Assembly (NCBI GenBank): GCA_039105265.1
Contig: JAPFFF010000028.1
Location: forward strand, 1,897,965-1,961,964
Reading direction: 5' to 3'
Source: Tritrichomonas musculus
Lineage: Eukaryota; Parabasalia; Tritrichomonadida; Tritrichomonadidae
DNA: 64,000 nucleotides
Shown here: positions 1 to 64,000 of the stretch, piece by piece
Position numbering within the stretch: position 1 is the first letter of the stretch
Layout of the letters: each line of letters opens with the position of its first letter
The notes under the pieces: generated by a model
The model's input: the letters and a program-made list of their open reading frames with translations, nothing else
Databases searched by the model: none
Told to the model about the DNA's origin: nothing
Translations under genes and position numbers: made by a program

Positions 1-1903
1 TGTAGAAATAGAAAGACTCCTTCTTTGTCTTTCTATCGTAAGAAACAAGTCCTTTGTTGTTCATTCCAGAGACACCGCCTTCTTCACGTCTGTCTGAAGC
101 GAAATCAAACATGTTCCACACAAATGATCCCCAGAGGTCTTCATCCTGGATTATCTTATAAAATTCTTGGTGGAAATAGAGTTGATATTCTTCAGTGTAA
201 TCGTGGTTGATTGGCTCATCTGAGTGGTATTTAAGGACGGCATCAGCTCCGTATTCAGTGAGACACAAAGGACGATTTCCAGAGACTTTTTTAATCTCTT
301 CAATTTGCCATCTGTTACCATGAACATCGCCAACATACCAGCCGCCATAAAGGTTATAACCAACGACATCTGTTAGTTGATTCAAAGGACTAGTAAAAGG
401 TGTCAGGAAGACATTCGCGCCGTAAACTTGACGTGATGGATCAAGTGACTTGGAAATGTTATAAAGTCTTCTCGCGAGATTCAATTCTTCATCTGATTCT
501 TTGTATGTCGACACTTCATTCATAACGCCCCACAAGGCAACAGACGGATGATTGAAGTTTTGCTTAATCATTTCATTCAGTTGCTGAATGATGTTCTCTT
601 CTGAACTCGTCGTGTTGATGTGCATCGTTATGTATGGGACTTCGCAGATAATTATCAGTCCTGTCCGATCGCAGTAGTCATAAACGGTCTCATTTTGCTG
701 GTAATGAGAAAGACGAACAGCGTTTGCACCGAGTTCGTATATGAGGTCAAAGTCTTCTTTCTCTTCTTCATTAGTGACGGCCCATCCTTTGTTCGGGCGG
801 TCTTGATGACGCGAAACTCCACGAAGTTGATATTTGGCGCCATTTAAGAAGAAACCGTCATAATTGACAACCATTGTTCTGAATCCAAAATTGGTCTCTA
901 TTTGGTCAACAATCATGTATCCTACTTGGCCAATATTGACCATTAATTCGGCCTTCAAATGGTACAGGTACGGGTCCTTGCGGCCGTTCCAAAGATGGTG
1001 GTTTGAAATTTTTGTTTGGAGAACGTTAACGTCAGTTGTCGGTGTGAGTTCATCGGTGATGTGATGGAATATAGCATCACCAGATCCATCAAATATCGTA
1101 TATTGAATTTTGAATGGAGTCTGATCGTCTTTGTTTGAAAAAGTGGTGTTTACATTAATTTCGCCTGTTTCTGGGTTTGGCTTGACGTAAAGAGAGTTGC
1201 TTCCGTGGTCTTCCATGGAAAATGATGTCTTATACACATATATGAGATTGACATTTCGGTACATTCCTCCAAAGAAGGTGAAATCGGCATCGCATGGATA
1301 ATATTCTTGATTATTCGTATTATCAACAACAACAGTGATTAAATGAGATTGGAAATTTGAAATTTGAAGTTGTTTGGTAATATCAAATCGGAATTTGGCA
1401 AAACCGCCAATATGTGAATTAATCTTATTACCATCAATGTATAAAGTGGTTTTTAGATGTGATCCACAAAATTCAATGTATACTTTTTGATTGGAAAGAT
1501 TTGATATTTCTTCTTTGGTCATGTTCAAAAACATTTGATAAGAACATGGAATTTTAGAGTAATTGTTTCCACCATCTTGTCCATCATAATTATTCCAAGT
1601 ATGTGGTACATTAACTTCATAGGAATTGGCAAGGATCTCGGAAAAATTGATTTTATCAATATTATCAGATAATTGCGTTAGATTTTTATAAAAATTCCAT
1701 TTTTGTAGTGGAACAACTTTTCTAGAATAGTAAGTGGGAATTGGTTTTTTATTATCATCTTTGTTCTTTTTAAAAAACAAAACTAATGGTACGATTATAG
1801 CAACTAAAATAACTGGGATAAGACAACATAAAATAATAATAAGTTTTTTCTTGTTTGATAAACGAGTTTTTCCTGTTTCTATGTTTCTAAAGTCAGAATC
1901 CAT
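1..1903 (-). CDS. Glycoside hydrolase family 2 beta-galactosidase, type II membrane protein (C-terminus beyond window)
   Basis: The minus-strand frame is open from the ATG at 1903-1901 to the left edge (634 codons seen). Residues about 18-45 are a basic cluster followed by a long Ile/Leu/Val segment and another basic cluster, a signal anchor that would put the enzyme in the secretory lumen or outside the cell. The jelly-roll sugar-binding region and Ig-like domain follow, then the TIM barrel with the family motif GVSRHQDRPNKG. The acid/base is in GVMNEV (Glu463) and the nucleophile in LTEYGAD (Glu550); both are intact. DRKTKKESFY near the edge is the usual end of the barrel. Family knowledge: hydrolysis of terminal beta-galactosides; beta-glucuronidase is the main alternative within GH2 and cannot be excluded. 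The start is supported by an initiator-like element 8 nt upstream. No frameshift was seen. Confidence 0.9.
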   Translation of the reverse strand, partial: MDSDFRNIETGKTRLSNKKKLIIILCCLIPVILVAIIVPLVLFFKKNKDDNKKPIPTYYSRKVVPLQKWNFYKNLTQLSDNIDKINFSEILANSYEVNVPHTWNNYDGQDGGNNYSKIPCSYQMFLNMTKEEISNLSNQKVYIEFCGSHLKTTLYIDGNKINSHIGGFAKFRFDITKQLQISNFQSHLITVVVDNTNNQEYYPCDADFTFFGGMYRNVNLIYVYKTSFSMEDHGSNSLYVKPNPETGEINVNTTFSNKDDQTPFKIQYTIFDGSGDAIFHHITDELTPTTDVNVLQTKISNHHLWNGRKDPYLYHLKAELMVNIGQVGYMIVDQIETNFGFRTMVVNYDGFFLNGAKYQLRGVSRHQDRPNKGWAVTNEEEKEDFDLIYELGANAVRLSHYQQNETVYDYCDRTGLIIICEVPYITMHINTTSSEENIIQQLNEMIKQNFNHPSVALWGVMNEVSTYKESDEELNLARRLYNISKSLDPSRQVYGANVFLTPFTSPLNQLTDVVGYNLYGGWYVGDVHGNRWQIEEIKKVSGNRPLCLTEYGADAVLKYHSDEPINHDYTEEYQLYFHQEFYKIIQDEDLWGSFVWNMFDFASDRREEGGVSGMNNKGLVSYDRKTKKESFYFY

Positions 1904-1904
1904 A

Positions 1905-1913
1905 TAAAAATGA
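1905..1913 (-). promoter_or_regulatory. Initiator-like element of the GH2 gene
   Basis: On the minus strand TCATTTTTA lies directly before the ATG, with the +1 A at 1911, 8 nt from the start codon. This matches the trichomonad initiator consensus TCA+1-Py-(T/A) and its usual position close to the start. The same nine bases form the 5' junction of the S1 and S2 elements further right. Confidence 0.6.
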
Positions 1914-2830
1914 TATAATCTTCTTCAATTTCCAGATTTCATTGAATTTTAATTCACAGAATCTTCTCAAAATTCAATGAAAATAATGATAGGAAATATA
2001 AATAAAGAATATTTCTTTTGTAAAAATCTTTATTTTAAATGAGTTTTTATTTGGAATAATTGTAAATATAATTTTTATCTATTACATAAAAAAATATTTT
2101 ATTATTATGAAAGATATATTTAAATTGAATTTCGAATATATAATGTAAAATAAAATTGAATTGTGAGATGGGTGCTGTTACTAGATAATATAACATTTTA
2201 TTTTAAAAATATAACATTTTATTTTATGAAGATATTAATTAAAATATGTTGTTCTTTTAAAGATTAATTATTTCTGTGAAGCTAAATAAAAATTTTGATA
2301 TTTTAATATATTATTATTATTTAAAGGCAAGGAAATCACTAGAGTTAAAGAGTCATCATTGAAATCAGAAGATCTTTAAATACTTAATATTGATTGTATT
2401 GTTGACTATAAGGATTTCTTTAAACAGCATGAAAAACATGAAAATACTATTCAATGAAAAGAAAGAATGATGATTCAATAATATAAAATATGAAATTATA
2501 TTAATAATAATTAATATGTTATCGCAACAATTATCATTTGATAAATGATTCTAATGTGTCAATTGTAATTTTTATAATAAAAAACATAATTGCTCAAAAA
2601 AAAAAAAATTAAAAATATCATGTGTCTAAAAGTGTATATCAACTAGCATTGCAGCTAATTTTCCTTGAAATATTCCATCAATTATTAAACTTTCAAGACG
2701 AAAGATATCAAACAAAAAAAAATCTTGCACTTATATAGGAACTGTTTCATCAGAAAACACATTCATCAATGTTACAGAATTCAAAATGAGCTAAGAAAAC
2801 ACTAATCTGATAGAAATCCATAGAAAATTC
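1914..2830. other. AT-rich intergenic region without a recognisable gene
   Basis: Divergent intergenic space between the GH2 gene and the F5/8 C gene. It holds only homopolymer runs and a short direct repeat of ATAACATTTTATTTTA around 2190-2225. No tRNA, long ORF or clear initiator element for the right-hand gene was found. Stop codons are frequent just upstream of 2831, so an N-terminal extension of that gene is not visible. Confidence 0.5.
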
Positions 2831-3364
2831 ATGCATTTCTATTCAGTAGGATTGAAGGAAGAGAGGAAAGGAGAGGACATTTCGTATTCGAGTGGAAATT
2901 TGAAAGGAATCTTTACCCATCTTCGACAGCAATCAAAAATTGATGATGAAGTGAATGTGACGGTTTCTTCAGGTCAGACTGGCGACAAGAAGCTTCTTCT
3001 TGACATTGAGAACACGAGCAATGACTTTTACACAGGCAATCAGCCAAACTCTTGGATTTGCTTCGAATTCAAGCATCACACAGTCATCCCTACAAACTAC
3101 ACAATCACGTCTTATGGCTGTCCTTATCACCCGAGAAGCTGGTTCATTGAAGGGTCTGTGACAGGAAGCGAGTGGTTCCAACTGGACGAAGAGAGAGGCT
3201 GCTCTAGCCTGAAAGGACAAAATCTTGTTCATACATTTGGAAATAAAAATGAACGAAAGAAAGAGTTCAAATACATCCGAATGAAGTCAACTGGTCCTGA
3301 CTGGTTTGGTGACAATTTCCTTGAGATTCGTTCAATTGAATTTTATGGCAAAATAATCAAATGA
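2831..3364 (+). CDS. F5/8 type C (discoidin-like) domain protein, short form
   Basis: A 177-residue ORF from the first ATG. Residues about 20-110 carry GIFTHLRQQSKIDDEV and NSWICFEFKHHTVIPTNY, and residues about 110-175 carry SWFIEGSVTG, FKYIRMKSTGPDW and IRSIEFYG. These are the successive strands of a galactose-binding-like F5/8 C fold as found in large families of trichomonad proteins, in which this module usually follows an N-terminal BTB/BACK-type region. That N-terminal part is absent here, so this is either a stand-alone domain or the 3' remnant of a longer gene. No signal peptide is visible, suggesting a cytosolic location. The ligand is unknown. The stop is TGA at 3362-3364. Confidence 0.7.
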   Translation: MHFYSVGLKEERKGEDISYSSGNLKGIFTHLRQQSKIDDEVNVTVSSGQTGDKKLLLDIENTSNDFYTGNQPNSWICFEFKHHTVIPTNYTITSYGCPYHPRSWFIEGSVTGSEWFQLDEERGCSSLKGQNLVHTFGNKNERKKEFKYIRMKSTGPDWFGDNFLEIRSIEFYGKIIK

Positions 3365-3656
3365 CAGTCAGATTTGAATGACAATTTTTATGTTATATGA
3401 GAAGCAAAATAATTCTTCTGAAAGAATCTCTGATACTGACTATTTTTCTTTTGTTTTATAAAATAACGTTATTTATTATTTCAAAAACAATTTGGTGCAT
3501 ACTCTCTTATAAAACAATCTTATTCAAATTAATATCACATTTGAGACTTTGAGTTTCTTTCATAATATAATCTTGAGTTGTTGATCAATTCATAAGTTAG
3601 CATTGAAAAAGCATTTCAAAAAAGAAAATGAAGCTCTTTAAAGAATTAAAAAGATC
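3365..3656. other. Intergenic region, nothing recognised
   Basis: AT-rich sequence between the F5/8 C gene and the terminator of tRNA-Glu; no gene, repeat or regulatory site was identified. Confidence 0.5.
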
Positions 3657-3663
3657 AAAAAAA
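3657..3663 (-). terminator. Pol III terminator of tRNA-Glu
   Basis: Seven A on the plus strand, i.e. T7 on the minus strand, directly after the discriminator base of tRNA-Glu. Confidence 0.85.
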
Positions 3664-3735
3664 TTCCGACACGGGGAATTGAACCCCGAGCTCTTGGGTG
3701 AGAACCAAGTATTTTAACCATTAGACTATGTCGGA
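3664..3735 (-). tRNA. tRNA-Glu (CTC)
   Basis: The 72-nt cloverleaf reads on the minus strand with acceptor arms TCCGACA and TGTCGGA plus discriminator A. The anticodon arm is CTTGG-TTCTCAC-CCAAG (anticodon CTC) and the T-arm contains GGTTCAATTCC. There is no intron and no encoded CCA, as expected for a nuclear gene. Confidence 0.95.
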
Positions 3736-4135
3736 TTACATCAATCTTTAATACTTAATAAACAATAATTATTGTTTTCCTATTATAATAGAAAAAATAT
3801 TAAAACAAAAGAATTTGAAATTGATTCATCAATTTGTTCATGATCATATTTTTGATTTTATAACCAGTGTAATATATATATATATATATATATGGAATTT
3901 AACAGGATTAATAATTTCCAATGAGATAAAAAACAGTTTTATAATAAAGTTTATACATAGAATATATAGAAATATTCAAATAATATTTGAGAAATTGAGC
4001 AATAATATTCAAAAATTAAAAAATATTGAAATTTGAATTTTTGTTTATATCCCAAATAAATTATTCAATTTAATTCAAAAAAAGGCCAGAATTGTTTAAC
4101 ATTGAAAAGAATAATGTTTTCATGTTTCATTCATA
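3736..4135. other. AT-rich intergenic region with an (AT)n microsatellite
   Basis: Holds about 21 bases of alternating AT at 3872-3892 and otherwise unstructured AT-rich sequence. A 73-codon ORF here is low complexity and has no family resemblance, so it is not called. Confidence 0.55.
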
Positions 4136-4141
4136 TCATTT
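4136..4141 (+). promoter_or_regulatory. Initiator-like element upstream of the CH-domain pseudogene
   Basis: TCATTT with +1 A at 4138, 20 nt before the ATG at 4158; spacing and sequence match the trichomonad initiator. It supports 4158 as the ancestral start of the pseudogene that follows. Confidence 0.45.
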
Positions 4142-4157
4142 TTTAAAATAAAAACCA

Positions 4158-5228
4158 ATGACCACAGAAGACAGAACACAGAAATACAGAATGTATTCTA
4201 CAACAAATCAAAGTTTTTTCTAAATGGGTGAAATGTGCTTTATCGAACGACAGGTTAGACGTCACGCTCAAAGATATCACGAAAGGCCTCAAGGATGGTG
4301 TCATATTAGTGGAACTGTCGGAAGTCCTTGTGTGCAAACTGGCACCACGTGAGTGGGAGCTTCAGCCAAAGGGAACAGAAGATATGTTCACAACAGCGAG
4401 TTGGCGATTGAGATGTTCACGAAGGGCGGTGTCCACCTCAACGACTGCAGCATGGCCGGCGACAACTCCAGATTCTCATCGAAGTCTCGAGTTTCGCACT
4501 GCGCCGCCCATAGGCACTACAAGCAGGCGCTGATGCAGTGGGCGCTCGACCGCATCGAGAGTTACCCAGGCATCGCCGAATTCCAGCCGCTGAGCCTGGC
4601 GCTGTGCGCACTCCCCGACTCCTCCTTCACAGAGAAGGTCAACTGCTTCACGCTCGATCCAAAAGACACAGAAACTGTCGCCAAAGTTGCATCGCAAGCG
4701 ATGAGAGAACTCAGCATTTCTGTTTGACTTGAGCGAGCTCCAGAGCTCGAAAATCGACGGCAAAGCGCTGCTGAAGCAGCTGTCGGTGATCAAAATTGCG
4801 ATCGAGCGACGCCAGCCAACGCGGCGGACAACATCGAAGTCGAGGACGCTGATTCTCGACGACGAATTTGTGTCGCACCGAGAAGAAGGGAGCAACAAGA
4901 AATGCGCAGGAAAGAGGTTTGGCCTGATCATGAAATTGAAGGAAACGGATTACAAAGACGGTCAGCGCATCAATCCACTCAGAGAGCAGGTCTGCTTTGG
5001 CGAGGACGTCGAACTCGCGCTCACAGTGAAGAATGTCGAGAAGCCGTTCTTGAATCCGTCGGGAAGGAAGCTCGACATGGAAAAGCCAGACATCAAGAAC
5101 GACCTGAACCAGCAATTTGTGTTTGGAGAAGACAGGTGGAACACAGTCATCGACTCGATTGGCCAGCGAGGAATGGTTTGGGATGTCGCCGATGAATTCA
5201 ACCAAGATCCGCCAGCGGGAAGACTGTG
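4158..5228 (+). pseudogene. Calponin-homology (CH) domain actin-binding-like protein, broken by several frameshifts
   Basis: Homology to a CH-domain protein moves between frames. The start (MTTEDRTQKYR) is in the frame of 4158. CH-domain residues (SKWVKCALSNDRL, ITKGLKDGVILVELSEVL) are read from about 4219 in the next frame. NSELAIEMFTKGGVHLND, then ALMQWALDRIESYPGI and KVNCFTLDPKDTE, are in the frame of 4353 up to 4727. LSELQSSKIDGKALLKQL and a C-terminal tail then run in the frame of 4729 to the stop at 5226-5228. At least three or four indels are needed, and the end of the first CH domain seems to be missing around 4450-4530. The tail (residues of 4870-5228) has a weak resemblance to lectin-like repeats and is otherwise unrecognised. 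The GC-rich third positions of the host genes are kept, so inactivation looks recent. Sequencing error is an alternative explanation for individual shifts. Confidence 0.65.
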
Positions 5229-5280
5229 ATTTGAAATATAAAATAAAGTTGTGAATTATAATATGTTTAAAAAAGGCAAT

Positions 5281-5322
5281 TATTAGTACTATATATGAAT
5301 TTATTAGTACTATATATGAATT
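5281..5322. repeat. Two-copy 21 bp direct repeat
   Basis: TATTAGTACTATATATGAAT plus one T occurs twice in perfect tandem (5281-5301, 5302-5322), just upstream of tRNA-Met. Confidence 0.9.
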
Positions 5323-5336
5323 TTTAACAAAAAGAA

Positions 5337-5411
5337 AGCGATGTGGAACAGTTGGTTTAGTTCGTGAGGCTCATAACCTCAAGGTCGGTAGTTCGAGTCT
5401 ACTCATCGCTC
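5337..5411 (+). tRNA. tRNA-Met (CAT)
   Basis: A 75-nt cloverleaf with acceptor arms AGCGATG and CATCGCT, anticodon arm TGAGG-CTCATAA-CCTCA (anticodon CAT) and T-loop TTCGAGT. The A1:U72 pair is found in eukaryotic initiators, but the anticodon stem lacks three consecutive G:C pairs and the T-loop lacks the initiator A residues, so an elongator is more likely. T5 at 5412-5416 and a longer T run at 5418-5431 form the terminator. Confidence 0.9.
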
Positions 5412-5669
5412 TTTTTATTTTTTTTTTTTTTATCAATTGATTTTTTTAAACGGAAAAGTTTTATTACCAAAGTGCGAGGTGGTTTGCAAGAAAGTATAGG
5501 TTTTTCAACTGATACCAAAAATAACTATCAGATTAAAACAATTAAAAATTCCAGCGTTCGTTCTCGATCTGTTACAAAATCAAATATATCCGATTTTAAT
5601 TCTCCAATATCGAGTCTTGACCAATTTGAATGGTCAAAAATACCTAATCGTCATTCACCGAACTTCATT

Positions 5670-7682
5670 ATGAGTGATGGATCCTATGGTAGTCCAACCC
5701 AAAAATATCTCGATTCTCGTTCCTCATCTTCTCCATCTCGATCTCCAAAAACTACTAAAAATTCTACTTCAGCATCGCCAATAGCAGATGAAACAGAAAT
5801 TGTAAAATCTTCAAGCCAATTCAAAAACGGACCTAGCAAATTCAGAAATATCAATGGGAATAACAATGCTTTTTCACCTATTTCTAATTTGAATTTTTCA
5901 TCAAACGCAAGTAGTAGTTATCGTCCAGCTAATTATTCTTCAAGTTCTTCTCCTCTTCAAAACATAACAACAAGTAACTTAAAAGAAAGAAGTAATCCAT
6001 CATCACCTCCATCTGGAAATCTGGGTAATAGTTGGAGCAAGCTATCTTCTAATTCAAAAAATCAAACTAAATCATACAAGTTCTCGCCAAACAAACTTTC
6101 TGAAAACGATTCAGATTCATCAGAAATCGCTTTTTCTACAAAAAAAAGCAAAGCTATTTCTCCAATCAAAAATAGAAATTATCAATTCAATCAAAATGAA
6201 AGTGAAAGTGATATATTTGATGTAAAATTGACTGATGCAGAAACTAAACTATCAATGAGATTTTCTAAGCAAGTTTCAAGTTTAGGCTCACCAGATAATC
6301 AAAATAATATCGGAATATTATCAGATTCTGATTCAGCTTCATCAACTTCAAACTTTGATCCAAAACAGTCACAAAAAAAATATTCATTTAATAATCGAAA
6401 TATAACCAAACCAAATTTGTCATCATCTCTACTTTCAACTAACAATGATAAACTTGTTCTACTTTCAGAATCGGAAACAAATGAATCTGATCAAAGTCAA
6501 AATGAATTTGATAACCAAGTTATAAGCTATATGAATCAATTAAAATATTTGAGCAGCTCTGATTTAGAAACGAGTTCAACGAGCTCAGCCAACGTTCAAA
6601 AAAGGAGAAATGTGGCACAGAAAAGAAATGCAAAAAATGCACTTTTACCTTCAGTTTCTGATTCAGAATTAAGTTCAGAAATTTCAACAGATCAGAATCA
6701 TTTTGTCTCATCAAAAGCCACTGCAAATACGAAAATTGATTTTAATATGAATTCAGATTCAGAAATGACATCTGAAGACTCATCAAATCGCCATATAAAT
6801 GGCTCCTCAACAAATCAAAAAAGATTTTTCACATCAAATGTCAATTATAAATCAAAAACGAACATAAATATAAATTCAGATTCAGATATAACTTCAGAAG
6901 ATTCATCAAATCAAAAATTCCCTAATTCAGCAACAAATAGAACAAGTTCTTTCACGCCAAGAAGCAACTACATTGCAAAAATAGATTTGAATTCTGAAGA
7001 TTCATCGACATCTGATTTCAAACCGCCAACAAACCGTTATTCACCAAAAGCAAACTATTCACAAAGAGAAGATTTGGATTCTGATTCGGAAAACTTCTCA
7101 AAACAAAAGAGTTCAAATGATTTGGATTTGAAATTTAATTATGATAATGTAAGCAGAAAGACGCCAGTTGGAAGGGATTTGGATCAAAGTCAAGACATGT
7201 CTTCATCTGATGCTTTCATTCAAACTCCTAAGTTTCCAATTCCTAGTAAAAAGGAAAGCCAAATGATGCAGTCTGATTCATCTTCTGAGGTTGAGCCAAA
7301 TATCAATTCAAATTTTCGAAATACTTTTTCAAGTTCCAACATGCAAAAGAATCGTTATTCCACTCCAAGAAACAATTTTGGTGGCTTGAATAGCCAAAAT
7401 ACTATTGATAGAAAGACGACTAATTATGGATTCAAAAATTCTGTTGATAGATCATCAAACAACAATCAGTTTTCAACAAATAGAACACCTCAGGCCTCAA
7501 ATAGGAGGTTGTATACATCATCATTGAATTCTAACCAGCGAAATTCATTCAAATCTAATTCATCAAAAATGAATATGAATAAAGTTAACGATATGGATTC
7601 AGATGATGAATTATTAGCATCTTTACAGGAAACAATTAGAGCAAACGAAACATTGCTAAATTCTTTAGGTCACTTGACTTAA
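5670..7682 (+). CDS. Ser/Asn-rich low-complexity protein of unknown function
   Basis: From the first ATG this is 670 residues, dominated by Ser, Asn, Asp, Lys and Gln. Irregular repeats of SDSE(M)TSEDSSN type occur in the middle (about 6740-7010), and the last ~35 residues (DDELLASLQETIRANETLL) could form a short helix or coiled coil. No domain was recognised; a disordered scaffold or phosphorylation target is only a guess. The frame stays open upstream to 5364, inside tRNA-Met, and the 5480-5669 part has the same composition, yet it contains no ATG. ATG 5670 follows TTCATTA, an initiator-like sequence, with only 3 nt spacing. Either the leader is fortuitously open, or an upstream start was lost. 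The TAA stop overlaps a TAAA. Confidence 0.65.
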   Translation: MSDGSYGSPTQKYLDSRSSSSPSRSPKTTKNSTSASPIADETEIVKSSSQFKNGPSKFRNINGNNNAFSPISNLNFSSNASSSYRPANYSSSSSPLQNITTSNLKERSNPSSPPSGNLGNSWSKLSSNSKNQTKSYKFSPNKLSENDSDSSEIAFSTKKSKAISPIKNRNYQFNQNESESDIFDVKLTDAETKLSMRFSKQVSSLGSPDNQNNIGILSDSDSASSTSNFDPKQSQKKYSFNNRNITKPNLSSSLLSTNNDKLVLLSESETNESDQSQNEFDNQVISYMNQLKYLSSSDLETSSTSSANVQKRRNVAQKRNAKNALLPSVSDSELSSEISTDQNHFVSSKATANTKIDFNMNSDSEMTSEDSSNRHINGSSTNQKRFFTSNVNYKSKTNININSDSDITSEDSSNQKFPNSATNRTSSFTPRSNYIAKIDLNSEDSSTSDFKPPTNRYSPKANYSQREDLDSDSENFSKQKSSNDLDLKFNYDNVSRKTPVGRDLDQSQDMSSSDAFIQTPKFPIPSKKESQMMQSDSSSEVEPNINSNFRNTFSSSNMQKNRYSTPRNNFGGLNSQNTIDRKTTNYGFKNSVDRSSNNNQFSTNRTPQASNRRLYTSSLNSNQRNSFKSNSSKMNMNKVNDMDSDDELLASLQETIRANETLLNSLGHLT

Positions 7683-7716
7683 ATTTATAGTGCAGCATTA
7701 ATGTTATCTCTCTGAG

Positions 7717-7745
<29 letters not shown>
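7717..7745. repeat. A29 homopolymer
   Basis: Uninterrupted run of 29 A, 35 nt after the stop of the Ser-rich gene. The rest of 7683-7903 is AT-rich and shows nothing else. Confidence 0.95.
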
Positions 7746-7747
<2 letters not shown>

Positions 7748-7903
7748 TATTTAATATTATTATTTATACAAATTGCCTTATATACTAATAAAAAAAAATT
7801 AATAATTTTTATTTCATTATAGATTATTTGTGAAAAAATCAAGTTAGATTCAATTGTATTGAAGAACAACTTGCTAATGTAATACTTCCAGAAACATACA
7901 AGT

Positions 7904-7977
7904 GCATTCGTAGCTCAGTTGGCTAGAGCATCGGACTTTTAATCCGAGTGTCGCGGGTTCGATCCCCGTCGGATGCA
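7904..7977 (+). tRNA. tRNA-Lys (TTT)
   Basis: A 74-nt cloverleaf with acceptor arms GCATTCG and CGGATGC, discriminator A, D-arm GCTC/GAGC, anticodon arm TCGGA-CTTTTAA-TCCGA (anticodon TTT) and T-arm GCGGG-TTCGATC-CCCGT. It is followed by T4 (7978-7981) and a second T run. Confidence 0.96.
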
Positions 7978-8098
7978 TTTTATCTATTTTTTTTCTTTAT
8001 TTTCTTTTTATTGAAATTAATAAGAGTAATTTAGTTGCACTAAATATAAATTTAATATAAATATTAAATTATACAATAAATAATTAATAAAAATAAAG

Positions 8099-8104
8099 TC
8101 ATTT
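8099..8104 (+). promoter_or_regulatory. Possible initiator element of the beta-helix/RING gene
   Basis: TCATTT with +1 A at 8101, 87 nt before the ATG at 8188. This is further upstream than usual for trichomonad genes, hence low confidence. The rest of 7982-8187 is AT-rich without other signals. Confidence 0.25.
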
Positions 8105-8187
8105 AAAAATATTTAACGAGATACCGAGTAAAAATATATTTGAATTGAAAATCTTTAGATCTAAATCTTTAGTCCAAAAGCGAATAT

Positions 8188-9909
8188 ATGTCCACGGACT
8201 TTCTCTCCATTTTAGATGACACAAACTCAATTAAAAATGAAACTACAGGCGAAATAATAATTACTGTTCCATCTATACAGTCAGATAATTATTTTGAAGT
8301 TTTATCACCTTGCATTATTTCCTCAAACTGCAATACAGTTATCACGTGCAAATATTTTGAAATTTCAGCACAATCTGTTTCGATATCCAATATCAATTTT
8401 GAAACAACTGTTCTTGCACAATGTACAGAAAAATTATCAGTTTCAAATTGCGAATTCAAAAACGCTAAATCAGGCCTAGGAGTTTTTACTATATCATTTT
8501 GTGCCGATGTTACTATCAGCCATATTGCAATTACAAATACAGCTCAAATACCAGGTTTATACATATGTCAAAACAGCACAGTAGTTGCCGATCACATCAA
8601 TATACATGATATTCCATATACTCTATTAGCATGTGATGGCTGTTCCACTCTTAAGATCACAGAGTCCAATTTTACCAAAGCCGAAAAAAACGGAATTCAT
8701 GTATCCGACCAATCATCCATTGAAATTTCCAACAGTCTAATTTCAGACACCGGCTATCCTGGCATCATTGTGAACGACTCCCAGTGCACCATCAGAGACA
8801 ACGAGCTCCGGAACATTGCGCAAAACTCGATTTCATTGAGCTCTTCAGAAAAATTTTTGATCGAGAACAATACGATCAATAACGGCGGAGCAACCGCCAT
8901 TTCTGTGGAGAGGTCGATCGGTGTCATAAACAGCAACAAGATCACTAAAGTTCAGGGCAACGGAATCCACTGCTCAAACAACTCAGACGTCCAGATAACG
9001 AACAACGAAATCAACGACGCCAGCTACCCCGGAATTGCGGTTATTTCGAACGCAAAAGTGGCAATTTCTAAGAACAAAATAACGAAGATAGAATTGAATG
9101 GAATCTGTTCGCGTGGTGCCAAGGACGTGAGGATTCAGGAGACAGAAATAAAAGACGTTAAGGAGTGTGGTATCTCAATTTCTGACACCGACCATTTTTC
9201 AATTGAAAATTGTTTGATTGAAAATTGTGGGATTATGGCGGTTGAGAGCTATAATAATTCCAAGGTTTATATTAAAGATAACGTACTCTCTAATGTCGGT
9301 AAGTACGCCTTCCTATCGTACACGTCCGGCTATATAAACGCTGAAAATAACAAAATTGACGGAATTCAGAACGCATTGGTCAAATTGGTCTACAAAGGAG
9401 GCGGCGATTTTGTGAACAACCGTATAGATAACTGCCCTAATCAGTTCGAGTGTCAGACGACTTCTCACTACTTCTTCTCAAATAATGGCACTTTTCCATC
9501 AATTACTAATGACGAGTCAAAAAGTGGAAATGGTGTACTTTTTGAGAAGGTGGATCAGGTTAGTTCGAACTTTTTGTGTATAAAGTGTCAGAAAAATAAA
9601 CGTGATTGCTTCATCTTAAACTGCGGACATAAGGTCTACTGCACAAAGTGCGCGGAGCAGGCCCTGGAGAACAAGGAAAAGTGCCCACTGTGCAGGTTCC
9701 CAATTGAGAAGATTTCCACCGGATTCGACGCAAGCAACGACGAGAACTGCACCATCTGCTTCGAGAATAAGAGCGACTGCATCATCCTCCCTTGTGGACA
9801 CATGGGAGCATGCGCAAGCTGCCTCGAGGACTGGTTTAAGAATAAGAAGAGCTGCCCTTTCTGCAGAGCCAAGCCTTGCTTCTATAAGAAAATCATCGAA
9901 GATTTCTAG
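8188..9909 (+). CDS. Right-handed parallel beta-helix protein with two C-terminal RING-type zinc fingers
   Basis: A 573-residue protein. Residues about 15-440 consist of roughly 20-24-residue beta-helix coils (recurring patterns such as ISNSLISDTGYPGIIVND and ITNNEINDASYPGIAV), as in PbH1/NosD-like and F-box-11-like proteins. Residues about 468-510 form a first C3HC4 finger (CIKC, NCGHKVYCTKC, CPLCR) and about 523-565 a second (CTICFENKSDC, PCGHMGACASC, CPFCR); all eight ligand positions are present in each. Family knowledge: RING fingers of this type recruit E2 enzymes, so the protein is probably a cytosolic E3 ubiquitin ligase whose beta-helix binds substrate. The substrate is unknown. There is no signal peptide. 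AT content is higher in the first 500 bp than in the rest. The ATG chosen is the first in frame. Confidence 0.85.
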   Translation: MSTDFLSILDDTNSIKNETTGEIIITVPSIQSDNYFEVLSPCIISSNCNTVITCKYFEISAQSVSISNINFETTVLAQCTEKLSVSNCEFKNAKSGLGVFTISFCADVTISHIAITNTAQIPGLYICQNSTVVADHINIHDIPYTLLACDGCSTLKITESNFTKAEKNGIHVSDQSSIEISNSLISDTGYPGIIVNDSQCTIRDNELRNIAQNSISLSSSEKFLIENNTINNGGATAISVERSIGVINSNKITKVQGNGIHCSNNSDVQITNNEINDASYPGIAVISNAKVAISKNKITKIELNGICSRGAKDVRIQETEIKDVKECGISISDTDHFSIENCLIENCGIMAVESYNNSKVYIKDNVLSNVGKYAFLSYTSGYINAENNKIDGIQNALVKLVYKGGGDFVNNRIDNCPNQFECQTTSHYFFSNNGTFPSITNDESKSGNGVLFEKVDQVSSNFLCIKCQKNKRDCFILNCGHKVYCTKCAEQALENKEKCPLCRFPIEKISTGFDASNDENCTICFENKSDCIILPCGHMGACASCLEDWFKNKKSCPFCRAKPCFYKKIIEDF

Positions 9910-10237
9910 ATCTCAAATCTTCTTTTTTGTTCAAAAAATAAAAATAAAAATAAATAAAAACAAATAGTTGTCATCAATAAAAAAATTCTTTTCTTTATCA
10001 ATTTTTTTTATTTATTTATCCAAAAAGTAAGCGAGATAATCAAAAAACAGTATCTCTTAATCATAAAAAATAAGAGACTTTGATCTTGGTATAGATTGTA
10101 AGCTCTGTGCTTGTTTTTTTTTTTTTTTTTTTTTTCAAGAACTGATTTATAAATTAATACAAAAAAATAAAGATGTTTATTATTTACATATCAATCTCCT
10201 TCATTTTTATATAAGAAGATTCGCGTGTTTTTTAATA
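9910..10237. other. Convergent intergenic region
   Basis: Space between the 3' ends of the beta-helix/RING gene and the RhoGEF-Kelch gene. It contains AT-rich 3' flanks and a T22 tract at 10114-10135; no gene was seen. Confidence 0.5.
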
Positions 10238-13200
10238 TCACACGTCATCGAGTATGCGCTGTGCTGCCTTCCTCAATTCGTCAGTCGGCGTGTCGAGCGA
10301 GCACACGAAAAGAAACTGGCCGCTCGCGTCAGTCACTGCCTGCATCCGCGTAGACAGGAGTGACACAGCCTCGCCAACGCCAACCTCGTTGAACGTGTCG
10401 AATCCATTCGTGTCCGGCTCCACGTAGAACGCTGTCCTCAAACGCTCTGTGGTCAATTCTGTGTCACTTTTTGTGGATTCCTCGATTGCCCGCCTCAGCC
10501 TCCTCGCGGCAAGCTTCTCGCCGAACGCATCAAGGCCGAAGAGCGAGACGCCCGCGCGCTTCAGGAAGGCCGCGTCAGACTCGCTGAGAGAAGGCTCAGG
10601 TGGCAAAAAGTGACACTCTTTTCTGGCGGTTTTCATATTTGAGCGGATTGATTCACTCTTCCGCGCGATGTACGCGCTGCAGCCGAGCACGCTGGCGCAC
10701 TCGCTTTGAGCGGGACTGTCCGACATTTGGTATTGCAGCGGTGAATCGATGGGCGCGGCAGGGCGGCGGGGCTGCAGGCGGCCTGTCGGAGAGGCAACAA
10801 CAGGCTTCGGTGCCACTCTTGATGCGCGACGCTTAGCGCTGCTGCCGTTCCGAGTGAGACTGCGGCTGTCGTTGAGGGAAGTCCGCCTGCGCGGGCTGGC
10901 TGCAGTGCGCTTTGTGTCTTGTTTGGCTGGGTCGAGTGTCTGACGCTTCTTGTACTTCTGTGGCGGTTTTGGCGGTTTCTGCCGCTGTTGCTGAGGTTTC
11001 AGTGCTGGCTGCTGCCTGGACGAGGCAAGCTTCGGCTCGAGTGACTTCCTCTGCCTCAGGGCTGGATTCTCTTTGTGCTGCATTGCGCCTGCACGCGCAA
11101 CTTGCCGCGCCTGCCTGGCAGCTGGCCGGCTGGCTTGCTTGCCTCCCGCTTGTCCAGCTCTCTGTGCCTGCGGACTGGCTGCCTGCTTCTTGCCTGATTT
11201 GGCTGCCTGCTTCTTGCCTGATTTGGCTGCTTCTTCTTGTTTTTCATTGGTTTGATGCAGAGGATTCTGTCTGATACCTGTGTGTTCTCTCTCTTCTTGA
11301 TTGTTCACTTGTTCTTTCTCTTCTTGATTGTTCACTTGTTCTTTCTCTTCTTGATTGTTCACTTGTTCTTTCTCTTCTTGATTGTTTTCTAGTTCTTTCT
11401 CTTCTTGATTGTTCACTTGTTCTTTCATTTCTTGATTGTTTTCTGGTCCTTCCTCTTCTTGATTGTTTTCTAGTTCTTTCTCTTCTTGATTGTTTTCTAG
11501 TTCTTTCTCTTCTTGATTGTTTTCTAGTTCTTTCTCTTCTTGATTGTTCACTTGTTCTTTCATTTCTTGATTGTTTTCTGGTCCTTCCTCTTCTTGATTG
11601 TTTTCTAGTTCTTTCTCTTCTTGATTGTTTTCTAGTTCTTTCTCTTCTTGATTGTTTTCTAGTTCTTTCTCTTCTTGATTGTTTTCTAGTTCTTTCTCTT
11701 CTTGATTGTTTTCTAGTTCTTTCTCTTCTTGATTGTTTTCTAGTTCTTTCTCTTCTTGATTGTTTTCTAGTTCTTTCTCTTCTTGATTGTTCACTTGTTC
11801 TTTCATTTCTTGATTGTTTTCTGGTCCTTCCTCTTCTTGATTGTTTTCTAGTTCTTTCTCTTCTTGGTTGTTTTCTAGTTCTTTCTCTTCTTGGTTGTTT
11901 TCTAGTTCTTTCTCTTCTTGGTTGTTTTCTAGTTCTTTCTCTTCTTGATTGTTTTCTGGTCCTTTCTCTTCTTGATTGTTTTCTGGTTCTTTCTCTTCTT
12001 GATTGTTTTCTAGTTCTTTCTCTTCTTGATTGTTTTCTAGTTCTTTCTCTTCTTGATTGTTTTCTAGTTCTTTCTCTTCTTGATTGTTCACTTGTTCTTT
12101 CATTTCTTGATTGTTTTCTGGTCCTTCCTCTTCTTGATTGTTTTCTAGTTCTTTCTCTTCTTGGTTGTTTTCTAGTTCTTTCTCTTCTTGGTTGTTTTCT
12201 AGTTCTTTCTCTTCTTGATTGTTTTCTGGTCCTTTCTCTTCTTGATTGTTTTCTGGTTCTTTCTCTTCTTGATTGTTTTCTAGTTCTTTCTCTTCTTGAT
12301 TGTTTTCTAGTTCTTTCTCTTCTTGATTGTTTTCTAGTTCTTTCTCTTCTTGATTGTTCACTTGTTCTTTCATTTCTTGATTGTTTTCTAGTTCTTTCTC
12401 TTCTTGATTGTTTTCTAATTCTTTCTCTTCTTGATTGTTTTCTAGTTCTTTCTCTTCTTGATTGTTTTCTAGTTCTTTCTCTTCTTGATTGTTTTCTGGT
12501 TCTTTCTCTTCTTGATTGTTTTCTAGTTCTTTCTCTTCTTGATTGTTTTCTAGTTCTTTCTCTTCTTGATTGTTTTCTAGTTCTTTCTCTTCTTGATTGT
12601 TCACTTGTTCTTTCATTTCTTGATTGTTTTCTGGTCCTTCCTCTTCTTGATTGTTTTCTAGTTCTTTCTCTTCTTGGTTGTTTTCTAGTTCTTTCTCTTC
12701 TTGGTTGTTTTCTAGTTCTTTCTCTTCTTGATTGTTTTCTGGTCCTTTCTCTTCTTGATTGTTTTCTGGTTCTTTCTCTTCTTGATTGTTTTCTAGTTCT
12801 TTCTCTTCTTGATTGTTTTCTAGTTCTTTCTCTTCTTGATTGTTTTCTAGTTCTTTCTCTTCTTGATTGTTTTCTAGTTCTTTCTCTTCTTGATTGTTCA
12901 CTTGTTCTTTCATTTCTTGATTGTTTTCTAATTCTTTCTCTTTTTGATTGTTCACTTGTTCTTTCTCTTCTTGATTGTTTTCTAATTCTTTCTCTTCTTG
13001 ATTGTTTTCTGGTTCTTTCTCTTCTTGATTGTTTTCTAGTTCTTTCTCTTCTTGATTGTTTTCTAGTTCTTTCTCTTCTTGATTGTTTTCTAGTTCTTTC
13101 TCTTCTTGATTGTTCACTTGTTCTTTCATTTCTTGATTGTTTTCTGGTCCTTCCTCTTCTTGATTGTTTTCTAGTTCTTTCTCTTCTTGGTTGTTTTCTA

Positions 13201-16200
13201 GTTCTTTCTCTTCTTGGTTGTTTTCTAGTTCTTTCTCTTCTTGATTGTTTTCTGGTCCTTTCTCTTCTTGATTGTTTTCTGGTTCTTTCTCTTCTTGATT
13301 GTTTTCTAGTTCTTTCTCTTCTTGATTGTTTTCTAGTTCTTTCTCTTCTTGATTGTTTTCTAGTTCTTTCTCTTCTTGATTGTTTTCTAGTTCTTTCTCT
13401 TCTTGATTGTTCACTTGTTCTTTCATTTCTTGATTGTTTTCTAATTCTTTCTCTTTTTGATTGTTCACTTGTTCTTTCTCTTCTTGATTGTTTTCTAGTT
13501 CTTTCTCTTCTTGATTGTTTTCTGGTCCTTCCTCTTCTTGATTGTTTTCTAGTTCTTTCTCTTCTTGATTGTTTTCTGGTCCTTCCTCTTCTTGATTGTT
13601 TTCTAGTTCTTTCTCTTCTTGATTGTTTTCTGGTCCTTCCTCTTCTTGATTGTTTTCTAGTTCTTTCTCTTCTTGGTTGTTTTCTAGTTCTTTCTCTTCT
13701 TGGTTGTTTTCTAGTTCTTTCTCTTCTTGGTTGTTCTTTAGTTCTTTCATGTTGTCTTGAACATCCTCTTCTTCCTCTTCAAGCAGGATGTCGCCTTGCT
13801 GGTTGTGGTCATCTTTCTCGCTCTTCATGTCTTCATCTTTGAGGCCCTCTTTCAAGTCATCAACTGCTTGAGGCTGCTCTTTGTTTGAATCTTCTTTTTG
13901 CTCGTTCAAAACTGCCTTCTTCTCTTCATCACTTTCGTTTTGTTCCTCTTCCTCTTCTACGGCCACGATGATGTTTGCTTCATGCTCCTCCTCAACTGTT
14001 ACTTCAATTTTCATATCATCTTGCATGCTTGCCTCTTTTTGTGAGTCAATTTTCTCCATCTCTTCTTCCTCCTTGCTTGCAGCGGGCACATTTTTCTCTT
14101 CCTCTTCACCTGCAGCTTCTTCTTCATTTGCATTGTTGTTGCCAGTGTCGTGCTTCTCCTCGATGTTCTCTGGCTCACTGTCAGATTTCTTCACATCGCC
14201 TCCATCATCGCCTGCAAGAAGCAAGTCGTCGTCTTTCGAGCTTTCGTCTCCAGTGACAATCAGGTCATTCAGCAGGGCGTCGAGTTCCTCGTCATTGCCT
14301 TGTCCATCGCTGCTGTTTATCGCCTCGATGTCATCGTCATCTCCTCTTGCATCCTCCTGATTTATCTCATCGAGCAGCGCGTCGACATCATCTTTGGCTG
14401 CATCGCCATCGATCAGCTCTGCGATGTTTGACGACAGCTCAACTGTGAACCACGAATTCCTCGACGCATTCAGCCCCTCTTCAACGCCTCCAAACACAAG
14501 ATAGCGGTAGACCTTGTCGTCATCGCACTCGTGCTTCATCTGGCAGACTCCAAATCCAACAAAAGATGTCGGCGCGTTTCCAAACTCGTCGATGTTGCGC
14601 GTCGTTCCGGTTCTGACATTCACTGCTGCTGGCGGTAACGTGTCGAATTTGAATGCATTCGGGTCTTTGCTGCTGTCCGCCACTCTGGTGCTGCTCTTGT
14701 CAACGAAGGTGTCCTCAAATGATGAACCGCCAAAAGTGACAATCCAATCGCCAACCGCCACAGCCTGGTGCCCAAAACGAGGGAAAAAGGTCTCACCGGA
14801 GAGAATGATTCTCTTCCACATTTTGCTGTTCAAATCGAACGAATAGATGTCATTGAAAGCATACTTGTCATCACGTCCGCCCACAATGATGAACTGGCTG
14901 CCATTGCAGACACAGCTTCCCATCATGTAGCGAGGACTAGGTGAATTGAAGAGGTCATAAACCGTCCATTCACGTGAGTCGATGTCAAACATGCAAATGT
15001 CATCGAGCGGCTTTTTTCTATCGTTCATGCCACCAAAAACGGTTATGACACGTTTGCCACTTACACCCTGACAATAGCAAGCGCAATGGTATGCACGTTT
15101 TGGCGGTTTTGTCTGATGCGGTTCTAACAATTCCCACTTTTTCAATTCTAAATCATACTTCCAAATATCGTCACAAAATTCAGAGGACGATCTTCGGCCC
15201 CCAAAGACGTAGATGGAGGTCCCATCTGAACAAATTGAATGGCCATAACGTGAGGTGATGTTAGACGATACATTATCAATATTTTCTAAGTCAACCTTTA
15301 CTTCGCCACAATCTTTTATCGTCAAGAGTTGGTTGTTTGATTTCTCCTTCGATTCGCCACCAAAGAAGTAATGAAAACGGTTATTATCTGAAAAAGTGAC
15401 GCTGGTACCTTGCGTAAAAGCTGAAGGTAGCACTTTTACAAACTTCAATGGTTTACTTCCCGCCTTCGCATCAACCTTTGGTCGAAGATCGAAGAACTTA
15501 TTCCTCCACAAAACAAACGGGCTCTTTGAATCAACATCCTTCGTTTTCAGCCTCTGCTCCTCGAGCTTTTCGAGGAATGCGATGCAGTCTGTTCTTCTTT
15601 TGAAGTAGACCAAGTAATGATTCACGCCCTTCTTCGCCTTTTTATCATGAAAAGAGAACTCAATTGAGTCAGAGTGAGGGAAATACCTGAAGCTCTGGAA
15701 CTCCTTCAGAAAAAGTGGATTCTCAGGATATTTTGAGAACTCTTCTGGGTCGTCTTTGGCTTTTGGAGAGGATATTTGGTCGATGGTTGTCATCAGGACA
15801 GAGTCGTTGAAAAGATAAAAGAAGCCTTCCTTGGGCGCACTGGCGCTCTGGTAGGTGCCCGTTGAATACTGGTCAAACGGAGTCGGCGACTGGCTCACGT
15901 AAACGGTCGAAAAATCGATCAAGCTTCTCCCCTCCTTGAAGATGAAGAGAGGCTTGGAGAAGTTGGACATGATCTGCGCAATTCGCCTTGACGAATTAGT
16001 GAAAAGGTCAATTCCTCGGGTAACCGAAACGATAGAATTCATCGCTTTTTCAAGGAGAGGAAAATCGGGGTGCTCTTGTGGCGAGTATTTGACCAATTCC
16101 CTCAGAAAGAGGATGTATCGTGGCATGCGCTGGACAGGAGTTATGAGGTAGGACGTTAGATCGCGTCCTTCTTCAAAAGTGTTACTTTTTGAGAGATTCT

Positions 16201-17110
16201 GTAATATCGTGGTCGAATTCTTGTTCGCTTGCGCTTTCTCGTTTAATATGTAGGAAAAAATGGCATAGGTCGAAATAAAACGCTTGGATACGTTAAATAA
16301 ACTACTGAATTTGATAAAAACGTCGGAAACTATGGAATCAAAATCTGTTCCGCGATCTTCAAGACTTTGTTTAAAATGGACATGTAATTTTAGTATGTCT
16401 GGTAAGTCTCCAAAGAAAAATGATATGTCATGATCGGTAAAATAATTGCTTCGCCGTAATGCGGGTTTCCAATAATCTATTAACGCTCGAAGATCATTGA
16501 TATAAGTGGTTTCGGTTGATATTATTTCTTTTAATATATTTTGTCGATAATTTACTTTTCGAAGAGCTGCATCTGCTAAAGTTGTATGAAAAAATACTGG
16601 ATAAGATTTTGCTTTTTCAAAAAATTCTGATGCTGCTTCTTCTGGTAATATCTCAATTGAATCACGAAAAAATTTATCATCAAAATGCGAAAATGTAAAT
16701 TTTTCAGAAACATAGGTAAAAATGTCACTACACTTTGAAAAATTAGATCTGTTAATTAAAACCGAAAATGGAGGAAAATTTATTTTTTGTTCCATTGCTT
16801 GGAAAATAACTTGAAATTTAATTAAAAAATCATACTCTTTATCAATTATAGATAAATAATATTCTGGGGTTAAATATTGGTCAGGTTTTTCTTTCTGTAC
16901 AAGTTCTGGATATTTTTCACATGGCTTTTCTGAATCATCCAAAAGTTTACTATATAGATTGTTTGTGTAAAAAAGATGTTCATTATTTGAAAGATATTTA
17001 TTTCGAATTTCTAGAACTGTTTTATCTTCAAAATCTGACCAATCTAAAATTAAATTTTCTTTTCCTCTTTGAAAAACAACAATATATTTATTGTTGTCCA
17101 AAGAGGACAT
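10238..17110 (-). CDS. Giant RhoGEF (DH-PH) - Kelch propeller protein with a long acidic 9-residue repeat region and basic tail
   Basis: 2290 residues from the ATG at 17110-17108. Residues 1-185 are an unrecognised N-terminal region. About 188-385 is a Dbl-homology domain, from RQNILKEIISTETTYINDL to the CR3 helix LTSYLITPVQRMPRYILFL. About 390-520 is PH-like. About 570-895 contains five or six Kelch repeats with YVFGG, TVFGG, IIVGG and VTFGG blades. About 900-1120 is highly acidic. About 1122-1940 is the repeat ENNQEEKEL, a probable long coiled coil or charged helix. About 1945-2165 is Lys/Arg/Pro/Gln-rich, and the last ~125 residues are a small unknown region. Family knowledge: DH-PH modules load GTP on Rho-family GTPases, and Kelch propellers bind actin or partners, so a cytoskeletal signalling role at membranes is likely. 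The start follows an initiator-like TCATTTTC about 46 nt upstream. The length is far beyond usual RhoGEFs because of the repeat. Confidence 0.88.
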   Translation of the reverse strand: MSSLDNNKYIVVFQRGKENLILDWSDFEDKTVLEIRNKYLSNNEHLFYTNNLYSKLLDDSEKPCEKYPELVQKEKPDQYLTPEYYLSIIDKEYDFLIKFQVIFQAMEQKINFPPFSVLINRSNFSKCSDIFTYVSEKFTFSHFDDKFFRDSIEILPEEAASEFFEKAKSYPVFFHTTLADAALRKVNYRQNILKEIISTETTYINDLRALIDYWKPALRRSNYFTDHDISFFFGDLPDILKLHVHFKQSLEDRGTDFDSIVSDVFIKFSSLFNVSKRFISTYAIFSYILNEKAQANKNSTTILQNLSKSNTFEEGRDLTSYLITPVQRMPRYILFLRELVKYSPQEHPDFPLLEKAMNSIVSVTRGIDLFTNSSRRIAQIMSNFSKPLFIFKEGRSLIDFSTVYVSQSPTPFDQYSTGTYQSASAPKEGFFYLFNDSVLMTTIDQISSPKAKDDPEEFSKYPENPLFLKEFQSFRYFPHSDSIEFSFHDKKAKKGVNHYLVYFKRRTDCIAFLEKLEEQRLKTKDVDSKSPFVLWRNKFFDLRPKVDAKAGSKPLKFVKVLPSAFTQGTSVTFSDNNRFHYFFGGESKEKSNNQLLTIKDCGEVKVDLENIDNVSSNITSRYGHSICSDGTSIYVFGGRRSSSEFCDDIWKYDLELKKWELLEPHQTKPPKRAYHCACYCQGVSGKRVITVFGGMNDRKKPLDDICMFDIDSREWTVYDLFNSPSPRYMMGSCVCNGSQFIIVGGRDDKYAFNDIYSFDLNSKMWKRIILSGETFFPRFGHQAVAVGDWIVTFGGSSFEDTFVDKSSTRVADSSKDPNAFKFDTLPPAAVNVRTGTTRNIDEFGNAPTSFVGFGVCQMKHECDDDKVYRYLVFGGVEEGLNASRNSWFTVELSSNIAELIDGDAAKDDVDALLDEINQEDARGDDDDIEAINSSDGQGNDEELDALLNDLIVTGDESSKDDDLLLAGDDGGDVKKSDSEPENIEEKHDTGNNNANEEEAAGEEEEKNVPAASKEEEEMEKIDSQKEASMQDDMKIEVTVEEEHEANIIVAVEEEEEQNESDEEKKAVLNEQKEDSNKEQPQAVDDLKEGLKDEDMKSEKDDHNQQGDILLEEEEEDVQDNMKELKNNQEEKELENNQEEKELENNQEEKELENNQEEEGPENNQEEKELENNQEEEGPENNQEEKELENNQEEEGPENNQEEKELENNQEEKEQVNNQKEKELENNQEMKEQVNNQEEKELENNQEEKELENNQEEKELENNQEEKELENNQEEKEPENNQEEKGPENNQEEKELENNQEEKELENNQEEKELENNQEEEGPENNQEMKEQVNNQEEKELENNQEEKELENNQEEKELENNQEEKEPENNQEEKELENNQEEKEQVNNQKEKELENNQEMKEQVNNQEEKELENNQEEKELENNQEEKELENNQEEKELENNQEEKEPENNQEEKGPENNQEEKELENNQEEKELENNQEEKELENNQEEEGPENNQEMKEQVNNQEEKELENNQEEKELENNQEEKELENNQEEKEPENNQEEKELENNQEEKELENNQEEKELENNQEEKELENNQEMKEQVNNQEEKELENNQEEKELENNQEEKELENNQEEKEPENNQEEKGPENNQEEKELENNQEEKELENNQEEKELENNQEEEGPENNQEMKEQVNNQEEKELENNQEEKELENNQEEKELENNQEEKEPENNQEEKGPENNQEEKELENNQEEKELENNQEEKELENNQEEKELENNQEEEGPENNQEMKEQVNNQEEKELENNQEEKELENNQEEKELENNQEEKELENNQEEKELENNQEEKELENNQEEKELENNQEEEGPENNQEMKEQVNNQEEKELENNQEEKELENNQEEKELENNQEEEGPENNQEMKEQVNNQEEKELENNQEEKEQVNNQEEKEQVNNQEEKEQVNNQEEREHTGIRQNPLHQTNEKQEEAAKSGKKQAAKSGKKQAASPQAQRAGQAGGKQASRPAARQARQVARAGAMQHKENPALRQRKSLEPKLASSRQQPALKPQQQRQKPPKPPQKYKKRQTLDPAKQDTKRTAASPRRRTSLNDSRSLTRNGSSAKRRASRVAPKPVVASPTGRLQPRRPAAPIDSPLQYQMSDSPAQSECASVLGCSAYIARKSESIRSNMKTARKECHFLPPEPSLSESDAAFLKRAGVSLFGLDAFGEKLAARRLRRAIEESTKSDTELTTERLRTAFYVEPDTNGFDTFNEVGVGEAVSLLSTRMQAVTDASGQFLFVCSLDTPTDELRKAAQRILDDV
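11293..13748 (-). repeat. Coding minisatellite, 27 bp unit (ENNQEEKEL), about 90 copies
   Basis: In-frame tandem repeat in the RhoGEF-Kelch gene. The plus strand is almost pure pyrimidine plus G (unit TTCTAGTTCTTTCTCTTCTT followed by GATTGTT). Variant units (VNNQEMKEQ, EEEGPENNQ, EKGPENNQ, KEPENNQ) recur in the same order, forming a higher-order repeat of several hundred bp. Confidence 0.95.
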
Positions 17111-17150
17111 TAAAGATAAGTTTTGAATACTGTAAGAACATTTTATCTCA

Positions 17151-17158
17151 GAAAATGA
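17151..17158 (-). promoter_or_regulatory. Initiator-like element of the RhoGEF-Kelch gene
   Basis: Minus-strand TCATTTTC with +1 A at 17156, 46 nt upstream of the ATG. The sequence fits the initiator consensus; the distance is somewhat long. Confidence 0.35.
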
Positions 17159-17207
17159 AAATTTTCATATAATAAGCTGTATCAAAACTTAAGCCAGCCT
17201 TTAGGCT

Positions 17208-17281
17208 TCCTCCCTAACTCAGTTGGTTAGAGTGTCAGACTGTTAATCTGGAAGTCGTGTGTTCGATCCACACGGGAGGAG
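17208..17281 (+). tRNA. tRNA-Asn (GTT), anchor of the retrotransposon stack
   Basis: A complete 74-nt cloverleaf with acceptor arms TCCTCCC and GGGAGGA, discriminator G (17281, as usual for eukaryotic Asn), anticodon arm TCAGA-CTGTTAA-TCTGG (anticodon GTT) and T-arm GTGTG-TTCGATC-CACAC. It is followed by A and T9, a full Pol III terminator. All insertions lie after this terminator and the tRNA body with its internal promoter is intact, so the gene should remain functional. It is the only complete tRNA in the stack; later target copies contain only its last 14 bases. Confidence 0.97.
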
Positions 17282-17291
17282 ATTTTTTTTT
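17268..17291 (+). repeat. Target copy 0 (inside tRNA-Asn and its terminator)
   Basis: CCACACGGGAGGAGA followed by T9: the 3' T-arm strand, acceptor strand, discriminator and terminator of the tRNA. It is the left flank of the whole stack and the template of all later copies. Confidence 0.95.
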
Positions 17292-18129
17292 CATTTTTAT
17301 TTTTGAGGTTTTGATTAACTTTAGCTACTTATTCGTGTTCAGCACCTTCTGCTGAGTCGATTGATACCACTCTTTTCGCGTTTTCTCAAAATTTTCAAAA
17401 CTGATTTCAATTATATTAGAACTCATTTCACAAAGTCCGACCACTCGATATATCACTCAGTTATACTACCTTAGTTCATTACAATTTATCAATCTCAGCT
17501 CTTAACGTTATACTTGTCATTCGATCAGAGATATATTCTTTAACCAAAATCTCATTCTTTTACTCTTATGTTATTATTCTCCTCTATCTCATGTTGTTTA
17601 TTCAGATTCCTTCGATCATACTGTCTTATTGACTCTATTTTACATCTTTAATTTGCAGTATTATACGTTATTTATAGACTATACATAGCTCAGATCGAAG
17701 TTAATTTACTCTCTTTGTTATTGGAGTCGCCCTCTTTTATTGAGTCCACTTGATGTTCCTTATCTCTTCCGGGCCCTGAAGAGTACTTGACGGCTGCCGA
17801 TTAAACTTTGACGGATATATATATCCTATTTAAGTTGCTATGGCTCAATGCGTCTATAGACTCAACGGATGGATGCCCATGAGATCCATTCAGACGACGA
17901 TCATATGGCTTTCAATTGTTGATCGTCCATTATTCAATTAATACTCGTTCCCTCTCAATTAATTGAATATTTTTTAATTGTTCTGTTGCTCCTTATGTTC
18001 AAGTTGGTCTCACTTTAAAGGTTTAAGCATACCTTTTTTTCTTACAAAATTGCTTTTTTGATTGAAAGTCTTGCGAACTTTCGCTTCCTTTTTGCTTTTA
18101 TGCATTTCTAACCGCTTTTAATAAACAAT
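17292..18129 (+). mobile_element. S1.1, non-autonomous retroelement (838 bp)
   Basis: Lies exactly between target copies 0 and 1. It starts CATTTTTATTTTTGAGG, giving TCATTTTTA at the junction with the target T-run (initiator-like). A hairpin TCAGCA/TGCTGA at 17339-17355 is followed by CGATTGATACC, as in families A and B. It has no long ORF and no tRNA-like A/B boxes. An 11-bp stem lies at 17932-17942/17958-17968, and GAAAGT/ACTTTC near the 3' end. It ends TTTAATAAACAAT, as family B does, so family B enzymes are the likely helper (inference). Confidence 0.85.
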
Positions 18130-18153
18130 CCACACGGGAGGAGATTTTTTTTT
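18130..18153 (+). repeat. Target copy 1
   Basis: CCACACGGGAGGAGA + T9, identical to copy 0; separates S1.1 and S2.1. Confidence 0.95.
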
Positions 18154-19212
18154 CATTTTTATTTTCGAGGTTTACGCAGGCAATAACTAGATATTCGTAA
18201 TCAGTGCACTGAGCTGATTTGTATGGTGCCCTCAGATCGATGTTTCGTCCGAATTTTCCAAACTGATTTCAATTATATGTAGGGTCACCTCACTAAGTCC
18301 GACCACTGGACTTACCACAATATTATACTGTTGTTTCTTATCTCATATTATCAATCTCAGCTCTTAACGTTATAACTCATACTCAATCAGTTATATGCAA
18401 TTTCAAATATACCTCTCAAAACTTACTCTAATGTTATTATACTCTTCCTTCTCACTTTGTTTATTCCAGTTTCCTTCGATCGCGCCTTTCTGTTCCCTCG
18501 GTTTCCCACTTTTCATGACTCCATTCTCATTTTACAATTTCTCTCAATATTCTCAAATATACAAGGCGTTATACAATATGAAGACGATTCTCACGGACAG
18601 ATCGAAGTAAATTGCTACTTATTTTTACTCTTTTAGTTTATTCTATTTTATATATGGAGTCATCTTTCAGTGAGTCTGCTTGTGATTTCAATGATCACAC
18701 TGCCTTGATGAAAGAATCAAAAGACAGCAGTCAACAAGCGTCTACGGTAAAGGATCTCCGCAAGATGCTGCCTGACACATGTCGCGTGACTCTACTGAAG
18801 GGCGCTCAATGAGCCCGTTCGTTCTCTCATTTAAGTTCTTGTTCAATTGTTTTATCCGTTACTCATTGTTCCTCATTTTCAGATCTCAATCTGATATCCT
18901 CATTTACATTGTTACATTGTTGCATTGTTTCAAGTTCTTTGTTCTTTAGACGAGTTGTTTTACATCAGACTCGGAAACCATCGCTGGTTGTAACACAACC
19001 CGTCCTCAGAATGATCTGTGTTGCTCAATGATCATTTTTTGGCGACCGTTTATTCCAAGTCTGACTCATTACTTGAAGTCTTTTTGGACCTTTTAACTTC
19101 AAGTTTTACCTTTTTCCTTTTATTTTCCTTTTTTTTTCTTAAAGCTTATGCCTAGCTTTTTTTATTAATTGCTTAATCGCAAAACTCTTAAAGCATTTAA
19201 TAAACATTTAAA
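18154..19212 (+). mobile_element. S2.1, non-autonomous retroelement (1059 bp)
   Basis: Begins CATTTTTATTTTCGAGGTTT like S1, shares several blocks with S1 in the 5' half (CCGACCACT, ATCTCAGCTCTTAACGTTAT, CCTTCGATC), then diverges. The 5' hairpin is AATCAGT/GCTGATT at 18199-18219. It carries stems GGTTGT/ACAACC and CTTGAAGT/ACTTCAAG in the 3' half and ends TTTAATAAACATTTAAA. A 52-codon ORF (18654-18812) is present, see findings. No RT or endonuclease is encoded, so it must use helpers. Confidence 0.85.
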
Positions 19213-19236
19213 CCACACGGGAGGAGATTTTTTTTT
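19213..19236 (+). repeat. Target copy 2
   Basis: CCACACGGGAGGAGA + T9; separates S2.1 and A1. Confidence 0.95.
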
Positions 19237-19247
19237 ATTTTGCAAAT

Positions 19248-22200
19248 ATGTTGATCTACCCAACGAAAAGTAGATTTTTGGAATCAGCAGAAGATACTGA
19301 TTCGTTTGATTCCACTCCGGAAAAAATCGGTGAAAATTTTTTTAATAATCGAGATATCATGACCGATAGGTGTCACAATCCTACCCATATTCACAACAGC
19401 AATTGCAATTCCGATAACAAATACGATGGAGGTTTTAAGATTCCTTGTTCTAGGGAACAGATATCCCATCATCCAAAACTCAATAAGTTCGACTTTTTCA
19501 AAGACAATTCGCTACTAGACGACCTTGACTCCTCGTATAAAACAAGATACGCAACTCAAATCTCACCCCGCAAAAAAGATACTAGCAGATATCCTAGTGA
19601 TGATGTGAAGCTGCGGCTCCCGCCGGTTGGACCAGCTTCACAATCACTTTCCAAGTGTCCTGATGACGATATGACCAATTTCAAGCACATTAATTCAGAT
19701 TCAGAAAAAAGTGATAATAGTGATCAAATATCAATTTCCGATGAAGAAATTGAGGAACCTGAAACTATTTTCTGCAATTCAAATAATCCTTCTAGAGGGA
19801 CAGAAGTGCTCTTACAGTCGGGTGTTCACTATAACCCGTCGAATTCTGATGGAGTTCCTAACCCATCATGGATCGTTGTTACGTGCGATCCTTCATTGAT
19901 TTCTCGTTGTCCTCTTGCTTATAATATGAATGAGAAGTCATCCGAAGGAATTCTGGTTGCTCGAGGACAATTGATCATTTCCGATGAGCAACCAAAATTC
20001 GACAGGAATCGACCAGCAATCCCATCAACGGATGAAGAACTTCGTTTAAATGCTTTTGATCCCTATTCTTTCGTTCCTTCGTCTAGCATTCGAACGGTTC
20101 CATTCAATTTTCACTCAAAATGTTCCCCGTTTGCTTCGCATGTGTCCAACATCGTTAATTCGCTCTTTCTCTCAGGAACATGCAACATCGGGTGCAACAC
20201 ATCTCACTTCACCGACATTTCACATCACATGTCATGGAGTTACATCAATAATAATAACTTTTATTTCCTTTCTTCGCAGCACATTGATACGCGTGATATT
20301 GTTAATTCTTACTCACCAAACTCAGCAGCTAATATTAGTAGTCAATCAGCTGGTGCCATCTCTCAACCTGCTGACTCAAACACGTTTGAGAACAACCATG
20401 TTGTGAGTGCTGATACTCACAATGTTGAATCTGTTGCTAATCACGCTGTTGACGTTGACAATCAGATTGTGACAATCAACTGTCAAGTCAACAGCTCACG
20501 TCGCTCATCACGCTGTTGACGTTGACAATCAGACTGTCAAGTCAACAGCTCACGTCGCTCATCACGCTGTTGACGTTGACAATCAGACTGTCAAGTCAAC
20601 AGCTCACGTCGCTCATCACGCAGCTCACGTCGCTGACAATCAGACTGTCAAGTCAACAGCTCACGTCGCTCATCACGCTGTTGACGTTGACAATCAGATT
20701 GTCAAGTCAACAGCTCACGTCGCTCATCACGCTGTTGACGTTGACAATCAGACTGTCAAGTCAACAGCTCACGTCGCTCATCACGCTGTTGACGTTGACA
20801 ATCAGATTGTCAAGTCAACAGCTCACGTCGCTCATCATGCTGTTGACGTTGACAATCAGATTGTCAAGTCAACAGCTCACGTCGCTCATCACGCTGTTGA
20901 CGTTGACAATCAGATTGTCACGTCAACAGCTCACGTCGCTCATCATGCTGTTGACGTTGACAATCAGATTGTCAAGTCAACAGCTCACGTCGCTCATCAT
21001 GCTGTTGACGTTGACAATCAGACTGTCACGTCAACAGCTCACGTCGCTCATCACACTGTTGACGTTGACAATCAGATTGTCAAGTCAACAGCTCACGTCG
21101 CTCATCATGCTGTTGACGTTGACAATCAGACTGTCACGTCAACAGCTCACGTCGCTCACCACAACGTTGACGTTGACAACCAAACCGTCACGTCAACGGC
21201 TCACATCACTCATCACGCTGTTGGCGTCGACGATCGGGTTGTCACGTCAACTGCTCACATCGATCATCATCAAGTAGTCACGAAGGAGAAAGTCATCACT
21301 TCCGTCATCGAAGTGCCTAAGTTCGTCTTCGAGTTCAATGAGAAGGTGGTCCCTTTATTTACTCTCGCAGGTGATCACTCATCATTCAATTCATCCTCTG
21401 ACTCTCGAAGCAATTCATTAGGCACACAGACTTCATCCACTAGTACGAGTAGTACTATTAGTGGTGCAGAAGACTTCTCCGAGGTGCGTTCTCAATCAGA
21501 ACGCACCGATCACTCTGATGATGATGATCGCAACGGTAGTAATGATGGATGTTCTTCACCGTCAAGGGACGATAGGATTTCTATTGAATGGATTGTGGAT
21601 GAGCTGTCCAAAATCAATTCTAAAGCAGAATTGACCTCGCTCATCGACCAACTTCAGGTTGGTAATATTGACATGTCTCCTTTCGCTGATGTTGTTGATG
21701 TAAATGTTCCTATCGTCCTTCTGATGTATCAGAAGTGTAGATGGTTGGGTGTTGGGCAGTTTTATTGCCCTTGTTGCGACAAAACGTTCCCTACATGTGC
21801 CTCGTTATCATTCCACCTGAGGTCGCTGCATGTAACGAATGGGGTTCCAATTGAACAGGCGGCTTTTGAATACATAATTGGTCGTAAGTTAAGATGGAAG
21901 ATTGACTCGCCTCATCTTCCGGCAGATGCTCCACATTATCGGACCATTTACGTTTGTCCTGTGAGTGACTGTAACTATCTTGTGAGTCGGGCGAATTCGT
22001 TGAGCAGCCATATCGGTTCGGCTCATCAGGATCTTGAAGCTCTCAAAAGAGAAGTGGGTGTTTTCTGGGCAATGAACATCCTGCATGCTAGAAGATGCAG
22101 ATGTTTACTTGCAACACGGGATGTCTTTCATGATCTGCGTGGTTCGATGTGTTCAACTTGCAGTGACTTCATTGGAAAAGACAAAGTCACTGTCAAGCAA

Positions 22201-25200
22201 CACTCTAACAGATCTCATCCAGCATCCAACGTTGAAGGTCATCGTTTGCAATCATTCGAGGTGAGTATTTCTACCAAGTGGTTTTCACCCGATACCGATG
22301 ACGATGAGATTCGTGAGGCCAATTCTGACCTTGACAAAGAAAAAAGTGTCAGAATGGAAAATAGGATTTTACAGGAAGAAGAAAGGTTGAATCCTGTGCA
22401 GGCGAGGTCAGATGAGTCTGTTGACCTCCAAGTGATGGAAGATCGACGTCGTGCAGAGGATAACCGCCGACGCAGACGTCAGGCTGGTTCCATTCCAGCC
22501 AATGAGAGAATGCCAGAAGCACGCTTGCACTCAGTCTCTTCTTCAAGTGATGGCGAAGTCATTCAAAGTGATGTACATCCTGGTCATTCAAATTCAGCTT
22601 CGATCGTGGACATTGAGAGTTGCCTGTCCAAAGCTGAGAATTGGAAGTCGAGGTGCATGAAGGAAGATGATGATTTCGTGCACCTCCCGAAGCTGTGGGG
22701 TGACCGTTTAGCGAAGCACAGGAAAAAGTTCGAAGAAGTGTTTAACAGTGAAGTCAAGGATGTTCTCAATTGGTATAATGAAGCTATTAACCTCTCTGAC
22801 TCTTTGGAAAAGAGCAGCCGAATGCTTCTCTGCGAAGGGATGATTTCGAAAATCATTCTCATTCTACGGAAGTCGATTAGGAAGTTCGTTCGTTCGGCAC
22901 GGAGAGGTTCAGATAAGATTCGTCGCCCGCATTCCTTGGAGACACCGATTCAGATGAAGTCGGCCTCCAAATTCATCGCTGGTATTGAACTCCTGCATTC
23001 CCGCATTCACATCACTGATGATGATCTCGATCAACCTCAACGTAATGTCATCGCAGACATCAAAGAGAAGCTTGTTCGCTTTCTGTCACAGGCTCCTTTG
23101 GAGTTCTCTCAACTTCTTGGGAGTGGTGACTTGGACTCAATTGACGGTTTGATTTACGATGAGCATTACGATGAAAGGATGAAATTCATACGTGCCAAGC
23201 TAGAGGAATTGGAGATTCTCAACAACTCTCCTTCCTCGCTTGGCTACAAGAAGTTCCTTCAGAAATTCTACGCTGAAGACGCCAAACGTACACTCGACTG
23301 GTTCGTGTTGAACGACGACACACCGGAATGTGTCGTCCCAGTCGAAGATTTCGAGAACGTGTACGGGTCCTCGTGGAGCGATGCTGCTGCTCTCGGGGAT
23401 GACCCAGATGGTGTTTACACTCTTCAGCGTAGAATTTCATCGAATAATTCTGATGAACTCAAATCACTCATCCTCAACGAAGAAGCTATTCTCAAAGCGG
23501 TCAGATCGAGATCCAATCTGTCTGCCGTCGGATGCGACGGCATTTCAAATGGTGTGTGGAAGGTTGGCGGGAGTGTCACGGCGACGATCATCAAGAATGT
23601 GTTGTGTTGCATGCTTGACACGGGTCTCTTTCCGGAGGTGTTGAAAATGAACAAAACCGTCATGTTGTTTAAGAAAGGAGACCCTGACGACGCCCATTCG
23701 TGGCGTCCTATCACCATCACTCCGACGATTTATCGGATGCTGATGTGTCACATCAGCCGCTCGCTTCAAACGCTGAATTCAAAACATAGGTTCATATCAC
23801 CGAGTCAGAAAGGATTCATGCGTATTCCAGCTGGAGCGGCTGAGCATGCAACTGTGGTTGATGAGATGATACACGATGCTGCACGGAACCAAAAGTCACT
23901 CTACATCACGACGATCGACTTTTCTGATGCATTTGGTTCCGTACCACATAAACTTATTAAAAAGAATCTTACAGACATTGGCTTTGATCTTTCTTTTGTT
24001 AAAACGATTATTAATTCGTACAGAGACTCTTCGACGAAGATCATCAGCAACAACAGACGATCTAATTCTATCTGTTTTCGCAAAGGCGTCAAGCAAGGTT
24101 GTCCGCTGAGTCCGACGTTATTCAACATTTGTATCGAACCTCTCCTCGCGCGGTTGAACGCTTGCAAGGAGGACGGTTATCATTGGTTGGACTCAGCGAC
24201 AACCGTTCAAGCTTACGCCGATGACATAATCGTGTTCTCGGACTCGGAAGTCGGGATGAAGAACTTGCTTTCGGTCGTGGAGCACTTCTGCAGTTATGCA
24301 GGCGACATGAAGATCAACTGCAAGAAGTGCCACGCTTTCACATACATTGCTCACAATGGTTCTCGCAGTGTGTTGAACGACAACTTCACCATTGCTGGAG
24401 GACGTATTGATAACATCAGTATTCAGAACAATACAACGTATCTCGGACTTCCAATCGCGTGCAAATCTTCGCAGCGTAAACATCACGTTTTTCGGCGAAT
24501 CGAAGACATGACGAAGGACGTCATTCGAATTACTGGCAGCGCTCTTCGGTTCACACAGGCGGTTGACGCCATCAAACGGTTCGTGATTCCCAAGATTGAC
24601 TACGAACTGATGGCGAACACAGCACCGACAAATTGCCTCAGTCGCTTAGATGAACTCATTCGGGGCAGGCTGTCCAAAATGATCGGTGCTGCTGGTATTC
24701 CAACCGCCTGGTTCTACACGACGAAAAACGATGGCGGTCTTTACATACAGAAACTCACAGATCGCCAGAAAGCTCTCACTATCAGACTCTACATTGCCTT
24801 GATGGAGTCTAACGATAAAAGCATCCGTGATATGGTCAAGGCTTCTGATGAAGCCGAGATCATCTTCAGGGATGCTACCATCGACTTGACTTCACCGTTC
24901 TTGCACCTGAAAGTTAAAGACAATGGTGCGTTAGATGCAAAGCGTAACCGCGGGACGTCGAACATCTTAGCCCGATGTGTTAAAGCTTTGCACGACGCTA
25001 ACATGGGTCTGATACTCAAAGATGATATGTTTACGCTCAAAGATCTGAATAGTAATGTCACATTTGATGTTAACACCTCTAATGTTGTTAAACACATCAT
25101 GAAAGTCATGAGTGACCGTTACTATTCAGATCTTTGTCAGCACAAGATGAGAGGACATACATTCACGACATTGAAAAACTCACCATTGAGTAACTACTTC

Positions 25201-26262
25201 ATGAAGCCCAATGCTTTGATGGCGGACTCTGTTGTCAGATTCGCTATCAAAGCACGTACGAATACGCTCATGACAGCATCACTTGCTGCTCACAGAAACC
25301 CTCAAATGAGTAACCGTTGCACTCGTTGTGGACAGATTGAAACTCTCAATCACATCTTAAACGGGTGCAAGCGGTGCAAACACAAATTCACAAAGAGACA
25401 CGACGAAGTTGTCAAGGTACTTTGCAAGTACCTTACCGAAAAGAAGAGAGTCATCGTGCATTGTAACCAAAGTGTTCGTGGACGCAGCAACGAACACATC
25501 ACTGGTGACTCTGCTTCTCTCAGACCAGATGTATGGTGGTGGGACGGTGACCAGCTGAAGATAGCTGAATTCACCATCCCATACGGAATGTTATCTGGCG
25601 ATGATGATGAATCCACCTTAGTCATACGACGTAGAGAGAAGTTGAACAAGTACCAGAAGCTCGTCGATGATTGCAAAAACCAGTTGAACTGCAATGTGTC
25701 GCTATTTGTGTTCATTGTCTCCTCCCTCGGTGCAATACCCGATGACACCATCAATGAACTCAAGAAAGTGACAGTCACGACCAAAGACGCACTCAAACTT
25801 GCAGGGAGGATGGTAGCAGCCGCTTTACGTGAATCTATGATATTGTACATTGATACTAAGATTAAGAAGAGGGTTAACGACAACAATGAAGATGAAGATA
25901 ACGATAACGATAATGGTAACGATTATGATAACGATGTTGAAAATGTTAATGTTCTTGATACTGATGGTGACGATGATTCTAATGATCTCAATGATACTAG
26001 CTCCAATGTTACCGACGGGGAGTCCGCAGACGATGAGTACAACTCTGTCAACATCCTGGACGACGAAGAATGGCGGGATCTCATTGATGCAAGTGCGGAT
26101 GTTGACAGGTCGGGCCCCCCGTCTGAGCTTGACACTACTGATGATGAAACTGACGTACTGGAAAATCCAGGCACCACCCCACTATGGAACCAAACTCAAG
26201 GTGCCGACCCTGCCTCCGCTACCGAAGAGGAGGGAGTCCAACACTCCTCTTCTGAATTTTAG
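19248..26262 (+). pseudogene. A1 polyprotein gene, split by a 13-nt insertion in the repeat region
   Basis: The frame starting at ATG 19248 runs to a stop at 20517-20519 (423 codons). The continuation is in the next frame, open from about 20480 to 26262. Compared with the regular 54-nt units, unit one carries 13 extra bases at about 20467-20479, which shifts the frame; a 3-nt irregularity near 20620 does not. The first part holds the N-terminal conserved domain (LLQSGVHYNPSNSDG onward). The second part holds the repeats, three C2H2 fingers, RT with YADD, CCHC knuckle, PD-x12-E endonuclease and acidic tail, all with intact key residues. The copy cannot make the full protein from one frame unless the shift is bypassed. 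Assembly error in the repeat is an alternative. Confidence 0.8.
20439..21264 (+). repeat. A1 hairpin-forming 54-nt coding repeats (15 units)
   Basis: 15 units of 54 nt plus 16 extra bases (13 + 3). Each unit encodes a version of HHAVDVDNQTVKSTAHVA and contains the inverted arms CTGTTGAC...GTCAACAG with inner arms TTGACAAT/ATTGTCAA. Confidence 0.92.
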
Positions 26263-26367
26263 GCAGATTTTTTGTTGGGGCCCGCCCCTTTTATTTTATT
26301 GTGAGTGAATCATCACTCTCGTTTATTAGTATTTTATACTTACTCTAATGATTAATAAACGAATTTA

Positions 26368-26393
26368 CCACACGGGAGGAGATTTTTTTTTTT
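26368..26393 (+). repeat. Target copy 3
   Basis: CCACACGGGAGGAGA + T11; separates A1 and B1. Confidence 0.95.
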
Positions 26394-26407
26394 AGGAATT
26401 TTATTCG

Positions 26408-29400
26408 ATGTTTTACCCGACAAATTGTATATTTTCCGAATCAGCGCAAAGAGCTGAATCGATTGATACCGCTCACGACGATTTTATTGACAATTTCTAC
26501 AATAATCGAAATAATATCTCGAATATCAATTCACCTCAAATTCCAACAAATGGAACCTCATTTGCTAACGATTACAATTCATCTTGCCAATTCTCAAAGC
26601 TTAACCATGCTCCGCGGCATGATATTCAAAAATATCTTAATCAGAGGGGGTTCGATTTCGTCAATTCTACTACCAACTTCGACCCTACTATAGGTGTAGA
26701 ATATGATCGCTACGACCTCTCTCATCGGAATCGCCCTTGTAAATGCTCAATGTTAAATTTGGGTAGGAGAACTCAACCTATCGATTCTTTCACCTCACCC
26801 AATCGTTCGCAACCTCCACCCGACATTCCCTCTCCACCACCTAACGACTTCGCTGATTCACCTAATGCAAATGTTAATTCAGCAACTTCAGTAGAGGAAC
26901 CTTCCGAGATTTCACCTACAAATTCTACCCGTTTACATGGCTCTGAAATTATTTTACAGGCGGGCATTCATTACAATCCGATGATTGATAATCATCATCC
27001 CAATCCTTTGTGGATTATTGTCACCTGTGACCCCTCTTTAGCGCCACACTTGCCTTTATTCTATAAACAAAACAATATTTCAGCGGAAGGTGTTCTTGTT
27101 GGGAGAGGTCAATTTTTGATCACAAATGGTCAACCTCTTATTAACAGTCTTGCTCCTTTTATCCCTCCTTCGGAGGAAGAATCCGCTTCTAAGACTGTTG
27201 TTCCTTCCTCATTTCTCCCTCCTGACTGTATTCCTGTTCCTCCATATACATTCGATCAAAATAACTCTCAGTTAGTCCAAAATGTTGCTCATATTTTCCA
27301 ACTTACCTTTGTGAATAATTCTACACAAAATGTTAATTTCAATAACCTTTTTAATGGCAATTATTTGTGCAACCGAACCTTTTTCAACTCAGTCTTGCAA
27401 AACATCCGTTCCAGTTGGTCCTTTAATCCTACCAATGTCTTTTACAACTTCATCTCGCCTACTAGCAATCCTCAATTGCAGTGTTTGCCTACCATTTCCG
27501 GTGAAATCCCTCCTTCTCTGCCTGCTTCTGTTCCCGCTCCTCTAGTCGCTTTGAAGAACGAGCCTTCCCCATCCACTGCGACTATCGAAAATCACTCCGT
27601 TGATGTCGACTTTCAATGGTTATCTTCGAAAGCAAAGGTTCAGAATCATCAAGTTGAAGTTGATCATAGCAACTTAATTACTAAAGCTGCAGTTCAAAAT
27701 CACACTGTTGATGTTAATAATCAAGTTATTTCATCAACAGCACTAGTCCAAAACCACCTAGTTGACGTTATTAAAAATAACTTATGCACCCAGGCTACAG
27801 TTCAAAGTCACGCTGTTGATGTCAGTAACCAGCTGATCTCGTCAACAGCTAACGTTCAAAACCACCATGTCGATGTAACTCAAAACTGTTTGACTACCCA
27901 AGCTACAGTCCAAAGTCACGCTGTTGATGTCAGTAACCAGCTGATCTCATCAACAGCTAACGTTCAAAACCACCACATTGATGTAAACTCTATCAATTTA
28001 TTATCTAATGCTACAGTTCAGAATCATGCTGTTGATATAGAGAATCAAATTATTTCATCAACAGCTATTGTCCAAAACCATCAAGTGGACGTTAATCAAA
28101 GTAATTTCATCTCTCAAGCTACCGTTCAAAATCATACTGTTGATGTTAATAATCATATCATTTCATCAACAGCTAACGTTCAAAGTCACCAAGTTGATGT
28201 CAATCAAAGTAAGTTAATCTCTCAAGCAACAGTACAAAATCACGCTGTCGAGGTTCAAAATCAATTTATTTCTTCAACAGCGCACATTCAAAATCATATA
28301 GTCGAAGTCGTCGATGACACTGTTAAAACAGTTGTTCATGTCCCGAAGTTCACTGTTGAGTGGAAGGATAAAGAGATTCCTCTGCATACTCTTCCAGAGG
28401 ACCGCCCACTCACTGACAAGATCGAGAAGCTTGCAAATGCTATTTATTTATTGGCTAGCTCGCGTTCTTGTTCACACACTTCTTGTGGCACTCATTCCGA
28501 TTTGACCTCTGAATCTGACTCGACGATCTCCGGCTCAGATTTTCACTCATCCGACTTTCCAGCACAAAGTCAGAATAACTCTGACACGGATCTTACTTCC
28601 TCTAACTCATCGTTAACTTCTAGAAACTCTGATGATGGTGATCATAATGATTCTAATTCTTATAGTGATCATGATGTCGATCTTTCATTACAATGGATTA
28701 TTGACGGTCTTAAATCCATTGAAACGAAAGTCCAGCTAGTTGACTTTCTTAAGAAAGTTAAAGATGCGCATATCAACTTTCATCAATTTTCTGATGTTGA
28801 GTTCTTTAATATTCCTATCATTCTGTACATGAAAAAAACGCTCAGATGGCTTGGAGTAGGACAATTTTATTGCCCGCTATGTGAGGACGTCTTTCAATCA
28901 TGCGCAGCTCTGCATGCTCATTGGAAATTCAAGCATGGAGACAGGTTCTTACCCAATGAGCATGCTGCAGTTGAATTTGTATACAATTGTAAGCTGAGAT
29001 GGGAAATTATCGATGATGACTTCCCATCTGACTTACCAAAATTCAGGATTATACATAAATGTCCTGTCGCTGATTGCAATTATATCGTCAACAACGCCAG
29101 TGCTTTAGCTTGCCACATTAAACATAATCATCAAGATCTTGATGTTCTTCGCCGCGAAATCGGATTGCTTTGGGCAGCGATCTGCTGTCATGCTAAACAC
29201 AAAAACAAATTGCTCACTGGTAATGATCTATTTCATAATGTCTCTGGTTGTTTATGTATGCGTTGCAAACATTTTATCGGTCAAGATAAAAAGAAAGTTC
29301 AGCAACACACTAAATCTTCTCATCCCGCTGCCAATGTCGAAGGCAGTAGGAGATACTTCATGAATATTTCCCTTAATGCTAGATGGCTAGATGTTGACTT

Positions 29401-32400
29401 AGATGATGATGTCATCTCTCAGTCTAACAAAGACATTGCCGATGCAGTTCGTGATCTCTCCACTCATTCTCACAATGTTGAAATTGAACGAGATCTTCCT
29501 ATTGAACCTGAAGGTGACAACCCTGATCATGCTGCTGCGATGGTGAATAGGAGATCTCGTGAACAAAGACTGCGTGCTCGACGTAGAAACGGCATTCTTA
29601 TTGTCAATGAGGGAATGCCTGAAGAACGTCTTCATGCGCTTAATGGTAATTCCGATGCTGACACGACTGCTCAATCCAATGATGATGATATTCAGTCTAT
29701 TTCGCCTCCTACTTCTGAGATTCAGGAAGATCTGTCTTCCTTCCTTGATAAATCCGTTTCCTGGATCAATAAATGCAAAGAAGAAAATGACGGCATTGTA
29801 TATCTCCCTAAGATTTGGGGCGAACGGATTCAAAAGATTAGAAAAAAGATATCTAATGTCTTTGAAGGTAAAATTTCTATCCTCATTGACAAGTTCACTT
29901 ATCTCACTTCTAATAAGTCTCTTGTTTTGTCTGACGACGATCGTCTCTTGCTTTGGAATGGTGTACTGGCCAAAATCTTTCTCATTCTCAGGAAAGAAAT
30001 CCGTGGTGCTCTGCACATTCCAGCATTCAACTCTAAAAAGAAGAAAAAGAAAAAGCCTCGGTCTTTTGAAGTTCCTATTCAACTCAAAGCCGCTAGCAAA
30101 TTCACTGCCGGCATTGAGTTGCTGCACACTTTGACTGAAGGCGACATTAATGATCAGCCAACTTTAAATCTGATTGCCGACCTGAAAGATAAATTAATTG
30201 ACTTCCTTTCACGCGCTCCTGACGATTTTGTGGTACTCGTGGGAGGTCGTGACATTGATACAGTGGATGCAATTCTCAACGCAGGTAATTTCGAAGATAA
30301 ACTATCATTCCTCAAAGCGAAATTATTTGACCTTGAGTCGAAATACAAAGAGAACTCATCCGATGGTTACAAGAAATTCATCCAGAAAGCTTATCAAGAA
30401 GACTCCAAAAAAACTCTCGATTGGTTCATTCTTAACAGTGATACCCCTGAATGCACCGTTCCAGTCGAAAGTTTTGTGGAAGACTATGGCAAGGCTTGGA
30501 GTGAGGTCGCGGACTTCGAACCTCGCCAAAAATTCACACTTGATCATATTCTTTCAGATGAAGACAACTCGTATTTCACTGAGCTTCTCATGTCGGATAA
30601 ATCCATTAAAGATGCGATCAAAAGTAGATCTAACCTTTCTGCGGTTGGCTGTGATGGTATTTGTAATTCCATCTGGAAGCTAGGCAATGATGTTTCAACG
30701 CGCATTGTCAAAACGACTCTGAATGTAATGTTATCAACTGGTAGTTTCCCGTCCATTCTTAAATCCTGTAAAACGATAATGCTATACAAGAAAGGTGAAG
30801 TCAACAACACTAGATCTTGGAGACCGATCACCATAACATCCACTCTATACAGAATTATAATGTGCCATATCTCACGCACTCTCCAAACTTTAAATGAATA
30901 CAGGAGATTCATTAATTGCCAACAGAAAGGTTTTATGAAAATTCCTTCTGGTGCCGCAGAGCATATCGTTACCGCTGATGAGATGATTCATCATGCAGCT
31001 CGACATCAGAAGAATCTTTACATTTTGACGATAGATTTCAAGGATGCCTTTGGGTCAATCCCACATGAACTCTTTAAGAAGAACCTTCTGGACCTCGGTT
31101 TTGACAAACTTTTTGTCAAGAGCATTCTTGCATCTTATAAAAACGCTTCCACCAGAATCGTCTCTAATGGACGCATTAGTGATGAAATTGAATTTGCCAA
31201 AGGTGTCAAACAGGGTTGCCCACTTAGCCCTACATTGTTCAATGTTGGAATAGAACCGTTATTGGCCAAATTAAATGACCTTGCACAAGATGAGGGTTAT
31301 CACTGGTATGACAGATCTACTTCTGTCCAGGCTTATGCTGACGACATTGTTCTCTTTTCTGATTCAGAAATGGGCATGAATAATCTCATCGATGTCGTTC
31401 AATCGTTTTGTAAATATGCAGGCAACATGAAAATTAATGTGAACAAGTGTGCTTCATTTGCATTCACAATGGACAACAGAACTCGAGCTTCAATGCAGAA
31501 TCACTTTTCAATTAACGGGGAATCTGTTAAAAATATCAGCATTCAAGGTTCTTTACACTACTTGGGTTTACCTCTAGCGGCTAAACTCTCTCGAAGAAAA
31601 CATCACATCTTTCAAAAAATCCTTGACCTCAAAAGAGATGTGAGCAAAATCACATCTAGTGCCCTGAGGACGATGCAATCAGTAGATGCTATCAAAAAGT
31701 TCATACTCCCTCAATTGGATTATGAATTGATGATCAACGCAGTTTCTACGACCAAACTCAATGAATTAGATGAATTCATACGAGGACGCATCTCAAAAAA
31801 AATCGGTATAGCTGGTGTTCCAACGGATTGGTTTTATTCTTCCAAACATGATGGTGGTTTAAACTTACAATGCTTGTCTGAACGACATAAAGCACTTACA
31901 ATTCGCTTATATATGGGAATGCACGAATCTAAGGACAAAAACGTCAAGCACTTCATCACTGCTTCAGACAATGATGAAATGCAATTTCGTGATGCTGATG
32001 TCCAAGATGATTCACCTTTTTTGCATGTGCCCGTGACCGAATTTGGTGCAATTAAAGGCAACAATCGGTGCGGAACTTCGAACCTTCTTTCACGCACTGT
32101 TAAAGCCTTGCACGATCTCAATCTTCAAATGAATCATGACGATACCGGTTTTTCAATTAAACCTTTGAATACTGATGACGAGCAAACTGAAATCAAAGTT
32201 AATTACATGAAAGTTATGAAGTTAATCATGAAAGTGATTCAAAAGAGACACTTATCTTCACTTCTTAAGAATAGATTAAAAGGACATACTTTCGAAACAC
32301 TGAAGAATTCTCCTATTAGCAATTTCTACATTTCTCAAAGAGTTAATGCTGCTGATTCTATTGTTAATTTTTCATTTAAAGCCAGACTTGGTTCTCTCTT

Positions 32401-33388
32401 TACAGGCAGTATGAAAAGAAGACAAACTCATAGACAAGATGACGGCAATTGTAAATGTTGTGGACAGATCGAAACCATTCACCATTTGCTAAATGGTTGC
32501 TCTTATAGAAAACACGAATTTACTAAAAGACACGATGCTATTGCTCTTATTATCAATAAATACATTACTGATCATAAACGTGCCATAGTTCATTCTAACC
32601 AGGTCGTTCGGAGCCGCGACGGCGGACGACTTGAAGGTGAGAATGCTGATCTTAAACCAGATCTTTTCTGGTGGAAGAATGACAAATTGCACATCGTTGA
32701 AATTACGATTCCTTATGGAATGTTGACTGACGATGATGAACATGGTACAATTTCAACTCTCAATCTTAGAAGACAACAGAAGTTGAACAAATACAAATCA
32801 CTCATCGAAGATTGTAAAGTTCAATTCAATTGCGATGTTGATTTCTTTGTAATCGTTGTATCTTCTCTTGGTGCTATTCCCAGTGAAACGTTAGATGAGT
32901 TGAAAAGAATTACTGGTACGGAAGCAGACTGGAAGAAAATAGCAAAGCAAATGGTTATCACATCTTTACGCGAATCGATGTTCATTGCTTATCATTGGTA
33001 TCCTCCTGCACACAACAACATTGTTGTTTCCAACAACCAAACTCATAACTCTACCGACATCTCAGTTAATTCTGATAATTCAGTAAACTCTGATGATCAA
33101 CTTTCCTCTTCTGATATCCAATCTCAATCCGATTATCAGAATTGTTCTATGAATTCCATTGATGATAATACTTGGGACCAACTTATCAATGATGACAGTA
33201 ACCATTCTACTCCTATTATTGATCGTTCTTTTTCGAAAACCTCTACTGATGATTCCTCAGATAGTGACAACGATGTCCTTGTTAACTCAGGTTCTGTTCC
33301 TTATTGGAGAAAAGTCAATTCAGAGGGAATGATTCTTAATGATGTTTCAGATTTTTCAGATTCTTCATCGACTTCTAACTGTGAGTGA
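26408..33388 (+). CDS. Family B retrotransposon protein: zinc fingers, reverse transcriptase, restriction-like endonuclease
   Basis: 2326 residues, single ORF, ATG 14 nt after the target T-run. About 180-285 is a domain also found in A and C (ILQAGIHYNP, TCDPSL, GRGQFLITNGQP). 395-628 holds 13 repeats of 18 residues. Three C2H2 fingers lie near 822, 886 and 950. The RT has AVGCDGI near 1410, motif A DFKDAFGSIPH near 1543, motif B KGVKQGCPLSPTLFN near 1600 and catalytic YADD at 1643-1646. The CCHC knuckle is CKCCGQIETIHHLLNGC near 2016, followed by KRHDA. The endonuclease core is Pro2084-Asp2085-x12-Glu2098. An acidic Ser/Asp-rich tail follows from about 2200. Family knowledge: R2-type proteins nick the target and prime reverse transcription there; the invariant tRNA-Asn site suggests the fingers and endonuclease recognise that gene. 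All catalytic residues are present, so activity is plausible. AT-richer codons than family A. Confidence 0.95.
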   Translation: MFYPTNCIFSESAQRAESIDTAHDDFIDNFYNNRNNISNINSPQIPTNGTSFANDYNSSCQFSKLNHAPRHDIQKYLNQRGFDFVNSTTNFDPTIGVEYDRYDLSHRNRPCKCSMLNLGRRTQPIDSFTSPNRSQPPPDIPSPPPNDFADSPNANVNSATSVEEPSEISPTNSTRLHGSEIILQAGIHYNPMIDNHHPNPLWIIVTCDPSLAPHLPLFYKQNNISAEGVLVGRGQFLITNGQPLINSLAPFIPPSEEESASKTVVPSSFLPPDCIPVPPYTFDQNNSQLVQNVAHIFQLTFVNNSTQNVNFNNLFNGNYLCNRTFFNSVLQNIRSSWSFNPTNVFYNFISPTSNPQLQCLPTISGEIPPSLPASVPAPLVALKNEPSPSTATIENHSVDVDFQWLSSKAKVQNHQVEVDHSNLITKAAVQNHTVDVNNQVISSTALVQNHLVDVIKNNLCTQATVQSHAVDVSNQLISSTANVQNHHVDVTQNCLTTQATVQSHAVDVSNQLISSTANVQNHHIDVNSINLLSNATVQNHAVDIENQIISSTAIVQNHQVDVNQSNFISQATVQNHTVDVNNHIISSTANVQSHQVDVNQSKLISQATVQNHAVEVQNQFISSTAHIQNHIVEVVDDTVKTVVHVPKFTVEWKDKEIPLHTLPEDRPLTDKIEKLANAIYLLASSRSCSHTSCGTHSDLTSESDSTISGSDFHSSDFPAQSQNNSDTDLTSSNSSLTSRNSDDGDHNDSNSYSDHDVDLSLQWIIDGLKSIETKVQLVDFLKKVKDAHINFHQFSDVEFFNIPIILYMKKTLRWLGVGQFYCPLCEDVFQSCAALHAHWKFKHGDRFLPNEHAAVEFVYNCKLRWEIIDDDFPSDLPKFRIIHKCPVADCNYIVNNASALACHIKHNHQDLDVLRREIGLLWAAICCHAKHKNKLLTGNDLFHNVSGCLCMRCKHFIGQDKKKVQQHTKSSHPAANVEGSRRYFMNISLNARWLDVDLDDDVISQSNKDIADAVRDLSTHSHNVEIERDLPIEPEGDNPDHAAAMVNRRSREQRLRARRRNGILIVNEGMPEERLHALNGNSDADTTAQSNDDDIQSISPPTSEIQEDLSSFLDKSVSWINKCKEENDGIVYLPKIWGERIQKIRKKISNVFEGKISILIDKFTYLTSNKSLVLSDDDRLLLWNGVLAKIFLILRKEIRGALHIPAFNSKKKKKKKPRSFEVPIQLKAASKFTAGIELLHTLTEGDINDQPTLNLIADLKDKLIDFLSRAPDDFVVLVGGRDIDTVDAILNAGNFEDKLSFLKAKLFDLESKYKENSSDGYKKFIQKAYQEDSKKTLDWFILNSDTPECTVPVESFVEDYGKAWSEVADFEPRQKFTLDHILSDEDNSYFTELLMSDKSIKDAIKSRSNLSAVGCDGICNSIWKLGNDVSTRIVKTTLNVMLSTGSFPSILKSCKTIMLYKKGEVNNTRSWRPITITSTLYRIIMCHISRTLQTLNEYRRFINCQQKGFMKIPSGAAEHIVTADEMIHHAARHQKNLYILTIDFKDAFGSIPHELFKKNLLDLGFDKLFVKSILASYKNASTRIVSNGRISDEIEFAKGVKQGCPLSPTLFNVGIEPLLAKLNDLAQDEGYHWYDRSTSVQAYADDIVLFSDSEMGMNNLIDVVQSFCKYAGNMKINVNKCASFAFTMDNRTRASMQNHFSINGESVKNISIQGSLHYLGLPLAAKLSRRKHHIFQKILDLKRDVSKITSSALRTMQSVDAIKKFILPQLDYELMINAVSTTKLNELDEFIRGRISKKIGIAGVPTDWFYSSKHDGGLNLQCLSERHKALTIRLYMGMHESKDKNVKHFITASDNDEMQFRDADVQDDSPFLHVPVTEFGAIKGNNRCGTSNLLSRTVKALHDLNLQMNHDDTGFSIKPLNTDDEQTEIKVNYMKVMKLIMKVIQKRHLSSLLKNRLKGHTFETLKNSPISNFYISQRVNAADSIVNFSFKARLGSLFTGSMKRRQTHRQDDGNCKCCGQIETIHHLLNGCSYRKHEFTKRHDAIALIINKYITDHKRAIVHSNQVVRSRDGGRLEGENADLKPDLFWWKNDKLHIVEITIPYGMLTDDDEHGTISTLNLRRQQKLNKYKSLIEDCKVQFNCDVDFFVIVVSSLGAIPSETLDELKRITGTEADWKKIAKQMVITSLRESMFIAYHWYPPAHNNIVVSNNQTHNSTDISVNSDNSVNSDDQLSSSDIQSQSDYQNCSMNSIDDNTWDQLINDDSNHSTPIIDRSFSKTSTDDSSDSDNDVLVNSGSVPYWRKVNSEGMILNDVSDFSDSSSTSNCE
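27590..28291 (+). repeat. B1 hairpin-forming 54-nt coding repeats (13 units)
   Basis: 13 units of 18 codons arranged as alternating pairs. The odd units have stems such as CTGTTGATG/CATCAACAG with inner AATAA/TTATT (27705-27740). The partner units (QATVQ type) show no obvious hairpin. Confidence 0.9.
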
Positions 33389-33456
33389 GCCATCACTCAC
33401 GCTTCTTTTATGCACGATTACGTGCTTTCTTACTCTAATGGTTTTTAATAAACAAT

Positions 33457-33480
33457 CCACACGGGAGGAGATTTTTTTTT
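33457..33480 (+). repeat. Target copy 4
   Basis: CCACACGGGAGGAGA + T9; separates B1 and A2. Confidence 0.95.
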
Positions 33481-33491
33481 AGTTTTCATAT

Positions 33492-36400
33492 ATGCTTTTT
33501 TGCACGACCAAACCTAGATTTTCCGAATTAGCACTCGACGCTGATTCGATTGATACCAGAATTGATGATTTTGGTGAAAATTTTTCTGATGATGATGGAA
33601 ATGGAACACCCGAATTTCGCAGTTTTTCGCCTCAAATTAGTACAGTAGATAGCCCTTTCAATATAAATTACAACAAACTCGCTACTTCTCCAATATCTCG
33701 CAACTCAAGAGAGATCAATTCAAAGACGCACCAAAACGGGGACCAGTTTGCCCCGAACACAACTCAATCAAATACACAGCCTCGATATGTTCCAAATGTT
33801 CCTCATAATCTTCCCTCGCAATACTCACTCACAGATCGAATTTCATATCCTACGGAGCAGCGGCACCCGCCGGTTGGACCTGCTCCTATCAACATACGGA
33901 GTACCTCACAGAGCGATTCCAACGTTTCCCCAGACTTTTCAGATTCCGAAGAATTTAGATCAGATGCGCATCAAAGTGATTCTACGAGCCGACCAAATTG
34001 CGCCAGAAATCTCATAGTTCCTAATACACAAAGGACGACAGAGGTACTCCTGCAGTCAGGAGTACACTATAATCCGACGAATCCAGAGGGTGGTCAGAAC
34101 CCCTCTTGGTTCGTCATTACGAGCGATCCTTCACTGGCTGCCCGTTCCCCTCTGAGTTACCTTGCAAAGGATAAGTCAGTTGAAGGTGTATTGGTTGCCC
34201 GAGGACAAATGATCATTTCGAATGGGCAACCAATACTCGACCGAAACCGCCCGGCAGTACCTGCATCAGATGCAGAACTCAGCCAGAAGGTGCTCCTCCC
34301 TGAGACCTTCGTCCATCCGAGCACGGTTCCGGCGGTTCCATTCAATTTTTGCTCCTTCCCACGTTCGCCTTTTGTTTCCCATGTATATAATGTATTAAAC
34401 TCGCTGGCGGTCTCATTCTCGTGCAACATCGGTTGCAATAATCACTTCACCGACTTTTCAAATCACATGTCAGTCATGAATACCAATATGTTCAATGTTA
34501 ATAATAGTAATAGTTTCACTAATAATAGTTTCATTAATAATAATATCTCTAACTATAATGTTTCTCATAACAATGTTAATCTTGTTCATCATAGCGTTGA
34601 CGTCGACAACCAGACTGTCGAGTCAACTGCTCATGTAGCTCACCACAGCGTTGACGTCGACAATCGGGTTGTCGCGTCAATGGCTCATGTTGCTCATCAT
34701 AGCGTTGACGTCGACAATCAGATTGTCGCGTCAACGGCACACGTGGTACATCATAATGTTGACGTTGACAATCAGATTGTCAAGTCAACAGCCCACGTCG
34801 CTCATCATTCTGTTGACGTTGACTATCAGACTGTCAAGTCAACAGCTCACGTCGCTCATCATTCTGTTGACGTTGACAATCAGATTGTCAAGTCAACAGC
34901 TCACGTCGCTCATCACGCTGTTGACGTTGACAATCAGACTGTCAAGTCAACAGCTCACGTCGCTCATCACACTGTTGACGTTGACAATCAAACTGTCAAG
35001 TCAACAGCTCACGTCGCTCATCACGCTGTTGACGTTGACAATCAGATTGTCAAGTCAACAGCTCACGTCGCTCATCACGCTGTTGACGTTGACAATCAGA
35101 TTGTCAAGTCAACAGCTCACGTCGCTCATCACGCTGTTGACGTTGACAATCAGATTGTCAAGTCAACAGCTCACGTCGCTCATCACGCTGTTGACGTTGA
35201 CAACCAAACCGTCACGTCAACGGCTCACATCACGCACCATTCTGTTGGCGTTGACGATCGGGTTGTCACGTCAACTGCTCACATCGATCATCATCAAGTA
35301 GTCACGAAGGAGAAATTATTCACATCAGTGATTGAGGTACCTAAGTTTGTGTTCGAGATCAATGAGAAAGTGGTTCCACTATTTACTCTCTCTGGGAACC
35401 ATTCGTTGCTTAACACATTCTCAAACAATAATTTCCTCGGATCTCGGACCAACTCCTTAGGTACTCAAACTACCAGTAACTCTTCTGGTACAAGCAGCGT
35501 TGTTAGTGGTGCTGAAGAGTTCACCGATGCTCATTCTCACTCTGAACACTCTGATCATTCCGATGATGACAATCACGGTGGTAGTGATGATAATCCTTCT
35601 TCACCTGTGGGTGACAATGTTTCCATTGATTGGATCGTGAGCGAATTGGCTGGTGTGAAGACCAAAACAGACATGAAGTCTCTCATTGATATCTTGCAGG
35701 TGGCAAACATCGACACTTCACCATTCGCAAACGTTAGCGACGTTGACACTCCTATCATTCTCCTCATGTATCAGAAAGACAGATGGTTAGGAGTTGGGCA
35801 GTTTTACTGCCCTTGCTGCGACAAAACGTTTCCCACATGTGCGTCCCTGTCTTTTCACCTCAAATCGACGCACACGACGAATAACATTCCTCTGGAGCAA
35901 GCGGCGTTCGAGTACATTGTCGGCAGGAAGCTGAGGTGGAAGATCGATTCACCTCACCTTCCGCCTGACGCTTTTCACTATCGTACCATTCACGTTTGTC
36001 CGTGCAGCGACTGCGACTACTTGGTCAGCAGAGCGAACTCATTGAGCAGCCACATGGGCTCATCGCACCAGGACATGGAAGCGCTTAAACGTGAAGTTGG
36101 AGTCTTCTGGGCGATGAGCATTCTGCACGCTAAGAAACATCGAAAATTACTTGTGGCTAGCGATGTTTACCATGACCTGCACGGTTCCTTGTGCATGAAA
36201 TGCAAGGACTTCGTTGGTAGAGACAAAGCTACAGTCAAACAGCATACCAACAGATCACATCCCCAGGCCAATGTTGAAGGTCATCGGGTTCAGGCAATCG
36301 ACATCAGTATATCCGTTAATTGGCTTTCGCCTGAAACCGATGACGATGAAATTCGTGAAGCCAACACTGACCTGGAGAGAATCAAGATTGTGAGGAGTGA

Positions 36401-39400
36401 GAACAGAGTCACTCAAGATGATGAGAGACAGATGCCAGTGCAACCTCGGGCAGACGAATCGGTGGATCTCCAAGTGATGGAAGATCGTCGTCGCGGGGAA
36501 GACTCACGCAGACGGAGACGACAGGCTGGGTTCATACCTGCCAACGAGAGACTGCCTGAGGCGCACTTGCATTCAGTCTCTTCATCTAGCGAAGAAGATA
36601 CTCACACAATTGATGAACATCCGGCTCACCCAGCGTCAGCTTCGATCGTGGACATTGAGAGTTGCCTGTCCAAAGCTGAAAATTGGAAGTCGAGGTGCAT
36701 GAAGGAAGATGATGATTTCGTGCACCTCCCGAAGCTGTGGGGTGACCGTTTAGCGAAACACAGGAAAAAGTTCGAAGAAGTGTTTAACAGTGAAGTCAAG
36801 GATGTTCTCAATTGGTATAATGAAGCTATTAACCTCTCTGACTCTTTGGAAAAGAGCAGCCGAATGCTTCTCTGCGAAGGGATGATTTCGAAAATCATTC
36901 TCATTCTACGGAAGTCGATTAGGAAGTTCGTTCGTTCGGCACGGAGAGGTTCAGATAAGATTCGTCGCCCGCATTCCTTGGAGACACCGATTCAGATGAA
37001 GTCGGCCTCCAAATTCATCGCTGGTATTGAACTCCTGCATTCCCGTATTCACATCACTGATGAAGATCTCGATCAACCTCAACGTAATGTCATCGCAGAC
37101 ATCAAAGAGAAGCTTGTTCGCTTTCTGTCACAGGCTCCTTTGGAGTTCTCTCAACTTCTTGGGAGTGGTGACTTGGACTCAATTGACGGTTTGATTTACG
37201 ATGAGCATTACGATGAAAGGATGAAATTCATACGTGCCAAGCTAGAGGAATTGGAGATTCTCAACAACTCTCCTTCCTCGCTTGGCTACAAGAAGTTCCT
37301 TCAGAAATTCTACGCTGAAGACGCCAAACGTACACTCGACTGGTTCGTGTTGAACGACGACACACCGGAATGTGTCGTCCCAGTCGAAGATTTCGAGAAC
37401 GTGTACGGGTCCTCGTGGAGCGATGCTGCTGCTCTCGGGGATGACCCAGATGGTGTTTACACTCTTCAGCGTAGAATTTCATCGAATAATTCTGATGAAC
37501 TCAAATCACTCATCCTCAACGAAGAAGCTATTCTCAAAGCGGTCAGATCGAGATCCAATCTGTCTGCCGTCGGATGCGACGGCATTTCAAATGGTGTGTG
37601 GAAGGTTGGCGGGAGTGTCACGGCGACGATCATCAAGAATGTGTTGTGTTGCATGCTTGACACTGGTCTCTTTCCGGAGGTGTTGAAAATGAACAAAACC
37701 GTCATGTTGTTTAAGAAAGGAGACCCTGACGACGCCCATTCGTGGCGTCCTATCACCATCACTCCGACGATTTATCGGATGCTGATGTGTCACATCAGCC
37801 GCTCGCTTCAAACGCTGAATTCAAAACATAGGTTCATATCACCGAGTCAGAAAGGATTCATGCGTATTCCAGCTGGAGCGGCTGAGCATGCAACTGTGGT
37901 TGATGAGATGATACACGATGCTGCACGGAACCAAAAGTCACTCTACATCACAACGATCGACTTTTCTGATGCATTTGGTTCCGTACCACATAAACTTATT
38001 AAAAAGAATCTTACAGACATTGGCTTTGATCTTTCTTTTGTTAAAACGATTATTAATTCGTATAGAGACTCTTCGACGAAGATCATCAGCAACAACAGAC
38101 GATCTAATTCTATCTGTTTTCGCAAAGGCGTCAAGCAAGGTTGTCCGCTGAGTCCGACGTTATTCAACATTTGTATCGAACCTCTCCTCGCGCGGTTGAA
38201 CGCTTGCAAGGAGGACGGTTATCATTGGTTGGACTCAGCGACAACCGTTCAAGCTTACGCCGATGACATAATCGTGTTCTCGGACTCGGAAGTCGGGATG
38301 AAGAACTTGCTTTCGGTCGTGGAGCACTTCTGCAGTTATGCAGGCGACATGAAGATCAACTGCAAGAAGTGCCACGCTTTCACATACATTGCTCACAATG
38401 GTTCTCGCAGTGTGTTGAACGACAACTTCACCATTGCTGGAGGACGTATTGATAACATCAGTATTCAGAACAATACAACGTATCTCGGACTTCCAATCGC
38501 GTGCAAATCTTCGCAGCGTAAACATCACGTTTTTCGGCGAATCGAAGACATGACGAAGGACGTCATTCGAATTACTAGCAGCGCTCTTCGGTTCACACAA
38601 GCGGTTGACGCCATCAAACGGTTCGTGATTCCCAAGATTGACTACGAACTGATGGCGAACACAGCACCGACAAATTGCCTCAGTCGATTAGATGAACTCA
38701 TTCGGGGCAAGCTGTCCAAAATGATCGGTGCTGCTGGTATTCCAACTGCCTGGTTCTACACGACGAAAAACGATGGCGGTCTTTACATACAGAAACTCAC
38801 AGATCGCCAGAAAGCTCTCACTATCAGACTCTACATTGCTTTGATGGAGTCTAACGATAAAAGCATCCGTGATATGGTCAAGGCTTCTGATGAAGCCGAG
38901 ATCATCTTCAGGGATGCTACCATCGACTTGACTTCACCGTTCTTGCACCTAAAAGTTAAAGACAATGGTGCGTTAGATGCAAAGCGTAACCGCGGGACGT
39001 CGAACATCTTAGCCCGATGTGTTAAAGCTTTGCACGACGCTAACATGGGTCTGATACTCAAAGATGATATGTTTACGCTCAAAGATCTGAATAGTAATGT
39101 CACATATGATGTTAACACCTCTAATGTTGTTAAACACATCATGAAAGTCATGAGTGACCGTCACTATTCAGATCTTTGTCAGCACAAGATGAGAGGACAT
39201 ACATTCACGACATTGAAAAACTCACCATTGAGCAACTACTTCATGAAGCCCAATGCTTTGATGGCGGACTCTGTTGTCAGATTCGCTATCAAAGCACGTA
39301 CGAATACGCTCATGACAGCATCACTTGCTGCTCACAGAAACCCTCAAATGAGTAACCGTTGCACTCGTTGTGGACAGATTGAAACTCTCAATCACATCTT

Positions 39401-40304
39401 AAACGGGTGCAAGCGGTGCAAACACAAATTCACAAAGAGACACGACGAAGTTGTCAAGGTACTTTGCAAGTACCTTACCGAAAAGAAGAGAGTCATCGTG
39501 CATTGTAACCAAAGTGTTCGTGGACGCAGCAACGAACACATCACTGGTGACTCTGCTTCTCTCAGACCAGATGTATGGTGGTGGGACGGTGACCAGCTGA
39601 AGATAGCTGAATTCACCATCCCATACGGAATGTTATCTGGCGATGATGATGAATCCACCTTAGTCATACGACGCAGAGAGAAGTTGAACAAGTACCAGAA
39701 GCTTGTCGATGATTGCAAAAACCAGTTGAACTGCAATGTGTCGCTATTTGTGTTCATTGTCTCCTCCCTCGGTGCAATACCCGATGACACCATCAATGAA
39801 CTCAAGAAAGTGACAGTCACGACCAAAGACGCACTCAAACTTGCAGGGAGAATGGTAGCAGCCGCTTTACGTGAATCTATGATATTGTACATTGATACTA
39901 AGATTAAGAAGAGGGTTAACGACAACAATGAAGATGAAGATAACGATAACGATAATGGTAACGATTATGATAACGATGTTGAAAATGTTAATGTTCTTGA
40001 TACTGATGGTGACGATGATTCTAATGATCTCAATGATACTAGCTCCAATGTTACCGACGGGGAGTCCGCAGACGATGAGTACAACTCTGTCAACATCCTG
40101 GACGACGAAGAATGGCGGGAACTCATTGATGCAAGTGCGGATGTTGACAGGTCGGGGCCCCCGTCTGAGCTTGACACTACTGATGATGAAACTGACGTAC
40201 TGGAAAATCCAGGCACCACCCCACTATGGAACCAAACTCAAGGTGCCGACCCTGCCTCCGCTACCGAAGAGGAGGGAGTCCAACACTCCTCTTCTGAATT
40301 TTAG
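33492..40304 (+). CDS. Family A retrotransposon protein: zinc fingers, reverse transcriptase, restriction-like endonuclease
   Basis: 2270 residues. 182-285 is the N-terminal domain shared by all three families (TEVLLQSGVHYNP, ARGQMIISNGQP). 366-599 holds 13 repeats of HHxVDVDNQxVKSTAHVA type. The C2H2 fingers are YCPCCDKTF..H..H near 772, VCPCSDCDY..H..H near 835 and LCMKCKDF..H..H near 898. A linker with an arginine-rich block (DSRRRRRQAG) follows. In the RT, AVGCDGI and WRPITIT precede motif A DFSDAFGSVPH (Asp1490), motif B GVKQGCPLSPTLFN and catalytic YADD at 1589-1592. The knuckle CTRCGQIETLNHILNGC is near 1958, then KRHDE. The endonuclease core is Pro2026-Asp2027-x12-Glu2040. The C-terminus is an Asp/Asn-rich acidic tail. 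By analogy with R2/NeSL elements the protein makes the target nick and reverse-transcribes its RNA in place. The best complete family A copy. Confidence 0.95.
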   Translation: MLFCTTKPRFSELALDADSIDTRIDDFGENFSDDDGNGTPEFRSFSPQISTVDSPFNINYNKLATSPISRNSREINSKTHQNGDQFAPNTTQSNTQPRYVPNVPHNLPSQYSLTDRISYPTEQRHPPVGPAPINIRSTSQSDSNVSPDFSDSEEFRSDAHQSDSTSRPNCARNLIVPNTQRTTEVLLQSGVHYNPTNPEGGQNPSWFVITSDPSLAARSPLSYLAKDKSVEGVLVARGQMIISNGQPILDRNRPAVPASDAELSQKVLLPETFVHPSTVPAVPFNFCSFPRSPFVSHVYNVLNSLAVSFSCNIGCNNHFTDFSNHMSVMNTNMFNVNNSNSFTNNSFINNNISNYNVSHNNVNLVHHSVDVDNQTVESTAHVAHHSVDVDNRVVASMAHVAHHSVDVDNQIVASTAHVVHHNVDVDNQIVKSTAHVAHHSVDVDYQTVKSTAHVAHHSVDVDNQIVKSTAHVAHHAVDVDNQTVKSTAHVAHHTVDVDNQTVKSTAHVAHHAVDVDNQIVKSTAHVAHHAVDVDNQIVKSTAHVAHHAVDVDNQIVKSTAHVAHHAVDVDNQTVTSTAHITHHSVGVDDRVVTSTAHIDHHQVVTKEKLFTSVIEVPKFVFEINEKVVPLFTLSGNHSLLNTFSNNNFLGSRTNSLGTQTTSNSSGTSSVVSGAEEFTDAHSHSEHSDHSDDDNHGGSDDNPSSPVGDNVSIDWIVSELAGVKTKTDMKSLIDILQVANIDTSPFANVSDVDTPIILLMYQKDRWLGVGQFYCPCCDKTFPTCASLSFHLKSTHTTNNIPLEQAAFEYIVGRKLRWKIDSPHLPPDAFHYRTIHVCPCSDCDYLVSRANSLSSHMGSSHQDMEALKREVGVFWAMSILHAKKHRKLLVASDVYHDLHGSLCMKCKDFVGRDKATVKQHTNRSHPQANVEGHRVQAIDISISVNWLSPETDDDEIREANTDLERIKIVRSENRVTQDDERQMPVQPRADESVDLQVMEDRRRGEDSRRRRRQAGFIPANERLPEAHLHSVSSSSEEDTHTIDEHPAHPASASIVDIESCLSKAENWKSRCMKEDDDFVHLPKLWGDRLAKHRKKFEEVFNSEVKDVLNWYNEAINLSDSLEKSSRMLLCEGMISKIILILRKSIRKFVRSARRGSDKIRRPHSLETPIQMKSASKFIAGIELLHSRIHITDEDLDQPQRNVIADIKEKLVRFLSQAPLEFSQLLGSGDLDSIDGLIYDEHYDERMKFIRAKLEELEILNNSPSSLGYKKFLQKFYAEDAKRTLDWFVLNDDTPECVVPVEDFENVYGSSWSDAAALGDDPDGVYTLQRRISSNNSDELKSLILNEEAILKAVRSRSNLSAVGCDGISNGVWKVGGSVTATIIKNVLCCMLDTGLFPEVLKMNKTVMLFKKGDPDDAHSWRPITITPTIYRMLMCHISRSLQTLNSKHRFISPSQKGFMRIPAGAAEHATVVDEMIHDAARNQKSLYITTIDFSDAFGSVPHKLIKKNLTDIGFDLSFVKTIINSYRDSSTKIISNNRRSNSICFRKGVKQGCPLSPTLFNICIEPLLARLNACKEDGYHWLDSATTVQAYADDIIVFSDSEVGMKNLLSVVEHFCSYAGDMKINCKKCHAFTYIAHNGSRSVLNDNFTIAGGRIDNISIQNNTTYLGLPIACKSSQRKHHVFRRIEDMTKDVIRITSSALRFTQAVDAIKRFVIPKIDYELMANTAPTNCLSRLDELIRGKLSKMIGAAGIPTAWFYTTKNDGGLYIQKLTDRQKALTIRLYIALMESNDKSIRDMVKASDEAEIIFRDATIDLTSPFLHLKVKDNGALDAKRNRGTSNILARCVKALHDANMGLILKDDMFTLKDLNSNVTYDVNTSNVVKHIMKVMSDRHYSDLCQHKMRGHTFTTLKNSPLSNYFMKPNALMADSVVRFAIKARTNTLMTASLAAHRNPQMSNRCTRCGQIETLNHILNGCKRCKHKFTKRHDEVVKVLCKYLTEKKRVIVHCNQSVRGRSNEHITGDSASLRPDVWWWDGDQLKIAEFTIPYGMLSGDDDESTLVIRRREKLNKYQKLVDDCKNQLNCNVSLFVFIVSSLGAIPDDTINELKKVTVTTKDALKLAGRMVAAALRESMILYIDTKIKKRVNDNNEDEDNDNDNGNDYDNDVENVNVLDTDGDDDSNDLNDTSSNVTDGESADDEYNSVNILDDEEWRELIDASADVDRSGPPSELDTTDDETDVLENPGTTPLWNQTQGADPASATEEEGVQHSSSEF
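34587..35288 (+). repeat. A2 hairpin-forming 54-nt coding repeats (13 units)
   Basis: Exactly 13 x 54 nt. Typical stem at 34864-34899: CTGTTGAC (bulged G) TTGACAAT, loop CAG, ATTGTCAA GTCAACAG. At 34596-34627 the inner arms are TCGACA/TGTCGA instead of TTGACA/TGTCAA, a paired change that keeps the stem. Confidence 0.95.
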
Positions 40305-40409
40305 GAAGATTTTTTATTGGGGCCCGCCCCTTTTATTTTATTGTGAGTGAATCATCACTCTCGTTTATTAGTATTTTATACTTACTCTAATGATTAATAA
40401 ACGAATTTT

Positions 40410-40434
40410 CCACACGGGAGGAGATTTTTTTTTT
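40410..40434 (+). repeat. Target copy 5
   Basis: CCACACGGGAGGAGA + T10; separates A2 and A3. Confidence 0.95.
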
Positions 40435-40445
40435 AGTTTTCATAT

Positions 40446-43400
40446 ATGCTTTTTTGCACGACCAAACCTAGATTTTCCGAATTAGCACTCGACGCTGATT
40501 CGATTGATACCAAAATTGATGATTTTGGTGGAAATTTTTCTGATGATGATGGAAATGGAACACCCGAATTTCGCAGTTTTTCGCCTCAAATTAGTACAGT
40601 AGATAGCCCTTTCAATATAAATTACAACAAACTCGCTACTTCTCCAATATCTCGCCACTCAAGAGAGATCAATTCAAAGACGCACCAAAACGGGGACCAG
40701 TTTGCCCCGAACTCAACTCAATCAAATACACAGCCTCGATATGTTCCAAATGTTCCTCATAATCTTCCCTCGCAATACTCACTCACAGATCGAATTTCAT
40801 ATCCTACGGAGCAGCGGCACCCGCCGGTTGGACCTGCTCCTATCAACATACGGAGTACCTCACAGAGCGATTCCAACGTTTCCCCAGACTTTTCAGATTC
40901 CGAAGAATTTAGATCAGATGCGCATCAAAGTGATTCTACGAGCCGACCAAATTGCGCCAGAAATCTCATAGTTCCTAATACACAAAGGACGACAGAGGTA
41001 CTCCTGCAGTCAGGAGTACACTATAATCCGACGAATCCAGAGGGTGGTCAGAACCCCTCTTGGTTCGTCATTACGAGCGATCCTTCACTGGCTGCCCGTT
41101 CCCCTCTGAGTTACCTTGCAAAGGATAAGTCAGTTGAAGGTGTATTGGTTGCCCGAGGACAAATGATCATTTCGAATGGGCAACCAATACTCGACCGAAA
41201 CCGCCCGGCAGTACCTGCTTCAGATGCAGAACTCAGCCAGAAGGTGCTCCTCCCTGAGACCTTCGTCCATCCGAGCACGGTTCCGGCGGTTCCATTCAAT
41301 TTTTGCTCCTTCCCACGTTCGCCTTTTGTTTCCCATGTATACAATGTATTAAACTCGCTGGCGGTCTCATTCTCGTGCAACATCGGTTGCAATAATCACT
41401 TCACCGACTTTTCAAATCACATGTCAGTCATGAATACCAATATGTTCAATGTTAATAATAGTAATAGTTTCACTAATAATAGTTTCACTAATAATAGTTT
41501 CATTAATAATAATATCTCTAACTATAATGTTTCTCATAACAATGTTAATCTTGTTCATCATAGCGTTGACGTCGACAACCAGACTGTCGAGTCAACTGCT
41601 CATGTAGCTCACCACAGCGTTGACGTCGACAATCGGGTTGTCGCGTCAATGGCTCATGTTGCTCATCATAGCGTTGACGTCGACAATCAGATTGTCGCGT
41701 CAACGGCACACGTGGTACATCATAATGTTGACGTTGACAATCAGATTGTCAAGTCAACAGCCCACGTCGCTCATCATTCTGTTGACGTTGACTATCAGAC
41801 TGTCAAGTCAACAGCCCTCGTTGCTAATCATTCTGTTGACGTTGACAATCAGATTGTCAAGTCAACAGCCCACGTCGCTCATCACACTGTTGACGTTGAC
41901 AATCAAACTGTCAAGTCAACAGCTCACGTCGCTCATCACGCTGTTGACGTTGACAATCAGATTGTCAAGTCAACAGCTTACGTCGCTCATCACGCTGTTG
42001 ACGTTGACAATCAGATTGTCAAGTCAACAGCTCACGTCGCTCATCACGCTGTTGACGTTGACAATCAGATTGTCAAGTCAACAGCTCACGTCGCTCACCA
42101 CAACGTTGACGTTGACAACCAAACCGTCACGTCAACGGCTCACATCACGCACCATTCTGTTGGCGTTGACGATCGGGTTGTCACGTCAACTGCTCACATC
42201 GATCATCATCAAGTAGTCACGAAGGAGAAATTATTCACATCAGTGATTGAGGTACCTAAGTTTGTGTTCGAGATCAATGAGAAAGTGGTTCCACTATTTA
42301 CTCTCTCTGGGAACCATTCGTTGCTTAACACATTCTCAAACAATAATTTCCTCGGATCTCGAACCAACTCCTTAGGTACTCAAACTACCAGTAACTCTTC
42401 TGGTACAAGCAGCGTTGTTAGTGGTGCTGAAGAGTTCACCGATGCTCATTCTCACTCTGAACACTCTGATCATTCCGATGATGACAATCACGGTGGTAGT
42501 GATGATAATCCTTCTTCACCTGTGGGTGACAATGTTTCCATTGATTGGATCGTGAGCGAACTGGCTGGTGTGAAGACCAAAACAGACATGAAGTCTCTCA
42601 TTGATATCTTGCAGGTGGCAAACATCGACACTTCACCATTCGCAAACGTTAGCGACGTTGACACTCCTATCATTCTCCTCATGTATCAGAAAGACAGATG
42701 GTTAGGAGTTGGGCAGTTTTACTACCCTTGCTGCGACAAAACGTTTCCCACATGTGCGTCCTTGTCTTTTCACCTCAAATCGACGCACACGACGAATAAC
42801 ATTCCTCTGGAGCAAGCGGCGTTCGAGTACATTGTCGGCAGGAAGCTGAGGTGGAAGATCGATTCACCTCACCTTCCGCCTGACGCTTTTCACTATCGTA
42901 CCATTCACGTTTGTCCGTGCAGCGACTGCGACTACTTGGTCAGCAGAGCGAACTCATTGAGCAGCCACATGGGCTCATCGCACCAGGACATGGAAGCGCT
43001 TAAACGTGAAGTTGGAGTCTTCTGGGCGATGAGCATTCTGCACGCTAAGAAACATCGGAAATTACTAGTGGCTAGCGATGTTTACCATGACCTGCACGGT
43101 TCCTTGTGCATGAAATGCAAGGACTTCGTTGGTAGAGACAAAGCTACAGTCAAACAGCATACCAACAGATCACATCCCCAGGCCAATGTTGAAGGTCATC
43201 GGGTTCAGGCAATCGACATCAGTATATCCGTTAATTGGCTTTCGCCTGAAACCGATGACGATGAAATTCGTGAAGCCAACACTGACCTGGAGAGAATCAA
43301 GATTGTGAGGAGTGAGAACAGAGTCACTCAAGATGATGAGAGACAGATGCCAGTACAACCTCGGGCAGACGAATCGGTGGATCTCCAAGTGATGGAAGAT

Positions 43401-46400
43401 CGTCGTCGCGGGGAAGACTCACGCAGACGGAGACGACAGGCTGGGTTCATACCTGCCAACGAGAGACTACCTGAGGCGCACTTGCATTCAGTCTCTTCAT
43501 CTAGCGAAGAAGATATTCACACAATTGATGAACATCCGGCTCACCCAGCGTCAGCTTCGATCGTGGACATTGAGAGTTGCCTGTCCAAAGCTGAAAATTG
43601 GAAGTCGAGGTGCATGAAGGAAGATGATGATTTCGTGCACCTCCCGAAGCTGTGGGGTGACCGTTTAGCGAAACACAGGAAAAAGTTCGAAGAAGTGTTT
43701 AACAGTGAAGTCAAGGATGTTCTCAATTGGTATAATGAAGCTATTAACCTCTCTGACTCTTTGGAAAAGAGCAGCCGAATGCTTCTCTGCGAAGGGATGA
43801 TTTCGAAAATCATTCTCATTCTACGGAAGTCGATTAGGAAGTTCGTTCGTTCGGCACGGAGAGGTTCAGATAAGATTCGTCGCCCGCATTCCTTGGAGAC
43901 ACCGATTCAGATGAAGTCGGCCTCCAAATTCATCGCTGGTATTGAACTCCTGCATTCCCGTATTCACATCACTGATGAAGATCTCGATCAACCTCAACGT
44001 AATGTCATCGCAGACATCAAAGAAAAGCTTGTTCGCTTTCTGTCACAGGCTCCTTTGGAGTTCTCTCAACTTCTTGGGAGTGGTGACTTGGACTCAATTG
44101 TCGGTTTGATTTACGATGAGCATTACGATGAAAGGATGAAATTCATACGTGCCAAGCTAGAGGAATTGGAGATTCTCAACAACTCTCCTTCCTCGCTTGG
44201 CTACAAGAAGTTCCTTCAGAAATTCTACGCTGAAGACGCCAAACGTACACTCGACTGGTTCGTGTTGAACGACGACACACCGGAATGTGTCGTCCCAGTC
44301 GAAGATTTCGAGAACGTGTACGGGTCCTCGTGGAGCGATGCTGCTGCTCTCGGGGATGACCCAGATGGTGTTTACACTCTTCAGCGCAGAATTTCATCGA
44401 ATAATTCTGATGAACTCAAATCACTCATCCTCAACGAAGAAGCTATTCTCAAAGCGGTCAGATCGAGATCCAATCTGTCTGCCGTCGGATGCGACGGCAT
44501 TTCAAATGGTGTGTGGAAGGTTGGCGGGAGTGTCACGGCGACGATCATCAAGAATGTGTTGTGTTGCATGCTTGACACGGGTCTCTTTCCGGAGGTGTTG
44601 AAAATGAACAAAACCGTCATGTTGTTTAAGAAAGGAGACCCTGACGACGCCCATTCGTGGCGTCCTATCACCATCACTCCGACGATTTATCGGATGCTGA
44701 TGTGTCACATCAGCCGCTCGCTTCAAACGCTGAATTCAAAACATAGGTTCATATCACCGAGTCAGAAAGGATTCATGCGTATTCCAGCTGGAGCGGCTGA
44801 GCATGCAACTGTGGTTGATGAGATGATACACGATGCTGCACGGAACCAAAAGTCACTCTACATCACGACGATCGACTTTTCTGATGCATTTGGTTCCGTA
44901 CCACATAAACTTATTAAAAAGAATCTTACAGACATTGGCTTTGATCTTTCTTTTGTTAAAACGATTATTAATTCGTACAGAGACTCTTCGACGAAGATCA
45001 TCAGCAACAACAGACGATCTAATTCTATCTGTTTTCGCAAAGGCGTCAAGCAAGGTTGTCCGCTGAGTCCGACGTTATTCAACATTTGTATCGAACCTCT
45101 CCTCGCGCGGTTGAACGCTTGCAAGGAGGACGGTTATCATTGGTTGGACTCAGCGACAACCGTTCAAGCTTACGCCGATGACATCATTGTGTTCTCGGAC
45201 TCGGAAGTCGGGATGAAGAACTTGCTTTCGGTCGTGGAGCACTTCTGCAGTTATGCAGGCGACATGAAGATCAACTGCAAGAAGTGCCACGCTTTCACAT
45301 ACATTGCTCACAATGGTTCTCGCAGTGTGTTGAACGACAACTTCACCATTGCTGGAGGACGTATTGATAACATCAGTATTCAGAACAATACAACGTATCT
45401 CGGACTTCCAATCGCGTGCAAATCTTCGCAGCGTAAACATCACGTTTTTCGGCGAATCGAAGACATGACGAAGGACGTCATTCGAATTACTAGCAGCGCT
45501 CTTCGGTTCACACAAGCGGTTGACGCCATCAAACGGTTCGTGATTCCCAAGATTGACTACGAACTGATGGCGAACACAGCACCGACAAATTGCCTCAGTC
45601 GATTAGATGAACTCATTCGGGGCAAGCTGTCCAAAATGATCGGTGCTGCTGGTATTCCAACCGCCTGGTTCTACACGACGAAAAACGATGGCGGTCTTTA
45701 CATACAGAAACTCACAGATCGCCAGAAAGCTCTCACTATCAGACTCTACATTGCTTTGATGGAGTCTAACGATAAAAGCATCCGTGATATGGTCAAGGCT
45801 TCTGATGAAGCCGAGATCATCTTCAGGGATGCTACCATCGACTTGACTTCACCGTTCTTGCACCTAAAAGTTAAAGACAATGGTGCGTTAGATGCAAAGC
45901 GTAACCGCGGGACGTCGAACATCTTAGCCCGATGTGTTAAAGCTTTGCACGACGCTAACATGGGTCTGATACTCAAAGATGATATGTTTACGCTCAAAGA
46001 TCTGAATAGTAATGTCACATTTGATGTTAACACCTCTAATGTTGTTAAACACATCATGAAAGTCATGAGTGACCGTTACTATTCAGATCTTTGTCAGCAC
46101 AAGATGAGAGGACATACATTCACGACATTGAAAAACTCACCATTGAGCAACTACTTCATGAAGCCCAATGCTTTGATGGCGGACTCTGTTGTCAGATTCG
46201 CTATCAAAGCACGTACGAATACGCTCATGACAGCATCACTTGCTGCTCACAGAAACCCTCAAATGAGTAACCGTTGCACTCGTTGTGGACAGATTGAAAC
46301 TCTCAATCACATCTTAAACGGGTGCAAGCGGTGCAAACACAAATTCACAAAGAGACACGACGAAGTTGTCAAGGTACTTTGCAAGTACCTTACCGAAAAG

Positions 46401-47222
46401 AAGAGAGTCATCGTGCATTGTAACCAAAGTGTTCGTGGACGCAGCAACGAACACATCACTGGTGACTCTGCTTCTCTCAGACCAGATGTATGGTGGTGGG
46501 ACGGTGACCAGCTGAAGATAGCTGAATTCACCATCCCATACGGAATGTTATCTGGCGATGATGATGAATCCACCTTAGTCATACGACGCAGAGAGAAGTT
46601 GAACAAGTACCAGAAGCTTGTCGATGATTGCAGAAACCAGTTGAACTGCAATGTGTCGCTATTTGTGTTCATTGTCTCCTCCCTCGGTGCAATACCCGAT
46701 GACACCATCAATGAACTCAAGAAAGTGACAGTCACGACCAAAGACGCACTCAAACTTGCAGGGAGGATGGTAGCAGCCGCTTTACGGGAATCTATGATAT
46801 TGTACATTGATACTAAGATTAAGAAGAGGGTTAACGACAACAATGAAGATGATAACGATAACGATAACGATAATGGTAACGATTATGATAACGATGTTGA
46901 AAATGTTAATGTTCTTGATACTGATGGTGACGATGATTCTAATGATCTCAATGATACTAGCTCCAATGTTACCGACGGGGAGTCCGCAGACGATGAGTAC
47001 AACTCTGTCAACATCCTGGACGACGAAGAATGGCGGGAACTCATTGATGCAAGTGCGGATGTTGACAGGTCGGGGCCCCCGTCTGAGCTTGACACTACTG
47101 ATGATGAAACTGACGTACTGGAAAATCCAGGCACCACCCCACTATGGAACCAAACTCAAGGTGCCGACCCTGCCTCCGCTACCGAAGAGGAGGGAGTCCA
47201 ACACTCCTCTTCTGAATTTTAG
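40446..47222 (+). CDS. Family A retrotransposon protein, copy A3 (first zinc-finger Cys replaced by Tyr)
   Basis: 2258 residues with the same domain order as A2. Length differs by one repeat fewer (12 units), five extra residues in a SFTNN stretch before the repeats (about 41468-41485), and one extra residue in the acidic tail. RT YADD and the PD-x12-E endonuclease core are intact. The first finger reads FYYPCCDKTF where A1 and A2 have FYCPCCDKTF (codon TAC at about 42722-42724), removing its first metal ligand. Other differences from A2 are single conservative residues. The copy may still be translated; DNA binding by finger 1 is probably weakened. Confidence 0.93.
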   Translation: MLFCTTKPRFSELALDADSIDTKIDDFGGNFSDDDGNGTPEFRSFSPQISTVDSPFNINYNKLATSPISRHSREINSKTHQNGDQFAPNSTQSNTQPRYVPNVPHNLPSQYSLTDRISYPTEQRHPPVGPAPINIRSTSQSDSNVSPDFSDSEEFRSDAHQSDSTSRPNCARNLIVPNTQRTTEVLLQSGVHYNPTNPEGGQNPSWFVITSDPSLAARSPLSYLAKDKSVEGVLVARGQMIISNGQPILDRNRPAVPASDAELSQKVLLPETFVHPSTVPAVPFNFCSFPRSPFVSHVYNVLNSLAVSFSCNIGCNNHFTDFSNHMSVMNTNMFNVNNSNSFTNNSFTNNSFINNNISNYNVSHNNVNLVHHSVDVDNQTVESTAHVAHHSVDVDNRVVASMAHVAHHSVDVDNQIVASTAHVVHHNVDVDNQIVKSTAHVAHHSVDVDYQTVKSTALVANHSVDVDNQIVKSTAHVAHHTVDVDNQTVKSTAHVAHHAVDVDNQIVKSTAYVAHHAVDVDNQIVKSTAHVAHHAVDVDNQIVKSTAHVAHHNVDVDNQTVTSTAHITHHSVGVDDRVVTSTAHIDHHQVVTKEKLFTSVIEVPKFVFEINEKVVPLFTLSGNHSLLNTFSNNNFLGSRTNSLGTQTTSNSSGTSSVVSGAEEFTDAHSHSEHSDHSDDDNHGGSDDNPSSPVGDNVSIDWIVSELAGVKTKTDMKSLIDILQVANIDTSPFANVSDVDTPIILLMYQKDRWLGVGQFYYPCCDKTFPTCASLSFHLKSTHTTNNIPLEQAAFEYIVGRKLRWKIDSPHLPPDAFHYRTIHVCPCSDCDYLVSRANSLSSHMGSSHQDMEALKREVGVFWAMSILHAKKHRKLLVASDVYHDLHGSLCMKCKDFVGRDKATVKQHTNRSHPQANVEGHRVQAIDISISVNWLSPETDDDEIREANTDLERIKIVRSENRVTQDDERQMPVQPRADESVDLQVMEDRRRGEDSRRRRRQAGFIPANERLPEAHLHSVSSSSEEDIHTIDEHPAHPASASIVDIESCLSKAENWKSRCMKEDDDFVHLPKLWGDRLAKHRKKFEEVFNSEVKDVLNWYNEAINLSDSLEKSSRMLLCEGMISKIILILRKSIRKFVRSARRGSDKIRRPHSLETPIQMKSASKFIAGIELLHSRIHITDEDLDQPQRNVIADIKEKLVRFLSQAPLEFSQLLGSGDLDSIVGLIYDEHYDERMKFIRAKLEELEILNNSPSSLGYKKFLQKFYAEDAKRTLDWFVLNDDTPECVVPVEDFENVYGSSWSDAAALGDDPDGVYTLQRRISSNNSDELKSLILNEEAILKAVRSRSNLSAVGCDGISNGVWKVGGSVTATIIKNVLCCMLDTGLFPEVLKMNKTVMLFKKGDPDDAHSWRPITITPTIYRMLMCHISRSLQTLNSKHRFISPSQKGFMRIPAGAAEHATVVDEMIHDAARNQKSLYITTIDFSDAFGSVPHKLIKKNLTDIGFDLSFVKTIINSYRDSSTKIISNNRRSNSICFRKGVKQGCPLSPTLFNICIEPLLARLNACKEDGYHWLDSATTVQAYADDIIVFSDSEVGMKNLLSVVEHFCSYAGDMKINCKKCHAFTYIAHNGSRSVLNDNFTIAGGRIDNISIQNNTTYLGLPIACKSSQRKHHVFRRIEDMTKDVIRITSSALRFTQAVDAIKRFVIPKIDYELMANTAPTNCLSRLDELIRGKLSKMIGAAGIPTAWFYTTKNDGGLYIQKLTDRQKALTIRLYIALMESNDKSIRDMVKASDEAEIIFRDATIDLTSPFLHLKVKDNGALDAKRNRGTSNILARCVKALHDANMGLILKDDMFTLKDLNSNVTFDVNTSNVVKHIMKVMSDRYYSDLCQHKMRGHTFTTLKNSPLSNYFMKPNALMADSVVRFAIKARTNTLMTASLAAHRNPQMSNRCTRCGQIETLNHILNGCKRCKHKFTKRHDEVVKVLCKYLTEKKRVIVHCNQSVRGRSNEHITGDSASLRPDVWWWDGDQLKIAEFTIPYGMLSGDDDESTLVIRRREKLNKYQKLVDDCRNQLNCNVSLFVFIVSSLGAIPDDTINELKKVTVTTKDALKLAGRMVAAALRESMILYIDTKIKKRVNDNNEDDNDNDNDNGNDYDNDVENVNVLDTDGDDDSNDLNDTSSNVTDGESADDEYNSVNILDDEEWRELIDASADVDRSGPPSELDTTDDETDVLENPGTTPLWNQTQGADPASATEEEGVQHSSSEF
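41556..42203 (+). repeat. A3 hairpin-forming 54-nt coding repeats (12 units)
   Basis: Exactly 12 x 54 nt, one unit fewer than A2 with otherwise matching unit order, the usual signature of unequal exchange or slippage. Confidence 0.95.
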
Positions 47223-47329
47223 GCAGATTTTTTTTATTGGGGCCCGCCCCTTTTATTTTATTGTGAGTGAATCATCACTCTCGTTTATTAGTATTTTATA
47301 CTTACTCTAATGATTAATAAACGAATTTA

Positions 47330-47353
47330 CCACACGGGAGGAGATTTTTTTTT
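47330..47353 (+). repeat. Target copy 6 (last with the GGAGGAGA form)
   Basis: CCACACGGGAGGAGA + T9; separates A3 and S1.2. Confidence 0.95.
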
Positions 47354-48193
47354 CATTTTTATTTCCGAGGTTTTGGTTAACTTTAGCTACATATTCGTGA
47401 TCAGCACCTTCTACTGAGTCGATTGATACCACTCTTCTCGACTTTTCTCAAAATTTTCAAAACTGATTTCAATTATATTAGAACTCATATCACAAAGTCC
47501 GACCACTCGATATATCACTCAGTTATACTACCTTAGTTCATTACAATTTATCAATCTCAGCTCTTAACGTTATACTTGTCATTCGATCAGATATATATTC
47601 TAGAACCAAAATCTCATTCTTTTACTCTTATGTTATTATTCTCCTCTCTCTCATGTTGTTTATTCAGATTCCTTCGATCATACTGTCTTATTGACTCTAT
47701 TTTACATCTTTAATTTGCAGTATTTTACGTTATTTATAGACTATACATAGCTCAGATCGAAGTTAATTTACTCTCTTTGTTATTGGAGTCGCCCTCTTTT
47801 ATTGAGTCCACTTGATGTTCCTTATCTCTTCCGGGCCCTGAAGAGTGCTTGACGGCTGCCGATTAAACTTTGACGGATATATATATCCTATTTAAGTTGC
47901 TATGGCTCAATGCGTCTATAGACTCAACGGATGGATGCCCATGAGATCCATTCAGACGACGATCATATGGCTTTCAATTGTTGATCGTTCATTATTCAAT
48001 TAATACTCGTTCCCTCTCAATTAATTGAATATTTTTTTAATTGTTCTGTTGCTCCTTATGCTCAAGTTGGTCTCACTTTAAAGGTTTAAGCATACCTTTT
48101 TTTCTTACAAAATTGCTTTTTTTGATTGAAAGTTTTGCGAACTTTCGCTTCCTTTTTGCTTTTATGCATTTCTAACCGCTTTTAATAAACAAT
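47354..48193 (+). mobile_element. S1.2, non-autonomous retroelement (840 bp)
   Basis: Full-length copy of S1 with scattered substitutions relative to S1.1 (for example TTTCCGAGG near the 5' end). The two flanking target copies differ: GGAGGAGA-T on the left, GGAGGAG-T on the right. Confidence 0.88.
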
Positions 48194-48217
48194 CCACACG
48201 GGAGGAGTTTTTTTTTT
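48194..48217 (+). repeat. Target copy 7 (first with the GGAGGAG-T form)
   Basis: CCACACGGGAGGAG + T10: the A after the tRNA discriminator is replaced by T. All copies from here to the right have this form. Confidence 0.95.
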
Positions 48218-48231
48218 AGGAATTTTATTTG

Positions 48232-51200
48232 ATGTTTTACCCGACAAATTGTATATTTTCCGAATCAGCGCAAAGAGCTGAATCGATTGATACCGCTCAC
48301 GACGATTTTATTGACAATTTCTACAATAATCGAAATAATATCTCGAATATCAATTCACCTCAAATTCCAACAAATGGAACCTCATTTGCTAACGATTACA
48401 ATTCATCTTGCCAATTCTCAAAGCTTAACCATGCTTCGCGGCATGATATTCAAAAATATCTTAATCAGAGGGGGTTCGATTTCGTCAATTCTACTACCAA
48501 CTTCGACCCTACTATAGGTGTAGAATATGATCGCTACGACCTCTCTCATCGGAATCGCCCTTGTAAATGCTCAATGTTAAATTTGGGTAGGAGAACTCAA
48601 CCTATCGATTCTTTCACCTCACCCAATCGTTCGCAACCTCCACCCGACATTCCCTCTCCACCACCTAACGACTTCGCTGATTCACCTAATGCAAATGTTA
48701 ATTCAGCAACTTCAGTAGAGGAACCTTCCGAGATTTCACCTACAAATTCTACCCGTTTACATGGCTCTGAAATTATTTTACAGGCGGGCATTCATTACAA
48801 TCCGATGATTGATAATCATCATCCCAATCCTTTGTGGATTATTGTCACCTGTGACCCCTCTTTAGCGCCACACTTGCCTTTATTCTATAAACAAAACAAT
48901 ATTTCAGCGGAAGGTGTTCTTGTTGGGAGAGGTCAATTTTTGATCACAAATGGTCAACCTCTTATTAACAGTCTTGCTCCTTTTATCCCTCCTTCGGAGG
49001 AAGAATCCGCTTCTAAGACTGTTGTTCCTTCCTCATTTCTCCCTCCTGACTGTATTCCTGTTCCTCCATATACATTCGATCAAAATAACTCTCAGTTAGT
49101 CCAAAATGTTGCTCATATTTTCCAACTTACCTTTGTGAATAATTCTACACAAAATGTTAATTTCAATAACCTTTTTAATGGCAATTATTTGTGCAACCGA
49201 ACCTTTTTCAACTCAGTCTTGCAAAACATCCGTTCCAGTTGGTCCTTTAATCCTACCAATGTCTTTTACAACTTCATCTCGCCTACTAGCAATCCTCAAT
49301 TGCAGTGTTTGCCTACCATTTCCGGTGAAATCCCTCCTTCTCTGCCTGCTTCTGTTCCCGCTCCTCTAGTCGCTTTGAAGAACGAGCCTTCCCCATCCAC
49401 TGCGACTATCGAAAATCACTCCGTTGATGTCGACTTTCAATGGTTATCTTCGAAAGCAAAGGTTCAGAATCATCAAGTTGAAGTTGATCATAGCAACTTA
49501 ATTACTAAAGCTGCAGTTCAAAATCACACTGTTGATGTTAATAATCAAGTTATTTCATCAACAGCACTAGTCCAAAACCACCTAGTTGACGTTATTAAAA
49601 ATAACTTATGCACCCAGGCTACAGTTCAAAGTCACGCTGTTGATGTCAGTAACCAGCTGATCTCGTCAACAGCTAACGTTCAAAACCACCATGTCGATGT
49701 AACTCAAAACTGTTTGACTACCCAAGCTACAGTCCAAAGTCACGCTGTTGATGTCAGTAACCAGCTGATCTCATCAACAGCTAACGTTCAAAACCACCAT
49801 GTCGATGTAACTCAAAACTGTTTGACTACCCAAGCTACAGTCCAAAGTCACGCTGTTGATGTCAGTAACCAGCTGATCTCATCAACAGCTAACGTTCAAA
49901 ACCACCACATTGATGTAAACTCTATCAATTTATTATCTAATGCTACAGTTCAGAATCATGCTGTTGATATAGAGAATCAAATTATTTCATCAACAGCTAT
50001 TGTCCAAAACCATCAAGTGGACGTTAATCAAAGTAATTTCATCTCTCAAGCTACCGTTCAAAATCATACTGTTGATGTTAATAATCATATCATTTCATCA
50101 ACAGCTAACGTTCAAAGTCACCAAGTTGATGTCAATCAAAGTAAGTTAATCTCTCAAGCAACAGTACAAAATCACGCTGTCGAGGTTCAAAATCAATTTA
50201 TTTCTTCAACAGCGCACATTCAAAATCATATAGTCGAAGTCGTCGATGACACTGTTAAAACAGTTGTTCATGTCCCGAAGTTCACTGTTGAGTGGAAGGA
50301 TAAAGAGATTCCTCTGCATACTCTTCCAGAGGACCGCCCACTCACTGACAAGATCGAGAAGCTTGCAAATGCTATTTATTTATTGGCTAGCTCGCGTTCT
50401 TGTTCACACACTTCTTGTGGCACTCATTCCGATTTGACCTCTGAATCTGACTCGACGATCTCCGGCTCAGATTTTCACTCATCCGACTTTCCAGCACAAA
50501 GTCAGAATAACTCTGACACGGATCTTACTTCCTCTAACTCATCGTTAACTTCTAGAAACTCTGATGATGGTGATCATAATGATTCTAATTCTTATAGTGA
50601 TCATGATGTCGATCTTTCATTACAATGGATTATTGACGGTCTTAAATCCATTGAAACGAAAGTCCAGCTAGTTGACTTTCTTAAGAAAGTTAAAGATGCG
50701 CATATCAACTTTCATCAATTTTCTGATGTTGAGTTCTTTAATATTCCTATCATTCTGTACATGAAAAAAACGCTCAGATGGCTTGGAGTAGGACAATTTT
50801 ATTGCCCGCTATGTGAGGACGTCTTTCAATCATGCGCAGCTCTGCATGCTCATTGGAAATTCAAGCATGGAGACAGGTTCTTACCCAATGAGCATGCTGC
50901 AGTTGAATTTGTATACAATTGTAAGCTGAGATGGGAAATTATCGATGATGACTTCCCATCTGACTTACCAAAATTCAGGATTATACATAAATGTCCTGTC
51001 GCTGATTGCAATTATATCGTCAACAACGCCAGTGCTTTAGCTTGCCACATTAAACATAATCATCAAGATCTTGATGTTCTTCGCCGCGAAATCGGATTGC
51101 TTTGGGCAGCGATCTGCTGTCATGCTAAACACAAAAACAAATTGCTCACTGGTAATGATCTATTTCATAATGTCTCTGGTTGTTTATGTATGCGTTGCAA

Positions 51201-54200
51201 ACATTTTATCGGTCAAGATAAAAAGAAAGTTCAGCAACACACTAAATCTTCTCATCCCGCTGCCAATGTCGAAGGCAGTAGGAGATACTTCATGAATATT
51301 TCCCTTAATGCTAGATGGCTAGATGTTGACTTAGATGATGATGTCATCTCTCAGTCTAACAAAGACATTGCCGATGCAGTTCGTGATCTCTCCACTCATT
51401 CTCACAATGTTGAAATTGAACGAGATCTTCCTATTGAACCTGAAGGTGACAACCCTGATCATGCTGCTGCGATGGTGAATAGGAGATCTCGTGAACAAAG
51501 ACTGCGTGCTCGACGTAGAAACGGCATTCTTATTGTCAATGAGGGAATGCCTGAAGAACGTCTTCATGCGCTTAATGGTAATTCCGATGCTGACACGACT
51601 GCTCAATCCAATGATGATGATATTCAGTCTATTTCGCCTCCTACTTCTGAGATTCAGGAAGATCTGTCTTCCTTCCTTGATAAATCCGTTTCCTGGATCA
51701 ATAAATGCAAAGAAGAAAATGACGGCATTGTATATCTCCCTAAGATTTGGGGCGAACGGATTCAAAAGATTAGAAAAAAGATATCTAATGTCTTTGAAGG
51801 TAAAATTTCTATCCTCATTGACAAGTTCACTTATCTCACTTCTAATAAGTCTCTTGTTTTGTCTGACGACGATCGTCTCTTGCTTTGGAATGGTGTACTG
51901 GCCAAAATCTTTCTCATTCTCAGGAAAGAAATCCGTGGTGCTCTGCACATTCCAGCATTCAACTCTAAAAAGAAGAAAAAGAAAAAGCCTCGGTCTTTTG
52001 AAGTTCCTATTCAACTCAAAGCCGCTAGCAAATTCACTGCCGGCATTGAGTTGCTGCACACTTTGACTGAAGGCGACATTAATGATCAGCCAACTTTAAA
52101 TCTGATTGCCGACCTGAAAGATAAATTAATTGACTTCCTTTCACGCGCTCCTGACGATTTTGTGGTACTCGTGGGAGGTCGTGACATTGATACAGTGGAT
52201 GCAATTCTCAACGCAGGTAATTTCGAAGATAAACTATCATTCCTCAAAGCGAAATTATTTGACCTTGAGTCGAAATACAAAGAGAACTCATCCGATGGTT
52301 ACAAGAAATTCATCCAGAAAGCTTATCAAGAAGACTCCAAAAAAACTCTCGATTGGTTCATTCTTAACAGTGATACCCCTGAATGCACCGTTCCAGTCGA
52401 AAGTTTTGTGGAAGACTATGGCAAGGCTTGGAGTGAGGTCGCGGACTTCGAACCTCGCCAAAAATTCACACTTGATCATATTCTTTCAGATGAAGACAAC
52501 TCGTATTTCACTGAGCTTCTCATGTCGGATAAATCCATTAAAGATGCGATCAAAAGTAGATCTAACCTTTCTGCGGTTGGCTGTGATGGTATTTGTAATT
52601 CCATCTGGAAGCTAGGCAATGATGTTTCAACGCGCATTATCAAAACGACTCTGAATGTAATGTTATCAACTGGTAGTTTCCCGTCCATTCTTAAATCTTG
52701 TAAAACGATAATGCTATACAAGAAAGGTGAAGTCAACAACACTAGATCTTGGAGACCGATCACCATAACATCCACTCTATACAGAATTATAATGTGCCAT
52801 ATCTCACGCACTCTCCAAACTTTAAATGAATACAGGAGATTCATTAATTGCCAACAGAAAGGTTTTATGAAAATTCCTTCTGGTGCCGCAGAGCATATCG
52901 TTACCGCTGATGAGATGATTCATCATGCAGCTCGACATCAGAAGAATCTTTACATTTTGACGATAGATTTCAAGGATGCCTTTGGGTCAATCCCACATGA
53001 ACTCTTTAAGAAGAACCTTCTGGACCTCGGTTTTGACAAACTTTTTGTCAAGAGCATTCTTGCATCTTATAAAAACGCTTCCACCAGAATCGTCTCTAAT
53101 GGACGCATTAGTGATGAAATTGAATTTGCCAAAGGTGTCAAACAGGGTTGCCCACTTAGCCCTACATTGTTCAATGTTGGAATAGAACCGTTATTGGTCA
53201 AATTAAATGACCTTGCACAAGATGAGGGTTATCACTGGTATGACAGATCTACTTCTGTCCAGGCTTATGCTGACGACATTGTTCTCTTTTCTGATTCAGA
53301 AATGGGCATGAATAATCTCATCGATGTCGTTCAATCGTTTTGTAAATATGCAGGCAACATGAAAATTAATGTGAACAAGTGTGCTTCATTTGCATTCACA
53401 ATGGACAACAGAACTCGAGCTTCAATGCAGAATCACTTTTCAATTAACGGGGAATCTGTTAAAAATATCAGCATTCAAGGTTCTTTACACTACTTGGGTT
53501 TACCTCTAGCGGCTAAACTCTCTCGAAGAAAACATCACATCTTTCAAAAAATCCTTGACCTCAAAAGAGATGTGAGCAAAATCACATCTAGTGCCCTGAG
53601 GACGATGCAATCAGTAGATGCTATCAAAAAGTTCATACTCCCTCAATTGGATTATGAATTGATGATCAACGCAGTTTCTACGACCAAACTCAATGAATTA
53701 GATGAATTCATACGAGGACGCATCTCAAAAAAAATCGGTATAGCTGGTGTTCCAACGGATTGGTTTTATTCTTCCAAACATGATGGTGGTTTAAACTTAC
53801 AATGCTTGTCTGAACGACATAAAGCACTTACAATTCGCTTATATATGGGAATGCACGAATCTAAGGACAAAAACGTCAAGCACTTCATCACTGCTTCAGA
53901 CAATGATGAAATGCAATTTCGTGATGCTGATGTCCAAGATGATTCACCTTTTTTGCATGTGCCCGTGACCGAATTTGGTGCAATTAAAGGCAACAATCGG
54001 TGCGGAACTTCGAACCTTCTTTCACGCACTGTTAAAGCCTTGCACGATCTCAATCTTCAAATGAATCATGACGATACCGGTTTTTCAATTAAACCTTTGA
54101 ATACTGATGACGAGCAAACTGAAATCAAAGTTAATTACATGAAAGTTATGAAGTTAATCATGAAAGTGATTCAAAAGAGACACATATCTTCACTTCTTAA

Positions 54201-55320
54201 GAATAGATTAAAAGGACATACTTTCGAAACACTGAAGAATTCTCCTATTAGCAATTTCTACATTTCTCAAAGAGTTAACGCTGCTGATTCTATTGTTAAT
54301 TTTTCATTTAAAGCCAGACTTGGTTCTCTCTTTACAGGCAGTATGAAAAGAAGACAAACTCATAGACAAGATGACGGCAATTGTAAATGTTGTGGACAGA
54401 TCGAAACCATTCACCATTTGCTAAATGGTTGCTCTTATAGAAAACACGAATTTACTAAAAGACACGATGCTATTGCTCTTATTATCAATAAATACATTAC
54501 TGATCATAAACGTGCCATAGTTCATTCTAACCAGGTCGTTCGGAGCCGCGACGGCGGACGACTTGAAGGTGAGAATGCTGATCTTAAACCAGATCTTTTC
54601 TGGTGGAAGAATGACAAATTGCACATCGTTGAAATTACGATTCCTTATGGAATGTTGACTGACGATGATGAACATGGTACAATTTCAACTCTCAATCTTA
54701 GAAGACAACAGAAGTTGAACAAATACAAATCACTCATCGAAGATTGTAAAGTTCAATTCAATTGCGATGTTGATTTCTTTGTAATCGTTGTATCTTCTCT
54801 TGGTGCTATTCCCAGTGAAACGTTAGATGAGTTGAAAAGAATTACTGGTACGGAAGCAGACTGGAAGAAAATAGCAAAGCAAATGGTTATCACATCTTTA
54901 CGCGAATCGATGTTCATTGCTTATCATTGGTATCCTCCTGCACACAACAACATTGTTGTTTCCAACAACCAAACTCATAACTCTACCGACATCTCAGTTA
55001 ATTCTGATAATTCAGTAAACTCTGATGATCAACTTTCCTCTTCTGATATCCAATCTCAATCCGATTATCAGAATTGTTCTATGAATTCCATTGATGATAA
55101 TACTTGGGACCAACTTATCAATGATGACAGTAACCATTCTACTCCTATTATTGATCGTTCTTTTTCGAAAACCTCTACTGATGATTCCTCAGATAGTGAC
55201 AACGATGTCCTTGTTAACTCAGGTTCTGTTCCTTATTGGAGAAAAGTCAATTCAGAGGGAATGATTCTTAATGATGTTTCAGATTTTTCAGATTCTTCAT
55301 CGACTTCTAACTGTGAGTGA
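48232..55320 (+). CDS. Family B retrotransposon protein, copy B2
   Basis: 2362 residues from the ATG at 48232. An in-frame TTG at 48229 precedes it but is not needed, and B1 starts at the equivalent ATG. The domain order is that of B1 with intact fingers, YADD and PD-x12-E. By eye only four residue substitutions separate B1 and B2 (Pro/Ser near residue 69, Val/Ile before the RT fingers, Ala/Val after motif B, Leu/Ile near the knuckle), plus a 36-residue duplication (one pair of 18-residue units). Such closeness argues for very recent transposition or gene conversion. Confidence 0.95.
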   Translation: MFYPTNCIFSESAQRAESIDTAHDDFIDNFYNNRNNISNINSPQIPTNGTSFANDYNSSCQFSKLNHASRHDIQKYLNQRGFDFVNSTTNFDPTIGVEYDRYDLSHRNRPCKCSMLNLGRRTQPIDSFTSPNRSQPPPDIPSPPPNDFADSPNANVNSATSVEEPSEISPTNSTRLHGSEIILQAGIHYNPMIDNHHPNPLWIIVTCDPSLAPHLPLFYKQNNISAEGVLVGRGQFLITNGQPLINSLAPFIPPSEEESASKTVVPSSFLPPDCIPVPPYTFDQNNSQLVQNVAHIFQLTFVNNSTQNVNFNNLFNGNYLCNRTFFNSVLQNIRSSWSFNPTNVFYNFISPTSNPQLQCLPTISGEIPPSLPASVPAPLVALKNEPSPSTATIENHSVDVDFQWLSSKAKVQNHQVEVDHSNLITKAAVQNHTVDVNNQVISSTALVQNHLVDVIKNNLCTQATVQSHAVDVSNQLISSTANVQNHHVDVTQNCLTTQATVQSHAVDVSNQLISSTANVQNHHVDVTQNCLTTQATVQSHAVDVSNQLISSTANVQNHHIDVNSINLLSNATVQNHAVDIENQIISSTAIVQNHQVDVNQSNFISQATVQNHTVDVNNHIISSTANVQSHQVDVNQSKLISQATVQNHAVEVQNQFISSTAHIQNHIVEVVDDTVKTVVHVPKFTVEWKDKEIPLHTLPEDRPLTDKIEKLANAIYLLASSRSCSHTSCGTHSDLTSESDSTISGSDFHSSDFPAQSQNNSDTDLTSSNSSLTSRNSDDGDHNDSNSYSDHDVDLSLQWIIDGLKSIETKVQLVDFLKKVKDAHINFHQFSDVEFFNIPIILYMKKTLRWLGVGQFYCPLCEDVFQSCAALHAHWKFKHGDRFLPNEHAAVEFVYNCKLRWEIIDDDFPSDLPKFRIIHKCPVADCNYIVNNASALACHIKHNHQDLDVLRREIGLLWAAICCHAKHKNKLLTGNDLFHNVSGCLCMRCKHFIGQDKKKVQQHTKSSHPAANVEGSRRYFMNISLNARWLDVDLDDDVISQSNKDIADAVRDLSTHSHNVEIERDLPIEPEGDNPDHAAAMVNRRSREQRLRARRRNGILIVNEGMPEERLHALNGNSDADTTAQSNDDDIQSISPPTSEIQEDLSSFLDKSVSWINKCKEENDGIVYLPKIWGERIQKIRKKISNVFEGKISILIDKFTYLTSNKSLVLSDDDRLLLWNGVLAKIFLILRKEIRGALHIPAFNSKKKKKKKPRSFEVPIQLKAASKFTAGIELLHTLTEGDINDQPTLNLIADLKDKLIDFLSRAPDDFVVLVGGRDIDTVDAILNAGNFEDKLSFLKAKLFDLESKYKENSSDGYKKFIQKAYQEDSKKTLDWFILNSDTPECTVPVESFVEDYGKAWSEVADFEPRQKFTLDHILSDEDNSYFTELLMSDKSIKDAIKSRSNLSAVGCDGICNSIWKLGNDVSTRIIKTTLNVMLSTGSFPSILKSCKTIMLYKKGEVNNTRSWRPITITSTLYRIIMCHISRTLQTLNEYRRFINCQQKGFMKIPSGAAEHIVTADEMIHHAARHQKNLYILTIDFKDAFGSIPHELFKKNLLDLGFDKLFVKSILASYKNASTRIVSNGRISDEIEFAKGVKQGCPLSPTLFNVGIEPLLVKLNDLAQDEGYHWYDRSTSVQAYADDIVLFSDSEMGMNNLIDVVQSFCKYAGNMKINVNKCASFAFTMDNRTRASMQNHFSINGESVKNISIQGSLHYLGLPLAAKLSRRKHHIFQKILDLKRDVSKITSSALRTMQSVDAIKKFILPQLDYELMINAVSTTKLNELDEFIRGRISKKIGIAGVPTDWFYSSKHDGGLNLQCLSERHKALTIRLYMGMHESKDKNVKHFITASDNDEMQFRDADVQDDSPFLHVPVTEFGAIKGNNRCGTSNLLSRTVKALHDLNLQMNHDDTGFSIKPLNTDDEQTEIKVNYMKVMKLIMKVIQKRHISSLLKNRLKGHTFETLKNSPISNFYISQRVNAADSIVNFSFKARLGSLFTGSMKRRQTHRQDDGNCKCCGQIETIHHLLNGCSYRKHEFTKRHDAIALIINKYITDHKRAIVHSNQVVRSRDGGRLEGENADLKPDLFWWKNDKLHIVEITIPYGMLTDDDEHGTISTLNLRRQQKLNKYKSLIEDCKVQFNCDVDFFVIVVSSLGAIPSETLDELKRITGTEADWKKIAKQMVITSLRESMFIAYHWYPPAHNNIVVSNNQTHNSTDISVNSDNSVNSDDQLSSSDIQSQSDYQNCSMNSIDDNTWDQLINDDSNHSTPIIDRSFSKTSTDDSSDSDNDVLVNSGSVPYWRKVNSEGMILNDVSDFSDSSSTSNCE
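49414..50223 (+). repeat. B2 hairpin-forming 54-nt coding repeats (15 units)
   Basis: Exactly 15 x 54 nt; the pair NHHVDVTQNCLTTQATVQ / SHAVDVSNQLISSTANVQ occurs once more than in B1. Confidence 0.95.
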
Positions 55321-55388
55321 GCCATCACTCACGCTTCTTTTATGCACGATTACGTGCTTTCTTACTCTAATGGTTTTTAATAAACAAT

Positions 55389-55412
55389 CCACACGGGAGG
55401 AGTTTTTTTTTT
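55389..55412 (+). repeat. Target copy 8
   Basis: CCACACGGGAGGAG + T10; separates B2 and S2.2. Confidence 0.95.
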
Positions 55413-56463
55413 CATTTTTATTTTCGAGGTTTACGCAGGCAATAACTAGATATTCGTAATCAGTGCACTGAACTGATTCGTATGGTGCCCTCAGATCGAT
55501 GTTTCGTCCGAATTTTCCAAACTGATTTCAATTATATGTAGGGTCACCTCACTAAGTCCGACCACTGGACTTACCACAATATTATTCTGTTGTTTCTTAT
55601 CTCATATTATCAATCTCAGCTCTTAACGTTATATCTTATACTCAATCAGTTATATGCAATTTCAAATATACCTCTCAAAACTTACTCTAATGTTATTATA
55701 CTCTTCCTTCTCACTTTGTTTATTCCAGTTTCCTTCGATCGCGCCTTTCTGTTTCCTACTTTTCGTGACTCCATTCTCATTTTACAATTTCTCTCAATAT
55801 TCTCAAATCTACAAGGCGTTATACAGTATGAAGACGATTCTCACGGACAGATCGAAGTAAATTGCTACTTATTTTTTACTCTTTTTGTTTATTCTATTTT
55901 ATATATGGAGTCATCTTTCAGTGAGTCTGCTTGTGATTTCAATGATCACACTGCCTTGATGAAAGAATCAAAAGACAGCAGTCAACAAGCGTCTACGGTA
56001 AAGGATCTCCGCATGATGCTGCCTGACACATGTCTCGTGACTCTACTGAAGGGCGCTCAATGAGCCCGTTCGTTCTATCATTTAAGTTCTTGTTCAATTG
56101 TTTTATCCGTTACTCATCGTTACTCATTGTTCCTCATTTTCAGATCTCAATCTGATATCCTCAATTACATTGTTACATTGTTTCAAGTTCTTTGTTCTTT
56201 AGACGAGTTGTTTTACATCAGACTCGGAAACCATCGCTGGTTGTAACACAACCCGTCCTCAGAATGATCTGTGTTGCTCAATGATCATTTTTTGGCGACC
56301 GTTTATTCCAAGTCTGACTCATTACTTGAAGTCTTTTTGGACCTTTTAACTTCAAGTTTTACCTTTTTCCTTTTATTTTCCTTTTTTTCTTAAAGCTTAT
56401 GCCTAGCTTTTTTTATTAATTGCTTAATCGCAAAACTCTTAAAGCATTTAATAAACATTTAAA
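55413..56463 (+). mobile_element. S2.2, non-autonomous retroelement (1051 bp)
   Basis: Full-length S2 copy. Its 5' hairpin is AATCAGT/ACTGATT, perfectly paired where S2.1 has a G-U pair. A few bases are deleted relative to S2.1 in the CCTCGGTTTCC stretch. Confidence 0.88.
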
Positions 56464-56486
56464 CCACACGGGAGGAGTTTTTTTTT
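56464..56486 (+). repeat. Target copy 9
   Basis: CCACACGGGAGGAG + T9; separates S2.2 and S2.3. Confidence 0.95.
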
Positions 56487-57535
56487 CATTTTTATTTTCG
56501 AGGTTTACGCAGGCAATAACTAGATATTCGTAATCAGTGCACTGAACTGATTCGTATGGTGCCCTCAGATCGATGTTTCGTCCGAATTTTCCAAACTGAT
56601 TTCAATTATATGTAGGGTCACCTCACTAAGTCCGACCACTGGACTTACCACAATATTATTCTGTTGTTTCTTATCTCATATTATCAATCTCAGCTCTTAA
56701 CGTTATATCTTATACTCAATCAGTTATATGCAATTTCAAATATACCTCTCAAAACTTACTCTAATGATATTATACTCTTCCTTCTCACTTTGTTTATTCC
56801 AGTTTCCTTCGATCGCGCCTTTCTGTTCCCTCGGTTTCCCACTTTTCGTGACTCCATTCTCATTTTACAATTTCTCTCAATATTCTCAAATATACAAGGC
56901 GTTATACAGTATGAAGACGATTCTCACGGACAGATCGAAGTAAATTGCTACTTATTTTTACTCTTTTAGTTTATTCATTTTTATATATGGAGTCATCTTT
57001 CAGTGAGTCTGCTTGTGATTTCAATGATCACACTGCCTTGATGAAAGAATCAAAAGACAGCAGTCAACAAGCGTCTACGGTAAAGAATCTCCGCATGATG
57101 CTGCCTGACACATGTCGCGTGACTCTACTGAAGGGCGCTCAATGAGCCCGTTCGTTCTCTCATTTAAGTTCTTGTTCAATTGTTTTATCCGTTACTCATT
57201 GTTCCTCATTTTCAGATCTCAATCTGATATCCTCAACTACATTGTTACATTGTTTCAAGTTCTTTGTTCTTTAGACGAGTTGTTTTACATCAGACTCGGA
57301 AACCATCGCTGGTTGTAACACAACCCGTCCTCAGAATGATCTGTGTTGCTCAATGATCATTTTTTGGCGACCGTTTATTCCAAGTCTGACTCATTACTTG
57401 AAGTCTTTTTGGACCTTTTAACTTCAAGTTTTACCTTTTCCCTTTTATTTCCCTTTTTTTCTTAAAGCTTATGCCTAGCTTTTTTTATTAATTGCTTAAT
57501 CGCAAAACTCTTAAAGCATTTAATAAACATTTAAA
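56487..57535 (+). mobile_element. S2.3, non-autonomous retroelement (1049 bp)
   Basis: Full-length S2 copy directly following S2.2; nearly identical to S2.4. Confidence 0.88.
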
Positions 57536-57558
57536 CCACACGGGAGGAGTTTTTTTTT
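57536..57558 (+). repeat. Target copy 10
   Basis: CCACACGGGAGGAG + T9; separates S2.3 and S1.3. Confidence 0.95.
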
Positions 57559-58397
57559 CATTTTTATTTTTGAGGTTTTGGTTAACTTTAGCTACATATT
57601 CGTGATCAGCACCTTCTACTGAGTCGATTGATACCACTCTTCTCGACTTTTCTCAAAATTTTCAAAACTGATTTCAATTATATTAGAACTCATATCACAA
57701 AGTCCGACCACTCGATATGTCACTCAGTTATACTACCTTAGTTCATTACAATTTATCATTCTCATCTCTTAACGTTATACTTGTCATTCGATCAGATATA
57801 TATTCTTTAACCAAAATCTCATTCTTTTACTCTTATGTTATTATTCTCCTCTCTCTCATGTGGTTTATTCAGATTCCTTCGATCATACTGTCTTATTGAC
57901 TCTATTTTACATCTTTAATTTGCAGTATTTTACGTTATTTATAGACTATACATAGCTCAGATCGAAGTTAATTTACTCTCTTTGTTATTGGAGTCGCCCT
58001 CTTTTATTGAGTCCACTTGATGTTCCTTATCTCTTCCGGGCCCTGAAGAGTGCTTGACGGCTGCCGATTAAACTTTGACGGATATATATATCCTATTTAA
58101 GTTGCTATGGCTCAATGCGTCTATAGACTCAACGGATGGATGCCCATGAGATCCATTCAGACGACGATCATATGGCTTTCAATCGTTGATCGTTCATTAT
58201 TCAATTAATACTCGTTCCCTCTCAATTAATTGAATATTTTTTTAATTGTTCTGTTGCTCCTTATGTTCAAGTTGGTCTCACTTTAAAGGTTTAAGCATAC
58301 CTTTTTTTCTTACAAAATTGCTTTTTTGATTGAAAGTTTTGCGAACTTTCGCTTCCTTTTTGCTTTTATGCATTTCTAACCGCTTTTAATAAACAAT
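57559..58397 (+). mobile_element. S1.3, non-autonomous retroelement (839 bp)
   Basis: Full-length S1 copy, closer to S1.2 than to S1.1 (shares GGTTAACTTTAGCTACATATT). Confidence 0.88.
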
Positions 58398-58421
58398 CCA
58401 CACGGGAGGAGTTTTTTTTTT
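58398..58421 (+). repeat. Target copy 11
   Basis: CCACACGGGAGGAG + T10; separates S1.3 and S2.4. Confidence 0.95.
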
Positions 58422-59469
58422 CATTTTTATTTTCGAGGTTTACGCAGGCAATAACTAGATATTCGTAATCAGTGCACTGAACTGATTCGTATGGTGCCCT
58501 CAGATCGATGTTTCGTCCGAATTTTCCAAACTGATTTCAATTATATGTAGGGTCACCTCACTAAGTCCGACCACTGGACTTACCACAATATTATTCTGTT
58601 GTTTCTTATCTCATATTATCAATCTCAGCTCTTAACGTTATATCTCATACTCAATCAGTTATATGCAATTTCAAATATACCTCTCAAAACTTACTCTAAT
58701 GATATTATACTCTTCCTTCTCACTTTGTTTATTCCAGTTTCCTTCGATCGCGCCTTTCTGTTCCCTCGGTTTCCCACTTTTCGTGACTCCATTCTCATTT
58801 TACAATTTCTCTCAATATTCTCAAATATACAAGGCGTTATACAGTATGAAGACGATTCTCACGGACAGATCGAAGTAAATTGCTACTTATTTTTACTCTT
58901 TTAGTTTATTCATTTTTATATATGGAGTCATCTTTCAGTGAGTCTGCTTGTGATTTCAATGATCACACTGCCTTGATGAAAGAATCAAAAGACAGCAGTC
59001 AACAAGCGTCTACGGTAAAGAATCTCCGCATGATGCTGCCTGACACATGTCGCGTGACTCTACTGAAGGGCGCTCAATGAGCCCGTTCGTTCTCTCATTT
59101 AAGTTCTTGTTCAATTGTTTTATCCGTTACTCATTGTTCCTCATTTTCAGATCTCAATCTGATATCCTCAACTACATTGTTACATTGTTTCAAGTTCTTT
59201 GTTCTTTAGACGAGTTGTTTACATCAGACTCGGAAACCATCGCTGGTTTGTAACACAACCCGTCCTCAGAATGATCTGTGTTGCTCAATGATCATTTTTT
59301 GGCGACCGTTTATTCCAAGTCTGACTCATTACTTGAAGTCTTTTTGGACCTATTAACTTCAAGTTTTACCTTTTTCCTTTTATTTTCCTTTTTTTCTTAA
59401 AGCTTATGCCTAGCTTTTTTATTAATTGCTTAATCGCAAAACTCTTAAAGCATTTAATAAACATTTAAA
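58422..59469 (+). mobile_element. S2.4, non-autonomous retroelement (1048 bp)
   Basis: Full-length S2 copy, nearly identical to S2.3. Confidence 0.88.
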
Positions 59470-59493
59470 CCACACGGGAGGAGTTTTTTTTTT
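59470..59493 (+). repeat. Target copy 12 (last in the stack)
   Basis: CCACACGGGAGGAG + T10; left flank of the family C element. No copy is found to its right. Confidence 0.95.
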
Positions 59494-59505
59494 CGAATTG
59501 CAAAT

Positions 59506-62500
59506 ATGATGTTTTTACCAACAAGAACTAGATATTCGGAATCAGCTCCTTATGCTGATTCCATTGTTACCATCCACGAAGATATTATTGACAAAAATTT
59601 TAATAATCAAAATTATTCTGACAACCTCAACTCAAATCAAAATTTACCTAATCAAAGCTCAAAATCTAGTGATTACAATCATAATTGTCCGCATCCTGAC
59701 CCAAAATGCTCTCATCTCCAAGATATGCAATTATATCTTGATCAGCGAGGTCTTCAATTGGTCGATTCTATCCCTTACTCCGAACCTTCTGATGGCGTAG
59801 AATACGACCATTACGATCTTTCGCACCGGAAACGCACTAACAAATGCTCACTTTTAAATTTGGGCAGAAGGTCTCAGCCTTTTAACAATTTCGCTCCGCC
59901 TATGTGCTCTTCATCTATTCCCGCAAATCATACTTCTCCTACTAACGACTTAGTTGATTCTACGCATACATCGAATATTTCAAATAGCGCTAATACAATT
60001 ACCAATTCTCCTTCGCCTCAATCGAATCTTCTCTGTCCTCATTCCCCTTCTGCAGGCTTATCAGATTCTGCAGATGAACATGATTCCGATCTTATCTCGA
60101 ATAATAGCGATTCTTCTCCGAAAAGACCTACTGGCATTGAAATTCTATTACTTGCTGGTATTCATTACAACCCCGTCGCTAACGACGGTTCTACTAATCC
60201 ACAATGTATTATTGTTACATGTGACCCGGTTCTCTTTAAGTTTGCTCCTTTATTTTACAAGCCAGATAATGGTCCTGCTATTGGTGCCCTGGTGCCTAGA
60301 GGTCAGCTTATTGTCTCTTCTGGACAACCAATTCTTAATAGTTCAGCTCCTTGTATTTACCCTACTCCTGAAGAATCTGCCAATAACCGTTTTGTTCCTT
60401 CTAATATCATTGACTCTCAGTCAATTCCCAAGGAACCTTTCAGTTTTGATACTACCTATGAACCTCAAGATCTGAATCATTTCGTCAATCACATTTCAAA
60501 CATTTTTAATGATATGCATTTACGTTGTTGTTACCAATATAATCATTATAATGTTAATCAAAATAGCGATGTCAAAATTAATTCTTACAATCAATCAAAT
60601 AAAGTTTTTAATATCCTTTTGATGAATCGAAATGTTTCAAACTTTCTCTCGAATTGGTCACAGAATTTTTCAAATACGACCAAAGTTTTCTGCAATGTTA
60701 ATCATTCCGATAAATTTTGCATTCAGTCATTGTTTTCCTCCAATGCATCTGTTGAAAGCCACAGAGTTGATGTTGATAGTTTTTGTACAACATCTAAAGC
60801 CCAGGTTCAGAGTCACGCTTTTGATGTTAATAATCAAGCAATTGCATCAACCGCACTGGTCCAAAACCACTTAGTTGACGTTATTCAAAATAATTTAAGC
60901 ACACAAGCTACAGTTCAGAGTCACGCTGTTGATGTCAGAAATCAGCTGATTTCATCAACAGCTAATGTTCAAAACCACTTAGTTGACGTTATTCAAAATA
61001 ATTTAAGCACACAAGCTACAGTTCAGAGTCACGCTGTTGATGTCAGAAATCAGCTGATTTCATCAACAGCTAATGTTCAAAACCACTCAGTTGACGTTAT
61101 TCAAAATAACTTAAGCACACAAGCTACAGTTCAGAGTCACGCTGTTGATGTCAGAAATCAGCTGATTTCATCAACAGCTAATGTTCAAAACCACTCAGTT
61201 GACGTTATTCAAAATAACTTAAGCACACAAGCTACAGTTCAGAGTCACGCTGTTGATGTCAGAAATCAATTGACTTCTTCTACTGCTAGAGTTGAACATC
61301 ATCATGTCGATGTTTCTGATAAAGTTATTAATTCAATTGTGGAAATACCTAAATATGTTGTTGTTGAAGACAAGGATAAGGTAATACCTCTTTCTACTCT
61401 TGGTGAGGTACCTTCTCTCTCAACTGCTGTCGTTCAGCTCGCTAACAGAATTCTTGAGCTGACGAATAATCTTTCCACTCAGGTTCCAAATTCAAGTTCA
61501 CATACGGAGACTTCTGATTCATCTGTTGTTAGTTATGATGAATTAGATTCTTTATCAGGCTCTGATGGTAATTGTTCCGATAGTAATGGCGATGATCCTA
61601 GTAGTCCACATCGACGAAATGTTAGTCCAAACGATTCGTACTCACTTCAATGGTTAATAGATGAGTTAAAATCTATAAATTGTAAATCTCAACTTAATGA
61701 ATTAATTCTTAAGTTACAGGAAATACATTTTGATCTTAGTCCTTTCACAGAATTACTTTCTATTGAGATGCCAATTATTTTAAAGATGTATGAGACTCAT
61801 AGGTGGCTTGGTGTTGGACAATTTTACTGTCCATATTGTGAAGACACATTTAATTCATGTGCGACTCTTCATGCACATTGGAAATTAAACCATGGTAAAA
61901 GATTTATGCCAAATGAACAAGCAGCTCTTGAATATGTATATAATAGGAAACTTAGATGGAAGATTATTGATGAAGATCTTCCGGATGACATTCCTAAGTA
62001 TAGAATTATTTATAAATGTCCTGATGCTAATTGTAATTATGTTGTCAACAATCCTAATTCTCTTGCCTATCATATTAAATTGAAACATCGTGATATTGAT
62101 GATCTTAGAAGAGAGCTTGGGCTCCTTTGGGCTTCTATTATCTCTTATGCAAAAACCGATCATAAGCTGCTCTCTGGTAAGGATTTATATAATACTAATG
62201 ATGCATGCTTATGTTTGCGTTGCAATCACTTTATAGGTCAAGATAAATGCAAAGTTCAACAGCACTCGATGTCTTCTCATCCTGCTTCAAATGTCGAGGG
62301 TAGTAGAAGATATGATAAGAATATTGTCTTAGTAGCCAAATGGTTCGTTCCTGATTACGATGATGAAACCATTAAAGAAGCTGACGATGATATTGAAAAA
62401 GTTATAAATGCAGGTCACCTGCTTAAACAAAGCACTGAGAATGAGAGAAGAGAACCATCTCATCCTGATGACTCTGATAATCCAGATCATTTAGCAGCCA

Positions 62501-63192
62501 CAATTAGAAGAAGAGCTCAAGAAGATCGTATCAGACAAAGAAGAAGGAGGGGCGATCTCATCGTTAATGAAAGTATGCCTGAAGATCGTCTTCATAGGAA
62601 TCCTATTGATCCTGTTAATTCCGATGATTCTCCTTCTATTAAGAATTATTTAATTGATTCCCACAGTATATCTAACAATGATCCTCCTGATGATCTTCAT
62701 TCTTTCTTTGATAAAGCTTCCTCTTGGATTGACAAATGTGCTGATCAAGAGAAAAACATCATCCATCTACCAAAGATCTGAGGTGACAAACTTCTTAATG
62801 TCAGGAAAAGGTTCTCTAACGTATTTCTTGGAAAAATTTCGATTCTCATTGATAAGTATGACAGAATTGTCAATAATAACAAAGATAATCTTGATGATAA
62901 TGACCGCTCTCTCTTATGGGAAGGTGTCTTATCTAAGATTAATATTATTCTTCGTAAAGAAATCCGCAGCGCCTTACCCATTCACTAGGAAAGGCAAAGT
63001 TGTTAATACTCGCTCCTTCGAGATGCCTATACAATTGAAAGCAGCTACAAAATTCGTAGCTGGTATTGAATTAATCCACAATTTGATATCTAGAGACCGC
63101 GAAGACCAACCTACACATAACTTGATAGCTAATCTCAAAGACAAAATGTTAGTGTTTCTATCCCGTGCTCCTGATGATTTTGTGCAATTCCT
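59506..63192 (+). pseudogene. Family C retrotransposon gene, nonsense and frameshift mutations, RT and endonuclease lost
   Basis: Open from ATG 59506 (a second ATG at 59509) to a TGA at 62779-62781. There the sequence LPKI-stop-GDKL replaces the Trp of the family motif LPK(I/L)WG(E/D). Homology continues in the same frame to a stop near 62986 and then in another frame (RSFEMPIQLKAATKFVAGIEL) until about 63192 (RAPDDFVQF), where A/B continue but this sequence does not. It retains the shared N-terminal domain (ILLLAGIHYNP, PRGQLIVSSGQP), ten 18-residue repeats and three C2H2 fingers near 61830, 62020 and 62220. Closer to family B than A. It cannot encode polymerase or endonuclease. Confidence 0.9.
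60757..61296 (+). repeat. Family C hairpin-forming 54-nt coding repeats (10 units)
   Basis: 10 x 54 nt in alternating pairs as in family B. Stem example at 60925-60962: GCTGTTGATG/CATCAACAGC with inner TCAG/CTGA. Confidence 0.92.
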
Positions 63193-63586
63193 TTCGGTTT
63201 TTGCGATAAAATGAATATTTATTTATGCATTTGTTTTCTATATATAATATTAAACAAAAGTTAATTTAACCATATTGCAAATAAATGCATTGTTAAAGAG
63301 ATATTTAAATGATTATTTAAAAATTATTTTGTTTCTTTATATTTCCTATATTATCATACTTATATAAGATATTAGCACTGTTATAAATAATACTTGTTTA
63401 TTTATTTTTAATATATTAGGAATTTAAAAATGAAAATAACGAAAAATTAGATATATATATTAATTAAAAATATAATATATTTATATAAAATGATATATTA
63501 TAAAAAGCTATATATATTTACTAACTATGATATATTTATTAATATAAAAATATTTCAAATCTAAATAATCACTATATACAAAAAAG
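63193..63586. other. AT-rich region right of the stack
   Basis: Very AT-rich, with runs of TATA and AATA; no gene or element recognised. The short frame end to 63214 belongs to the family C remnant running into unrelated sequence. Confidence 0.5.
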
Positions 63587-63671
63587 CTCGTTTTTCTAAC
63601 CCGGTAGCTCAAATATTCTGAAGAGCAATTCAAAATAACTCGTTTTTCTAACCCGAAATGCTCAAATATTC
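63587..63671. repeat. Two-copy ~33 bp direct repeat
   Basis: CTCGTTTTTCTAACCCG followed by GCTCAAATATTC occurs at 63587-63619 and 63639-63671, separated by 19 bp. Confidence 0.85.
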
Positions 63672-63830
63672 AATTAAATTTCTGAATATGGTTGAGAGAA
63701 TCTATCTAGGGAATCCCCCACTTTTTTTTTGAAAGGTTTATTTCGTAGCTATTCAAAAAGTTCTTAATACCAAATTCTAAGCCGAATCCAATCTTCAAAT
63801 CAAATTTTGAGCCGAAACAGATTCCACGAG

Positions 63831-64000
63831 AACTGCAATTGAATTATCAGATTAAACTACAACTGCAATTTGAACCATCAGATTAAACTACAACTGCAAT
63901 TGAACCATCAGATTCAGCTACAACTGCAATTGAACCATCAGATTCAGCTACAACTGCAATTGAACCATTAGATTCAGCTACAACTACAATTTGAACCATC
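63831..64000. repeat. 30 bp tandem repeat running off the window
   Basis: About 5.6 units of AACTGCAATTGAACCATCAG plus ATTCAGCTAC (some units ATTAAACTAC or with one extra T). Composition differs from the neighbouring AT-rich DNA; may be the edge of a satellite or of another coding repeat. Confidence 0.9.

What the first reader, a model, noticed from the sequence alone, without database searches (positions are those of the whole stretch)
17208..63192. A 46-kb head-to-tail stack of 13 retroelements on the 3' side of a single tRNA-Asn gene
Seen: five element families (A, B, C autonomous; S1, S2 non-autonomous), all in the same orientation as tRNA-Asn(GTT), are separated by 23-26 bp copies of the tRNA 3' end plus terminator. 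The proteins have C2H2 fingers, YADD reverse transcriptase, CCHC knuckle and PD-x12-E endonuclease. Known: RLE-type elements (R2, NeSL, R4, CRE) insert at fixed sites such as rDNA or spliced-leader genes, while well-known tRNA-flank specialists such as Dictyostelium TRE elements use APE endonucleases. Inference: this is an RLE lineage specialised for the Pol III terminator region of a tRNA gene, a safe-haven strategy that leaves the tRNA intact.
Basis: partly seen in the sequence, partly recalled or inferred. Interest (0 to 1): 0.9.

Follow-up and report, generated by a model that had tools for sequence, protein, structure and literature searches.

The report
Jumping genes stacked behind tRNA genes
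In the genome of a likely trichomonad protist, R2-like jumping genes lie head to tail behind tRNA-Asn genes, and relatives sit at the same point of tRNA-Met, tRNA-Ala and tRNA-Arg genes; each probably inserted by a staggered cut that would leave the tRNA gene whole and recreate its own landing site.

Summary
In detail: 12 complete elements and one 3'-truncated element follow tRNA-Asn(GTT) in one orientation, separated by 23-26 bp copies of CCACACGGGAGGAG[A/T]T(8-11). The protein is R2-type (RT, CCHC knuckle, PD-x12-E nuclease); R2 structures are the best matches by sequence and fold. Genome-wide the target with T-run occurs 285 times (reversed control 0) and the element/target junction 253 times. 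Of 108 A/C-type 3' ends 100 are listed: 99 on the target (six on its GGGAAGAG variant), one near-cognate. The finding is wider than described: related families sit at the same point of tRNA-Met(CAT), tRNA-Ala(TGC), tRNA-Arg(TCT) and a fifth tRNA-like target. tRNA-Asn genes ending GGGAAGAG are mostly spared: 3 of 19 with elements against 25 of 30 ending GGGAGGAG (four unresolved). TPRT with a staggered cut that keeps the tRNA and remakes the target is inferred. RLE elements specific for tRNA genes were already in print (Kojima & Jurka 2015), so this is a new variant of a known kind.

The parts
17207..17282 (+). tRNA-Asn(GTT), the gene the stack follows; target copy 1 (24 bp) at 17268-17291 is its 3' end plus T-run
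   Evidence: ARAGORN, Rfam RF00005, scripts
17292..18129 (+). element 1, S1 (non-autonomous)
   Evidence: longest frame 70 codons
18130..18153 (+). target copy 2 (24 bp)
18154..19212 (+). element 2, S2 (non-autonomous)
   Evidence: longest frame 86 codons
19213..19236 (+). target copy 3 (24 bp)
19237..26367 (+). element 3, autonomous A; frame split (435 + 1929 codons)
26368..26393 (+). target copy 4 (26 bp)
26394..33456 (+). element 4, autonomous B; open frame of 2330 codons
33457..33480 (+). target copy 5 (24 bp)
33481..40409 (+). element 5, autonomous C; open frame of 2273 codons
40410..40434 (+). target copy 6 (25 bp)
40435..47329 (+). element 6, autonomous C; open frame of 2261 codons
44637..45410 (+). 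reverse transcriptase (RVT_1) of element 6, YADD at 45171-45182
   Evidence: Pfam E 9.4e-35; read back; fold like R2
46275..46325 (+). CCHC knuckle of element 6 (C-x2-C-x7-H-x4-C)
   Evidence: invariant columns C698 C701 H709 C714; read back
46482..46526 (+). restriction-like endonuclease core PD-x12-E of element 6
   Evidence: invariant P767 D768 E781; read back from the D on; strands and helices of the model
47330..47353 (+). target copy 7 (24 bp)
47354..48193 (+). element 7, S1
48194..48217 (+). target copy 8 (24 bp; from here on GGAGT in place of GGAGA)
48218..55388 (+). element 8, autonomous B; open frame of 2366 codons
55389..55412 (+). target copy 9 (24 bp)
55413..56463 (+). element 9, S2
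56464..56486 (+). target copy 10 (23 bp)
56487..57535 (+). element 10, S2
57536..57558 (+). target copy 11 (23 bp)
57559..58397 (+). element 11, S1
58398..58421 (+). target copy 12 (24 bp)
58422..59469 (+). element 12, S2
59470..59493 (+). target copy 13 (24 bp)
59494..63192 (+). element 13, autonomous type D, 3' part missing, frame at 59461 closed after codon 1106

Best explanation
The stack is a set of R2-type (restriction-like endonuclease) non-LTR retrotransposons that sit directly behind tRNA-Asn, and each most likely got there by target-primed reverse transcription at a fixed point of the tRNA gene. Shown: each of the 12 complete elements in the window is flanked on both sides by a 23-26 bp repeat that starts near the 3' end of the T loop and ends at the end of the T-run; the first copy belongs to the intact tRNA gene; relatives at tRNA-Met, tRNA-Ala and tRNA-Arg have the same geometry. 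Inferred: the bottom strand is nicked at the left end of that repeat, at the 3' end of the B box, and primes cDNA synthesis from the element RNA; the top strand is cut about 24 bp further on, behind the terminator. The non-autonomous S1 and S2 are presumably mobilised in trans. Specificity is most likely read from DNA sequence by the element's own zinc fingers or Myb domains, because the families examined keep to one tRNA kind each and a tRNA-Asn variant is largely spared. Block duplication then lengthens some stacks.
For: Repeats and intervals. 285 exact target+T-run copies, control 0; 30 perfect tRNA-Asn ends; 253 junctions AATAAAC-N(3-12)-target, control 0. 99 of 100 listed A/C-type 3' ends (108 in all) on CCACACGGGA[G/A]GA, 50 of 50 readable S2 3' ends (69 in all) on CCACACGGGA. 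R2 chains best by sequence (9nl3, E 4.7e-55) and by fold (model mean pLDDT 87.5); CCHC and PD..E residues invariant in element 6 and 27 metagenome relatives and present in the Met, Ala, Arg and fifth families with other spacing. Of 11 upstream flanks fetched for 11 loci outside the Asn stacks (C8's in two pieces), 10 hold a tRNA gene with an element start directly behind its T-run: Met in L009, L014, L016, L018, L020, L028; Ala in L013, L026; Arg in L022 and, by sequence, L024. Apparently single insertions with a repeat on both sides at Ala (C2: L026, L027) and Arg (C29: L022, L023). Junction counts Met 22, Ala 13, Arg 3, controls 0. Prediction made and met: the fifth family's target AGTCCGCGAAGTCCCA should follow TTCG(A) of a T loop; TTCGAGTCCGCGAAGTCCCA with up to one mismatch occurs 105 times, control 0. 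Empty site: L049 has tRNA-Asn, T9 and no element. GGGAAGAG class: 13 copies beyond its 19 genes, against 253 junctions for 30 GGGAGGAG genes.
Against: No transcript, nicking or retrotransposition data. Direction of growth not shown: frames are not more decayed away from the tRNA (15 stacks, p = 0.29). Some stacks have no tRNA-Asn gene within one mismatch in the list: C19 (12 target copies) and C66, which begins inside a stack. The eleventh upstream flank (L012, C12) is stack interior and shows no tRNA. The GGGAAGAG class is not immune (13 target copies, 10 of them on C14). S1 shares no 3' sequence with A, B or C beyond AATAAAC, and S2 only a short motif, so trans-mobilisation is a guess. Exact periods on C58, C16, C8 and C65/C129/C406 suggest that some copies come from duplication of blocks. 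In the window the two C copies are neighbours, as duplication would give.
Confidence: 0.85

Rival explanations
1. The stack grew mainly by tandem duplication (unequal exchange between target copies or elements) after few insertions.
For: Exact recurring periods elsewhere: 22,976 bp on C58, 7,338 bp on C16, 10,094 bp on C8, 13,247 bp on C65/C129/C406 (positions). In the window the two C copies (5 and 6) are neighbours and 98.0% alike.
Against: Six kinds are interleaved in the window, and other neighbours are not the closest pairs: S2 copies 9 and 10 are adjacent at 97.0%, while 10 and 12 are 99.3%; the B copies 4 and 8 lie far apart at 95-99%. Apparently single insertions with a repeat on both sides exist at Ala and Arg.
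Confidence: 0.15
2. Integration is steered by the Pol III transcription apparatus on the tRNA gene rather than by DNA sequence.
For: tRNA genes of different sequence are hit at the same structural point, next to the B box and terminator.
Against: On the RT tree the Asn, Met, Ala and Arg rows each form one group; the three other tRNA genes of the window (Glu, a different Met, Lys; first T-runs 7, 5 and 3) have no element behind them; the GGGAAGAG tRNA-Asn class is largely spared, though it may differ in its T-run too.
Confidence: 0.15
3. The tRNA tail is part of the element's own 3' end, carried along, and the arrays form by homologous recombination with tRNA genes.
For: 3' ends are nearly always followed by the target; the gene at C10:912170 looks like a hybrid of the two tRNA-Asn classes, so exchange probably happens.
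Against: Apparently single insertions at Ala and Arg carry the repeat on both sides; flanking repeats end at the T-run and not further into the element or the gene.
Confidence: 0.06
4. Assembly artefact.
For: Highly repetitive region; no reads available here.
Against: Copies of one kind differ by 1-9%, and the pattern recurs at many loci on contigs of up to several megabases.
Confidence: 0.03

Closest known systems
NeSL-1_TV (tRNA-Pro specific), LIN15_SM (tRNA-Arg) and LIN25_SM (tRNA-Glu); Kojima & Jurka 2015, PMC4640811 (section 10 read; passages)
   Same: Non-LTR retrotransposons of the RLE kind specific for a tRNA gene. I take TV as Trichomonas vaginalis by Repbase naming (recalled; the name Trichomonas does not occur in the main text); the host here looks like a trichomonad too.
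   Different: Here Asn, Met, Ala, Arg and a fifth target in one genome, long head-to-tail stacks, non-autonomous partners and a spared tRNA-Asn class. Where in the tRNA NeSL-1_TV inserts is in their S6 Fig, which I could not see.
R2 (28S rDNA)
   Same: RT-knuckle-RLE half is the closest solved structure; Myb domains upstream in Met, Ala and fifth families, as in R2 (recalled).
   Different: Target is tRNA 3' ends, not 28S rDNA; repeats of 23-26 bp would regenerate the target, whereas R2 insertion disrupts the 28S gene (recalled).
Utopia / NeSL clade (U2 snRNA, spliced leader)
   Same: Small-RNA-gene specific RLE elements; reptile Utopia makes 20 bp target duplications and Utopia-1_NVit is occasionally inserted in tandem (PMC4640811 passages).
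   Different: Different target; no Ulp1-like protease found in the proteins and protein parts scanned; clade membership not tested.
Dictyostelium TRE5-A (PMC5391098, listing and start of abstract only)
   Same: Non-LTR elements that settle beside tRNA genes as a safe place (recalled beyond the listing).
   Different: APE endonuclease and position beside any tRNA gene (recalled); here RLE, a fixed junction, and one tRNA kind per family.

Membership tests
RLE-type non-LTR retrotransposon (R2 group in the wide sense) | R2-like RT followed by CCHC knuckle and C-terminal restriction-like endonuclease | tested here: met
RLE-type non-LTR retrotransposon (R2 group in the wide sense) | no APE endonuclease | tested here: met
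   no such Pfam domain in the Asn B, C and D proteins or in the N-terminal parts scanned of Met, Ala, Arg and the fifth family (partial proteins)
RLE-type non-LTR retrotransposon (R2 group in the wide sense) | precise 3' junction at a fixed target | tested here: met
   253 junctions; 99 of 100 listed A/C ends and 50 of 50 readable S2 ends on target
RLE-type non-LTR retrotransposon (R2 group in the wide sense) | mobility by target-primed reverse transcription | not testable with these tools
   needs biochemistry
NeSL clade | place on an RT tree with NeSL, Utopia, R5 references | not tested
   no reference sequences held; the tree holds only own families and metagenome relatives
NeSL clade | target is a spliced leader or U2 gene (not universal in the clade) | tested here: not met
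   targets are tRNA 3' ends
R2 (strict) | insertion in 28S rDNA | tested here: not met
tRNA-specific RLE elements (NeSL-1_TV, LIN15_SM, LIN25_SM) | insertion in a tRNA gene | tested here: met
tRNA-specific RLE elements (NeSL-1_TV, LIN15_SM, LIN25_SM) | same point of insertion within the tRNA | not testable with these tools
   their S6 Fig is a supplement, not readable here
TRE elements | APE endonuclease and variable distance from any tRNA gene (recalled) | tested here: not met
   RLE; fixed junction

The most novel reading that the evidence does not exclude
One RLE lineage has moved from tRNA kind to tRNA kind within a single protist genome while keeping its cut at the same structural point (end of T loop to terminator), a point that spares the gene and remakes the target without end; the host keeps a second tRNA-Asn gene set whose acceptor stem has a compensated base-pair change (C3-G70 to U3-A70) and so escapes, a tRNA-gene arms race written in the isodecoders.
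Probability: 0.4. Interest if true: 0.85.

Novelty: new variant of a known kind. Interest (0 to 1): 0.7.

Why it matters
It gives a natural series of related RLE proteins that use different tRNA genes at the same structural point, with hundreds of insertions as a read-out: material for learning how R2-type proteins choose DNA and how that choice changes. A cut that keeps the gene and remakes the site would explain how one locus can be loaded with a dozen copies without cost to the tRNA. The two tRNA-Asn classes offer a ready natural variant of the target. Insertion behind tRNA genes might also be of use as a tool.

Tried and rejected
Direction of growth: if new elements always enter next to the tRNA, distal copies should be more decayed; 15 stacks, 70 frames (read, which scores 150 of 198 candidates, and for element 8), frames under 2,150 codons taken as broken, one-sided p = 0.29, and 0.47 without C58. 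No support. The A/T state behind the discriminator looks polar in several stacks (T at the far end on C1, C3, C6, one C27 stack and the window); I made no test of it.

5' ribozyme: no Rfam family other than the four tRNAs in the window (gathering thresholds).

Host by protein names: the kelch protein beside the stack gave distant hits, the named ones fungal but for one EukProt entry. The tubulins were used instead.

Prior reports: the searches gave Kojima & Jurka 2015 as the one paper in which I saw RLE elements specific for tRNA genes; I opened only that paper and PMC12041511. (Parabasalia or Tritrichomonas with tRNA terms) listed no paper. The library lacks most subscription papers.

Long reads: not available.

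Rows left out: P0031 dropped from the tree as a short match; the tree used 12 of the 20 RT loci, two window elements and 31 of 32 near metagenome relatives. Of the 30 perfect tRNA-Asn genes four on C5 stay unresolved and C8:5464136 is empty. The count of 25 is mine, from positions; one search lists 19 of the 30 genes and takes the totals as typed. The Fisher test 25/26 against 0/11 leaves out the four C5 genes and the eight C14 variant genes; the test 25/30 against 3/19 leaves out none of these. The two CGTGAGG genes are in neither.


Full report
WHERE IT IS. The window is contig C28:1897965-1961964 of a 193.4 Mb genome in 746 contigs. The one alpha- and the one beta-tubulin gene fetched have a single open frame each, and their best PDB match by a wide margin is 9D5N (beta 1001.8 bits against 858.1 for the next; alpha 1014.8 against 938.9), which is the doublet microtubule of Trichomonas vaginalis (PMC12041511, passages read). 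The proteins differ from it at a number of positions, so I take the host as a trichomonad other than T. vaginalis; the species is not established.

THE OBSERVATION. tRNA-Asn(GTT) at 17207-17282 is followed by 13 intervals in the same orientation, separated by copies of CCACACGGGAGGAG[A/T]T(8-11), 23-26 bp. Twelve are complete; the last is cut at 63192. Kinds: S1 x3, S2 x4, A, B x2, C x2, and D, the truncated one. A and C share about 5.8 kb at 91%; D is 71-79% like B in parts. S1 and S2 have no long frame (70 to 173 codons).

THE PROTEIN. Pfam finds RVT_1 in B and C (E 1.1e-31 and 9.4e-35). Sequence search of PDB gives R2 proteins first (9nl3, E 4.7e-55). An AlphaFold2 model of residues 1250-2150 of element 6, on an alignment of 28 sequences, has mean pLDDT 87.5; Foldseek puts seven R2 chains first, above LINE-1 ORF2. 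In those 28 sequences (element 6 and 27 metagenome relatives) the residues of C..C..H..C and PD..E are invariant and the Y of YADD nearly so. In the Asn elements the spacing is C-x2-C-x7-H-x4-C and PD-x12-E; the Met, Ala, Arg and fifth families keep the residues with wider spacing, PD-x(14-18)-E, and Arg reads FADD. Metagenomes hold near relatives: of 59 hits, 32 (P0004-P0035) are 30-69% identical, some with a ubiquitin hydrolase domain (P0027, P0029, P0030; P0027 checked).

GENOME-WIDE, ASN. The target with N and five Ts occurs 285 times, reversed control 0. tRNA-Asn 3' ends: 30 perfect; with one mismatch 21 more, of which 19 read GGGAAGAG and 2 read CGTGAGG. Junctions AATAAAC-N(3-12)-CCACACGGGAGGAG: 253, control 0. 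For off-target copies I searched the 3' end without the target: 108 A/C-type ends, 100 listed, 93 on CCACACGGGAGGA, six on CCACACGGGAAGA and one on CCGCACGGGATGA at C1:898239; 69 S2 ends, letters shown for 50, all 50 on CCACACGGGA. The patterns are exact, so diverged copies are not counted.

OTHER TRNA GENES. I fetched the flanks of 11 RT loci outside the Asn stacks (twenty 10-kb stretches). Of the 11 upstream flanks (12 stretches, C8 having two), 10 hold a tRNA gene with an element start directly behind its T-run, in the element's orientation: Met(CAT) in L009, L014, L016, L018, L020, L028; Ala(TGC) in L013, L026; Arg(TCT) in L022; and in L024 a tRNA-Arg-like sequence that ARAGORN did not call. 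The eleventh (L012, C12) is stack interior. Two further tRNA genes turned up: L010 has a second tRNA-Ala followed by a sequence like the start of the Ala element, L019 a tRNA-Met followed by one that resembles the Met element loosely; neither was followed. The 3' junction copies begin at GTCACGCC (Met), ATCCTCC (Ala), ATTCCAGC (Arg) and CCACACGG (Asn), all within about three nucleotides of the end of the T loop (tRNA numbering mine; ends are blurred by one or two ambiguous bases). Junction counts are 22, 13 and 3, controls 0. A fifth family on C12 has the target AGTCCGCGAAGTCCCAAATT-T-run. I predicted a T loop in front of it; TTCGAGTCCGCGAAGTCCCA with up to one mismatch occurs 105 times, control 0, one of them at C12:755971, upstream of that stack. 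I have not read the rest of that gene.

RELATIONSHIP. On an RT-RLE tree of 45 proteins the labelled rows form one group per target (Asn 6, Met 3 and Arg 2 with full support; Ala 2 identical rows), in three changes, the least possible. Many rows are near copies of each other, and unlabelled metagenome rows, whose targets are unknown, lie inside the Asn group; the fifth family stands beside Met with weak support. Asn against Met, Ala and Arg families is 30-33% identical, against the fifth 29%. All six autonomous 3' ends compared (Asn A, Asn B, Met, Ala, Arg, fifth), and S2, carry ACTCT[A/T]A 13-25 nt before [A/T]TAAAC; S1 and one Met-site element do not: 7 of 9, against about 0.06 expected per tail. 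I chose that motif after seeing the ends. The predicted fold of the last 120 nt is more stable than shuffles for A and B (z -3.1 and -2.6), less so for S1 and S2 (-2.2, -1.8). Myb domains are found in Met, Ala and the fifth family, not in the Asn proteins or the N-terminal part of Arg.

THE SPARED CLASS. Full sequences are in hand for 13 tRNA-Asn genes. The window's gene, L049 and L058 have acceptor pair 3-70 C-G and a T9 run; nine fetched GGGAAGAG genes have U-A there and ATTTTTTG behind the gene; C10:912170 (L050) has U3 with G70 and T9 (pair numbering mine). For the other genes only the 3' end is known. All nine fetched GGGAAGAG genes have no element behind them; two more outside C14 have no target copy near them in the complete list; of eight on C14, three have elements by position. 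Of 30 GGGAGGAG genes 25 have an element by position or sequence, one is empty (L049) and four on C5 are unresolved. Fisher p = 4e-6 for 25/30 against 3/19. Beyond the genes the GGGAAGAG class has 13 further target copies, the GGGAGGAG class 253 junctions. Against a simple reading: the genes are not independent (C14 and C5 are clusters), the T-run differs too, 13 copies show that the class can be entered, and L050, with the front of one class and the back of the other and an element behind it, suggests exchange between classes. Sparing is a correlation.

MECHANISM. Shown: geometry, repeats, target fidelity, protein kind. Inferred: nick order, TPRT, recognition by the element's own fingers or Myb domains, trans-mobilisation of S1 and S2. 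Growth by insertion is favoured in the window because kinds are interleaved and most neighbours are not the closest relatives, the two C copies being the exception; exact periods point to block duplication elsewhere.

AGAINST. No direction of growth could be shown. C19 has twelve target copies and no tRNA-Asn gene within one mismatch listed. No reads, no expression, no biochemistry.

KNOWN OR NEW. Kojima & Jurka 2015 (PMC4640811; section 10 read, passages, supplements not seen) report NeSL-1_TV as tRNA-Pro specific and two planarian LIN families as tRNA-Arg and tRNA-Glu specific; the place of NeSL-1_TV on their tree had no strong support. That TV stands for T. vaginalis is recalled. So RLE elements in tRNA genes are known. 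What I did not find in print (searches, mostly judged from listings) is one genome with a lineage spread over several tRNA kinds at one structural point, stacks of this size, and a spared isodecoder class.

Noticed in passing
C10:3187542-3240607 and contigs C115, C158, C185, C252, C270, C541 and others: TTCGAGTCCGCGAAGTCCCA recurs at steps of mostly 3,557 or 3,607 bp: a long tandem array holding what looks like a tRNA gene. Not read.
   Followed up: no
window 20400-21400, 34470-35420, 41430-42150 (54-nt unit); 27588-28319, 49412-50251, 60701-61324 (108-nt unit): Tandem repeats inside the long frames of the autonomous elements (18- or 36-residue units such as HAVDVDNQIVKSTAHVAH), upstream of the fingers; they recur in A, B, C and D.
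   Followed up: partly
P0027, P0029, P0030 (metagenome relatives): R2-type proteins with a ubiquitin carboxyl-terminal hydrolase domain upstream of the RT (P0027 checked).
   Followed up: partly
L010:9632-9703: A second tRNA-Ala(TGC) sequence followed by a stretch like the start of the Ala element: perhaps another Ala-type family or an old copy.
   Followed up: no
C1:898239-898273: One A/C-type 3' end on a near-cognate site CCGCACGGGATGA, possibly another tRNA; could not be read further.
   Followed up: no
C19:1658803-1743565: Twelve Asn target copies with no tRNA-Asn gene within one mismatch on that contig.
   Followed up: no
C5:5556558-5595552: Eight perfect tRNA-Asn genes in both orientations within 40 kb and few elements; mirrored spacings suggest inverted duplications.
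   Followed up: no
C65, C76, C129, C406, C522: Ala-family copies at a period of 13,247 bp, about 3 kb longer than the 10,167 bp step seen once on C65.
   Followed up: no
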